The position numbers and the translations under genes are program-made. A stretch of 64,000 nucleotides of DNA. Origin: Cannabis sativa (taxonomy: Eukaryota > Streptophyta > Magnoliopsida > Rosales > Cannabaceae). The notes under the pieces are model-generated. The model was not told the origin of the DNA. It did not search any database and saw only the letters and a program-made list of their open reading frames with translations. The DNA is taken from NCBI RefSeq assembly GCF_029168945.1, contig NC_083610.1, positions 52,345,429 through 52,409,428 of the forward strand. Direction: 5' to 3'. This document shows, piece by piece, positions 1 to 64,000 of this stretch (position 1 is its first letter; each line of letters starts with the position of its first letter).

Positions 1-272
1 GAAAATAGTGATTATTCTTGGAATCATTGGTTGACATAGGAATTATTAGGTTTATAGTGTGATTTTGGATTGTGAATGTATTTGTCTGAATTATTTTGGT
101 TAGTTTTGAATTTTTGGGATATAGAAAATTAAGGGGAGGTGCTGCCCAATTTTTCTTAGCTTTATTTTGAAAAAAAAAATCAGAAAAAAAAAATCCGAAA
201 AAAAAGAAAGAGAAAAAAAAAAGGAAAAAATAGAAAAGAAAAAAAAATATTTTATTATTTCTAAGAAAAAAA

Positions 273-1440
273 ATGGCACCTAAGAGAACTAGGCATGTTG
301 AGGAAGGTTCGTCATCAAACCCACCAACTACGGGTTTCGATAGAACCCGGTTTGTCAATGAGGAGGCGCAAAATCGTTTTATGAGGCTAAAAATTAGGCC
401 TTACATTGAAGACCGGGGTATTGAATTCCCTGAAAATCCTTTGAGACGTCAACCAAGGTTTGAGACAATTCGAGCCCAAATTGAGAGGATGAAATGGGGT
501 AGTTTTGTGGATGCTCGGGGCCGGGCTAATGTGACTATGGCCTGTGAATTTCTTGCCAATTAGCCCGAGCGCCGGAATGGAGAGGTGAAGGTGCGAGGAA
601 AGAAGATTCCCGCCACTACTGATGCTTTCCATGTTATGTTTTCTGTCCCGGATTATTCTAGGGAAGAGCAACGCCGCCGAATTATTGAGGAGGAAGAGCA
701 GTTTGATTTGGTGGATGTGGCTGAGACGGTGGGATTCCTGGGGTTGAGGTTCCACGACAATGATGGCCAAGAGGGGTCGCCAAACATCCTATATTGGTGT
801 GAATTAAACCCGGTGGCGAAGACATGGCTGTACTTCGTGAGTGCTCGGTTGGTGCCAAATAAACACTTCTCCGATGTCCAAATGGATCGCCTGAAATATG
901 TGTACGCCATTATGAAGGGGTACAACATAAATATTGGACAAGTCATCCGGCATAGTATTGACCAAAGCCACGGGAGGTGGTTTTGGTTTGGCAGGTATCA
1001 TAACAGAACTCTGCGGGGCATATGATGTTCCACAATTGGAGTATGACAACACGGTGGTGCCACTTCGCAAGATGGATATCACATTTGTCAACAGGCTAAA
1101 AGAGCCAGATCCTTATGGCCAGCCTCAACCTGATGCACCGCAAGGCCGAAGGCGGCAAAGAGAGCCTAGTGTTGAAGAAGAGGAGGAGCGGCCCCCACAA
1201 TTTCTTGGGCCTATCGATCCAATGATGCAATATACTCATGGACAGCTGAGTTATATAATTCAGCAGAGCAACCACATGCAAAACTATATGGTGCAAAAGA
1301 GTATCCATGATGAGGGACAAGTTCACCAACTTAACTCTCTCATCAACAGAATGAACATTGGGATTGATGACCCGAATTACTTGGCGCCACCTCCTCAGTT
1401 CTATCCATATGATCAGCCGCCGCCACCTAACCCTTTCTGA
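273..1440 (+). pseudogene. Athila env-position ORF, 'putative plant transposon protein' type, broken
   Basis: A reading frame of about 389 codons begins at ATG 273 (MAPKRTRHVEEG) after a purine-rich leader. It resembles the 'putative plant transposon protein' family (PF20167-like), whose function is unknown. Recognisable stretches are RFMRLKIRPYIEDRGIEFPE near the N-terminus, the GFLGLRFHDN region and a proline-rich C-terminus ending PPPPNPF. Two lesions break it. A TAG at 561-563 follows CEFLAN where the family normally has Trp, so TGG to TAG is likely. A frameshift near 960-985 moves the frame by one base, after which GGGFGLAGI is read to the TGA at 1438. It lies directly upstream of the element's 3' noncoding region, the usual site of the env-like ORF in Athila. 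Confidence 0.7.
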
Positions 1441-2694
1441 AAAGGTCTCAGGTAAGTCTCTTCTCTCTGCATTTCATTGTATACATTGGGGACAATGTCA
1501 TATTTAGTTTGGGGGGAGAGATTTAAAAATTTTTATTTTCTGCACTTTAATTTTCTATTTTAGTTTTTTTTTTTGTTTTAGTTAAGGAATGGCAATAATC
1601 TAGAGGATAGTTGTATACTGTTGATTAGTGTAATGTGATCTGAAATTGTAAAATAACTGTGTGCTTGATTCTGTTAACTCTTTGGATTAGTTTGGATGCT
1701 TAAAAACCTGTGTATAATTGCAACTACTCAATCTGTGAAAATTGTTATAATTGTTTTACTATGGTTTGTGGTAAGATTGACAGGATAGCTTAGAACTTGC
1801 ATGTTTATTCTCTTGAGACGAAATCCTTGATAGTGTTCAATTGGAATATGACTTAGGCATTTGTTGGATAGTTTGAGTCTTTCAAGCCTACCATAGTAAT
1901 GTTTATCCCTAGTTAACCTTATTGAGCCTAAACCCGTTATGTTTTTCACGCATTGACCCAAAAAATTGTAACCATACTATTAATTTTTCTCCACCATTTT
2001 ATCCATGATATCATAAGCTAAATAATTAGTTTGGGGGAGGAGAAATATTTAGTGTGAGAAAACAGTTAGAGGGAGAAGAACTTGTAAGATTGAGAAAAGA
2101 AAAAAATGTGTAATGCAATGTCACTGAAAAAAAATGAAAAATGAATGATGAACAAGAAAAAAACACAATAAAAAGTAAGAATGTGTTTGAAAAAAAAAAT
2201 TCAGTGATGCTTGGGAAAAATATTTCAAATATCTTCTCTCAATCTTGGTAAATGCGGGAACGCTAGGGGGTTCTGAAAAAGAAAATTAAGAAGCTTGTGG
2301 GTTCTCTTTGTGTGCTTATGATATCTTGAGCCAAAACCGTCTTTTGCCTATTTCTGAATATCTGAGCCATAATGCCTAAACTTTGAAAAGACCTAATGAT
2401 TCCAAAAGATATTGTCAACATTAGTGGAGAAAGGTAAACATGCAAGCTTATGAGTTATCGGGCTGTGGAACAGTTGGAAAGAGTAAAACTTTTATAACAA
2501 TGTTTCACATGTGAATAAATTTTGTGGTTATACGTAGTGTTATGAATTGAGCATCTGAATTAATTGTTAGAGTTAGTAGGATCGAAATTCTAGTTTATGC
2601 AAGGAAGAAAGCAGAGCATGAGTCAGCAGTGTAGTGATTATCTGATAGCGTAGTTAGTTTTTTTTTATCTTACTCGAGGGCGAGTAAGAAACCA
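1441..2694 (+). other. Athila 3' noncoding region
   Basis: I see no credible coding sequence here. The stretch is A/T-rich with several A- and G-rich runs. The motif AGTTTGGGGG occurs at 1505-1516 and 2028-2037, and again in the polypurine tract at 2694-2703. A phrase of the type ACATTGGGGACAATGTCAT (1482-1500) precedes the first of these and is typical of the 3' region of such elements. Confidence 0.6.
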
Positions 2695-2708
2695 GTTTGG
2701 GGGAATTC
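2695..2708 (+). promoter_or_regulatory. Polypurine tract of Athila element
   Basis: The G-rich stretch GTTTGGGGGAATTC lies directly before the TG that opens the 3' LTR. Such a tract primes plus-strand DNA synthesis. Confidence 0.7.
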
Positions 2709-3940
2709 TGTTAGGTTATATTTAGCCTATGTTTCGGGACTGAAAAGTAAGCATTTTCTCATCTATTGGTGTCTTTTGGAGCGGTTTTACGCTTGATTTT
2801 CATTGTTTCAGGTTCCCGAGGTATCAAAGTTCAAATTCAGTTAATTGGTGAAAAGACGGGACAAACTGGTGAAAAATTGGAAAATCTACTCAAGAGACGT
2901 CAGTAGTCGCGACCACCAATGAGCCAGGTCACGACCCTTTTTTGTGGTCGCAACTCTGGTCGGGACTTCGAGATTTTGGCAGAACCTAGGATTTTTAAGG
3001 TTTGCCTATAGTCGTGACCAGCTTATAGGCTAGTCGCGACTAGGTACGGACATCGTGGTTTTGACCTAATTTTTATTTTTCACTCAATTGGAGGCACACC
3101 TTTGATCCCTATATAAGGAATACGACTCAAAAGGTCAAACTAAGCAGAAATAGACCTGAATAGTGGATGAAAGTGGAGAGGAAGCTATCTTGAAGACCCA
3201 GAGCGATATCACCTTCTAGTTTCTTTCTTTTACCCTTATTTCTTTCTTTTATGTTTAGTTTTGCTTCAGATTTAATCATGGATGTTTTTATTGTTTTTAT
3301 GAGCTAAATTTCCCATTAAGGGAGGATGATGAATGTTGTTTAAGTTTATGCCTAGTTAATAAATAAATGTCATTCCTCCATCTTGATTGTGAATACTATC
3401 TATATTTATGTTTAATTCCATGTGCAAGATTGATCACCTTTTACATGTTTAATGATCTCAATTTGAAATCTGAAAAGTGAGAATTGAGAATGCTAAAATT
3501 GGATAGTCTAGGTTTTGATGTAAAACGAAAGTATTTACATAGCCTTAGTGATAAAAAGATTATTGCTTAATGCTGATTTCATGTTGATTTAATTAAGAAG
3601 TTAATTGGAGAACATGAGATTTAGAACCTAAAAGATCTGAAAAAGAGTTAGGTTAATTCATAGTCTGTCATTCACATTGAGAAAAGGATAGCACTTAGGT
3701 ATTAACATTGGTAACTTAACAACAAGATTCACCTCTCTACTCTCTCATACTGATTAATCTTCATTTATTCTTTTAATTTTCTGAATTGTTCTATTTTATT
3801 CACAAAAAGTATTGTTTTACCAGATAGAATCATAAGTATAATTTAGTAGTACTTAGTCCAATTCCCTGTGGTTCGACCTCACTTGCGTGAGATACTACTT
3901 AAATGCGTATACTTGCGTAGTAACCATAATTTTTGTAACA
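2709..3940 (+). repeat. 3' LTR of Athila-like element
   Basis: The repeat is 1232 bp and runs from TGTTAGG to TTGTAACA. A TATA-like box (TATATAA, 3110-3116) and a GTGGTTCGACCTCACTTGCG stretch near the 3' end (3868-3887) support an Athila-type LTR. The U3 part contains GTCGCGAC palindromes at 2906-2913 and 3033-3040 plus degenerate copies between. The partner 5' LTR is off the window. Confidence 0.7.
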
Positions 3941-4918
3941 GTACTGCAACTGAGCAGACTACCCCTGGAACTGGAATCTTGTCCACTAAAAATTCTCAAA
4001 GGAAAGTCAGAGACGACACTGAAATGCAGAATTTGCGAGATGCATTAGCGGTAATGCAAGACCATAATAATAATCTTCACCATGCCAGTAAGATATTCGA
4101 GCAGTAATAAATCTTACTTTTGATGAGCAATGATGCCAATTTGACGAGTGGAGGGATCAAGAGATGGAGATCATGAGAGCCCAGCAAGCGACAATTGACA
4201 ACCGTTTTTGGCAGGCCACTGTACTAATCAGGATAACCTTTCAGATCACCAGCCAATAGCCAATGACTAATACTAGTATTCCCATAGGGCCATAGAACGG
4301 GTTGGAAGAGTGTTTGGCTGAACATACCTAACAAACCCAAGTCAATGGATCGTCCAATCCAAGGTCACAAGCTCAAAATGTGGGCCAAATGGTAGACGGG
4401 AAAATTTTGCCAACACATCCCTTGGGAGGGAATGATCAGTTTAATACCCATGCTCAAATAGAGATATCAGGCGAACCCCTCGCTTAGAATGGTCAGACGC
4501 AAAGGTCTAGACACGTCAGTTTTTAATCGGTTGGGCACCATGCACGACCTTAAAAATGATTTGAATTGTAGGATTAGACAAATAGGATATTCCTCCTATC
4601 GTACAACCAAATAATACAAAACAACTATGTCCCTGATCCAGTTCAAAGAGATCCTAATGTGATATAGGTCGGTCAACAGGCAAGTCAAGTTGATCCATTA
4701 ATGCAATCATAAATGGATCATCTTAAGAGCCTTTTTCAAGGCCTAACCGGCCCAAACTCATAGATCTAGAACTTAATCGGACTAAAGGATTGCCATTCTC
4801 ACCAGAAATCAATGCTCTCGATTTACCGCCTAAGTTCAAAATGCCAACATAAAAATTATATACATGCAAAGAAGATCCTTTATCTCACATTAAATACTTT
4901 GAAATGCAAATAGACTTT
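3941..4918 (+). pseudogene. Tat-type gag, N-terminal part (element E)
   Basis: This is a decayed gag fragment. The first part reads DDTEMQNLRDALAVMQDHNN, matching DDTEIQNLLAALGLMQGHNN in element B at about 7750-7800. Further on, phrases such as the 'DRLG...HDL' and 'PVQRDPNV' regions can be followed through several stops and frameshifts down to the 'KYFEMQID' region at about 4895-4913. The Athila insertion removed the N-terminus and start codon. The frame resumes at 52598 after 47.7 kb of nested insertions. Gag normally forms the particle that packages element RNA; this copy cannot. Confidence 0.7.
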
Positions 4919-5056
4919 TGTTGACCTCATATTTTGTCAACTGACAGCAGAGCCTTATTTATGATCGAAATCACCACGTGTAAACAATGAAAGCAAGTAA
5001 ATAAATAGACACAGCAATTTATAAAGGTTCGACTCCCTTGGCTAACGAGTAATGAC
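4919..5056. repeat. Solo LTR H, piece 1 of 3
   Basis: The sequence opens with TGTTGACCTC right after the gag of E and contains a GGTTCGACTCCCTTGGCTAA phrase common in plant LTRs. It stops where element F begins; its last 5 bases ATGAC are the left target duplication of F (right copy ATAAC, 49902-49906). Pieces 2 and 3 continue at 49907 and 52227. The joined repeat would be about 967 bp, TG...CA, flanked in E's gag by ACTTT (4914-4918) and ACTTA (52598-52602), 4 of 5 bases the same. No internal region is present, so H is a solo LTR. Its family is unknown. Confidence 0.6.
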
Positions 5057-5939
5057 TTTTACGCAAATTTTCGTTAACTAAATAAATAGCCTTTTTGCAA
5101 TAAATACACTACAGAAATAAATGATAATAAATAACTCCAGATATTTTACGTGATTTTGTAGTTAAAATCTACATACTCCATGAGTCCTTATTATTAGGGA
5201 TATTTTCTGGATAGAAAATACAATCTCAATATTTGAAATAATAGGATTTTCTCTCTCAATTTTATCGTCCCTTTTCCCATGGATTTCGCCCCTATTTATA
5301 GGAATATAGGTTGGTAGTTATTCTTTTTTGGGATTGATTCATTTACAACAGTTAATGAAACATGGACATTCCCCACGTTTCATTTATTTGCACATGGGAT
5401 AATAACTAATAGCTACCCAACCGATCCTTATTTTTATCCTTCAGAAGATTATGCTAACTAGGAGAGTTACATCTCATCAATCGTGAGTTCTTCTTATCCA
5501 TCCTAATAGGAAAAACATTAAGTGTTAAAAGCACCTCATCTCGCTGTATCTCTTTTATTTGCATTAGTGATGCGAGATGATTTCCACAATATGAGTAACG
5601 CGATGTGGTTGAGCGTCATAAGTTCTTCTCTTCTCAAGAGAGGGTTAATGATTCACGAGGTCCTTGACTGTCTCGTCTTGTACATTTTATTACTCTGTCT
5701 GTCCCGAGGTAAACATGCGTCTTGTCAATCTTAGTTTAATAGTTGTTATTCTTGTCTCGCATAAGACTAAACAGTCCATGAGTTTGAACATTTTCTATCA
5801 ACTTGTACTTAATTGTAACGAGTTATTTTAAAGTGCATTTAATGATGCAATGCCGTTATTATAATATTTGAGTTGGCTCAAATTCTTTTTGTTGGACACG
5901 TGTTAGCTTCTGGTACATAGCCGAATTTCATGTACAACA
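5057..5939 (-). repeat. 3' LTR of element F
   Basis: The 883 bp align end to end with 49019-49901. On the minus strand the LTR opens TGTTGTACATG at 5939. Its inner neighbour on the right is a polypurine tract, which makes this the 3' LTR. The outer end has lost one base compared with the partner LTR. An open frame on the plus strand (5522-5734) is kept in both LTRs, but only because the LTRs are copies of one another. Confidence 0.8.
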
Positions 5940-5950
5940 ATTACCCCCTA
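5940..5950 (-). promoter_or_regulatory. Polypurine tract of element F
   Basis: On the minus strand the stretch reads TAGGGGGTAAT directly before the LTR's TGTTG. It marks 5057-5939 as the 3' LTR. Confidence 0.6.
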
Positions 5951-6157
5951 AAAAGTGCTTTGTAAAAAAGAACTTTTTAAATGATTACAGGGGTATAATC
6001 GTATTAAACCCTTTTAAAAATTACACTCTTCGAGTTTTGGCAGTTCAAGACTTCGAGACGCATCATTGAGCATTTAATGCTCTGACCGTTCTTATTTTCC
6101 AATGTTCCCATCTGTTAGATCTTATTTCCTTTGATCGAACGGTAATTATTAATTTGG

Positions 6158-6164
6158 TATAAAA
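6158..6164 (+). promoter_or_regulatory. TATA-like box for the antisense gene of F
   Basis: TATAAAA lies about 465 bp upstream of the candidate ATG at 6623, on the strand opposite to F's gag-pol. About 230 bp downstream comes a GTAAGT splice donor. The element could drive its own antisense transcript from here; the start site is inferred, not seen. Confidence 0.45.
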
Positions 6165-6714
6165 TTGAAACAAAACATCTATTTCACCATTTTTGTTTTT
6201 TCAAACCTCCAAGCTTTCTGAAAATCACGATTGCTTCCCCTTCTAAACTTGCATGCCCTCATTGTCTCTGACCTACTTCCTGCGTGTAACATCAGATTAC
6301 ATTTCCAGTCTCAGAAATTTTTAGGACCCAGTTTCTCAATTTTTGAGATTTCAATCGCGTAGTTCTAACTTTTCCAGAAATTTCAACCAAGACAGTAAGT
6401 GATACACTTCCTCTTCTTACTAATTTTTTCTTTTTTGTACTCATAATTTTTTTTCTTGATTGATATTCCCTATCTGCATTATTTTGTTATTATAGGTAAT
6501 TTTGATTTTGTTTGTTTGAATAGTTTTAGGGCTGACAAATTTTAGGTTATTTGATTCATTGGTTTTTTGGGTTGAACTTGTGTTTAACTTTTCCAGAAAT
6601 TAGGGTGATATTGTCTGTAAATATGTCCCAATCTATTCTAGAAATCACAATCCCAGAATTCCTAGAATCAAATTATCCTCAAATTTCTATTGTACCATTT
6701 AGACCCAAAATACA
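6165..6714 (+). pseudogene. Antisense accessory gene of F, 5' part (5' UTR, intron, first codons)
   Basis: The plus strand carries a TATA-like box, a leader, a splice donor GTAAGTGATAC at 6395 and a pyrimidine-rich acceptor (TTTAACTTTTCCAG ending 6596; alternative AG at 6495). An ATG at 6623 then opens MSQSILEITIPEFLE. The coding frame is cut at 6714 by element B. It resumes at 39415 with DLPKTILKLNDE, and the codon at the junction falls inside the target duplication (ATACA / ATAGA). Upstream, 5951-6157 shows nothing else. The gene belongs to the same family as the antisense genes of B and E. Its function is unknown. Confidence 0.6.
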
Positions 6715-7405
6715 TGCTATCCAGTTTTTTGCACATTGACGTGGCGAGACGACCGAGGGACACGTGTCTCACATTTCTGATACCTGGGTGGAGGTAAATG
6801 TCCCTAGCAGCCTACACATAATTGGTCAGCATCTATGATTGTCAATTACCTGAGCAGAGTTGTAAAGAAGGCATGTGACCAGGTAGAAGACTATTATGTC
6901 GAGCCACTTACAAAATATAATTACTTCAGAATGATCTTGTTATGTCCAGACATGAAGACAATCCCTACAAACGTGGGATTGAGTCAGAGAAATATGACAA
7001 CCTATTCTAGTTTCCTATTTCGTGTATTGTAATTATGTAATCATTGTAATTTCCTATTTTAAGCATTATAAGAAAAAGGGAAACCATGTCTCATGCATTA
7101 AGCCCCTATAAATAGTAACTTAGCCTCACTATGAAAGGGATCGAAAGAATTGCTTCAGAGAAAAAATAGTGATCTAAGAGAATTACTTAGAGATCAATTG
7201 TAAGAGCTTTCAAAGAGGAAGAATACTTTGTTCCTTCTCTTAAGTTAATACAATCCTAGGGGAGTAGGCTATTACCATGCTCACAAGGTCGAACCTCTTT
7301 AAAATCTGGTGTTCTTTTTACTTTATCGATTTCGTTCTCTTTTAATTATATTATTCAATCGCTTAGTATTTGACTCACTATTGTTGGCTAAAAGCGAAAT
7401 CAACA
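6715..7405 (+). repeat. 5' LTR of element B
   Basis: The 691 bp run from TGCTATCCAG to GAAATCAACA and align throughout with 38709-39414. A TATA box (TATAAATA, 7107-7114) lies in a well-conserved part. The primer binding site follows at once, marking this as the 5' copy. Confidence 0.85.
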
Positions 7406-7427
7406 TTTTAGTGCTTTCATTGAGAGC
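7406..7427 (+). promoter_or_regulatory. Primer binding site region of element B
   Basis: TTTTAGTGCTTTCATTGAGA follows the LTR. The same stretch, read GTTTGGTGCTTTCATTGAGA, follows the 5' LTR of F (minus strand, 49018 downward). This conserved position after the LTR is where the tRNA primer anneals; I do not assign the tRNA. Confidence 0.6.
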
Positions 7428-7515
7428 AAAAACACAAGTTTTTTGTCTTAAGTTTTGACAGGCATACAAGATTGTTGTACAAACTCGTAGAGGCCTTACT
7501 GATCAAGGTGACCCG

Positions 7516-9540
7516 ATGGTGATAGATCCCAACGTGCAGACTCCTAGAAACACGAAAGGAGCACTAGGGACAAATCCCGAGCAGGTTAATACACAACCAC
7601 CTACTGTGGGCCATGGAGTGACTTCCCCTCAGGCTGGGATCATACCAGGCGTGCAAAAGACTGGGAACACCAGTTCAGCAGCCGATCAATCCACTCCCAA
7701 TACTGAGGTCCCATCTACCACTAATGTTTAGAGGCCAGTTGAAGATGATACTGAAATCCAAAACCTCCTAGCAGCCCTTGGGCTCATGCAAGGTCATAAT
7801 AACGCTTTGCACCATGATTAAGAGGATCTCCGTGCAGCTATAAACCTTGCATTTGACGAGCAAAGATGTCAATTTATAGAATGGAGGGACAGCGAGATGA
7901 AAACTCTGAGGGCTCGGCAAGTAGCCATTGATGATCGCACGAGGCAGGCCACTGTACTGATAATAAAGGCCTACTAAGTCACCAATCAACAACTGGATAC
8001 TGCGTCCAGTATTCCTTTGGGCAGTTCAGATGGGTATGTAGCTGGGCATACCGCACAAACTCACAATGGTCAGTCATCCAATCCACACCCACATGTCCAA
8101 CCTGTGGGCTAAACAGTAGACGACCAGATCTTACTGAACCGTCCCTTGGGTGGAGTTACACACATCAACTTCACCCCAACTGAAATTTTTGGCCAACCTG
8201 CCGGCCAAACAAGTCAGACACCAAGGCCACCTGGTACATCAGTATTCGATAGGTTGGGTGCCGCACATGACCTCAGGACTGGCCTAAATCAAAGAAGGGG
8301 CCTGGACGAACAATACATCCCACCAACTGTCCAGCCAGGTATCCGCATTCAGGATCCAGTCCAAAGAGATCCCAATGTGAGACAAGCCGATCAACTAGCT
8401 GAACAAGTTCATCCATTTGTGCAAGCACAACTGGATCAACTTAAAAACATGGTACAAGGCCTGACCGGGTCAAAACTCATTGATCTCAAACTTGACCGAG
8501 CACGCGGATCACCCTTCTCCCCTGAGATTGAAGTCCTTAAACTACCCCTAAATTTAAGATGCCAACCTGGAAAATGTATACAAGGAAAGAAGATCCTTTA
8601 TCACATCTGAAGTATTTTGAGATGCAAATAGACCTACAGGGGGAAAGAAGTGATGTCTGATGCAGCTAATTCCTGCCACACTCGTAGAGGCCGCCCAGCA
8701 GTGGTATTTCAAGTTGCCCCTAGGGAGGTCTAACTCATGGAATGCCTTCTCCTCGAAGTTCGATGAACATTTTTCCTCCTCCCGTCAACTTCCCTCGCAT
8801 CTAGAAGACCTAGTCAAAGTAAAGCAAATGCCAAGAGAACCCATCAAAGCTTATATAAGTAGGTTTATGATCGAAGCTACAAAAGTTAAGGGGTTGACTG
8901 AAGAAGGAAGGCTGGCCACAATACTAGGGGCATTAAGCCACTCGAAGAACTGTGGAAGGACATAAAGAGGCTAACCGTGGGGTCAATGGCTGGATTTCTA
9001 GATTAAGCAAATGGGTTCATGAAGCTCGAAGAAGCTGTTCAACGTGTGGAACTGTCGGACAAAAAAAAGCCAGCAACGTGTCACCTCGGTAGGAACATCC
9101 ATTTAGAATCCATAATACCCTAGCAGCTCAAATTCAAATGGGAAGAGGTCTCACAACGGCAATAGGCAAGGTAATGGAAAAAAAAGACAAATTAACTAGC
9201 AATATCGAATAGCACCCCAGGGAAAATGCCTCAAAATTCACTGCCTTCTTAGTCCTAACAAACAACCTAGAGACAATCTATGCAACAACTCAGTCCATGG
9301 TCCCGTACAAGAAACCATCTCTCATGAAGAAGGATGTAAGTAAAAGAGATACATCCAAGTTTTTCCATTTTCATGCGGACTACGACCATGACACGAAGGA
9401 ATGTAATAACCTAAAGTGGTAAATTTAGCTTTTGATCAGAAAGAATAACCCGCAGTTATAGAAGTTTGTCAAGGTCGACCAAAACCAAGGGCTGCCCAAG
9501 AAGACAATAACTAGAACCATTTGATGCCTCCACAAGTGGA
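7516..9540 (+). pseudogene. gag of element B, broken
   Basis: The frame starts at ATG 7516 (MVIDPNVQTPRN). The N-terminal third is Pro/Thr/Gln-rich and low in structure. The long stretch 8146-8610 runs in the same frame as the start after several stops (for example TAG after STTNV at 7729-7731). A frameshift near 8600-8650 is followed by the most conserved gag part, ATLVEAAQQWYFKLPLG to KVKGLTEEG (8660-8965). A degenerate zinc-knuckle-like segment (FHADYDHDTKECNN) lies at about 9368-9415. The order matches Tat-type gag. At least five stops and frameshifts make it non-functional. Confidence 0.75.
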
Positions 9541-9560
9541 CAGGCATTTACAGGTCATAA

Positions 9561-10157
9561 TTGGGGTTCCACATCTTGCTGGAGACTCAGGCAAAGCTCG
9601 AGAGAGCCTTACAGTACGAGCAAACGATCTTGGCTTTGGAAGAGAGAAAACCAAAAATACCACGGGTAGGGGAGCCAATAATAACATTCACTGAAGCAAA
9701 TACTAGTCACGTCCATTTCCCGCACAATGACCCCTTGGTTGTAGAAGTGCAAATTGCAGATAAGTCAGTTGCACAGACTATGATAGACAATGGAGCTTCC
9801 TCAAACATCCTGTTTAAAACAACTTATGAGAAGATGGAACTCCAGCTTAAAGATCTAATCCCCTACACCCAGCTCATATATGGTTTCTCCAACCAGAGCA
9901 TTGCACCTCTGGGACAAATTTGCATGCCCCTCGCCGTTGGACAAGCTCCAAGGAGCAAAACTGTGATGGCACAATTCTTGATAATTGATGTTCCATCAGC
10001 TTTTATTGTCATGTTAGGACGACCGACCCGATCTGACTTAAAAGCTATTACATCAATTTTACACTTGTGCTTCAAGTTCCCAACAAAAGAATGGGGTGGG
10101 GTGTCTCAGGGGAAACCAAAGAATTGCTCGAGAATGCTACAACCTTGCTCTAACTAA
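9561..10157 (+). pseudogene. Aspartic protease of element B
   Basis: The open stretch of 198 codons holds the retropepsin core. The catalytic motif is MIDNGASSNILF (Asp-Asn-Gly, where most proteases have Asp-Ser/Thr-Gly), followed about 75 residues later by VMLGRPTRSDLKAI, the family's second conserved block. It would cut the Gag-Pol polyprotein. It is open from end to end but separated from gag and from RT (10306) by stops and frameshifts. The segment 10158-10305 is an acidic linker with stops. Confidence 0.75.
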
Positions 10158-10305
10158 GGTCAAGAAGGAAAATACCTCCGGCTAGAGTTCGGACAAGGGA
10201 AAAGGCATGACCCAATAGGAAGTTTCCCAAGACAAGGACGAAGACATGGATCCCCAACTTGGGGAATCAAACGCAAATGTAGGGCCAATGTGAGAACTAG
10301 AAGAA

Positions 10306-11280
10306 GTGGAAATCGACCCAAATATCCTAACTAGGAAACTCAAAATTGGTAAAGGGTTATTGCTCGAAATAAAATTAGCTTTAATAACATTTCAGAGAGT
10401 AAACCTGGACGTTTTTGCCTGGTCACATGAGGATATGGTCAGTATTGATCCCACTATAATGTCTCATGCCCTAAACATTGACCCAAACTTTCGTCCCATC
10501 CAACAAAAGAGAATACTACTGAACAAAGAATGGGCGCAAGCATTGAAAGTAGAGGTAGAGAGACAGCGCAAAAATAGGTTCATCATTGAAGCTTTCTACC
10601 CAGCTTGGGTAGCTAACCTCATACTAGTACCCAAGCCTAACAAAAAATGGGAAGTATGTATTGATTTCACTGACCTCAACAAGGCGTGCCCCAAGGACTG
10701 TTTTCCACTTCTAAATATTGTTCAACTTGTGGATGCAACAGCCGGGCATGAAATCTTGAGCTTCATGGATGCCTATTTGGGGTACAATAAAATCAAAATG
10801 CATCCACCAGACCAAGAACATACAAGTTTTCGAATAGATATTGGTCTGTACTGTTACAAGGTTATGTCGTTCGGTCTGAAGAATGTTGGAGCTACCTACT
10901 AGAGACTAGTAAAACAAAATGTTTAAAGACTAGATCGAACGAAATATGGAGGTATATGTAGATGATATGCTCGTTAAATCCAAGAAGGCTAGGGGCACAT
11001 AGAGGATCTGGATGAATGCTTTAAAATCCTCAGAAAATACAACATGAAACTCAATCCCTTAAAGTGTTCCTTTGGGGTTAGCTCGGGTAAGTTTCTTAGT
11101 TTCATTGTCAATGCTCAGGGGATAGAGGCTAATTCAGAGAAAATACAAGCCCTCCTGGACATGAAATTGCCAACAAAGACGAAAGAAGTCCAAAGCTTGA
11201 TTGGTCAGATAGCCCCACTTAGCAATCGTTTCAAAATCAACAGATTAGTGTGTTCCTTTCTTCAACATCCTCTGAGGTAA
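10306..11280 (+). pseudogene. Reverse transcriptase of element B
   Basis: This is a Ty3/gypsy RT. The first 198 codons include FRPIQQKRILL, ILVPKPNKKWEVCIDFTDLN, KACPKDCFPL, ILSFMDAYLGYNKIKMH and VMSFGLKNVGATY, then a TAG at 10900-10902. After a frameshift the catalytic loop is present as MEVYVDDMLVKSKKA at 10949-10993, and the thumb side (LNPLKCSFGVSSGKFLSFIV) continues from 11044. Tyr-Val-Asp-Asp is intact but the frame is cut twice. The Gly in the DAYSGYN motif of relatives is retained, while Ser is replaced by Leu. Confidence 0.8.
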
Positions 11281-11655
11281 TAAAAAGTTTGAGTGGACAG
11301 AGGAATGCGAGAACGCCTTCCAAGAATTAAAAAGAAAACTTACAAAGCCTCCCGTACTCTCAAAACCCCTAGATGGAGAAGAGTTAGGAATATACTTGGC
11401 TGTCGCCGAATATGTTGTAAGCGACATGCTGATAAGAGAAGAAAACAACGTCTAGCATCCAGTCTATTATATCAGCAAAAGACTCGTTGAAGCTGAATGA
11501 CAATATCCCTTAATAGAAAAGCTCACTTACTGCCTGATCTTAGCAAAAGGCCCTATTTCCAAGCTCACACTATTTGAGTATACACCGACTAACCATTGTG
11601 CCAAGTATTGCAAAAGCCTGATGCCTCTGGGCGGTTAGTTAAATAGGCAATAGAG
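11281..11655 (+). pseudogene. First RNase H region (RT-linked) of element B
   Basis: After RT comes a degraded stretch with recognisable pieces in shifting frames: an EWTEECENAFQELK-like start (about 11290-11330), a region about the cell 'VSDMLIREENNVQHPVYYISKRL' type in several frames (11410-11490) and an FQAHT-like end. The same order is seen in E at 53881-54240. No intact frame exceeds 65 codons. The assignment rests on position and on similarity to E. Confidence 0.55.
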
Positions 11656-12260
11656 TTGGGTCAGTACAAAACAATCTTTCAACCCTGTACCAAAGTTAAG
11701 GGACAAGCCTTGGCAGACTTTGTAGTAGAGTGCACAGGCAAAGAAGAAAGCAACATAACGGACATCCCGGAGCCAGTACAAGAGTCCCTGGCAGAAAACA
11801 ACGAAGATAGACATACCTTAAAATTGCACGTGGACGGATCAGCCACATACCAACTTTTTGGTGCAAGAATTGCCCTTGTCACACCTGGGGAGCAACACCT
11901 ACATGCAAAAATAAAATTTGGGTTCAAGGCCTCCAACAACAAAGCAGAATATGAAGCCCTCATAGCTGGACTAAAACTTGCTCGGGAAGTGCATGCTGAG
12001 TACATTGAGGTCTGTACTCTGTAGTGATTCGGAGCTGGTAGTGAGTCATGTTTCAGGAGAGTACGAGGCCCGAGGAGAGAAAATGATGGCCAATATAAGC
12101 AAGATACAAGACCTACTCGCACAATTCAAGGGTTACACCCTCAGGTAGATTCCAAGAGAAGAAAATACAATTGTTGACGCCTTAGCCCAGCTTGCGAGCA
12201 GCATAGTAACAGATAAGGCCAACCTAGTCCCAATCTAATTCTTAGAAGAACCCAATATCA
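11656..12260 (+). pseudogene. Second, archaeal-type RNase H of element B
   Basis: The frame 11656-12024 reads KGQALADFVVECTGKE, then KLHVDGSATYQLFGARIALV and KASNNKAEYEALIAGLKLA. The Asp of VDGSA and the Glu of AEYEAL are two RNase H catalytic residues. The later Asp-containing block (SDSELVVSHV-like, about 12025-12050) is reached after a stop near 12024. A second RNase H of this type after the RT-linked one is a mark of the Tat lineage. Its role is thought to be in RNA removal during replication. The C-terminal part (to 12260) has further stops. Confidence 0.75.
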
Positions 12261-12280
12261 ATTGTGCTGAAGAAGTCAAA

Positions 12281-13459
12281 ATGATAGACACAACACCAAA
12301 CTGGATGACACCCATAGTAGCCTACCTCAACACTGGAGTACTTCCAAATGACAGGAGCGAAGCTCGGAAGATGATGATGAAAGCTGCACGGTATATCATA
12401 GTAGAAGGTGTGATGTATAGAAAAGGTTTCTCTATTCCATTACTTAGATGTGTAACAAAAGAAGAAGTTGCACGACTCCAGTCCGAGATACATGACGGAT
12501 TCTGTGGCAACCACGCAATAGGACAAAGCCTATCAAAGAAAATACTAAGGCAAGGATATTTCTGGCTGACAATGATGGAAGATTCAAAGGCCTAAGAAAT
12601 ATGACAAACTCCAGAGATTTTTGAAGATCACCCGTGCACTGCCTAACGAGCTAATGCAGATGCAAAGTCCTTGGCCTTTTTCCATTTGGGGAATAGATCT
12701 GATCAGACAATTGCCCAAGGGCAAGGGCAGAGTACAATATGCAGTGGTCGCCGTGAATCATTTTACAAAGAGGATAGAGGCCGAGCCTTTAGCAATGATC
12801 ACTTCTAAAAAAGTACTAGACTTTGTGGTGAAGAACATAATATGTCGGTTTGGACTTTTGCACAAGATCGTTTCGGACAAAGGCAAACAGTTTGATAGCC
12901 AGATGTTTACAAATTTCTGTGTGACACATGGAATCATAAAAAGTTTCTCTACAGTAGCACACCTCAATCAAATGGTCAGGTCAAGGCAGTCAACAAGACA
13001 ATTAAAGACACCCTAAAAAAATGACTTGAAGAAGCTAAAGGAAACTGGCCGGAGGAACTACTAGAAGTATTGTCGTCATACCAAAAAACAGAGAAAATAG
13101 CAACTGAGCAAACACCATTTGCTATGGCCTATGGTTATGAAGCCATGTTGCCCGTGGAATTAGAGCCTCTATCCCACAGAATATTAACCTACGATCAAGG
13201 AGCTAATCATGCCCTCTTAGCATAATCACTTGACGAGATTGAAGAAAAATGAACCTCGGCAAACCTAAAGCTAGTGGCTCATCAGCAAAAGGTAGCTCGG
13301 TACTTCAACAAGAAAGTGAGGGCAAGAAATTTTTTTGTGGGAGATATGGTCCTCAGAAGAGTATTCCTAAACACAAAAGATAGTGCGGCCAGCGTGCTCT
13401 GACCTAACTGGGAATGACAATATCAGGTGGTCGAAGTCACAGACAATAGAGCATATAAG
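12281..13459 (+). pseudogene. Integrase of element B, C-terminus interrupted by C
   Basis: The zinc-binding region is partly kept in 12281-12595 (EIHDGFCGNHAIGQSLSKKI) but the second half with the Cys pair is lost around 12596. The catalytic core continues in 12621-13016: WGIDLIRQLP (first Asp), KIVSDKGKQFDSQMF (second Asp) and, after a frameshift, the NGQVKAVNK-like block with the Glu (about 12970-12995). A conserved EELLEVLSSY-type stretch and a VGDMVLRR-type C-terminal domain follow with stops. Element C inserted at 13460; the match resumes at 34235, where RYWNGEHLRKY-like sequence ends the domain. Confidence 0.75.
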
Positions 13460-13987
13460 TGTTAGATATATTTTACCAGGATCTAGATTTACTACCATGT
13501 ATGTTTCATTAACATCCTAATATGAATTCTAAAACAATGAAACAAACACATATAAAGTTTAGGAAACCTTACATTGGGTGCAGCAAAATATAATGACTCC
13601 TTCCGTTCAATATCAGTCCCTTCCGATGTATACTCCATACATCCGATACTGGTAAAGTTTTCCAATGCCCTGGAAATGACATAACACTTATCCAAGGTGT
13701 AAGAATACTTATCGCTGATTATCATGCCAGTCTAAATCCAGTGTTCTGACAAATCAGGGAATAAACTTTCGAACATATAATTAAGATTATATTCCACTGT
13801 GCTGACAACACTATAATCATTAACAAATTCATATGTTCTGGACTTAAATAGAATTCATACATTATGTATATATAATCATGAAATAAATCATGTGAACCAT
13901 GCAACATTAAATGTTATTTCTGATCTTTATTAATAAGTAAATCTGATTATATTGAAATGAGTTTAATTTAGGGCATAAAACCCAACA
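13460..13987 (-). repeat. 3' LTR of element C, internally deleted
   Basis: It is only 528 bp, whereas full LTRs of this family here are 1857-1881 bp. Both LTR tips are kept (TGTTAG... and ...CCCAACA). About 1.3 kb from the middle is missing, including the TATA box. The deletion joins CTTCCGTTCA to ATATCAGTCC at 13605-13610, and both parental sites carry GTTCA, so it is a microhomology deletion. Confidence 0.8.
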
Positions 13988-14001
13988 AACTCCCACTTGC
14001 A
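13988..14001 (-). promoter_or_regulatory. Polypurine tract of element C
   Basis: On the minus strand the sequence is GCAAGTGGGAGTT directly before the LTR's TGTTGGG, the usual form for this type of copia element. It fixes C's orientation. Confidence 0.7.
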
Positions 14002-16779
14002 CTAATATAAAACAAAATGTGCATTTCAAATAATCTCAACACCTCTATATACAAATCAAGTGTAGTAGTAGTATACTCCTCGTAATAGGATCTGACAGGT
14101 TGAATTAAACACAACCTTTTCTCCACCATTACACTTCCTTAATCACAAAATCCTTGATAATGTGAAATTCCTCTCTATATGTCTACTCTCTTGGGATATT
14201 ACATTCTATACTTTTGGCAACTACTTTTTGGTTAATCAGGAAATAACACTAGTAGTTAAGACAAGTTGGAACGGTACCACAAATGTATAGAACTTTCCTT
14301 AGACTGAATAAGTACCTTTCCTGCATCTTTAACATTCAGTCTCTCTCTGGTAGACCAAGAGACTTCAGATAGGTTTTAAGACTTCTCCAAAATCACTACT
14401 CCACCCCCAGAGTAATCACCATCTTATCAGTAGACTTTCTAGCACAAAGGAAAGTCTCGAAATCTGATGTGGTGTAGTCTAAGAGTTTTAAACACACTCT
14501 TATCGACTAACATATAGTTCCTCTTCTTAATCTTAAGATTTACTTGATTGTCTTCCAATGTTCCTCTCCTGGATTAATCTGATAGTTACTCATTACTCCC
14601 ACTCAACAGCAGGTGTCTGGTCTAAGGCATACTAAAGCATATCTGAGACCTCTCACTGTTGATATAAGAAATTCTTTCATGGCTTTATCTTTTCTGGAAT
14701 AGTTGAGACTTTTCCTTAGATAAATAAAATCTATGCCTAGAAGTCGAGAAGCTTCTATAGATTTCCATTAGAAAAGAAAATGCTTCAGCATCTTACTAAA
14801 GTAAGTTGCTTGCATTAGAGTAAGTAATTACCAGTTGTACCACAAGCCATAGGTTTAGATAAACTCAAAAATAGGAACAGGAATTTTTGTTAAGTCCATT
14901 GAATAGACTTATTAACGAAAATTTCCTTTTTATGTCCTCGTAATAGAAAACTTTAGGTTACTCCATGTGAATGGATCAAACCATAGTTCTATTGGCTTTT
15001 CTTCTTAGTTTCTTATCTCGACAATCCATTACTTGTTTAAACTCACAATGGATTTTAATCACTAGTATCTTCCAAGTCATAAGAAGGTGAGTTCCTAAAA
15101 ACCCTCCCACTACGACAAGGTACCGTGAATTATGTCTAAGAAAACTAAATGGTATTAACCTCTTCGGTTGTGTTAAGACAATAGAGACAGTGGGATCATC
15201 GTGTATCGAATTAGATGATAGAACACTTATGGAATCAAGAAAAAATTATCTCCTTTATTTGCTACTTTGTTTTTCAGACTTAGTCATTTTCTTAGAAAAG
15301 TAGTATTTGTTTAGACAAACACTTTCTTATCTAATGACTATGGGATGGTCCATCCCTAATCACTTAGAATAGCTAACAAACATGCAAACCATGGTTAACA
15401 GTTCTAGCTTTTCTTAAGATTTCGATTAGTTCATCCATGAATCTAGTAATGGTTTACACTAAGTACCCAACCATTGCAACATTTTGAAATTGTATTACCA
15501 TAGAAGGACTTAGGCAACGATTAGTAACTAATCATCAATATGTAACTCGAAATTTCTGGGGAGGTAAGTTTGGATATAATTCAAAATCAATTTAATGATC
15601 TTTGAACTGCATATCTACTAACTATTTCTCCACCCCTATCAGTTCCCAAGATCTTTAACCACTTACCTTAATGGTTTTTCACCATTGCTAGAAATTCATG
15701 AAATTTTTCAAACATTTCAAATTTCTTTTGCTTAAGGTAAAATCTAGAGTGATCGTTTTAAGAATACAACAAAAAACTCATATCCACCCCTGAATGTACA
15801 TCCATCTGCGAATGAGATGAACTTAATTTCAGTGGACATAGGCATATTAACTCTTTGCAGTGAATGATCTTGTCAAAATTACTATGAACAAGATACAAAT
15901 GCCATAGATTTATAAAATATGGTTGTAGTCTTTTGATGATTAGGTTTAGTTACATCAAAGAGTTCTTAGAATAGCCCAAGTGGATCTTGGTCACAGAATA
16001 CTAAACTCATATCCATACTTTAACATACAGTTTTTGAATCCATTAACAGAAGATGGATATTAAACACTTGTGAAAGTGTAACTGTATTGTATTCTGGAAA
16101 TAGAAATATAAGAAATTTCTGTTTGGAATCTAAAATTAAAGTCAAAGACTTAAATTTATACCAAATATAATGAGTAATTCTTTCTTGGACCACCACTACT
16201 AATTTAACTCTAAGTCTTATTTGCCCATACAAGTAGGAGATTTCTAAGATTGAGGATTTATATCAATTCGGGATAGAATTTCGAGAATATAATCAAATGC
16301 GTCATTCAATTTCTTAAGAGAAAATATAGAATGACATGAAATGATTTATAGACCATTCATCCAATGATATGTTATTGAGCTAATTCGTCATGAATAAGCT
16401 AAGAGGAATTAGGATAATTTCGTATTTAAATAAGAATCCAACGATGCTCCGATTTGCGAGAGTCAAAGTAATCTTATTTATACAATCTTCTTGTTTCATA
16501 TTGTAAATACTAGTCTAAGGTGTCATCAATTGATGAACAGCTAGATGTTGCATTTACAATATTTATCTTTCGAGATCCAAGACTATTATGTTTGTCTAAT
16601 GGTGACAATCCATTAGGGATTTGTCCCATTAGAACAACAAACCAAGTTAGACTAACAATGAAGATTCAAAATTAAACTACAATTTAATAACAGAAAATAA
16701 CATGGTTCAATATAAATTCATACACAATTCAGAAAATATTAAACACATAGCAAGTAGGAATGACAAGTGAAAATACTAA
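14002..16779 (-). pseudogene. Decayed internal region of C with a copia RNase H remnant
   Basis: No open frame of note is present. On the minus strand at about 14205-14070 short pieces read HIERN, then in another frame IIKDFVI and NLSDPIT, which match the end of copia RNase H (HIERKYH..., then ...NLADPLTK). The rest, to 16779, is A/T-rich and unrecognised. A 650-bp part (about 14970-15620) recurs at 31927-32574 inside the right LTR complex. A variant of the GACTCTCGC motif found in the leader occurs on the minus strand at about 16454-16470. Confidence 0.5.
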
Positions 16780-16954
16780 TGTAATATCTGCTAACTCCGA
16801 AAGGGTATTTTTGTAATTTTATTTAGTTGAGAGTATTTTTTTTATTATTTTACATATTTATGGATTTAAATATGTATGAGATTTTTCTTTGTGATGATAT
16901 GATATTATTGGCATGTGCATAATGCCTAATAGATATATATTGTTATATGGGTAT

Positions 16955-16975
16955 ATTATTATTATTATTATTAAC

Positions 16976-17048
<73 letters not shown>
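16955..17048 (+). repeat. (TTA)n microsatellite in D 5' LTR
   Basis: An interrupted TTA/ATT repeat of about 94 bp. The 3' LTR copy differs in length. The open frame running across it codes only Leu/Ile runs and is not a gene. Confidence 0.9.
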
Positions 17049-17238
17049 CAATATTATTACTAATATTAACATTAAGATATGCATATATACGATATTATGT
17101 AGAACCGTCCCGTAACAACCAAGATTTTTGTGGAATGGGAATTGTTCCACTTCGATTCAAAGCGATATTTTACTTGGGTTTAAACACGATAGAAATTAGG
17201 TTTTAAGCTCTATTTTCGTACACCCAAAATAGAGAACC

Positions 17239-17241
<3 letters not shown>

Positions 17242-17286
<45 letters not shown>
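17242..17286 (+). repeat. (GA)n microsatellite in D 5' LTR
   Basis: A pure GA run of 45 bp; the 3' LTR copy has 39 bp. Confidence 0.9.
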
Positions 17287-17287
<1 letters not shown>

Positions 17288-19498
17288 ACGTATACGGCGT
17301 ATACGATACCGAAAATTTTTGTTTCTTCAAGCGGAGTGAAACCTGGGTGAACGTGGGGGTTTGGGATCACTTATATACGACCTAAGGAAGCTTTTTAACG
17401 TGGTATAAGGGGCGGAAGTCGTCGTTTTGAGATTCGCCATTTTTGAAACTTCAAAGGTGCGGCTTAGTTACGGACTCGAATTCGAACGTGTTTAAGCTTG
17501 TTCTTGGGTCAAGGGAGGTTATATTTGAGTGCATGGGACCCTAAGGATTGTTTTTGACGTAAGAAAACGAAGCTTTAACGTCCAAAACGAAAATCCAAAA
17601 TTTTGACTCCATTCAAGACGGTACACCGCCAACGAAGAAGACAACCCCGATCTGCCTTCTCGGACCACTTTTCTTGATCGTTTTGAGGACCTGAGCATTG
17701 TAGAGAGCTTCCCCAATCGAAAGGACGCTTCAAGAGCAATCAGAGACAAAGTTACACTTTACCGGCGACGAAACCGACGAGAACGCCGGCGACCGCGTTC
17801 TGACAGTTTCTGAGGTGTTTTTCTTAGATATTTTTGTATATTTTGATTCCTTATTTTATTCTAAGGTGCTTGGTGAAGTTTCATAATTTTCAGAATTTAT
17901 TTGGAATTATTGTGAATTATTTAGTATAATTCATAGATTAATTATGAAAAATACTTAGGGTGCTCAGAAAAATCTAGATTTATTTTATATGATGGACTAT
18001 GATATATAAACGGTTATAAAATTAGTAAATTGAATTTTCAGGCGATTATGTATTTTTCATGAATTATTGATGTTATTTCTTATTTTAATTATGAAAAATA
18101 CCTAGGTTGCTTAGAAAATTTAAAGAAAATTATTTATGACTTAGTACAGATTATAAACTGTGTTAGAGGAGTTAGATTCGGTTTTTAATAAATCTTGGTA
18201 TTTTTCATGAATTTACTTAATTAATGCTTAAGTTAATTATGAAAAATGGATAAGTGTTGTTAAAATAGTAAAATGTATTTTTGAAATACCATTTACTGTC
18301 TATGATATCGAATGGAATAGGTTTTATTATTTATTGGTTGCTGTAGGTATTTATTATAATTATTGGTGATTAATTAACTATTTATTTGGACTTTAATAAG
18401 AATAAATAGTATTTTAGTAAATTTTACGTAAAAATGTGTTGTACGAATTCATGTTTTACGTTAAGAATGTTTGTTTGAGTCCATGCAATATGTTTGTGTG
18501 AATCAAAATAATAAATGCTTATGTATGGTGTGTCATGCAAGTGAAATAGACCTATGTGTTACGTATTTTTACGTAAGTTTCTGTATGAGTTTAGAGATTC
18601 ATACTTGAATGTATTTTGAGTGTATTGTTGTGTTAATGAATGTTTAGGATCTTGTTCTCAACAAGGAAATTCATTGAGGTGCTCGAGGTAGCAAGTGTGG
18701 TCTTAGCAACTGAGGTAAGAAGTGTGGACATCTGTGCACAGGGTGTATGTTATGCATACAACTTGGGTTGGTTTGCTATTTAATTTGATTGTGTTGTGAT
18801 TTCCTTATATTTTGTGAGCATCGTTAGCATGAGAATAATATTAGGGTCTTGCTGCTTGTGTGAGCATATCACTTGCAGGTTATAACCTTATCATGGGTGA
18901 GTACAACTTATGGTAATTAATTGCCCTGTTGGATGCCAAGTGTGAGAATAACACAAGGCAGGGCAGGTTACCTCATGTCTGATCAACATGAGAGAATAGT
19001 TGATTATCGTATGTGAGTATAATGTGCGGTATGAGACTTGATGTGTGCATGTGAGAACAACATGCGTTGTGGATATATTTATGGAATGTGAATTACTGTT
19101 GATTAATATTAAAGAGTAAATTATGTCAAGTAACTAGTTAGGAGGGTTATGTCCTACATAGCTCTTCTTACTGGGCGTTAGCTCACGGGTACTCTGTGTG
19201 TAGGTAAGGGTAAGGTTAAGCAGTGAGATTGAAGAGCTCGAGGCGTGGACCGCATGTTAGGGGGGCTGACACAGTATTTTGCTTTTAATGTTTTTTTTAA
19301 CTGCTAAACATTTTGGAACTATTATTTTGACTTAACTAGTTCTTATTTAAGTTTACAGTACTAAAAGTATTTTGTTTTAAACAATGAGATCTCATGCTTG
19401 GATATTTTTCAATAAAGAAGTATTTGATTGTCTTTATCTTATTAAATTGTTTTATACGGACTATCCTATGTGACATCTCGGGAAATCGGGGTGTTACA

Positions 19499-19513
19499 AT
19501 ATGGTATAAGAGC
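19499..19513 (+). promoter_or_regulatory. Primer binding site of element D
   Basis: ATATGGTATAAGAGC follows the LTR. TGGTATAAGAGC differs by one base from TGGTATCAGAGC, the site for initiator tRNA-Met in many plant elements. Confidence 0.7.
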
Positions 19514-19687
19514 AATACGGTCCTAAAGAATGTGGTTAGCCCTAACATGTAAAGTTCACCGCCATGAGACGAGCTCGACTCACTGTACTCTAAGTGGTTA
19601 TTACTTATAATTAAGTTGCCTTAAATTTCTGCATGCGAGAGGGTAACATTATTTTCATGTAAAATTTATGATCAAAATGATCTTGAT

Positions 19688-22057
19688 GTGTATTGGTTTG
19701 TGTGGTTCAGGAGTTTAGAAATGCCTTCTAGAAGGTCAGTTAGAGTGGGTCGAGGTCGAGGTCGAGGCCAAGGCCAAGGCCGAGATGATGGAGGGATCAA
19801 TGACCCACCTCAAGCACCACAGGGATGGGAAGAGCGCATTGCCGCATTGGAAGGAATCATTCATAGGCAGGATGAAGAACTTCGTCAGCTGAGACGTCAA
19901 CCGGAGCCGCCAGTCCAAATAAGGCAGGATGCAGAAAATAGAGACCCACCAGCTGCAGTGGTATATCCTGCTACAGAGGCTAGACATGAGTTGTTAGCAG
20001 AGAGATTTCGGAAACAACACCCACCTGAGTTTGAGGGAGGCATAGACCCGGTAGTGGCTGAGGAGTGGATAAGTCGCATAGAAAGCATTTTGCAGATGCT
20101 AAGGGTGGATGGGAATGACCGAGTGAAGTGTGCATCTTACATGCTGAGGAAAGATGCTCGTATCTGGTGGGAGGTGGTGGAACAAACAAAGAATGTAGAT
20201 ACCATGAACTGGGACGATTTCAAAAGGGTCTTTAATGAGAAGTATTATAACTCAGCAGTTCTAGCAGCAAAGGTCGATGAATTTACTGGGTTAGTCCAAG
20301 GGAGTCTTACTGTGACTGAGCATGCACAAAAATTTGATAGATTGGCGAAATTTGCTCCAGATCTGGTACCTACTGATAGAGTGCGAGCACATCGATTTGT
20401 GGAGGGCCTGAAACCAATGGTTGCTCGAGATGTGGAAATTGTGTCAAGGGGTCAATTCAGTTATGCTCAAGTTGTCGAAATGGCTTTTACAGCTGAGCGG
20501 AGTGAAAACAAAATTTGGAAGGAAAATGTTACCAGGAGAGAATCGAAGAAAGGTGGAGCCAATTCTAATGACCACAAGAAACGAGGACAGGACCAGTCCG
20601 GGCAGCCAAGTCAAGACAAGAGGTACAAAAGTGATAACGACCAACGATTTAATGGCAGCAGTGGGCGAAACATTCCAGAATGCCCTAAATGTACCAAACG
20701 TCATCTCGGCGAGTGTCGCGCAAAAGCATGCTACAAATGTGGAAAAGAAGGACACATCAAACGCAATTGCCCACTATGGGGACAGACTGGGAACAGAGCA
20801 GAACCCAAGAAAGATGACAAGTATGTTCCAGCCAGAGTTTTTGCCATCACTCAAGCAGAAGCTGAGGCCAGTCCTTCGGTTGTATCAGGTCAGATTCCTA
20901 TGGCCAACACCACTTGTAAAGTTTTGTTTGATTCAGGTGCAACTCATTCCTTTATTGCTAGCACAATTGTTAATCATATAAATGCACCGAGTGAATTATT
21001 TACTGTGGGGTTTGGAACCATGTTACCATCTGGGGAGGTTGTAATCTCTAGAAGTTGGCTTAGGGGTATACCTGTCAGGATAGATGGTAGAGAATTATTT
21101 GTAGACCTGATTGTATTAGATTTATTTGATTTTGATGTAATCTTGGGCATGGATTTTCTTACCAAATATAGAGCATCAATTGACTGCAAGCAAAAGAAAG
21201 TTGTTTTCACACCAGAAGATGGAGAGACTTTCGAGTTCAGGGGTGTAGGAAAGAAACCCCGCACTCCTATTATTTCGGCAATGAAGGCTGGGCAACTATT
21301 GCAGCGTGGGTGCTTAGGGTATCTAGTTAATGTGGTTGATGACACCAAGAAAATTGAAAGAAAGCCAGAGGAAACACGGGTAGTTGCTGAGTTTCTTGAT
21401 GTATTTCCAGAGGAGTTACCCGGGTTACCACCACACAGAGAAATCGAATTTGTGATAGAATTAGTGCCCGGAACAGCACCAGTTTCCCGTGCACCATATA
21501 GAATGGCACCATCTGAATTGAAAGAACTCAAAATACAGTTGGAAGAATTGCTTAAGTTAGGGTTTATCAGTCCTAGCTACTCTCCGTGGGGCGCACCAGT
21601 TCTATTTGTTAAAAAGAAAGACGGTACTATGAGAATGTGCATAGATTACCGAGAACTGAACAAGGTGACTATAAAGAATCGGTACCCATTACCGAGAATT
21701 GACGACTTGTTTGACCAGCTTCAAGGGAAAAAGGTGTTTTCTAAGATTGATCTTCGTTTAGGATACCATCAGCTAAGAATCAAAAATGAAGACATACCGA
21801 AGACAGCCTTCAGAACGAGATACGGGCATTATGAGTTCATGGTGATGTCATTTGGACTTACAAATGCCCCAGCAGCTTTTATGGACCTCATGAACCGAGT
21901 CTTCAAGGAATATCTGGATCAGTTTGTCATTGTATTCATAGATGATATACTGATTTATTCTAAGACAGAGGAGGAACATGAGGAGCACTTACGCTTGACC
22001 TTGCAGCGACTGAGAGAACATCAATTGTATGCCAAGTACAAAAAATGTGAGTTCTAG
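19688..22057 (+). pseudogene. D polyprotein, part 1: Gag, protease and RT
   Basis: The frame is open for 789 codons. I favour the second ATG (19721, [14 protein letters not shown]) as the start because the preceding 11 residues have no family likeness. In order: basic Arg/Gly N-terminus; Gag core ([18 protein letters not shown] to about residue 300); zinc knuckle [14 protein letters not shown] (about 20727-20770); protease [12 protein letters not shown] (about 20920) and [10 protein letters not shown] with [28 protein letters not shown], the catalytic [11 protein letters not shown] (about 21930) and [16 protein letters not shown] at 22055-22057 replaces the Trp usual after KCEF. This part is otherwise intact. 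Confidence 0.93.
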
Positions 22058-23758
22058 TTGTCCGAGGTTGCATTTTTGGGCCACATTGTCACTAACGGGA
22101 GAATAAAAGTAGATCCTGCCAAGGTTGCTGCAGTGAAAGAATGGCCTAGACCAAAGACCGCCTCAGAGGTTCGAAGCTTTTTGGGTTTAGCAGGCTATTA
22201 TAGAAGGTTTGTTGAGGGGTTCTCAGAGATAGCCACACCCTTAACAGAATTAACTAGGAAGAATCTAAAATTTTCCTGGTCAGACAAGTGTGAGCAAAGC
22301 TTCCAAGAGTTGAAGAATAGACTTATCTCAGCACCAATCCTCAGTTTACCAACAGAAGAGGGACAATTTGCGGTATATTGTGATGCATCTAAACAAGGGT
22401 TGGGTTGTGTTCTAATGCAAGAAGGGAAGGTAATTGCTTACGCTTCAAGGCAATGAAAAGAATACGAACAGAGATACCCGACACATGACCTAGAGTTAGC
22501 CGCAGTGGCTTTTGCACTAAAAATTTGGCGTCATTATCTCTATGGAGTGAAATGTGAAATCTACACCGATCATAAGAGTTTAAAGTACTTTTTCATCCAG
22601 AGGGAGCTAAACATGAGGCAGAGGAGATGGTTGGAGCTGGTCAAAGACTACGACTGCGAGATAATGTACCATTCCGGTAAAGCCAATGTGGTAGCAGATG
22701 CACTCAGCCGTAGAGGTCCCGGACTAGTTTCAACTTTACAAGGAGTATCAAGGGAATTAGTGGAAGACATGGAACGAGCTGGTATAGAGTTTATTACAGG
22801 GCAACTTGCAAAGGTCACACTTCAATCCACTTTGTTAGAAAGAATTAAGGAGGGGCAGACGACAGATCAAAAGCTCAGTGAACTAAAGCAAGAAATTTTG
22901 AATAGTAACGCCAAAGATTATGAAATATCAGACACGGGATTAATTCGGTTCAAGGGACGAATTTATGTGCCCGATAATGATGAGCTCAAGAAGGGGATAT
23001 TGGTAGAAGCTCATACTACACCTTATTCAGTTCATCCCGGGACCACTAAAATGTACCATGACCTAAAAGCATTGTATTGGTGGCCTGGTATGAAAAAGGA
23101 TGTAGTTGAATTTGTGGCCAAATGCTTAACATGTCAACAAGTTAAAGCAGAGCATCAAAGACCAGCAGGATTATTACAACCACTGAAGCTCCCTGAATCG
23201 AAGTGGGAAGAGATTTCCATGGATTTTGTGACTGGGTTACCTAAGACTACAAAGCAACATGACGCCATTTGGGTAGTCGTCGATAGGTATACAAAATCTG
23301 CCCATTTTCTACCAGTACGCATGACTTACTCCATGGACCATTTTGCTGAACTTTATGTGAATGAGATTGTGAGATTACATGGGGCACCGTATTCTATTGT
23401 TTGTGATCGAGATGCTCGGTTCACTTCGTCTTTTTGGGAAAGCTTACAGAGAGCAATGGGAACTCGATTGAAGTTCAGCACTGCATATCATCCAGAGACA
23501 GATGGTCAGACTGAGAGAACAAATCAGATCTTGGAAGATATGTTAAGGGCATGTGTGGTAGATTTCCAAGGATCATGGAGCAAATACCTGCCTTTGATTG
23601 AATTTTCTTACAACAACAGCTATCAGTCTACTATCGGGGTAGCACCCTATGAGATGTTGTATGGAAGAAAATGCAGGTCTCCAGTGCATTGGGATGAGTT
23701 GGGAGAGAACAAACTCCTAGGGCCAGATGCAATTCAGCACACCAACGAAGTTATTTAG
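22058..23758 (+). pseudogene. D polyprotein, part 2: RNase H and integrase
   Basis: It continues in the same frame. The RT end ([13 protein letters not shown]) leads into RNase H ([22 protein letters not shown]). A TGA at 22454-22456 after ASRQ breaks it. Then come [20 protein letters not shown] and VADALSRR. Integrase follows: a zinc-binding [17 protein letters not shown]...CLTCQQ region; the catalytic core with MDFVTGLPK (Asp), [13 protein letters not shown] (Asp) and [13 protein letters not shown] (Glu); and [19 protein letters not shown] at 23756-23758 (after NEVI) stands where relatives have Gln, so CAG to TAG is likely. All catalytic residues are present. Confidence 0.92.
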
Positions 23759-24265
23759 AAGATCAGGGCTAGAATGATCACAGCTCAGAGCAGACAGAAA
23801 TCTTATGCAGACCTGAAGCGGAGAGACACTGAGTTCGAAGTGGGTGATCATGTGTTCCTTCGAGTGACACCACGAAAAGGACTCTCGGTGAAGAGATTTG
23901 GCAAGAGAGGGAAACTAAGTCCCAGATATGTTGGTCCATTTCAGATATTGGACAGAGTAGGCAGTGTAGCTTATAGAATAGCTTTACCGCCATCATTATC
24001 TGGGGTGCACAATGTATTTCATGTATCTCAACTCCGGAAATATGTGTCAGACCCATCACATGTTTTGAGCTATGCAACACTGGGTTTGCAGGAAGACTTA
24101 TCTTACAATGAACGCCCGATAAAGATTCTAGATCAAAAAGATAGGATTTTGAGAAATAAGACTATTACCTTGGTGAAAGTCCTATGGAGAAACAGTGTGG
24201 TTGAGGAAGCTACTTGGGAGCTTGAGTCTGATATGCGAGAACAATATCCTGAATTATTTGAGTAA
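23759..24265 (+). pseudogene. D polyprotein, part 3: integrase C-terminus with chromodomain-like end
   Basis: It is in frame with parts 1 and 2. It opens KIRARMITAQSRQKSYAD, then VGDHVFLRVTPRKG, RYVGPFQILDRVG and GVHNVFHVSQLRKYV, the conserved C-terminal domain of gypsy integrase. The last 55 residues (about 24100-24262: NERPIKILDQKDRILRNK, VKVLWRN and EEATWELESDMREQYPELF) fit a chromodomain, which in chromoviruses steers integration to marked chromatin. It ends at TAA 24263-24265, close to the polypurine tract. Confidence 0.88.
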
Positions 24266-24289
24266 AATTTCGGGACGAAATTTTCTTTT

Positions 24290-24302
24290 AGAGAGGGATA
24301 AT
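24290..24302 (+). promoter_or_regulatory. Polypurine tract of element D
   Basis: AGAGAGGGATAAT lies directly before the TGTAATATCT of the 3' LTR. Confidence 0.8.
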
Positions 24303-24476
24303 TGTAATATCTGCTAACTCCGAAAGGGTATTTTTGAAATTTTATTTAGTTGAGAGTATTTTTTTTTATTATTTTACATATTTATGGATTTAAATATGTA
24401 TGAGATTTTTCTTTGTGATGATATGATATTATTGGCATGTGCATAATGCCTAATAGATATATATTGTTATATGGGT

Positions 24477-24509
24477 ATATTATTATTATTATTATTATTA
24501 TTAACGTAG

Positions 24510-24575
<66 letters not shown>
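24477..24575 (+). repeat. (TTA)n microsatellite in D 3' LTR
   Basis: About 99 bp of TTA/ATT repeat, with an extra GTTT interruption compared with the 5' copy. Confidence 0.9.
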
Positions 24576-24765
24576 CAATATTATTACTAATATTAACATT
24601 AAGATATGCATATATACGATATTATGTAGAACCGTCCCGTAACAACCGAGATTTTTGTGGAATGGGAATCGTTCCACTTCGGTTCAAAGCGATATTTTGC
24701 TTGGGTTTAAACACGATAGAAATTAAGTTTTAAGCTCTATTTTCGTACACCCAAAACAGAGAACC

Positions 24766-24768
<3 letters not shown>

Positions 24769-24807
<39 letters not shown>
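24769..24807 (+). repeat. (GA)n microsatellite in D 3' LTR
   Basis: A pure GA run of 39 bp, 6 bp shorter than in the 5' LTR. Confidence 0.9.
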
Positions 24808-24808
<1 letters not shown>

Positions 24809-27017
24809 ACGTATACGGCGTATACGATACCGAAAATTTTCGTTTCTTCAAGCGGAGTGAAACCTGAGTGAACGTGGGGGTTTGGGATCACTTATATACG
24901 ACCTAAGGAAGCTTTTTAACGTGGTATAAGGGGCAGAAGTCGTCGTTTTGAGATTCGCCATTTTTGAAGCTTCAAAGGTGCGGCTTAGTTACGGACTCGA
25001 ATTCGAACGTGTTTAAGCTTGTTCTTGGGTCAAGGGAGGTTATATTTGAGTGCATGGGACCCTAAGGAATGTTTTTGACGTAAGAAAACGAAGCTTAACG
25101 TCCAAAACGAAAATCCAAAATTTTGACTCCATTAAAGACGGTACACCGCCAACGAAGAAGACAACCCCGATCTGCCTTCTCGGACAACTTTTCTTGATCG
25201 TTTTGAGAACCTGATCATTGTGGAGAGCTTCCCCAATCGAAAGGACGCTTCAAGAGCAATCGGAGACAAAGTTACACTTTACCGGCGACGAAACCGACGA
25301 GAACGCTGGCGACCGCGTTCTAACCGTTTCTGAGGTGTTTTTCTTATATATTTTTGTATATTTTGATTCCTTATTTTATTCTAAGGTGCTTGGTGAAGTT
25401 TCATAATTTTCTGAATTTATTTGGAATTATTGTGAATTATTTAGTATAATTCATAGATTAATTATGAAAAATACTTAGGGTGCTCAGAAAAATCTAGATT
25501 TATTTTATATGATGGACTATGATATATAAACGGTTATAAAATTGGTAGATTGAATTTTCAGGCGATTATGTATTTTTCATGAATTATTGATGTTATTTCT
25601 TATTTTAATTATGAAAAATACCTAGGTTGCTTAGAAAATTCAAAGAAAATTATTTATGACTTAGTACAGATTATAAACTGTGTTAGAAGAGTTACATTCG
25701 GTTTTTAATCAATTTTGATATTTTTCATGAATTTACTTAATTAATGCTTAAGTTAATTATGAAAAATGGATAAGTGCTGTTAAAATAGTAAAATGTATTT
25801 TTGAAATACCATTTACTGTCTATGATATCGAATGGAATAGGTTTTATTATTTATTGGTTGCTGTAGGTATTTATTATAATTATTGGTGATTAATTAACTA
25901 TTTATTTGGACTTTAATAAGAATAAATAGTATTTTAGTAAATTTTACGTAAAAATGTGTTGTACGAATTCATGTTTTACGTTAAGAATGTTTGTTTGAGT
26001 CCATGCAATATGCTTGTGTGAATCAAAATAATAAATGCTTATGTATGGTGTGTCATGCAAGTGAAATAGACCTATGTGTTACGTATTTTTACGTAAGTTT
26101 CTGTATGAGTTTAGAGATTCATACTTGAATGTATTTTGAGTGTATTGTTGTGTTAATGAATGTTTAGGATCTTGTTCTCAACAAGGAAATTCGTTGAGGT
26201 GCTCGAGGTAGCAAGTGTGGTCTTAGCAACTGAGGTAAGAAGAGTGGACATCTTTGCACAGGGTGTATGTTATGCATACAACTTGGGTTGGTTTGCTATT
26301 TAATTTGATTGTGTTGTGATTTCCTTATATTTTGTGAGCATCGTTAGCATGAGAATAATATTAGGGTCTTGCTGCTTGTGTGAGCATATCACTTGCAGGT
26401 TATAACCTTATCATGGGTGAGTACAACTTATGGTAATTAATTGCCCTGTTGGATGCCAAGTGTGAGAATAACACAAGGCAGGGCAGGTTACCTCATGTCT
26501 GATCAACATGAGAGAATAGTTGATTATCGTATGTGAGTATAATGTGCGGTATGAGACTTGATGTGTGCATGTGAGAACAACATGCGTTGTGGATATATTT
26601 ATGGAATGTGAATTACTGTTGATTAATATTAAAGAGTAAATTATGTCAAGTAACTAGTTAGGAGGGTTATGTCCTACATAGCTCTTCTTACTGGGCGTTA
26701 GCTCACGGGTACTCTGTGTGCAGGTAAGGGTAAGGCTAAGCAGTGAGATTGAAGAGCTCGAGGTGTGGCCCGCATGTTAGGGGGGCTGACACAGTATTTT
26801 GCTTTTAATGTTTTTTTTAACTGCTAAACATTTTGGAACTATTATTTTGACTTAACTAGTTCTTATTTAAGTTTACAGTACTAAAGTATTTTGTTTTAAA
26901 CAATGAGATCTCATGCTTGGATATTTTTCAATAAAGAAGTATTTGATTGTCTTTATCTTATTAAATTGTTTTATACGGACTATCCTATGTGACATCTCGG
27001 GAAATCGGGGTGTTACA

Positions 27018-30000
27018 ACTAAAACATACAATCCTAAATAATTTCCAAGGTTTTCAACAAACTGATACAGTGTCCCGGTAGGCGAGAGTCAAAGTATCAT
27101 TCATTGAACAGAGTTGTCAGCTCATCTAAAATGCAAACCATTCTAACAACCTTTTATTCGATCAAAATAAGAATCCAAAGTTGTCCCGGTAGGCGAGAGT
27201 CAAGGTTATTCTCATTTTATGAGCTTCCACCATTGTTTCATGTTTTATAAGTTTATCTCTAAGTAGTCACCGTAGGGGAGAGTCTAATAGAGACGAAAAC
27301 TTACAAAACACTTATCAAATGAGATTTTACGGTGTTAAATGCGTTCAACGAATAACCATCCATAAGGGGGACGAAGTCTAGCGTCTCGAGGTTATATTGA
27401 AAACATTTAACTATTGTAAGACCAACAATGGAGATCGAATGTCCTAATAATAATAAAGTTTATTGTCTTCTAATATTTATTTTAATCATTTTATTTTAAA
27501 TATATGTTTATTTAATTAAAATTTCCAATTTAGAATGAAAAATTCTAAATATAAATTTTAATTTAATATTTATAAATTATACTTAGATGGATATGAAAAT
27601 AAAATGAATTATTGCCATCTTAGTAATAATTTCCAATGAATATTTAGAAAATTATTCAATTTAAGTTGTTTCAAAATTAATTTAAATTAACTTACAACTC
27701 AAATTTAATTTTCTATAAATATATATTGCATTTCGAAAAATTGAAGTATTTAAGAATACAATTTTCGAAATTTCTTGTTAAAATAAAATAAAATAAATCT
27801 TGGAAAAAATTATTCTAATTTTATGTTGGCCCAAAATTAATTAATAAAATTAATTTACAACAAAAAATATAATTTTCCAATTTAATTAAATATTAAAGAA
27901 AAATTTTAAATATTTAAGTATCATGATGAAAATCAACTTAAATTTTAATTTTCTATTTAATTAAATACACTAGAAAAATACTTCAAGTAAAACAGATAAT
28001 AACTATCTAGACTTTCATTGACTAATTAATTCATTTTCTAATTATAATATATTTTAGTTCATTTATTTTAATTAATCATTAAATGAAAAAATCATTGATT
28101 TAAGTTGGTCCAAAATTAAAATAAATAATTTTCAACTTTAATATATTTTTCAAAGAAAATTCGAAATTTCTGCATTTAAGAAATGCAATTTCGAAATTTG
28201 TGGGAAAAAGATTAATAAAATAAAATAAAATATATTTTGAAAATTATTCAAATTTAAGTTATTCTGAAATAAGATTTCAAACTTAAAATAATTTTTAATT
28301 TTAATTAAATAACATGAAAATAATAATATTTAAGTATCATTATGAAAATCAACTTAGATATTTTAATTTTCAATTTAATTAAATGCATTAAGTTCAAGAA
28401 ATAAATAATTAAGTATAGATGAGACTTAATTATTAATTCTAGTTTAATACTAGGAAAAATATATTTAACTTAGATTGTACCAAAATTAAATATTAAACAA
28501 TCAATTTGACAATCTATGATATTTTCCTAATTAAATATTAGAAAAATAATTAGTACTAGAAATAACTATCTATAATATATATCATTAACTAAGTGTTTTT
28601 CTAAAATTAACCTTAAAATATTAAATGAAAAATAGATTTCATATATTTTAAAAGTTAATTATGCTGCTAATTCAATTTTAATTAGGTTAGACTAATATAA
28701 TTAACCTAATACAATTATTTAAATAAGGAAAATGGGCCTTCACAATTGGGGTAGTTCATGTGAGGGGGAGCTGGGTTCAGTATGTCGTACCCACTTCTAT
28801 TGGCCCCCAACTCTCACACAAGGCCCAAAAGAGAGGAATTTAACCTTTAAATAAACAATTGTTATTCATTGAATAAGCCCAAATCTAATTGGGCCTAAAT
28901 AAATTTACTTATGTCAAAATTTATTTTAGCAACCTAGTCCATTTACTTAGTAAAACTTAAATGGACTTCCTCTATGCATCTAAGCCCAATAGCAAACATA
29001 TAGGCTCACACAGGTCAAATGATTTGTATGGGCCCTATCATGTTACTAGGTTTACACAGATGAAAGAAATAGCAAAAATTACCTGTTACAAATTATTTAT
29101 AAGATCTATTGACAATTGGACTATGATTAAAATCAGATCATTGGATCTGTCAACAAGTTAATCATAGCAATTTAGATCAAATAAATAATAGGTTTGTAAA
29201 AAAAAATTTGTATATTAATATATAAACAAACAATACAAATAAATAACTGATCTGGAATATCTGAAAAGTAAGCTAAAATATCTCAATTTTAAAATTTAAA
29301 ATAAAATTAAATTTTAAAATAAATATCTTAACTAGAATTCAAATTTAGGTTGTTAGAGAATATTTGAAAAAATTCAAAATTCAACAAACTCCTAAATTTC
29401 CTAAATTCTAACAAAAAATAAAAATATCTAACCAATTTTTCAAATATCAAGTTTATTCAAAATTTAAATTTAATTAAAATTTCTAATAAGATAATATAAT
29501 AAAATATCTTGAATTTTAAATTTAGATATTTCATTATTATATTCTAAGTCTTATAATTTAATAAATTTAAATATTACATAAATAAACTAATTGAAAAATA
29601 AGATATTTTATATGGTTAGAATATTTAAAAAAAAAATAAAATAATAATAAGTTTGAAAAATTTATGGTTTGAAACTGTAAAATATCTAATCAAACTAAAC
29701 TAACCAATTTTTTAAATCTTCATGTTATTTTTGCCAAAATATAATTTTAATAAAAAAAATGTCTTATAAGATAAAATGTTAAACCTAACATATTCCTACT
29801 CTTATAATTTTAATTAATAAAATATATTTCAAAAAATAACAAATTTAAAAAAAAAAATATATGGTTAGCAAACTTTGAAATTTGAACAAGATTATTTTAA
29901 AAGATAATATTTTAATATCAAAGTAAGATCATTCAAATTTAATAAAAAATAATATCTGATCTTATAATTAAAATAAATAAAATAATCTAAAATTTCAAAA

Positions 30001-30653
30001 TTAACCATAAGGCTCCTTTGTGAGAAATCAAATTTTCAAAAATCAAAGCCTACTAATATCTAAAACTAATTTTAGTTAATTAAAAAATAATAAAAATTAG
30101 TTTTATTCTGACAATTAGATTTTTAATTGAAAACTCAGATTCTACACAAAATTCTACCAAAAATTGGCTTTTGTTTCAATGAAAAACGATTTTTGAATCA
30201 AAAGTTATGAAGAAAATAAAATTGGTGCACAGGGGTATGCATTGCATACCCCTGCGCGCGCGGAATCAAGGGGACGACCGAGCCATGAGGCTGCATACAG
30301 CCTTCTTGACCGAGGGAGCTCGGCGGGATGCGTCTTCAGACAGCCCGTGTCCGATTTCAGATATTCCCTTCCTGCGCGCGCGTGTGTGCAACCCGATTTC
30401 AGATATTTTCATTCAACTTCAAAAAATCATAACTAATTCATAAAAAATCCAAATTAGGTTCTGTAAAAGCCTAAATTTATTATTTTTTTGTCTACTTTTC
30501 AGAAAAAATAATTTAAGATCGAAATAAAAAATATTTCAGCAACATATATTGCGATTTCTAAACTATCATCAAATAAGCACATAAACCACATGAAACCATC
30601 TAAATCAACACATAACATCGTTTTAATTCATATTTCATGAAAGTAAATCATTA
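27018..30653 (-). other. Long noncoding leader of element C
   Basis: Very A/T-rich (27420-30200) with no credible ORF. It is the reverse-complement counterpart of the leader of element I (61348-63946). Shared landmarks are the motif TGTCCCGGTAGGCGAGAGTC at 27071-27090 and 27182-27201 with a variant at 27266-27284; a richer block at about 28733-28835 (CACAATTGGGGTAGTTCATG...CTCTCACACAAGGCCCAAAA); and a G/C-rich island at about 30222-30395. The gag start expected beyond 27018 is not recognisable. Confidence 0.65.
30231..30253 (-). promoter_or_regulatory. Near-perfect palindrome in the G/C-rich leader island of C
   Basis: The arms AGGGGTATGCA and TGCATACCCCT are exact 11-bp inverted repeats around one base. 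They are followed by CGCGCGCG. The island lies in an otherwise A/T-rich leader, about 420 bp from the primer binding site. Confidence 0.5.
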
Positions 30654-30672
30654 CCATGGCTCTAAGGCCAGT
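30654..30672 (-). promoter_or_regulatory. Primer binding site of element C
   Basis: On the minus strand, ACTGGCCTTAGAGCCATGG directly follows the LTR. In element I the same place reads ACTGGCACCAGAGCCATGG. Both are variants of the TGGTATCAGAGCC site usual in copia elements. Confidence 0.65.
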
Positions 30673-33600
30673 TGTTAGATATATTTTACCAGGATCTAAA
30701 TTTACTACCATGTAAGTGTTGAAAATTATTTTACCAGGATCTAGATTTACTAACAAGTATGTTAAATTAACAACCTAATATGAATTCTAAAACAATGAAA
30801 ATAAACACATATAAAGTTAGAAAACCTTACAGTGGGTGCAGCGGAATAATATGACTCCTTCCGTTCAGATCTCTAGCCCTTGATTCATTTCCGTCCAGAG
30901 CATCACCAAGATCTGAACCTGGATCTTCTTCTCTCCTTCTTTGATGCAGAAATTCCATAGTCTTACATACTATGATTGAGATACCACTTGATGTGTGTGG
31001 GCACTACTCATTCACTCAAAGTTTCGAAATTTAGAGAGAAGAAAAGAGAGAGAGGCATGTGAGGCTTTTTCTAAGAGAAACAAAGTGATCAAAGATGTGT
31101 GTGTGTTTCCTCAAGCCAACACTTTCTATTTATAGAATTCCCTCTAGGTTTAGGTTAGAATTGCATGGCATTAAAATAATGGAAACTACAAATGGAATTT
31201 CCTATGCATAGGGCCGGTCATACAAAGGGTATTGGGCCTCACTTTGCAACTTTCCCATTTTGTTATTTTCCATTCCCATTTTCTAAAAAATACAAATTTT
31301 TCCAATTTAACCTTTTAAATGCCAATTCTAATTATTTAATAACTTGAAAATAATTATTAAATAATATTGCCATTTAATATATTTATTAATTTAGACATAT
31401 AAAGTCTCTTAATCAATAAATAAACCTAAAATCTCTTTTCTTTACAATTTCGCCCTTGCTTAGTGAAAATTCATAAAGTAGACATAGTCTAACTTTTAGA
31501 ATTTTAATTGATTAATTAAAATCAATTAACTGAGTATTACAAGCAGTATGGTCTCAACTAGTATGGGGACCATGGGTCTATATAACCGAGATTCAAATAA
31601 GTCGAACCGAATTTACTAAGTAAATTCCCTAACTTATTAATTCCTCATTGAATCCACACTTAGAACTTGGAATTGCACTCTCAGTCATATAGAACGCTCT
31701 ATATGTTCCATGATATAGACACATCATTAGTTATCCATTGTTATAACCCTAATGTGATCAATGATCCTCTATATAGATGATCTACATTGAAAAGGCACTA
31801 TTGTTACCGCTACACCTTCAATGTATTTTATCCTTAAAACACTTAACCCTGTATAAATGATATTTCACCTAAGTGAAATGAGATCTCCACCATTTATCTT
31901 CGTTTTGTTAAGCTCGAAGGAAATCATGGAACAAACGATAGTTCTCTTGGCTTTCTTCTTAGTTTCTTATCTTGACAATCCATTACTTGTTTAAACTCAC
32001 AATGGATTTTAATCACTAGTGTCTTCCAAGTTATAAGAAGGTGAGTTCCTAAAAACTCTCCCACTACAACAAGGTACCGTGAACTATGTCAAAGAAAACT
32101 AAATTGTATAGACCTCTTCAGTTGTGTTAAGACAACAGAGGCAGTGGGATCATCTTGTAAAAATAAGATGATAGAACACTTTTGGAATCAAAAAATATTA
32201 TCTCCTTTATTTGCTACTTTATTTTCAAACTTAGTCATTTTCTTAGAAAAGTAGTATTTGTTTAAACAAACACTTTCTTATCTAATGACTATGGGATGCT
32301 CCACCCCTAATCACTTAGAATAGCTAACAAACATGCAAACCAGGGTTAGCAGTTCTAGCTTTTCTTAAGATTTCAATTGGGTCATCCATGAATCTAGTAA
32401 TGATTTACATTAAGTATACAACCATTGCATCATTCTGAAATTTTATTACCATAGAAGGATTTAGGCAACAACTAGTAACTAATCATCAATATGCAACTCG
32501 AATTTCTGGGGAGGTAAGTTTGGATATAATTCAAAATCAAATTAATGATCTTTGAACTGCATATCTACTAACTTTTTCTCTCCTTCCTTTGATGCTGATT
32601 CTCCTTCTTGTTGTTTGGAATCTCCTACAGTCTTACACATTATGATTGAGATACCATTTGATGTGTGTGGGCACTACTTTATCACTCAATGATTTCAAAA
32701 TGGAAGAAGAAAAGAAGAGAGAAGGTGGCGGCTAGAAGATTTTCTCTGAAGGAAGGAGATGCATCATCTTTTTCCTGAAGCCATCACTACCTATTTATAG
32801 GTAACCACCTAGGTTGAAGTTAGAATTATGTGGCATTAAAATAATGAAAAAATAAATGATAAAATCCATTAAGTGTGGCCGGCCATGGGCTTTGGATAAT
32901 GGGCCTTTTTTATGCAATTTTGTTATTTTATCATTTCTGCATCTCATTTTCTCAAAAATGACAATTTTCAAATTCAACTATTTAAATGTCAATTCTAATT
33001 ATTTAATAACTAAAATTAATTATTAAATAATATTGTCATTTAATATATTTATTAATTAGACGTATAAAGTCTCTTAATTAATAAATAAACCTAGAATCTC
33101 TTTTCTCTACAATTTTGCCCTTGCTTAGTGAAAATTCATAAACTAGACATAGTCTAACTTTAGAATTAAAATTGATTAATTAAAATCAATTAACTAAGTC
33201 TTATAAGTAGTATGGTCTCAACTAGTATGGGGACCGTGGGCCTATATTTCCGAGCTTCCAATAAGTCGAACCGAATTTACCAAGTAAATTCCCTAACTTA
33301 TTAATTCCTTATTGAATCCACACTTAGAACTTGGAATTGCAGTCTCAGTCATATAAAACGCTCTATATGTTCCACGATATAGATGCATCATTAGTTATCC
33401 ATTGTTATAATCCTAATTTGATCAATGACCCTCTAATATATGATCTACATTGAATACGCACTAAATTACCGTTACACCTTCAATGTATTTTATCCTTAAA
33501 ACACTTAGCTTCGTATAAATGATATTTCAGCGAAGTGAAATGAGATCTCCACCATTTATCTCTGTTTAGCCAAGCTCGAAGGATATCATCGTTTCACTTC

Positions 33601-34229
33601 TAAATTCCTATAGAAGTTATAGATTCCATATTTATGTTAGCGCTCCCACTCAATTATACTATCATGTTCCCAAAATGTACGTATCACCCTGACCAAAAAA
33701 TAGGCTTAACTAACAAATCAAAGAACATGTATAATACTCTTGAGATCGAACCTAAACATATCAGGATTAAGATCATTTAATCTAGGATCAACGGGTGATA
33801 TTGAATTGAATAGATATTACGGTAAATTTTAATGTATCTAATCAAAGTTCAATATCGGTCCCTTCCGATGTATAGTCCATACATCCGATACTGGTAAACT
33901 TTGCCAATGCCCTGGAAGGGACATAACACTTATCCAAGGTGTAAGAATACCTATCGCTGATTATCATGCCAGTCTAAATCCATTGTTCTGACAAATCAGG
34001 GAATAAACTTTCGAACATATAATTAAGATTATATTCCATTGTGCTGACAACACTATAATCATTAACAAATTCATATGTTCTGGACTTAAATAGAATTCAT
34101 ACATAATGTATATATAATCATGAAATAAATCATGTGAACCATGCAACATTAAATGTTATTTCTGATCTTTATTAATAAGTAAATCTGATTATATTGAAAT
34201 GAGTTTTATTTAGGGCATAAAACCCAACA
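30673..34229 (-). repeat. 5' LTR complex of element C (chimeric, 3.6 kb)
   Basis: A full LTR of this family is about 1.86 kb. Here the order (plus coordinates) is: a 44-bp LTR tip (30673-30716); a second LTR tip running into a truncated LTR (30717 to about 31927, TATA box complement at 31126-31134); 650 bp of internal sequence (about 31927-32574) that also occurs at 14970-15620; and a second LTR copy lacking its first 200 bp (about 32575-34229, TATA box complement at 32791-32799). The outer end is intact (AACCCAACA) and meets the target duplication. Confidence 0.75.
31927..32574 (-). repeat. Internal copia segment captured inside the LTR complex of C
   Basis: It aligns in the same orientation with about 14970-15620 in the internal region of C, with few differences. 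It joins LTR sequence on both sides at short shared stretches (AT at the left, TTTCTC at the right). Confidence 0.7.
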
Positions 34230-34234
34230 ATAAG

Positions 34235-35014
34235 TTGGGATGGTAAGACAAAAATATGGAGCTCGTTCTAGTACCAAGGTATTGGAATGGGGAACATTTG
34301 AGGAAATACTACCAATAATTGTACAAGGTCTGATGACAACTTCAAGTACACAATGCTAGAACATTTACTCTTAAGTAAATGGCCTTCTGGGAAAATCTCG
34401 CACAAAGGTTGAGATAAAATAACTAGTACTCAGGTCGGATGACCATCTTCAAAGTACAGTTTTAAAAGTGCAATTGTTTTATGTTTAAAATAGCTAAAGA
34501 TTAATTAGATCAGGTAATAGCTTCCATAATTCAATAAATGTAAGTTACTACGGTAACAAAATTATTCAAACTAATAAATGAATAAAGATATTAATTATTA
34601 TTCTAATTCTATCAATTATTTTTATAGCAACTCATGAATTTACCATTAAAATATGTACAAAGGGTGAGCTCGAACCCAAAAGCCAAACAGACAAAAATTG
34701 AACTTGTGAAATGTAAGTGACCAAGAGTCATAAGTCTGCTCGGTCACTTGGGGGGCAACTATACCCGTACAAAGCATTGGTAAATAACAAGCTCAAAAAA
34801 ACATAAGAGTTTGCATGTGTAATTACTAAAACAAGGGAAAATATTCATTTAAAAGAAAAGATGATAAAGCACAGTATAAACCCAGGATCAAAGGTGCTCG
34901 GTTAGCTAGTTGTCTTAAAATAAAATGAAGTATTACCAAGTTTAAAGATCGCTTCGTTGGCCATATTATATTTAAAAAAGGCCCATGGGCCGAACAAAAA
35001 AGAAGAAGAAAGGT
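34235..35014 (+). other. Element B between integrase and antisense gene
   Basis: The first 70 bases finish the integrase C-terminal domain (VLVPRYWNGEHLRKY-like). The rest has no coding sequence. It matches 55925-56665 of element E in order, including a TCTTAAGTAAATGGCCTTCT phrase and the stretch GTCACTTGGGGGG, so this is a shared intergenic region between two convergent genes. Confidence 0.6.
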
Positions 35015-37869
35015 TCACACAGCAGGAGTACCAGGTTCCTTGTACGGATTAGTTTGGTCATTAGAGGCTGGAGTCTCAGTGTTTTGATCGGTCAGAGCTG
35101 TGGAGTTAGCTACCTCACAGTTTTCCTTATCTTTTTGGCCCGCACAGTAACTAAGATATGCCTCTTTGGTATCACTGAGGTAATCAAAGTTTCCTTCTAG
35201 GTTGGCCTTCCAAAATTTGTAGAAAACTTCCAGGGTGGTAGACTCCAAACTCTCGACCTCCTTCAAAAGCTCTTCCTCCCTTGTCTGCCTGGATTTGACA
35301 TCCTCTTCCAATTTCCTCTTATCTGTAGTTAAAGTGGCAAGAAGAGTCCAGAGATTTTCCCTCTCGTCCTTCAAACTATTGACCTCGTTGGATAGAACCT
35401 CGACATCCGCCTCAAGCTGGGCGGTAGATGGCATCTCTAGCATCTCCTTCTTCATCTCCTCAACTCGATTATTGGTGGCCAGAAGTTGTTTGTTCACCTC
35501 GCCCAACTCTTCCCTTACGACCTCGACCTCCTTCTTGGCCACATCCACCTCTTTCTATAGATTGGTAGTGGTGGTGATAGTTTTCACGGCAGTAGACTTG
35601 GCTCGGGAGTAAGTGACGACCATCTTCAAATTGAGCCGCATAGGAAAAGGTTAAAACCTACACGGATAAAGGGATAAGATAAAAACCAAAGGAAAAAATA
35701 CTTACTCAGGTTGACTCCTTCAGGAGCCCGCCCATCAGAAGCTCCACGAACATCTCGTCCTCTTCGAATAGTTGGTCGTTTACCTCAGGAAGTAGCCGAT
35801 CCTTGTAGTGCTCTCCTTGCCCTTCTTGGTCTCAGGGTTTAGCATGATAGGAGTGTTTCAGGGCTTGGGCAGACCAGACCCATCTGTGCTACCTCCCTTG
35901 GCACCCTTGGACTTGAAGGCCTTCTTAGTTGGTGGCTCCACCTCAGACACCACCTCCTCAGAGACATCGATAGGAGACTCGACCAAGCCTTTCTCCTTAG
36001 GCAGTATTTCATCACCCTTTATTCGTTTGGGCAGAGGGGTCTGGCCGGAGCTGTCACCTGACCTCTTCTTTAGAGCCTAGAACACATTTTGAGACATGGC
36101 TTCACATGGACATAATAAGAAGGTTAAAAAAAAGTATGATATAAGCCAAAACAGATAAAAATTAAATATGAGTTAAAATACCCTACACGTAGGCAGGACT
36201 GTTCTCCCGAACAAGTAAAGATGGAGGCTGATCATCTGAAGAGTCTTCTTGTTCCTGCTCTATCAGAACAAATTTTTCCTTTCCCTCCATTGGGGCAGAT
36301 TGCCGATCAGGTCTTCCAAGCTCTTCCCTGATCCTGATAGACCGCTCAACAAGTGTTTGGCTACTTGGAGAATCCTTCTGTTTCCTCTTCTTGCTTGGAG
36401 TTTCTTGTCTGGGCACAGCCTCCTTTGCTGTCTCACAGCCTTGGTACAAAATCAGCCTAGAAAAGTTTATACTTGACAAAATTGGCCTTGGAAGTCAAGA
36501 GGGAGACGTTCCGTGTGACAGGAGGCAGTTGAAGAATCTTTTGTGCCTTCTTCCTAAGCTCCAGTGTGAACAGAGGGTAGCAATAGGACGGCACCTGCTG
36601 GAAGCTGCTGTGAACGGTGCCCATTCCTTTGACGAAGTAGTATTCGTCCACAAAGCCCCTTATCTTGGTCACCTCGTTGGTCGTGGTGCCCGTCAACCAT
36701 TTCTTTTTAATCTGGGAAACATAGAAGAATCCCGACATGTTATGCTTGGGACTTGACTTCAGATCAAAGAGCCAATTGGTATCATGCAGGGACGGCTCAC
36801 CCCATCCTTGTATGGCGTAAAGGATGAACAGGGCAGACAAATACTTGAGGCCCTTTGGGGTGAATTGGGTCAGACTTATATGGTAATAGTCGGCAATCCT
36901 CTTTAAGTATGGGAGCATGGGCAACATCGCACCCTACTTGGTATGGACTCCCGACTAGGCATAGTAACCTTCCCCTGGGCTAGTCGCCAGTTGGTAAGGG
37001 GAGGGAAGGAATCATTCGACACTCCCTAGGTAACCATGGTTGAGAAAATTCTTCATCTTTTCCATGGTCACCACGGATGGAGTAGAGACCCATCGATCTC
37101 CTAGTGCACCTTGCCTCCTCAGGGGGATGGCCTCGATGTACTCTTCAATAACAAAGCCTTCACTGACCTCCAAAACCTCCCTAGCCTCAGACACGGGTTT
37201 CCCTTCTTCGTTGAAGCCATCGAATGGCAGCACCTGAGCTACTCCCTCTTCTTCATCTCCTTTTGCCTCAGGAGGAGTAGCAGGATGGACCTCGCCTTGG
37301 TCCTCCATCTCTTGGACTTCAACGTCCCCAATTGTGTCCTCCTCTTCAGTAGTAGGCCGACCCTTTTTTGCCTTAGGAAAGGTGGCGAGACGGGCGATGT
37401 GTGGGTCAGACAATGAAGATTTCTGTACATTTTGCTTGGTTTGCGCCATCATTCTACACCTGGACAGAATTTTGTTTGTGTGCCTAGCGATAGTTTCAGC
37501 AAAAGTGGCAACAGGTTTACCTCCAACGACAGGGTTTGGACGGCCCTCGGGCAAAGTGTCAACGATGTCGAGACGGACTATGTATGTCCAGTAGGATGGA
37601 AGATAGTGTCTCCACCCCTTTTTGAGTTCCCGAATAGAGCGATCGTATCCTGGACCTTGGATCTGGCTGGGATAAAAATGGTGTTGCAGCTCGGGTTCTG
37701 GGGAAGGCGTGTGTTCACTACTTACTTCCCAATCTTCAAAGATAGAGTTAGAGAGGTTATCACTGGACAAAGATGGGCTGGCACAGAGATGAGGATGATC
37801 CTCGTATAATAGTTGAAGCAGATCCTGGTCCATATGGTGTTTGCCTCCCCAAAACTCACCAGGGTTCAT
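35015..37869 (-). pseudogene. Antisense accessory gene of B (PF04195-like N-terminus, coiled-coil C-terminus)
   Basis: It runs opposite to gag-pol and starts at ATG 37869 ([18 protein letters not shown]). The first part is acidic with a conserved [13 protein letters not shown]. Next comes a stretch like the 'putative gypsy type transposon' domain: [46 protein letters not shown] (36927-36457). Then come a Ser/Glu-rich segment, a basic one and a long coiled coil (35548-35015) ending PYKEPGTPAV. Two candidate introns lie at 36186-36100 and 35705-35637 (donor GTAAGTA; the acceptor AG of the second is mutated to CG). Lesions are stops near 37012, 36955 and 36930, and a frameshift at about 36470. 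The family is recognised; its function is unknown. Confidence 0.7.
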
Positions 37870-38400
37870 CTAAAAAAGGTAGGAGACAAGAAGATGGGAA
37901 TTGGTTGGGGCAATGAATAAAAAACAGGTTGGATATACCGACCAGGTCTGATTGAGGAGTCAAAAATAAAATTTTCATTCAGAAATGGAACTTTCAGCCC
38001 AAAAGTTCAAAACTTTGAATTGGAGTCTGATTCTCACTAAACCCCAAATGGATAAGTGAAGGTGAATATCATGGGGTTAAAATTAGATCGAACTTAGAAT
38101 CAAATGTCGTGGTTAAGCAAAGTCGAGATTTCAAAATCTTAAACCTAGAATTTCTATGGTTATCCTAGAAAACGTTCAAGAACAATCAAGATTCGTAGAC
38201 AAAAACCAAGAAAATTAAGCATGAAAATGTATAAAAGAAATAAATAAAGAACTTACTCACTAATTTGAAGCTTTTGATCTACTCGAATGGTGCTGGCAAG
38301 TTTCCTAGAAATTCTTCGAAGAATTTGAGAGAGGAAAATTTCTTTGCTCTGGTTTTTCAAGAATAAAAATGTCTAAAATGATTAATTAGGGTTTTCAATC
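37870..38400 (-). other. 5' UTR and leader intron of the antisense gene of B
   Basis: On the minus strand a donor GTAAGTTCTT starts at 38256 and a pyrimidine-rich acceptor CCTACCTTTTTTAG ends at 37870, directly before the ATG at 37869. The 387-bp intron would place the start codon as the first three bases of exon 2. The upstream leader exon includes the stretch CTTGCCAGCACCATTCGAGT. No other ORF is seen. Confidence 0.55.
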
Positions 38401-38410
38401 CTATTCATAG
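38401..38410 (-). promoter_or_regulatory. TATA-like box for the antisense gene of B
   Basis: The minus strand reads CTATGAATAG about 145 bp upstream of the leader-intron donor. It is a weak match to TATAAATAG; the position is similar to that of TATAAAA in F. From here to 38695 nothing else is recognisable. Confidence 0.35.
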
Positions 38411-38695
38411 GCAGATCGAAAGAAAGAAGTAATCATCTCAAAATTTAAATGTCTCAAATTCCCCCCAAAAGTGTACGTTATGTACTCATTGCTGGCAAAA
38501 TAACCGTCTTCATGCACGAACATTAAAATGCAATTTGAGGCAAAATTGTCAATCAGCATTAATGAGCTGAAATTGAAGAGACCCGTGGTCAGGGTCACGT
38601 CAGTTCTTCAATCGACGCCTAGGACACGCGTCACCCGTCCGTACAAGACTCCAGATTGAGTAAAGTCCACGTGCGACCGGGAAGGTCCCGCGCAG

Positions 38696-38708
38696 ACTTG
38701 GGGGCAAA
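38696..38708 (+). promoter_or_regulatory. Polypurine tract of element B
   Basis: ACTTGGGGGCAAA lies directly before the TGTGATTCAG of the 3' LTR. Confidence 0.75.
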
Positions 38709-39414
38709 TGTGATTCAGTTTTCTACACATTGACGTGGCAAGATGATCGAGCGACATATGTCTCACATTTTTGATACCTGGGTAGAGGTAAATGTCCCTA
38801 GCAGCCTACACATAATTCGTCAACATCTATGATTGTCAATTACCTGAGTAGAGTTGTAAAGAAGACATCTGACGAGGTAGAAGACTATTATGCCAAGCCA
38901 CTTACAAGAGATAATTACTTCAGAATGATCTTCTTATGTACAGACACGAAGACAATCCCTACAATCGTGGGATTGGGTTAGAGAAATATGGCAACCTATT
39001 CTAGTTTCCTATTTTGTGTATTATAATCATGTAATCATTGTAATTTCATATTTTATGCATTGTAAGCAAAAGAGAAACCATCCGTCATGCATTAAGCCTC
39101 TATAAATAATGACCTAGCCTCACTATGAAAGGGATCAAAATAATTACTTCAGAGAGAGAGATTCTAGAGAGAAAATAGTGATCTAAGAGAATTACTCAGA
39201 GATCAATTGTAAGAGCTTTCAAAGAGGAAGAATACTTTGTTCCTTCTCTTAAGTTAATACAATCCAAGGGGAGTAGGCTATTACCACGCTCACGGGGCTG
39301 AACCTCTTTAAAATCTGTTGTTCTTTTTATTTTATCGTTTTGGTTCTCTTTTAATTGTATTATTCAATTGCTTAGTCCTTGACTCATTGTCGTTGGCTAA
39401 AAGCGAAGTCAACA
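38709..39414 (+). repeat. 3' LTR of element B
   Basis: The 706 bp align with 6715-7405. The TATA box is at 39101-39108. A 15-bp GA-rich insertion near 39158 explains the greater length. The right end CAACA meets the flank ATAGA. Confidence 0.85.
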
Positions 39415-42163
39415 ATAGATTTACCAAAAACCATTCTCAAATTAAATGATGAAAGGATTAGAAATCATCTTATTAAAACCAATCAAGATGAAAATTCCAG
39501 TCTCTCTAGACGATTTTTGCAAGAAATAGCTGAGGGTAAACACCATTTTTTGCGAGAAGCTACTTGGCCTAAACCCTAAAATTTAACTAATATTCCTTTA
39601 GCGAGACCTTTGTCTTTACCTCTAGTCACTGTTGCTTTTTCACCAGGTGCCTTAGATTTTGAGATCATGGCCTCAAAAGCTCCAAAATCCAAGACCCCTC
39701 AAGTCCCCACCGCTACCTTCGAGGCAGAGCTCATTGAGTCTAAAGTTAGATACGTAGGAGCTTATGTTGGAGAGGTACTAAAGTCATGTGGCATCAAGTA
39801 TGGGCAAGAATGTCGAGTTAGGTTTGTTGCGCCAGGAGAATCCAGTCGCTTTCCTCTTGAACGTGTAAATCAAGAGGAAGGTTGTAGTACAAGCGAGCCG
39901 TCTAGGATAGGCGCTTGGGGCCTCGAACACATAAGATTTGGAGCAGTACTTCCTCTCAAAGACTACTAAAAGGAGTTATGCAATTACTTAGGCATTGCTC
40001 CCTTTCAACTGATACCAAATTCTTACAGAATATTGGCCAATTTGAAAGTTTTATATCAAATCTTGAAGTGGGAGTGTCCAACCCCACTAGAAATTTTGTA
40101 TTTCTAATATGTGAAGGCATGTCCTACAAGGAAGTGTAGGAGCAAGTGGTTTCTATTATCTCAAGACCCACACCAATGATCAAAGGATCATTGTGAGATT
40201 GCCTAATAAGACTGAATTCAAGGACAAATTCTTTTGGACAACCGGTCTCGCCCCTATCAACATAACTGTATTTCGTATAATATGTAAGTTTTTGCCTTAT
40301 CTCAAAAACTTGGTTTTGAGTTTTCAACTTAATAATTGTAGGCATTTACTTATTTCATTTATGTTATATTGACAATAGTTACAAGGAGGCCCATTGCGAC
40401 TCCAGAATTTGAAAGAAGACATAGGATTCTTCTCGGTCTCCCCTTTGGGTTGCAAGCGGCTGAATTCTTACTACAAGAGGACAACCTGAAGACCTACAAC
40501 CTCCTCAGTAGCAACCAGTCTACCTAAAACTTCAAAGTCCCCAAATACTCTGACTGGCAACAAGTTTCAGTCCTTGTCAACGAAGAAGACGGGGATTACG
40601 TGGCTCACTCCCACTATTTGAGGAGTATAACCCCTCAGGAAGCTGAAGAAGATGCCTCCCAAGTTAATAACTTTGGTCTCTTTGGATGGTCTCCTATTGT
40701 ACTTTGAGTCGAGCGTACTAACTTAGTTAAATTTAAGGATAGCCAGTACAATTTTTACATTTGGAATTGTGTAGATCGCATAGCCCATATGTTTGATAGT
40801 TGGTATCCCGAGCACCACATTCAATTAAGTTGTAACCGTTCTTACTTCGAAATTGCCCAATAGTTGTCACCAATTTTGATAGGGTGAGCCATCCAGATTG
40901 GGACATGTCTCCCTTAAATACCTTTGACCTTTTCATGATCACTGGATCTAGGGAATTTATTTGTTATTATAGTTCTTAATCTTCATCTAATGACTATGGT
41001 AATTTTCTTAAGTGGGAGATTATCTCTACACATTTTCCTTGTTTATTTTGAACAAGTGTTGGTGTTCTTCTTTTATTGTCTCACAAATATGAATTTTGAA
41101 AACCTTCTGTCAAGCCCTCCAAGCTCCAAGAAAGGTAAGAAGCGAGTTGTTGCTTTGAAAACTTCTTCGGGGACGAACCCTGAACCATTGAAGATATCAA
41201 GAAAGACCACAACAAATAAGAAATGTGCCTCGACTCAGATGGTTATTGAGCCAGTCGTTCCCCACATAACCTCCCCACTCCCAGCTGTTACGAGCACCGA
41301 TCAACAGGTTCTAAAATCTGTTCATCAGGTTAAGTTCTCAGGTTCACAACCTGAGTTAGTGTTTTTGGAGCCCTCCTGCCCCCTGCCAAGTCATGCAGGC
41401 ACTACAGGCTCGCAAGCATGCTCGCAGCTCACTACTTCCTACTGGCGTCATTACAGATATTTTCAACAAGATGACTGGGATTTGATTAATAATGGTGACT
41501 TCTAGAGCTTATCTGAGAGGAGTCTAAATCTCACTCTATTGATTAGTCTTTATCTTCATCTCATATTTAAATTTCTTACTCTTCCTTTGTCATCCTTTTA
41601 CTGAATTGTTTTTAATTGCAGGAATCTCTCTTTTCTCACTTGGCTCACCAAAGAGGCCTTCAAAAAATTGAGCAATTGGAATCTGAGCTTCGCACAACCA
41701 TTGAACAACATGAATTAGTTGCGAGGCAATGGAATAATTTCGAACAAAGGTTACTCAATTAATGAAGGAGGCTGAGGAGCAGAAGAAAAGTCATAAGGCT
41801 GAGCTCAAAGGTGCTAAAAAAGAAGCCAGTGATCTCCGTGAAGCCCATCAGAGAATTTAGGAAGATCTTGACGAGGCCACCAAAAAGCTTAATGAAGCCA
41901 GCAAAAAACTTGAAAGGGTCAAGGAAAATGCCATAGCTAGGATAAATTTGATCGCCAAACGATCTATTTATTGACCTTGGGTGGCAAATCCAAATATGGA
42001 CCTAAGCTTTTTGGGGGAAGGAGTCACTGCGATGTTGGCCTTTTGCGAGCAAACCAAAAAGATGAAGCAGGGATTGCTAAGGATGAAGAGGCCGAGGAAG
42101 AAGAAGAAGAACCAACTAAGTCTCCAACCAAGTAGACTTAGTTATTTTTATTTTAATTTCTGA
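39415..42163 (+). pseudogene. Antisense accessory gene of F, main part
   Basis: The frame from 6714 resumes here (DLPKTILKLNDE) and runs through a stop at 39577-39579 to 39966 (EHIRFGAVLPLKDY), which begins the PF04195-like region. KELCNYLGIAPFQLIPNSYRI follows after a TAA. A clear intron lies at 40284-40378 (GTAAGTTTTTG ... GACAATAG); joining its ends keeps the frame (ITVFRI / TRRPIATPEF). A basic segment starts MNFENLLSSPPSSKKGKK (41092). Before the next exon an acceptor TTTTTAATTGCAG ends at 41621, followed by a coiled-coil segment (LQKIEQLESELRTTIEQHE) with stops. The end is near 42163. The arrangement agrees with B and E. Function unknown. Confidence 0.65.
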
Positions 42164-42949
42164 ACAATAACCTTTTGGGGAAGACAATGGTTGCCCCTTA
42201 TGGCATTTTTTGTAAAAATTTTATTTTGTTGGATGGCCAACATTGCTTATTTGTATAATCTTACTTTTTATGCCTCTTATCCTTCTTTTTTCGAGTTATT
42301 TATGTTTGTTTATTGCATTTTAGTTCACAATCAAACATTTTTCTTTCTCAATTTCTCTTAGGATATACTTGAGTTACATGTGTTCCATCGTCATTATCAT
42401 AATTTAGACGAGTAATTAATAATCTACCACGTATTTTGCGAGCATTTACAATCTGCTATGTTATTCGCGAGCATTTTATAATCTGCTATGTTTAAAGCAA
42501 ACTTTCAATTTTCTAAAAAGCTCTTTTGAAAACTATTTTGAATATTTTTGATTGCTTATATGAATAATTAATCCTCTATTCATATTTTTAGCTTATGTAT
42601 TATTTATCAAGGCACGTTTGTGTCTCGTTTACAATCTACGCTACAAACATGTGAGCTGTTATTCTCAGATTACATATAGCTTTCTATTGTTTTATGAGAA
42701 AAAGTCTCACTTACAACTGCTATTTTAATTCTTTTTTTTAAAGAAAAGGTTTTTCAATTCTTGACTTTGTACTGTCCAAAGACAATTTTAATCAATTATC
42801 CTTCTCCTTTGTGAAAAAATTTCAATTTTTAGGTTTTTTGCAATACATTATATATTTCTAGGTGGAATCTAGTTATTATACACATGTATATGCCCCCAGT
42901 TAATTTTAAAGGAAATAAGCTTTGTAATTACTTGAAAAAATTAAACTTT
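42164..42949. other. Region between two convergent genes of F
   Basis: A/T-rich, without credible ORF. It lies between the 3' end of the antisense gene (left) and the 3' end of integrase (right). Repeated phrases such as 'GCGAGCATTT' occur around 42440-42480. Confidence 0.5.
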
Positions 42950-44280
42950 ATTCATAACATTGATCAATCATTAGAGAGATAAATACAACATTTATATAAT
43001 AAAATTGTTGGTAATAAGGCCGTAAATGCTCGTTGTTCCAGTGAGTCTTTATTAGCTAGCCATTAAGCCAAGCTAATTTATAAACCCCAGTTCCTACAAC
43101 AACCTCAATAATATATGGACCTTCCCAGTTTGGGTTGAACACTCGTGCTATGGGATCTCGCGTGTTTGCAAAACACGTCTTAATACCAAATCTCCTACCT
43201 TAAACAACCTTTTCCGGACTCTTTTGTTAAAGTATCTCGTTATTTGGCATTGGTAAGCTGCATTGGTTATTTGCAATTCATTGCATTTTTCTTCAAGTAG
43301 GTCCAAGGACATATTCAAAAGTTCTTGGTTTTGCTCTTGATTGTAGAATTCGCGCCTGTGGGTCGCAATGTTAACTTGGGTAACATTGCTTTCAAGTCGA
43401 ATGCCAATGAGAATGCAGTGTGTCCTGTTATTATTTTCTCTGTAGTTCTATGGGCCCAGAGCACTTGTGGTAGTTCGTCTACCCATCTTCCTTTGGCAAC
43501 ATATAACTTCTTCTAAATAGTATCCTTTAAGGTTTTATTAACAACTTCTACTTGTCCATTTGCCTGAGGCCTCGATACTAATGAAAACCTTTTAATGATT
43601 TTATTTCTTTCTATGAACTCAGTGAATAGTTCACCATCAAACTGAGTTCCATTATCAGATACTATTTTGATTGGAATGCCAAAGCTACATATGATGTTCT
43701 TGATAACAAAATTGAGAACCTTTTTGCAAGTGATGGAAACTAAAGGTTTGGCTTCTATCTATTTTGTGAAGAAGTCGACTGCCACAACTGCATACTTCGC
43801 TCCACCTCGCCCTGTGGGTAAGGCCCTAATCAGATCAATTCCCCATATTACAAATGGGTATGGCGAGGTCATCATTCTCAATTTGGTTGGTGGTATGCGA
43901 GGTATATGTGAAAACCTTTGACATTTATCGCATCTCTTAACAAATTCATGTGTGTCTTTATTGATTGTTGGCCAATAATATCCTTGACGGATAAGCTCTG
44001 CCAACCTGCATGATCTCCACAGAAGCCTTCATAGATCTCTTTAATTATTTCATTTGCTTCTACTGGTAACACACATCGTAAGAGAGGCATGGAATAACTT
44101 CTCCTGTACAATTTCCCATCGACCATCGTATAACGAGGTATTAAGTATAAGAGTTTGCGTGCCTTGGTTTTGTCTGTAGGAAGTTCTCCACTTACTAGAT
44201 ACTTGAAAATTGGAGTCATCCATGTTGGCAAAGTATCTATCATCTCGATTTATTCCTCTTCACATATGCTTGGATCGCCT
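42950..44280 (-). pseudogene. Integrase of element F
   Basis: From the minus-strand N-terminus: MIDTLPTWMTPIFKYLVSGELP, then the zinc-binding region (EIYEGFCGDHAG and KRCDKCQRF), split by a frameshift near 44000. The core reads FVIWGIDLIRALP (first Asp), KIVSDNGTQFDGELF (second Asp) and a NGQVEVVNK block (Glu). The C-terminal domain finishes with THWNNEHLRPYYQQFYY (about 43050-43000). All three catalytic residues are recognisable, but several stops and frame changes lie between 43500 and 43000. Confidence 0.75.
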
Positions 44281-45141
44281 AAGACCTCCACTGGTACCAA
44301 ATTCAATTTATCGAGATCAAATTGAGATGCTAGTTTTGCTAGTGCATCTGCATTAGAGTTTTGTTCTCTTGGAATTTGTTCAATTTTAAAATAATCAATC
44401 TTTTCTAAGTTTTTTCAAACTTTCTCTAAATATTTAGCCCTTTTTAGGCCTTTCGCTTGGTATTCTCCCAAGACTTGGTTCACAATTAGCTATGAGTCAC
44501 TATAGCACGTAATGTTTTTGACTTTTAGTGCCTCAGCTATTTTTAAACATGCTAATAAGGCCTCATATTCTACCTTGTTATTTGAAGTATCAAACTGAAA
44601 TCTCAGTGCATAGTGGAATTTGTAGTTTTCTGGTGACATCACTATAACTCCTGCCCCCGAGCCATTCTCATTTGAAGCCCCATCAACATATAGTTTCCAT
44701 GTTTCTGCCCCGCGTTCAACATCAAGGTCTTCTTCGGAGTTTATTCCTTCTATTAAAAAGTCAGCCAAAGCTTGTTCTTTGATTAATACTCTCGGGTGAT
44801 AAGTTATGTCAAATTGTCCCAATTCAATCAACCATTTTATCAATCTTCCTAAAGCATCAGGATTTTATAAGACGTGTCTTAATGATTGATTCGTTAAGAC
44901 TTTAATTGGATGTGCCTGAAAAGATGGCCGCAACTTGCAAGATGCATGAATTAAGCATAGTGCAAGTTTTTCTAGAGGTGGGTATCTCGATTCTGCCCCC
45001 AGTAAACTTTTAATAACATAGTAAATAGGTTGCTGGTTCTTACTCTCTTCTCACACTAAAGCTGCACTGATGGCATGTTCCAAGACAAGAATATAAAGAT
45101 ATAAAGTTTCTCACCTTAAATGCTTCCTCGCACTCTTTAGT
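44281..45141 (-). pseudogene. RNase H regions of element F (RT-linked, then archaeal-type)
   Basis: The RT-linked part (45141-44850) is in pieces: EHAISAALV, PIYYVIKSLLGAE and LRPSFQAHPIKVLTNQ, with two stops. The second RNase H is open at 44843-44490: HPRVLIKEQALADFLIEG, KLYVDGASNENGSGAGVIV (catalytic Asp), NNKVEYEALLACLKIAEAL (catalytic Glu) and ITCYSDS (Asp). It is the best preserved of the three second RNase H copies here. A short linker with an LREQNSNADALAKLAS-like block (about 44390-44330) leads to integrase. Confidence 0.72.
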
Positions 45142-45984
45142 CTATTTAAATTTTTTATTGCCTCGCAAAATGTTAAAAAATGGGAGATACTTATCAGTTG
45201 ATTTTGAAATGAATCTATTGAGTGCTTCCATCCTTCCTATTAAAGCCTGAACTTTTTTTGGCTTTGTTGGTGAGGGCATCTCGATTAAGGCCTTTATTTT
45301 TTCTCGATTGGCTTCAATTCCTCTTGCATTGACAATGAAGACCAAAAATTTTCCTGAGGAAATCCCAAGAACATTTTCCATCCAATATGGTTCTCGAACA
45401 TACCATTTACAAGACATTGGTATGTCGCTCTAGCATTTTTTAATCCAAACAGCATGAATTTATAATAGTAAAGTCCCATGTTTGTTACAAAGCTCATATG
45501 CTCTTGATTTGGGACATGCATTTTAATTTGGTTATATTCAGAGTATGCATCCATGAAAATCATCAACTCATGTCTTACTGTTGCATCCACTAACTGATCA
45601 ATCCTAGGTAGTGGAAAGCAATCTTTGGGACATGCCTTGTTCAGATCTAAAAAATATATACAAGTTCCCCAAGTGCCATTTGGTTTTGGAACAAGGACTG
45701 GATTTGAAATCCACGAGCGGTAGAAGGCCTCTTGTATGAAGTCATTAGTTAACAATTTGTCAACTTCTTCTTTGAGTGCACCTTGTCTCTTAGAATCCAA
45801 TGGTCGTCACTTTTGATGTTTTGCTCGATAGTTGGGGTCGATATTTAGATGATGACAAATTACTTTTGGATTTATTCCTACCATGTCCGAGTGGCTCCAG
45901 GCGAACTAATCCTGGTTTGCCCTGAGAAAAATAATTAATTGCTATTTTAGTTCTTCCTCCAAATTTTTCCCAATGTAAACACAC
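45142..45984 (-). pseudogene. Reverse transcriptase of element F, catalytic loop deleted
   Basis: The frame 45800-45294 has MDSKRQGALKEEVDKLL, NPVLVPKPNGTWGTCIYF, LNKACPKDCFPLPRIDQLVDAT, FMDAYSEYNQIKMH and LFGLKNARATYQCLVNGMF. After FENHIG the sequence jumps to LGISSGKFLVFIVNARG. Compared with B about 40 codons are missing, including the block with the catalytic Tyr-Val-Asp-Asp. In B and E that block is present, so the loss belongs to this copy. The thumb side runs to 45142. Confidence 0.75.
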
Positions 45985-46842
45985 TTTATGGGTTTATTTG
46001 GATCTAAAATAATTTCTTCTAACTCTTCGATTGGTTTGAGTTTGATACTTTCATCTTGGATTCTCGGATCCAAATCTTCTACTTCCCTCTTATTTTCTTT
46101 AGTTAGAATTACCATTAATTAATGACTGGCTCTCCTATTCTGAAGTTCCATTCGGTAACATTCTCGAGCCAATAACTGATCGCCTCTAACCACTCCCACT
46201 CCTAACTGTGTAAAGAATTTCAAGGACAAGTGTTTAATCAAACTCACTGCCGTTGGTCTAATTAGAGTTGGACGACCCATCAATACATTATACAAGGAAG
46301 GGATGTCATCAACCAAAAAAAACTGCATTTGTGTCGCTGATAAAGGCAGTTCTCCCATACTTAATGGAAGCTTGATGATGCCCAAGCTCGCAACACTATC
46401 ACTTGTAAAATCACATAGGCTTACCATGCATGGTCTCAACTTTGCATCCTCTAATCCCATTTTTTAAGGTGTCTTTGTAAATGATATTGACTGAACTCCC
46501 ATTATCTACTAGTACTCTTTTCACCCTTTTATTTTTGAGCTGGATCGTTATCATGAGGGGATCAACATGTGGGTATCGCACATGTTTTGTATCTTTTTCA
46601 GAGAAGATAATCGGTGGTTCATTCAATTTTGCTCTTTTCAATGGTACTAGAGCGAATGCTGATTGTTCCTTTTTCACTTCATTTATATACCTCTTTTGGG
46701 CATTGTTGTTGTTTCCCGCCAGGTGTGGCCCTCCATTAATTACCAAGATATCCTCGCCCTCAATAGGGGGAGGTTGCAATCTCAGATTGTTCGGGTTATT
46801 CGGGTTGTTAGGCTGGTTAGGCTCATTTCCTTGATTTTTCAC
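45985..46842 (-). pseudogene. Protease of element F
   Basis: An Asn/Pro-rich start ([14 protein letters not shown]) leads into [20 protein letters not shown] and the active-site motif [13 protein letters not shown] (Asp-Asn-Gly, as in B). A frameshift at about 46455 follows. The second conserved block is [15 protein letters not shown] (about 46280). The stretch 46118-45985 is an acidic linker to RT. Confidence 0.72.
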
Positions 46843-46845
46843 ATA

Positions 46846-48939
46846 CTACCTAAAGTATCCTCGCAAGATCAAACTTTCTATCTCATCTTTCAATTGTCGA
46901 AATTCTTTAGTGGTATACGCTATATCCTTGTGTAATCGATAGTATTTAGGGTAATCTTGCTTTTGCCTCGTGTGCCTCATTGGCTCTGGTTTGCTAAACA
47001 CAACCCTGTTTTCATTAGCGAGGAAGATATTCTTGTGAGTTTCATTCAACTCAGTATATACCGAGTGAAGGATACATACTTCTCATGTTTTTTTTTTTTG
47101 TTTCTTTTTGTTTTTGGATGATTCTTTTAACTCATTCTTTCTTTCTATATTTATTCCATTAGAATTGTCTACTTTCATTGTGACTGTGCTCACTGTAGCC
47201 GTACTTATGCTTGGTTTACTTCCCAAGCCAGTCTTCAACAGCTTCATTTCAGTCCTTGCTTCCGCTTTTCGCACAAAGACTTGTGTTCTTTCATTAAACT
47301 CGTTAATATTCCTCATAGGGCGACCCTGGAGAACATCCCATAACTCACCTCATGTTGTAGATCAGTCAGTTGTGATTCCTGCTTGAAGTGTTGTTAGTTT
47401 TATAATATCATTCAGGTTTGTGACTTTGGCAGCAGTTGAACGGAAGTGACTCATGTACGCTTTAAGAGATTCCCTAGGTTGTTGTTTTATGTTGGTCAAA
47501 GATGATGCTTCGAGTCGACGGTCTCTTAAAGCCTAAAACTAATTTTTAAAGTCTCTCGACAACTATTCTCAGGATGTTATGGAATGATTTATGAATTTAT
47601 CAAATCAACTACTCGTGGCCCCTATTAAGGAGGTTGGAAATAAAATGCAGCGCAAGATCTTTGAAACATTACTTGCTCGCATAATGGTATTAAAATTATT
47701 TAAATGAGCAACCAAGTATATGGTTCCATCATATTACGAGACATGTAGGTTCTTAAATCCTTAAGGAAATTTTGAATTTAAGATATTGGGATGAAATGGC
47801 TCAGTTTCTTCGTCTGAGTCGTAACCTGGCAACTTGCCATATTTTCCATGTTGATATTTTCTGAATTTATCCTCTAATTGAATTACTCGTAATTGGGTGG
47901 GATCCACTGGCTATTGATTTGCATTTTTATTAAGTTGATTATGCAAATTAAGTGCATTTCAATTTAGGTGCTTGCGAAGGTCAGGCTGCTTTCAATTTAA
48001 TCTCTTGCGTAAATTAGGTTTGCGATGCCTTTGTTCATAGTTACTTATAAATCTAGTTTTAGAGTAGCTCTCAGACTAATATCTACATGAATTACTTATG
48101 CTTTCCTTGTTAGCATAGTAACGCAGAGATCTACAACCATCTCACTTTTGTCTACTTGACCTACTATGCCCGCAAGATCGCGATTGTCCTGTGCTTGAGC
48201 TTCCTTCATCTCGTGTGGGTCCTCTTCTTTAGAAGAGATTAGACACATGTTCTCTACTCAAGTACGTGTGGACATTTTCTCTATCCATGCAAGAAGGACA
48301 TTGAGGATGTCTCAAAGGAAGCCACTTGACCTTGCTTGATTTCCAGGGTTTCTCTCATTATTACGAGGAAATATCTAATTCCTTAGTCGAGGCTACCTCG
48401 CCTCTTCAATCATGCAAGATGATTTTGGCATGCTAGTTCGTTGATTCCCTTAGTTAGAAAATCCATGGGAAGTTTGTGGAACATCTCGTCAATGTTTTTC
48501 ATTCCTTGCATTGTTAGGATTTGGTTGATTTGCTCTATCTATTTGGACATCCCTTGTATTCTCTGGTCCTGGAGCCTTGAGGTCTTCCTTGTGGTCTCCT
48601 TACAGTAGGATCAGGTTGGTTTTGAGGAACTGTCCCATGTGTAGCCCTGGCTGCTGCGGTTTCTCTTTCCAACTCAGTGTTTCGTCAGTTTGATTCAGCC
48701 AATCGTTGTCAAAGTGGTTTGTTCTCTAATTCTACCAATAATACAAATCTAGTAGGATCATAGGCGTCCTCACTCCTTCTTTCTAGGATTTGATCACCAT
48801 CAGCATTGAAATTACCATCGCTCCTCCCTAAACGTGGTGTTTTAGATGTGTTAGGTCTTTGAGATCCCATAGGTTCTTTGCCAGGATGATGGGTTGTTTA
48901 CTCAAGACGATTATCGTTATGTTGATCATTATCAACCAT
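46846..48939 (-). pseudogene. gag of element F, heavily decayed
   Basis: The likely start is the ATG at 48939 (MVDNDQHNDNRLE), 57 bp past the primer binding site. The N-terminal part shows [14 protein letters not shown], like other Tat-type gags. From about 48400 to 47400 only short fragments can be followed. Near the C-terminus there is a segment [18 protein letters not shown] (47310-47260) and a zinc-knuckle-like region DYPKYYRLHKDIAYTTKEFRQLKDEIESLI (46960-46870), where the Cys residues of relatives are replaced by Tyr or Arg. Many stops are present. Confidence 0.6.
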
Positions 48940-48995
48940 TTAATATAGGTGGATTGTGTTTATAAGGAGGGATTTTTCTGAGTCTTTATCACCAA

Positions 48996-49018
48996 GGCTC
49001 TCAATGAAAGCACCAAAC
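48996..49018 (-). promoter_or_regulatory. Primer binding site region of element F
   Basis: On the minus strand GTTTGGTGCTTTCATTGAGA follows the 5' LTR directly, as in element B. Confidence 0.65.
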
Positions 49019-49901
49019 TGTTTACGCAGATTTTCATTAACTAAATAAATAGCATTTTTTGCAATAAATGCACTACAGAAATAAATGATAATTAATAATA
49101 CCAGATATTTTACGTGGTTTTATAGTTAAAATTTACATACTCCATGAGTCCTTATTATTAGGGATATTTTCTAGATACAAAATACAATCTCAATATTTGA
49201 AATAATAAGATTTTCTCTCTCAATTTTGCCATCCCTTTTCCCATGGATTCTGCCCCTATTTAAAGGAATATATGTTGGCAGTTATTTTTTTTGGGATTGA
49301 TTCATTTACAACGGTTAATGAAACATGGACATTCCCCACGTTTCATTTATTTGCACATGGGAAATATCTAATAACTACCCAACCATTCCTTATTTTATCC
49401 CTTAGACAATAATGCTAACAAGGAGAGTTACATCTCGTAAATTGTGAGTTCTTCTTATCCATCTTAATAGGAAAAAAATTAAGTGTTAAAAGCATCTCAT
49501 CTCGATGTATCTCTTTTATTTGCATTAGTGATGCGAGATGATTTGCACAATATGAGTAACGCGAGGCGGTTGAGCGACATAAGTTCTTCTCTTCTCAAGA
49601 GAGGGTTAATGATTCACGACGTCTTTGACTGTCTCGTCTTGTACATTTTATTACTCTGCCTGTCCCGAGGTAAACATGTGTCTCATCAATCTCAGTTTAA
49701 TAGTTATTATTCTTATCTTGCATAAGACTAAACATTCAACGAGTTTGAATATTTTCTATCAAACTTGTACTTAATTGTAACGAGTTATTTTAAAGTGCAT
49801 TTAATGATGTAATGTCGTTATTATAATATTTGATATGGTTCAAATTCTTTCTGTTGGACATGTGTCAACTTCTGGTACATAGCCGAATTTTGGGTATAAT
49901 A
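49019..49901 (-). repeat. 5' LTR of element F
   Basis: The 883 bp match 5057-5939. The inner (left) end, TGTTTACGC on the plus strand, meets the primer binding site. The outer end has AATA where the partner has AACA, a C-to-T change in the LTR tip. Confidence 0.8.
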
Positions 49902-49906
49902 ATAAC

Positions 49907-50095
49907 CTACTTCCCTTTTAGTTGTATTGATTTGAGAGATAACACCACTCAAATTATAGGCTTTTACCTTGTAATTTCTAGAGTGGCTCTCTATGAATAG
50001 TATAATAGTGAGAACAATGTAAGGTGAATCTCAAATGAGTGAGATGAGAAACAGACTTAGTCTCTAGTTCACTGCAGGTGTCGTGTAGTAGAGAG

Positions 50096-50179
<84 letters not shown>

Positions 50180-50364
50180 AAGGGTTTTGAGAGTTAGAAC
50201 TCAAGAACTTAGGGGTTAGAACTTAGCCTTTTAGTCTAGCCTAATGTTCTTTATATAGATGAGAGCTTACAAAAGATCTAACTCAAAGTAGGCTAATATC
50301 CCTTAAAATGAGGAGATATCACCTCTTTTTCATATACTAAATATACAAAAAATAACCAATTAAT
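49907..50364. repeat. Solo LTR H, piece 2 of 3
   Basis: It continues from piece 1 after element F: ...GTAATGAC (5056) joins CTACTTCCCTTTTAG. It contains the phrases AGAGTGGCTCTCTATGAATA, a (GA)n run and TTTATATAGATGAG, typical of an LTR with a TATA-like box (about 50253). It stops at the copia solo LTR G; its last bases TTAAT (50360-50364) are G's left target duplication. Confidence 0.6.
50091..50177 (+). repeat. (GA)n microsatellite in LTR H
   Basis: About 87 bp of GA repeat with one CG interruption near 50098. Confidence 0.9.
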
Positions 50365-52221
50365 TGTTGGGTTTTGTGCCCTAAATAAAACCCACTTCAA
50401 TATAATCAGATTTACTTATTAATAAAGATCGGAAATAACATTTTATGTTGCATGGTTCACATGATTTATTTCATGATTATATATATATATAATGTATGAA
50501 TTCTATTTAAGTCCAGAACATATGAATTTGTTAAAGATTATAGTGTTGTCAGCACAGTGGAATAGAATCTTAATTATATGTTCGAAAGTTTATTCCTTGA
50601 TTTGTCAGAACACTGGATTTAGACTGACATGGTATAATCAGTGATAGGTATTCTTACACCTTGGAAAAGTGTTATGTCCTTTCCAGGACATTGGCAAAGT
50701 TTACCAGTATCGGATGTATGGAGTATACATCGGAAGGGACCGATATTGAACTTTGATTAGATATATTAGAATTTACCGTAATATCTATTCAATTCAATAT
50801 CACCTGTTGATCCTAGATCAAATGATCTTAATCCTGATATGATTAGGTTCAATCTCAAGAGTGTTATTTGTGTTCTTTGATTTGTTAGTTAAGCCTACTT
50901 TTGGGTCAGGGTGATACGTACATTTTGGGAACACGGTAGTGCAATTGAGTGGGAGCGCTAACATAAATATGGAATCTATAGCTTCTATCTGGCGAATAGA
51001 AAGTAAAGGATGATTTCCTTCGAGCTTAACCAAACAAAAATAAACGGTGGAGTACTCATTTCACTTAGCTGAAATATCATTTATACAGGGTTAAGTGTTT
51101 TAAGGATAAAATACATTGTAGGGTGTTACGGTAATTTAATCTCTTTACAGTGTAGATCATCTATATAGAGGATCATTGATCAAATTAGGATTATAACAAT
51201 GGATAACTAATGACGTATCTATATCGTGGAACATATAGAGCATTCTATATGACTGAGAGTGCAATTCCAAGTTCTAAGAGTGGATTCAATAAGGAATTAA
51301 TAAGTTAGGGAATTTACTTGGTAAATTCGGTTCGACTTATTGGAAGCTCGGTTATATAGACCCATGGTCCCCATACTAGTTGAGACCATACTGCTTGTAA
51401 GACTCAGTTTATTGATTTTAATTAATCAATTATAATTCTAAAAGTTAGACTATGTCTACTTTATGAATTTTCACTAAGCAAGGGTGAAATTGTAAAGAAA
51501 ATAGATTCTAGGTTTATTTATTAATTAAGATATTTTATATGTATAAATTAATAAATATATTAAATGGCAATATTATTCAATAATTATTTTTAGTTATTAA
51601 ATAATTAGAATTGGCATTTAAATGGTTAAATTGGAAAATTGGCATTTTTGAGAAAATGGAAATGAAAAATAACAAAATGAGAAAGTTGCAAAGTGAGGTC
51701 CAATTTCCTATTCTGGCCGCCCACTATGCAAAGCCCTTTACCATTTTATTTTTTTCATTATTTTAATGCCACATAATTCTAACCTAAACCTAGATGGCAT
51801 TCTATAAATAGAAAGTGTTGGCTTCATGAAACATATAACTTTGCACCTTGTTTCCTTCAGAGAAAAGCCATGCCGCCCCTCTCTCTCTCTCTTTTCTTCT
51901 CTAAATTTCGAAATCCCTTGAGTGATAGAGTAGTGCCCACACACATCAAGTGCTACCTCAATCATAGTATGTAAGACTGTGGAAAATCTGCATCAAAGAA
52001 GGAGAGAAAGAGATCCAGGTTCAGATCTTGATTATGCTCTGCTACAGAAAGGAATCAAGGGCTAGAGATCTGAACGAAAGGAGTCATAATATTCCGCTGC
52101 ACCCAATGTAAGGTTTTCTTAAACTCTTATGTGTTTATTTTCATTGTTTTAGAATTCATATTAGGATGTTAATCAAACATACTTGGTAGTAAATCTAGAT
52201 CCTGGTAAAATATTTCCAACA
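50365..52221 (+). mobile_element. Element G: solo copia LTR
   Basis: The 1857 bp run from TGTTGGGTTTTGTGCC to TTTCCAACA, with a perfect target duplication TTAAT (50360-50364 and 52222-52226) and no internal sequence. It is the same family as the LTRs of C and I and has a TATA box TATAAATAG at 51803-51811. It arose by recombination between two LTRs of a former full element. It serves as the full-length reference for judging the damaged LTRs of C. Confidence 0.9.
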
Positions 52222-52226
52222 TTAAT

Positions 52227-52597
52227 TACTTCTAAAGAATAGGTAAATATCTGAAGTTGAACTCCTACTTTTGTTGGTTGTTAGAGTGGATTCGTAGCTA
52301 AGAATGAGCCCTTGTCTTTCCAGTGTGAAAGTTGTAGAAACATCAATTGTGGCTGCCAATATGGAAGCTAGCCGACCAAACTTTTGTGGTGGGCAAGGCA
52401 ACACATGTCATTCCTTGGCTAGACCCTCCTAGTTGGCCAGTTTATTGTATCTCCATTCTGCTTGATCACTTTGTCCCTTCATCAATTGGTAAATTATCCA
52501 TGATGACTTGATTCACCTATTGACAGGCTGTACTCCACGTGTCATTAATCTTGCCTATGTGGACATGCCACATCATGTGGGAAAAATTGGGATAACA
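52227..52597. repeat. Solo LTR H, piece 3 of 3
   Basis: It runs from the right copy of G's target duplication to GGGATAACA, where E's gag resumes with ACTTACAAGC. No ORF. The stretch GACATGCCACATCATGTGG (52562-52580) includes a short inverted repeat (CACATCATGTG). Confidence 0.6.
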
Positions 52598-53202
52598 ACT
52601 TACAAGCTGTGAGAGGTGATGTACGGTGTAGAATCTTCCTAGCTACTTTGGCAGAGGCTGCCCAGTAGTGGTACTTCAAATTAGCTCTGGGGAAGTTCAG
52701 TTCATATAATTCTTTCATGTTAGAATTTCATACACAATTCTCCTCTTCTCAGTAACTCTCATCTCACTTAGAAGACCTGGTAGAAGTGAAGCAAATAGTA
52801 GGAGAACCCTTGAGAGCTTACATCAATAGATTCATGACTGAAGCTACAAAATTGAAAAGATTGATTGAGGAAAGAAGGCTAGTCGCAGTCTTAGGAGGCA
52901 TTGAACCTCTAGGAGAACTATGGAAAGACATAAAAAGACTTACTGTAGGGTCGATGGAAGAATTCTTGGATCATGCAGATAGATTTATAAAGCTCAAAGA
53001 AGCAGTTTGGCGTGTAGACAACGTTGGACAAAAGAAAAATCAACAACACACCACTGCAACCAATACATTTGTCCAGCTAGACCAAAATTCACAAAATCAC
53101 AATAGCTCAAACCAAGGTAAGAGGTCAAATAATGGCAACAGATAGGGTAATGGAAAGAAAAGCAAGTTCAATGGAAACTCCAAACAACATCCTTGGGATT
53201 GT
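52598..53202 (+). pseudogene. gag of element E, C-terminal part
   Basis: After LTR H the gag frame resumes: a TLAEAAQ stretch, a TAG, then WYFKLAL, SSHLEDLVEVKQ and, from 52786, EPLRAYINRFMTEATKLKRLIEE, EPLGELWKDIKRLTVGSMEEFLDHADRFIKL. It follows B's gag closely. It ends in an Asn/Gln-rich tail at 53145. From there the sequence passes within about 60 bp to the middle of RT, so the rest of gag, all of protease and the first part of RT are deleted (about 1.5 kb compared with B). Confidence 0.72.
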
Positions 53203-53880
53203 GTATTGACTTTACCGACCTCAATAAGGCGTGTCCAAAAGACTGTTTTGACTTCACTGACCTCAATAAGGCTAGTGTGTATTGACTTCACCGACCTCAA
53301 TAAAGTGTGTCCAAAAGACTTTTTTCCACTTTCAAAAATCGATCATCTTGTGGATGTAACAGCCAAACATGAAATCCTAAGCTTTATGGATGCCTATTCG
53401 GGGTATAATTAGATAAGAATGCATCCACCTAACTAAGAGCACACTAATTTTTCCACAGATATTGGTTTATACTGTTATAAAGTTATGTCATCTAGCCTCA
53501 ACAATGTTGGGGCTACCTACCAAAGGTTAGTCAACAAGATGTTCAAAGACCAGATCAGGCGTAACATGGAAGTATATGTGGATGACATTCTCATCAAATC
53601 CAAAAAGGCTAGGGGGAACATAAAGGATCTAGATGAATGCTTCAAAATCGTCAAGAAATACAACATGAAACTCAATCCCTTAAATTGTTCCTTCAGGATC
53701 AACTCATGTAAGTTTCTTGGATTCATTGTCAATGCTCGAGGGATAGAAGCTAATTCAGAGAAAATTCAAGCCCTCCTAAATATGAAGTCGCCAAAAAGAT
53801 GAAAGAAGTGCAAAGCGTAAATGGTTAGATAGTCAAACTAAGCAGATTCATTTCAAAGTGAGCAGATAAGTGTGTTCCTT
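53203..53880 (+). pseudogene. Reverse transcriptase of element E, N-terminus lost, motif triplicated
   Basis: It opens with three imperfect copies of the 'CIDFTDLNKACPKDCF' coding stretch (about 53203-53250, 53246-53275 and 53276-53325). It goes on with HLVDVTAKHEILSFMDAYSGYN, a stop, then FGLNNVGATYQRLVNKMF-like sequence (53485 on). The catalytic loop MEVYVDDILIKSKKARG is intact, followed by LNPLNCSFRINSCKFLGFIVNARG and a stop at 53800-53802. It is the same RT type as B and F. Confidence 0.75.
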
Positions 53881-54482
53881 TCTTCAACATCCTCCAAGGT
53901 AATAAGAAGTTTGAATGGACAGAAGAATGTAAGAATGATTTTCAAGCTCTCAAAACCCTTGGAGAAGAAAAATTAGGAATCTACCTTGCAGTCACTGAAT
54001 ACACTGTAAGCATTGTGCTAATAAGCGAAGAGAACAATGTTCAACATCTAGATTATTATATCAGCAAAAGACTATTTGGGGTTGAGGGTTGGTATCCCCT
54101 GATTGAAAAATTAACTTACTGTTTGATCCTAGCCACAAGGAAGTTAAGGCCTTACTTCCAAGCACATCCAGTTCGAGTCTACACCGACCAACCTGTACGC
54201 CAAATTTTGCTAAAGCCTAATGCATTTGGATGACTACTCAAATGGGGAATTAAGTTAGGATAGTACGAAATAACTTACCAACCCCGCACAGCAGTAAAAG
54301 GGCAAGCCTTAGTAGATTTTGTTGTTGAGTGCACAGGTAAGGAGGCAGACAACTCTAAAGATAATCTTGAGCCAGAAGGTGAATAAGAAAGAGCACCCCC
54401 AATCAAAAGAAAACTGTGAAGATAAACTAATCTGGAAGTTACATGTGCTGAATACCTTGAAATATATAATGACTCATAATTA
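53881..54482 (+). pseudogene. RNase H regions of element E, second one mostly deleted
   Basis: The RT-linked RNase H is partly open at 54015-54233 (ENNVQHLDYYISKRLFG, LIEKLTYCLILATRKLRPYFQAH, RVYTDQPVRQILLK). The second RNase H starts with GQALVDFVVECTGKE (about 54300) and a WKLHV stretch (54435). It then jumps to the end of the domain (NTLKYIMTHN), so the part with the VDG and AEYEAL catalytic motifs is missing compared with B. Confidence 0.65.
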
Positions 54483-55985
54483 GTGGTAAATCATGTCCTG
54501 TGCGAATGCACAGCTCAAGGAGAAACAATGGTGGCATATTTCAGTAAGATCCATGACCTGCTTGCACAATTTAAGGGATACAACCTTAAACAAATTCTAA
54601 GAGAAGAAAATGCAACAGTTGATGCACTGGCACCGCTAGCAAGCAACACATTAACAAACAAAACCAACTTAGTTCCAATCCAATTTCAAAAAGAACCTAG
54701 CATCACATGCACGGAGGAAATCAAAATGATAGACAACACACCAAACTGGAATACTCCCATAGCAGCCTATCTTAAAACTGGAGACCTTCTAAGCAACAAG
54801 AATAAGGCTCAAAAAATGATGAGAAAGGTTGCATGATACAAATAATAGAAGGTGTAATGTATAGAAGAGGTTTCTCCATGCTATTTTTAAGGTGCATAAC
54901 AAATAAAGAAGTTGCACGGCTCTTATCTGAAGTTCATGAAGGCTTTTGTGGTAATCATGCTAGGGGCAAAGTTTGTCTAAGAAAATACCAAGGTAAGGTT
55001 ATTTTTGGCCAACGATGATTAAATATTCAAAGGCACATGTGAAAAAATTTGACAAATGCCAAAGATTTTCCAAAATCCATGAAGCACCTCCAAATGAGTT
55101 AGTGCAAATGCAAAGTCCGTGGCCCTTTGCCATATGGGGAATAGACTTGATCGGACAATTGCCCAAAGGAAAAGGTGGAGTACAATATGCAGTTGTAGAG
55201 TAGATTACTTTACCAAATGGATGGGGTCGAACCATTGGCAACAATAACATCCAAGAAAGTTTTGGCTTTTGTGGTAAATAAACATCATATGTTGGTACAG
55301 ACTTCCACAAAAAATTGTTTCAGATAATGGGAAAACATCTGACAACCAGATGTTCACAAACTTCTGCACAACACATGGAATCATCAAAAGTTTCTCAGAA
55401 GTTGCACAACCCCAAACAAATGGACAAGTCAAAGTAATCAACAAGACATTAAAAGACACCATGAAAAAATGGCTCAAAGAAGCCAAGGGGAACTGGCTGG
55501 AGGAACTACCAAAAGTACTTTGGTCGTACAGAACAACTGAAAGAACGACAACCGGGCAGACACCTTTTGCCATGGCCTATGGCTGTGAGGCAATATTGCC
55601 CTTTGAGTTAGAACCTCCATCCCATAGAAAATTAACTTATGATCAAGAGACTAATCATGCCCTCCTGGCAGAATCACTTGATGAAGTTGAAGAAAAAAGA
55701 GATTTAAGGAATCTAAAGCTACTTGCTCATCAGCAAAAAGTGGCTCGATACTTCAATAAACAAGTGAAAGAAAGGAAATTTTTTGTGGGAGATATGGTAC
55801 TCAGAAGAGTGATCCTGAACACAAAAGACAGTGCAGCATGAGTGCTTGGACCTAATTGGGAAGGACCATACCAAGTAACTAAAGTTAAAAAATCTGGAGC
55901 ATATAAACTTCGTCGGTATGACAAAAACATGGAAATAGTTCTAGTACCAAGGTACTGGAATGGTGAACACCTAAGAAAATACTAG
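54483..55985 (+). pseudogene. Integrase of element E
   Basis: It comes in four frames. 54483-54836 is the linker (ILREENATVDALAPLAS, MIDNTPNWNTPIAAYL). 54833-55018 is VMYRRGFSM and EVHEGFCGNHARG (His pair). 55015-55203 is KKFDKCQRFSK (one Cys changed to Phe) with FAIWGIDLIGQLPKGKG (first Asp). 55350-55841 is IKSFSEVAQPQTNGQVKVINK (Glu) to VGDMVLRRVILNTKDSAA. The second Asp is in a short shifted piece near 55320 (VSDNGKTSDNQ). The domain ends with RYWNGEHLRKY at 55951-55983, followed by TAG. Confidence 0.75.
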
Positions 55986-56665
55986 CAATAAGTGTGAAAG
56001 GTATGGGGACCACACAAGTTGCACAATGCTCGAACACCACTCTTAAGTGGTGGCCTTCTGACCACTTTCAAAGTAAAAACTGTTCAAAATCATTGCTCTT
56101 AAGCAATGTCTTTTGGATGGATTATACCGTTCAAATGTTTTATGTTTAAATTAGATAAAGATCATATAGATCATGTAATAGCTTTTATAATTCAATAAAT
56201 GTACGTTACTATGGTAACAACACATATCGACCAATAAATAAATAAAGATATTAATTATCATTCAAATTGTGTCAATTTTATGTCTTTTTTGCAAATTATA
56301 GCAAGTTATTTAATTACCTAAAATGCGTACAAAGGGTTTGCCTAAACCTAAAAGTTTGGCAGACAGAATTAAAACTTGTGAAATATAAGTGACCAAGAGT
56401 TATAAGTTCGCTCGGTCACTTGGGGGCAACTGTACCCGTACAAGCATTGGTAAAAAACAAGCTCAAGCAAAAAATTAAATTCAGATTTAAGGGAAAATAT
56501 TCATATTAGGTTAACAAAGCAAAATAAGTCTAAGATTAAAAGTTGTTTGGCCAGCCAATTGTCTTAAGTAAAATGAAATTTTTTTCCAAGTTTAAAAGCC
56601 ACCTGGTCTGCCATATTGTACTAACAAATAGGCCCTTAGGACGAACAGATGAAAAAAGTTTTGAA
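55986..56665 (+). other. Element E between integrase and antisense gene
   Basis: No coding sequence. It corresponds to 34300-35014 of B, including TCTTAAGTGGTGGCCTTCTG (56042-56061) and the stretch GGTCACTTGGGGGCAAC. This is the gap between two convergent genes. Confidence 0.55.
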
Positions 56666-56668
56666 ATT

Positions 56669-59447
56669 TTACTCCATTGGAGTCTCAAGTTCTTTATATT
56701 GATCAAATGAATCTTGAGCGGTAATAGTTGAATCTTCACAAGTAAGGTTCTGATGCTCTTGGATGGTAGAGGAGTCTTTATTGGTCAGCTTTGCTTCTTC
56801 CTCAACTTTTTGTGCCTCGCAAAAGCAAAGAAAGCTAGTACATAGTTCTCCTTTGATATATTCAAAGTTGGCCTCAGGATTTTCCTTCCAGAACTCATAG
56901 AAAATGTCTAGGGAAGATTTTCCCAAGCTCTAAACTTCCTTCTGAGGGCTTACCGCTCAGCATAAGAAGTGACCCATTCAGCATCAAGAGCTTCCTACAA
57001 GGCATTTTTCTCTCTCGTCATCTCCTTAACCTTCGCTTCCTAGTTTTGAAGGAGGGTATATCCTTCATGGCATTCAGTTCCTTGGTCACCGCTTCAAGGT
57101 CCTCCTCGAGCTTGGTTATGGACGATATGTCTTTAATATCTTGCCTTAGATCTTCAATGATCTTGTTTGCAGCAACAATTTGCTTGTTTACCGCGCCTAA
57201 CTGAAAAACTCTTTGGCTCGACCTTTTTTTTAGCATCCTCTAGTGCCTTTTTCAGTTCGTTGGTAGCTGTTGTGGCCTTTAGAGTAGCAAATTTAGCTCA
57301 AGAATAAGTGTACGCCAACTTCAGATTAACCTACACAAGAAAACAAAGTTAAAGCCTGTATAGAGAAAAGCCTGTATAAAGATAATCTTTAAGCAAAACA
57401 CTTACTCGGGTGACCTCTTTCAATACTCTATCGAGCAAAAATTCCACTCGCATCTCCTCCACCCTTATGAGTTTCTCATTTACCTCAAGCATCACATTGT
57501 CTTGATAAAAACTGAGTATTTTTTCCCTTCTTAGTTTCTGGCTCGAGTACGAGTGGAGTGCCTAATGGCCTTAGCAGTCTGGGCCCCTCAGAGTTGGCCT
57601 CTTTGGAAATTTTGACCAAAGTAGTAGAAGCTTGAGACTTGGTATTCTTCTTGGTCGGAGGAACAACTTTAGGAGCAGCATCAGGAATCTCTGAGGAGTC
57701 AGTAGCCAAACTCCTCTCAGTATTGACCTGAGTAGCTTCAAGCTTGGAGCAATACTCTTAGGCACAGTATCATCAACTTTTGGACGTTTAATCGGAGACT
57801 TCTGGCTGGATGCATCGCCTTCTTTTTCTTCAAAGCATGCAGCATTCTCTCTAACATGACTGCATTAAAAGAAAGAATACTTGTTAAAAACATAATCATA
57901 CAAGGGTAAACAAGGTTAAAATAGAATGATAAACTACCATGTACATCGATGGGAGCACCCTCCCGAGCAAGTAGTGAAGGGGCGTCCTCATCAGAAGAAT
58001 ACTCCTCTTCTTCCTCGATCACCATGTCCTTTCCCTTTCCTACCACCTAGAAAGTTTGACGATCAACCTCATCAGTGTCATCCCTAATCCTTATGGGCCC
58101 CTCAATCGGTACTTGATCACTCTAGGAAGTCTTCTTCTTCTTCTTCAGAACCGCTTGCTTGATTGTAACCTCCTCAGTCACTCGCTTGGGCTCCTTAACT
58201 TCATCAGACGGGTAGAGCCCATACTTAATGAAACTAGCCTCAGTAGCCAAGAATAAAATATTCCAAGCTAACTCTGGAAGTTCAAGTATTTTTGGGCTCT
58301 TATCCGAAGCTCCACGGTAAAAGGGGACAACAATAAAATGGAATATGTTGGAAAGTGATTTGATTGGACCTTGACAAAACAGTAGTCCTCTACAAACCCC
58401 CAATCTTGGACACATTCGTGTTTGTAGTGTCGGTCAGCCACTCACACTCATTCTAGGAAAAGTAGAAATACCCAGACCTATTTTTCTTGGGGCTGGATTT
58501 TAGAAAAACAAAAAAAAAAAAGCCAATTCGTGTCATGGGCAGATGGCTGACCCCATCCTTGGGAGGCATATAGCATGAATAGTGCAGATAGATACTTTAT
58601 GCCCTTGGGGGTAAGTTGGGTTGGACATATGTGATAATAATTGGCTATTTCTTTAAAGAAAGGATGCAAAGGCAACAATGCACCCTGTTTGGCATGTGGT
58701 CTCGACCATGCATATAATCCACCTCTAGGATTTGTTGCTAATTGTCCTAGACTAGGAAGGAACACTTCCACCTTCTCGAGGATACCTTTTTCAAAGAGAT
58801 TAGTCAATCTCTTGAAGGTTAGCACAGACGGTGGTGAGACCCACCGAGCACCCCTCAAACCTCGACTGTTTGAAGGTCGAGCCTTTGTATATTCTTCCTC
58901 CACGTAATCTCATCTTCTTCTTCTTCCTCTCCCTCGGCCTTGAAAGGACTGGTAGGGCAGACCTCACCCTCATCCTTAACCTCTAGGACTTCGATGTCCC
59001 TTCTAGAAACTACTTCATCCTCACTCAAAGGCCTGGCTTGTTCTACCCAACTGTTGTAAATAGTCAGGCAAGGTGAGGATGAAATGAGAAGACCTTGCTC
59101 ATAGTTTTCTTGGTCTGTGTCGTCATTCTATGTCTACAAACATTAAGTTTTAGATGTATGCCTTGCAACAGTGATAGCAATATCAGCTACGGTAGTACTC
59201 CTGGCAGATGGATTTGCTTAACCCTCTTGAAGTGTGTCTACACCAGATTAGACCCTATACGTTCAAGAAGAAGGAAGATAGTGTCTCCAACATTTCTTCA
59301 ATTCCTAAATAAAATGGTCGTACCCCTCTCCACGTATCTAATCGAGGTATTAGTGGTGTTGCACCTCGGGCTCTGGGAACTCTGTATGGTCACTACTCAC
59401 TTCCCAATCCTCAAAACTAGAATTTAAAAGATTATCACCGAATGAAG
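56669..59447 (-). pseudogene. Antisense accessory gene of E, N-terminus cut off by copia element I
   Basis: It is the same gene as in B. From the minus-strand N-terminus: EDWEVSS-like remains at 59425; EEYTKARPSNSRGLRGARWVSPPSVLTFKRL (58903 on); the PF04195-like block YAWSRPHAKQGALLPLHPFF, EIANYYHICPTQLTPKGIKYLSALFMLYASQGWG and HDTNWLF; an acidic EEEEEYSSDEDAPSLL; a basic start MLERMLHALKKKK; and a coiled coil ending QYKELETPME at 56669. Two well-formed introns lie at 57937-57860 (donor GTAGTTTATC, acceptor TTTTAATGCAG) and 57405-57331 (donor GTAAGTGTTT, acceptor TTTTCTTGTGTAG). The first about 40 codons lie beyond element I. Stops and frameshifts are present. Confidence 0.7.
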
Positions 59448-61328
59448 TGTTGGGTTTTATGCCCTAAATAAAACTCTATTTCAATGTAATCAAGATTATT
59501 CAATATCAATAAAGTAACAGAAGTATTTTTCATTCATTTGTGTATGTTTTGGTTCACTTAATCAATTGTTTGTCTATTTGATTTATAAATTCATCCAAAC
59601 CCCTTTCACATACTTGATCATGTTTATTGTGTTGTCAACACAGTGGAAAGTAAACATGACTATGTGAATAAAGTATTCCTAGATTTATCAGAACACTGGG
59701 TTTTACTGATATGACAATCTACAACAGAGTTTACTTGTATTTGGAGAAATGTTATGTTCTTTCCAGAACATAGGTTAAATTAAAGCTCAGGTTGGATGCA
59801 TGGAGTATGCATTGGAATGGACCGATATTGAACTTTGAAATAGATTTGTGAAACTTACCGTAAATATCTATTCAATTCAATATCATAAGTTGATCCTAGA
59901 TCACATGATCGAAATCCTGATATGGTTAGGCTCAATTTCAAGAGTGTTATTCGTGTTCTTTGATTTGTTAGTTAAGCCTAATTTTTGGTCAGGGCAATAC
60001 ATACATTTTGGGAACACGGTAGTACGATTGAGTGGGAGCGCTAACATAAATATGGAATCTATAGCTTCTATCTGGCGAATAGTAAGCAAAGGGTGATTTC
60101 CTTTGAGCTTAACCAAACGAGATAAATGATTGAGTACTCATTTCACTTAGTTGAAATATCATTTATACAGGGTTAAGTGTTTTAAGGATAAAATACATTG
60201 TAGGGTGTTATTGTAATTTAGTCCCTTTATAGTGTAAATCATCCATATAGAGGATCATTGATCACATTAGGATTATAACAATGGATAACTAATGATGTGT
60301 CTATATGGTGGAACATATAGAGCATTCTATATACTGAGAGTGCAATTCTGAGTTCTATGTGTGGATTCAACGAAGAATTAATAAGTCAGTGAATTTAAGT
60401 GGTAAATTCTAGATCTGCTTATTGGAAGCTCGGATATATAGATCCATGGTCCCCCCACTAGTTGAGATAATATTACTTGTAAGACTCATTTAATTGATTT
60501 TAATTAATCAATTAAAATTCTCAAGATAGACTGTGTCTATTTGAGAATTTATCACTTATTAAGGGCAAAACAGTAAATAGAGATTTTGATGGGCACATTT
60601 ATTAATTAGGAAACTTTAATTAGTTTCATTATTAATAAAATAAATGACAATATATTATTTGATAATTAATTTTAATTATTAAATAATTAGATTTGACATT
60701 TATGTGGTTGAACAAAGGAATTGGCAGTTTTTGACAAAACAGGAAACTATCAGTGTAGGAAAAGGAAAGTTAGAAAAGTGGCAAGCCTTGTTTCCACAAT
60801 GCCTAGGCCGGCCACTTAAGTTCCCTTTTCCCTTTGATTTTTTCAATATTAAATGTCAATTAATTCAATCATAGCCCTGGGTGGTCTTCTATAAATAGAA
60901 GGCAAAGGCTTCAGTTTTCATCACAACTGATACACAACATTATTCTGACAGAATTTTCTGTCTGAAAATTCTCTCTGAGCCGCCACCCTCTCTCTCTCTC
61001 TATTCCTTCACTGTTTCGAAATCTATAAGTGCTAGAGTAGTGCCCACACACATCAAGTAATACCTCAATCATAGTGAGGAAGGCTGTGTAGAATTCAGAA
61101 ACAACAAAGAAGGACTATCGGGCTCAGATCTTGATTATACTCTGCTACAAAAAGGAATCAAGGGTTAGAGATCTGAGTGGGAGGAGACATATATTCTGCT
61201 GCACCAAATGTAAGATTTTTGATACTTTTATGTGTTTAATTTTCCATCGTTTTAGAAGTTCATATCTAGGTTGTTAAATCAACATACTTGTGAGTAGATC
61301 TAAGTTCCTGGTAAAATAACTTCCAACA
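59448..61328 (+). repeat. 5' LTR of element I
   Basis: The 1881 bp run from TGTTGGGTTT to CTTCCAACA and align with solo LTR G. The TATA box TATAAATAG is at 60890-60898. The plus-strand open frame at 59848-60096 recurs in the other LTR copies only because the LTRs are related. Confidence 0.88.
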
Positions 61329-61347
61329 ACTGGCACCAGAGCCATGG
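61329..61347 (+). promoter_or_regulatory. Primer binding site of element I
   Basis: ACTGGCACCAGAGCCATGG follows the LTR. Compared with TGGTATCAGAGCC of most copia elements it differs at two positions. Confidence 0.7.
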
Positions 61348-63946
61348 TAATTGATTTGCTTGCAAGAAATTTGGACTTAAAACGATTTGCTTATGTTTTG
61401 GATCGTATCATGTTGCTTTGTGTGTCATATTGATGTTTGATTGTTGTTTGTGAATTCTGGGAAAAATAGTTACTTTTCTGTCTCTGTAATTATTTTTGTT
61501 GGATAGATTGGAAAATTCTAAGCAATTTACTTTTTTACAGAACTCGATTTCGATTTAATTTGAACTAGTTATGAATTTTTGAAAATTGGAAAAATCGGGG
61601 TGATGAGCACCCTCATCACGCGCGCGGAATGGCTGCAAGCAGCCTTCCTGCGCCGTGATTCCTCGGCGTGCACCCCAGATACGCGCGCGGATGAGCATGC
61701 ATGGCATGCCATCCGTACAGTTCATCATTTTTTTCAATTTTTTCGATTTTTCATGCTATTTCATGGAATTAAATTCCGATTTTTTGTATAGTTTTGTATG
61801 TTGATTTTTTTTTTCAAATTTCAAATCTAATTATCAGAAATAAATTAATTTTATTTTTTAAAATTAATTTTAGATATTAGTGAATTTGATTTTGAAAATA
61901 GGAAAAATCAAGTTTTGCTTACCTATTTTCTTATTTCCTTTAAAATTTGATTATTTTATTTTTTTTAAGGTCAGATATTAATTTATTTTTGGTAACTTGA
62001 CCTTAATTAGAATAAGATCAAAATAATCATGATAATTTTAAAAGAGGAAATAAGGTATTTTTGTTAACTTTTAAATTTTGTTATTTTTACTTAAATTAAA
62101 TTGTAAAACAAGAAAAGGGTATGTATTTACCATTTTCTATTTTATTATTTAATTTATTAAATAACATGAAATTTAAAAGGAAAGTTAGCAATTTAATTTT
62201 GAAATGACATTTAGGTTACCCAAAACCTAATTTTTCAAAATGGTAGGTTTAATTTTAAATTTTATTTTTCGAAATACATGTTTAAAATTAAATAAATCCG
62301 ACATCCAACTATCCAAATCTAACCTTGTTGCAGGAGTATGTGCTTTAGATTGTTTGTAAGTTTTCTAAAACCTATTATTGCTTGATCTAAATTGCCTTGG
62401 TTAACTTGTTGATAGATCCAATGATCTAATTTTTAACCAATGGTTCAATTGTCAATAGATCAAGTAAATAATTTGTAACAGGTAATTTTTACAAACTTCT
62501 TTCATCTGTGTATGACCTAGTAACATGATAGGATCCATCCAAATGTGTATGCCTGTGTGAGCCTATATGTTTAATTTCTGTTATAGATACATATAGGTTG
62601 TTGTTGCTAAATAAAATATCATAACTGATAGATTTTATTTAGGCTCATTTAGTAGTGAGCCTATTCAATTAATAACAGTTGTTCATTTTAAGGTTAAATT
62701 CCTTTCTTTTGGGCCTTGTGTGAGAGTTGGGAGCCTTAGAAGTGGGTACGACATACTGGACCCAGCCCCCCCTCACATGAACAACCCCAATTGTGAAGGC
62801 CCATTTGCCTGATTTGGATAACTGTGCTAGGTTAATTATATTAGTTTGACCTAATAAAAAATTGATTAGCAACATAATTAATTTCATTCTTCCTTGAAAT
62901 TAATTTAAGAAAAACATAGTTTGAATAGTTATATTCTGGAAAACTATATGTATTTTTCTTGTGTTTAATTAAATATGGAATTATAACCATATAAATTCTT
63001 TCTGAATCTTAATTTTATAATTTCATTAAATATTCCTATTTAAGTTGAGATTTAGTTAAATCTATCAAATCAACTTAGATTTGAATATTTTTGAATTTCT
63101 TATTATAAATTAAGTTGAGGAATTTTAGGAATTGGTTATTAAGATTCTTTAGATATTTTTTAAGTTGATATTTTATAAATATGGGAACTTAAAATGGAAT
63201 ATCTTCTAAATTAAGTGGTTACTACTTAATTGGTAATATTTAATTAAGTCATTGATTGAAGAATATTTAAGTTGGGTATTTAGATTTTTCTAAACAACTT
63301 AAATAAGATATTTTTCAAAATTATTCCATTTTTGAAATTTAATTAAAGTTTTTACTTTAATTTGTAATATTTCATTATTGAGATATGGAATATAAATGAT
63401 TAAACAAAATACATATTTTTTTTAAATAATGAGCTTTAATCAAGAGAAATTCGATCTCCATTGTTGGTTTTACATAGCTATTGTTTTAGTGAGTAATCCT
63501 CCCTAATGGAGGAACGTTCATTAGCAAGTTAGCGCCGTTTAATCTCGAAAGATAAGTATTCTTATAAGTTTTTTATATGGTTTATGCTCACCCTAATGGT
63601 GGCGACTGTATAAGACTTACAAGAGTATGAAACAATGGTAGAAGCTCATAAGATAGAATTGCCTTGATTCTCGCCTAAACGGGACAACGCTGAATTCCAA
63701 TCTTGATCGAATAAAAGGTTGCTAGAATGTTTGACCTTTTAGATGAATTGACAACTCTATTCAATGGATGATGCTTTGAGTCTCGCCTAAACGGGACACT
63801 GTATCAGTTCGTTGGAAACCTTGGAAAATAAACTATGTTAGATTTAGTATTTTTATAACATATGTGATTATTTATTTTCTGAACCTGTGTATGAATTTAT
63901 AGAACCAAAACCTTACTTCTATTTATTGATATGTTGTAGTGCCAAT
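61348..63946 (+). other. Long noncoding leader of element I
   Basis: No credible ORF in 2.6 kb. It matches the leader of C in reverse complement. Landmarks are a G/C-rich island with hairpins (about 61595-61725), a conserved block at about 62700-62805 (GGGCCTTGTGTGAGAGTTGG ... CCCCAATTGTGAAGGCCCAT) and repeated motifs with TCTCGCCTAAACGGGACA at 63669-63686 and 63781-63798, with a variant at about 63585-63605. The rest is A/T-rich. Confidence 0.65.
61600..61619 (+). promoter_or_regulatory. Hairpin in the G/C-rich leader island of element I
   Basis: GTGATGAG and CTCATCAC are exact 8-bp arms around CACC. It is followed by CGCGCGCG and a second small hairpin (GGCTG CAAG CAGCC, 61630-61643). In C the equivalent place has a different palindrome. 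Confidence 0.5.
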
Positions 63947-64000
63947 ATGAATAACCCTCATCCCGATCCACTCTTAGTTAGTATCTTTGCAAAAGAACTC
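63947..64000 (+). CDS. Copia gag, first 18 codons (partial, runs off the window)
   Basis: The ATG at 63947 opens MNNPHPDPLLVSIFAKEL and is open to the last base of the window. It follows the leader and has the form of a copia gag start, where a short polar head leads to a '...L...KEL/KL' stretch before the conserved gag core. The length seen is too short for proof. The position, 2.6 kb after the primer binding site and just after the repeated leader motif, supports it. Element C has no recognisable equivalent. Confidence 0.5.
   Translation, partial: MNNPHPDPLLVSIFAKEL

What the first reader, a model, noticed from the sequence alone, without database searches (positions are those of the whole stretch)
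6158..59447. A spliced gene on the opposite strand, shared by three Tat-type elements
B (37869-35015, -), E (59447-56669, -) and F (6623-42163, +) each carry, opposite to gag-pol, the same multi-domain gene: acidic N-terminus, PF04195-like block, basic segment, coiled coil. B and E share two introns at the same places in the protein: one just before the M...ALKK exon, one before the VNLKL / LNLKM exon. Canonical donors (GTAAGT) and pyrimidine-rich acceptors are seen, and F shows matching traces plus an extra intron. Antisense ORFs are known in Tat-group elements. A conserved multi-intron build, which argues for real transcription from the antisense strand, is less familiar to me. An RNA spliced in antisense would not be spliced in the genomic sense transcript, so the introns survive retrotransposition.
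Basis: partly seen in the sequence, partly recalled or inferred. Interest (0 to 1): 0.88.

Follow-up and report, generated by a model that had tools for sequence, protein, structure and literature searches.

The report
Spliced antisense gene inside plant retrotransposons
Three old jumping genes in this plant DNA, and a younger family elsewhere in the same genome, carry on their opposite strand what looks like one ordinary gene cut up by introns and, in the younger family, kept intact by natural selection, so fragments usually listed as separate reading frames may be one gene.

Summary
B, E and F are Tat-type Ty3/gypsy remnants, each with a gene opposite to pol, broken by short T-rich GT-AG introns at shared places and phases. 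E is cut off at 59447. F has introns at 40284-40375 (extra), 40999-41086 and 41542-41621.

In the window's own genome, a younger PF04195 family ("K") reads as one 653-codon frame only after two phase-1 introns are removed. Over 20 copies dN/dS is 0.07-0.13 per exon; exons have 0.1-0.9 indels/kb, coding introns 10-15/kb. In the old B and F families introns and exons differ little in overall substitution, but every exon stretch tested peaks at third codon positions in the spliced frame. Intron II is shared, in one phase, by B, E, F and K.

A spliced antisense gene is thus strongly supported from DNA; no RNA was available. Antisense TRP28 ORFs are known; introns in them were not found in eight literature searches. 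New variant of a known kind.

The parts
37870..38256 (-). B: 5'UTR intron (GTAAGT ... TTTTTTAG, directly before the ATG)
   Evidence: GT in 17 of 21, AG in 20 of 23 B-family copies; edges read
36182..37869 (-). B: first coding exon (acidic N-terminus, TRP28-like block, basic segment), with stops and a frameshift
   Evidence: third codon positions most variable in both stretches tested
36100..36181 (-). B: intron II, 82 nt, phase 1
   Evidence: GT 20 of 24, AG 18 of 23 copies; 54% T
35706..36099 (-). B: second coding exon (basic), frameshifted
35636..35705 (-). B: intron III, 70 nt, phase 0; B's own acceptor reads GG
   Evidence: GT 19 of 20, AG 15 of 20 copies
35015..35635 (-). B: last coding exon (coiled-coil part)
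57938..59447 (-). E: first coding exon, cut off at 59447, frameshifted
57860..57937 (-). E: intron II, 78 nt, phase 1 (GTAGTT ... ATGCAG)
57406..57859 (-). E: second coding exon
57331..57405 (-). E: intron III, 75 nt, phase 0 (GTAAGT ... GTGTAG)
56669..57330 (-). E: last coding exon (coiled-coil part)
6158..6164 (+). F: TATA-like box (TATAAAA), 213 nt inside the element from the LTR edge 5945
   Evidence: a motif match only
6395..6596 (+). F: candidate 5'UTR intron (GTAAGT ... CTTTTCCAG); ATG at 6623
   Evidence: not tested in relatives
6623..6718 (+). F: start of the coding region, before the nested insertion 6719-39414
39415..40283 (+). F: coding region continued after the nested insertion (TRP28 block)
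40284..40375 (+). F: intron I, 92 nt, phase 1; F's own acceptor reads AA
   Evidence: AG in 7 of 8, donor GT in 2 of 8 (AT in 6) relatives
40376..40998 (+). F: exon between introns I and II
   Evidence: for 40376-40640
40999..41086 (+). F: intron II, 88 nt, phase 1; F's own acceptor reads AA
   Evidence: GT in 8 of 8, AG in 5 of 8 relatives
41087..41541 (+). F: exon between introns II and III
   Evidence: for 41087-41500
41542..41621 (+). F: intron III, 80 nt, phase 0; F's own donor reads AT
   Evidence: GT in 6 of 8, AG in 6 of 8 relatives
41622..42163 (+).
10597..13459 (+). B: pol, opposite to the B antisense gene
   Evidence: (RVT_1 in 10294-10902)
53278..55988 (+). E: pol, opposite to the E antisense gene
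43008..45722 (-). F: pol, opposite to the F antisense gene
   Evidence: (RVT_1 in 45294-45806, below Pfam's cut-off)

Best explanation
Tat-type (Retand-like) Ty3/gypsy elements of this plant carry, between pol and the 3' LTR and on the strand opposite to gag-pol, one complete eukaryotic-style gene: a 5'UTR intron ending at or near the ATG, then two or three coding introns of about 70-92 nt from a shared set. Intron I (phase 1, end of the TRP28 part) is in F and K; intron II (phase 1, two bases before an ATG codon) in B, E, F and K; intron III (phase 0, before the coiled coil) in B, E and F. Shown from DNA: intron places and phases, the single spliced frame in younger copies, purifying selection on each K exon, third-position excess in B and F exons, loss of frame constraint in introns, retention of an intron edge at 307 places. 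Inferred: a promoter inside the element makes an antisense pre-mRNA that the host spliceosome turns into an mRNA for one protein of about 650-900 aa (acidic N-terminus, TRP28, basic segment, long coiled coil), likely a nuclear regulator of the element. The sense genomic RNA reads the introns as their reverse complement, so they are not removed and pass through every round of copying. This would also explain why TRP28 genes face away from gag-pol: in sense orientation the introns would be lost on copying.
For: One 653-codon frame after removing two GT-AG introns of 83 and 76 nt; the frame runs to its normal stop in 11 of 20 copies, one more is open without a stop. Reading on into the intron meets a stop in 20 of 20 (I) and 19 of 20 (II) copies (frame set by phase 1). 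GT 20/20 and 19/20, AG 19/20 and 20/20. Codon positions 1/2/3.031/.023/.168.029/.018/.086.038/.033/.152; indels per kb per copy .12.22.90 in exons against 10.2 and 15.2 in coding introns, 2 of 38 of these multiples of three, 11 of 14 in exon 3. dN/dS .071.096.125; dN below dS in 190, 186 and 190 of 190 pairs. Third position highest in 5 of 5 B and 6 of 6 F exon stretches. 19 of 20 splice edges kept in four further subfamilies. Cannabis gene models join exons at these places (P0004, P0002, P0013). K is antisense to an RT-RNase H-integrase ORF. 307 unspliced edges, 0 spliced.
Against: No RNA. The search for a processed, spliced genomic copy found none, so no direct trace of the mRNA. In B and F families introns do not diverge more than exons overall, and B's intron II has no more indels (5.6/kb) than some B exon stretches (9.1, 10.7). 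Donor I is AT in 6 of 8 F relatives. The 62 nt before the K start codon are more conserved (.030) than the exons, and K's 5'UTR donor is ambiguous: GTGAGA at L003 902 or a site further up. The 20 K copies were chosen for an open exon 1. Gene models disagree with one another in many stretches. One plant genome only. The regulatory role is untested, and the TRP28 fold model was poor.
Confidence: 0.88

Rival explanations
1. Several separate antisense ORFs rather than one spliced gene: each exon is its own ORF (the last K exon begins near an ATG) and the 'introns' are spacers.
For: Surveys list several antisense ORFs per element (PMC11963269); the exon after intron II starts with an ATG codon two bases in.
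Against: K exon 2 is under purifying selection (dN/dS .096) yet has no Met codon in L003; GT and AG are kept at both edges; phases match between families, and Cannabis models join the same pieces.
Confidence: 0.05
2. The antisense strand acts only as RNA (for instance as a source of double-stranded RNA that silences or tunes the element), and the frames are incidental.
For: Antisense RNA from such elements is proposed to do this (PMC7264820, passages).
Against: dN/dS .095 over 20 copies and 11 of 20 full frames cannot come from an untranslated RNA. An added RNA role is not excluded.
Confidence: 0.02
3. On origin, compatible with the best reading: the gene was captured from an intron-bearing host gene, in the one orientation in which introns could be kept.
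For: Intron II is shared in place and phase by B, E, F and K.
Against: Among the 13 homologues returned (capped, word-limited searches) I saw no clear single-copy host gene, and PMC7264820 reports the lack of similar gene sequences outside elements. Introns I and III differ between families, so gain or loss inside elements also happened.
Confidence: 0.35

Closest known systems
Antisense TRP28 (PF04195) ORFs of Retand-lineage Ty3/gypsy elements (PMC11963269; PMC6317226)
   Same: Same place (between pol and 3' LTR), same antisense orientation, same domain in K; B, E and F are related by sequence.
   Different: There described as separate uninterrupted ORFs; here exons of one spliced gene. 'Intron' does not occur in the main text of PMC11963269.
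gene23 of maize Grande (known to me through PMC7264820 and PMC11963269; the 2013 paper was not held)
   Same: Antisense accessory gene with its own promoter and a nuclear protein (passages).
   Different: Introns not mentioned in the passages seen; sequence not compared here.
Spliced antisense gene HBZ of HTLV-1 (PMC10186651, passages)
   Same: Antisense, spliced, nuclear regulator of a retroelement; works-like comparison only.
   Different: Promoter in the 3' LTR and bZIP protein; here the TATA-like box of F lies inside the element and no relation in sequence is claimed.
Sense-strand introns of plant LTR elements: Ogre, EVADE, Bagy2 (passages)
   Same: Introns inside plant LTR retrotransposons.
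   Different: Those are in the genomic sense RNA; these are antisense and should be invisible to it.

Membership tests
Tat lineage (Retand-like) of Ty3/gypsy | Ty3/gypsy pol with a second RNase H between RNase H and integrase | tested here: met
   K pol: RT 21-180, RT_RNaseH_2 244-342, RVT_3 420-537, integrase 701-797; definition from PMC6317226 passages; reading RVT_3 as the extra RNase H is my inference. B, E and F pol are homologous along this protein, not scanned for the domain on their own
Tat lineage (Retand-like) of Ty3/gypsy | Antisense ORF region between pol and 3' LTR | tested here: met
   B and F by LTRs and pol; K by pol only, its LTRs not found; E truncated
Tat lineage (Retand-like) of Ty3/gypsy | Target-site duplication at the LTR ends | tested here: inconclusive
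   5-bp scan: none for B; for F only matches without TG...CA ends
PF04195 (Transposase_28, TRP28) proteins | Curated Pfam score | tested here: met
   K only: 150 of 150 scored places over the cut-off, L003 exon 1 E 3.2e-13
PF04195 (Transposase_28, TRP28) proteins | Curated Pfam score for the B block and for B- and F-type Cannabis relatives | tested here: not met
   no PF04195 row; homologous by tblastn only
Spliced antisense gene | Spliced antisense RNA | not testable with these tools
   no RNA data
HBZ-type retroviral antisense genes | bZIP domain and sequence homology | not tested
   compared only as a way of working; not filed here

The most novel reading that the evidence does not exclude
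Across flowering plants, the antisense TRP28 and coiled-coil ORFs of Retand elements are exons of one ancient spliced gene whose phase-1 intron II predates the split of the families: a host-style nuclear regulator that the element can carry only because it faces away from the genomic RNA, so that the orientation rule of these ORFs is a consequence of its introns.
Probability: 0.58. Interest if true: 0.85.

Novelty: new variant of a known kind. Interest (0 to 1): 0.75.

Why it matters
A survey of 63 Retand clusters counted 104 antisense ORFs (PMC11963269); [quoted passage not shown] If the antisense ORFs are exons, part of that fragmentation comes from the way ORFs are called; the real protein is longer and under strong purifying selection. 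The orientation gets a simple reason, resembling the antisense-intron reporters used to score retrotransposition, and plants gain a parallel to spliced antisense regulators of retroviruses. Strand-specific RNA can test it at once.

Tried and rejected
Pfam on window ORFs of the antisense genes gave no PF04195; NCBIfam nothing for five relatives. The search for related loci in viral contigs and bacterial and archaeal genomes found no relative. The TRP28 model was poor (mean pLDDT 50.5) and its PDB matches meaningless (best E 5.9). Spliced, processed copies of K's antisense mRNA at intron II: 0 places with up to 3 mismatches; control, the unspliced donor edge: 307 places, 0 for the reversed pattern; by the variants at least 19 of the 20 copies would have matched if spliced. 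The same search at intron I did not complete. The E-family genome search did not complete, so E's introns are tested only by comparison with the B family. Rejected: an extra intron in B after FEDWE (GTAAGT at 37725), suggested by gene models P0004 and P0005; B and E keep protein similarity through that stretch. Eight literature searches listed no report of introns in antisense ORFs of plant LTR elements; most subscription papers are not in that library, and the 2011 and 2013 primary papers were not held. Of papers I saw: PMC7264820, the first third of the text and passages; PMC11963269, abstract, part of one section and passages; PMC12786077, PMC6317226, PMC10186651 and PMC10606437, passages only.
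Full report
What is in the window. Self-comparison shows a nest: F (LTRs 5058-5945 and 49021-49907) contains B (LTRs 6719-7405 and 38713-39414), which is itself interrupted between about 13.45 and 34.24 kb by other elements; E lies to the right, between LTR-like repeats at 50358-52221 and 59448-61328. A 985-aa RT-RNase H-integrase protein read from the same genome maps to B at 10597-13459 (+), E at 53278-55988 (+) and F at 45722-43008 (-). The antisense genes lie on the opposite strands.

The introns of B and E. Three-frame reading shows B and E as homologous proteins broken at the same places by short T-rich stretches with GT...AG edges. B aligned with 29 further copies (the 30 loci less B itself; 40 scored of 1279 candidates) settles the edges: 5'UTR intron 38256-37870, GT in 17 of 21 and AG in 20 of 23 copies that cover it; intron II 36181-36100, GT 20 of 24, AG 18 of 23; intron III 35705-35636, GT 19 of 20, AG 15 of 20. 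As a yardstick, a GT or AG of B in this region is kept on average in 59% (159 sites) or 66% (263 sites) of copies, and about a third of them reach 80%: the splice sites are above average, but only donor III is exceptional. The family is old and decayed. Introns are 51-54% T in B against 18-24% in the coding stretches. Third codon positions vary most in 5 of 5 B exon stretches, in the frames that splicing joins (exons A1, A2, B1, B2, C). Against a simple reading: overall distances are alike (exons .23-.28; introns II .26, III .23, 5'UTR .21), and intron II has 5.6 indels per kb, between the exon values of 2.3 and 10.7; intron III has 18.8. None of the 37 indels in introns II and III is a multiple of three, but in the dead exons such indels are also a minority in four of five stretches.

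F. Eight relatives of F (8 of 40 hits scored, fetched) show intron I 40284-40375, II 40999-41086 and III 41542-41621. Exon stretches have 3-10 indels per kb, introns 23-35, with 1 of 57 intron indels a multiple of three. Third positions are the most variable in 6 of 6 exon stretches tested. Overall distances again overlap (exons .22-.30, introns .21-.36). Donor I is weak: GT in F and 2 of 8 relatives, AT in 6 of 8, although its acceptor is AG in 7 of 8 and Cannabis model P0013 joins the exons there.

A younger family gives the clean test. Searching PF04195 in the genome, 150 of 150 scored places (of 3294 first-look candidates) pass the curated cut-off. One copy, L003, spliced at two GT-AG introns of 83 and 76 nt, gives 653 codons and a terminal stop. 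Its first exon carries PF04195 at E 3.2e-13 and its downstream neighbour on the other strand is the 985-aa pol ORF; this element is itself broken by another element's insertion further along pol (by the look of the sequence). I fetched 20 copies from the list, all with an open exon-1 frame of 326-339 aa (one is L003 itself). GT and AG are kept in 20/20 and 19/20 (intron I), 19/20 and 20/20 (intron II), 19/20 and 20/20 (5'UTR edges). Codon-position distances are .031/.023/.168.029/.018/.086 and .038/.033/.152 in exons 1-3. Indels per kb per copy are .12.22.90 in exons and 10.2, 15.2 in coding introns; 2 of 38 intron indels but 11 of 14 in exon 3 are multiples of three. The spliced frame reaches its normal stop in 11 of 20 copies; one more is open without a stop. 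Reading straight on meets a stop within intron I in 20 of 20 and intron II in 19 of 20 copies. dN/dS is .071.096 and .125, dN below dS in 190, 186 and 190 of 190 pairs. Choosing open copies favours conservation of exon 1, less obviously of exons 2 and 3. Introns differ at .09-.11, within the range of third positions outside CG contexts (.06-.15) and above first and second positions; the 62 nt before the ATG are more conserved (.030). Four further subfamilies (L001, L002, L005, L007; the fifth non-K locus, L008, was not aligned) keep 19 of 20 edges.

One architecture. Intron II has phase 1 and stands two bases before an ATG codon in B (G|CC ATG), E (G|TC ATG), most F relatives and K (G|AT ATG). 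Intron I is shared by F and K, intron III (phase 0) by B, E and F. In B and K an acceptor stands directly before the start codon. Computed Cannabis gene models join exons at these places: P0004 at intron II, P0002 at III with a later acceptor, P0009 and P0013 at F's intron I; other models skip or add pieces, and what evidence lies behind them I do not know.

Retention through copying. The donor edge of K's intron II occurs at 307 places at up to 3 mismatches, 0 for the reversed control; the exon-exon junction occurs at 0. This fits splicing on the antisense transcript only; it also means that no processed copy proves the mRNA.

The protein. A nuclear regulator is the likeliest role by analogy with Grande gene23 and retroviral antisense proteins (passages). 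Nothing here tests it.

Literature. The texts seen describe antisense ORFs with TRP28 in Retand elements, antisense transcription in Grande and Retand, and sense introns in Ogre, EVADE and Bagy2. 'Intron' does not occur in the main text of PMC11963269 or PMC7264820; the latter asks for a look at 'antisense and spliced transcripts'. Eight searches listed no report of introns in such genes.

Verdict. The finding is real and extends to a younger family under selection. What is missing is RNA, and a second plant.

Noticed in passing
564-1440 (+): ORF with PF20167 (Transposase_32, putative plant transposon protein), E 1e-19: part of another element at the left edge.
   Followed up: no
16780-27018 (+): A young element with 2.7-kb LTRs 97.8% identical and gag, protease, RT, integrase and chromodomain matches, nested inside B.
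   Followed up: partly
50365-52221 and 59448-61328: LTR-like repeats on both sides of E; the first has TG...CA ends and a 5-bp duplication TTAAT of its own, so it may be a solo LTR and not E's own; no such duplication was found for the second.
   Followed up: partly
5058-5945/49021-49907 and 6719-7405/38713-39414: B lies inside F, yet B's LTRs are less alike (88.5%) than F's (91.3%): the reverse of what insertion order predicts.
   Followed up: no
40284 (F) and relatives L061-L068: Donor I reads TATGTAAG in F, TACGTAAG in L065 and TACATAAG in most relatives: a CG that seems to decay on either strand and takes the splice donor with it.
   Followed up: no
L003 and copies L039-L058: Third positions of K exons 1 and 3 diverge more (.15-.17) than the introns (.09-.11), partly at CG-touching sites.
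   Followed up: partly
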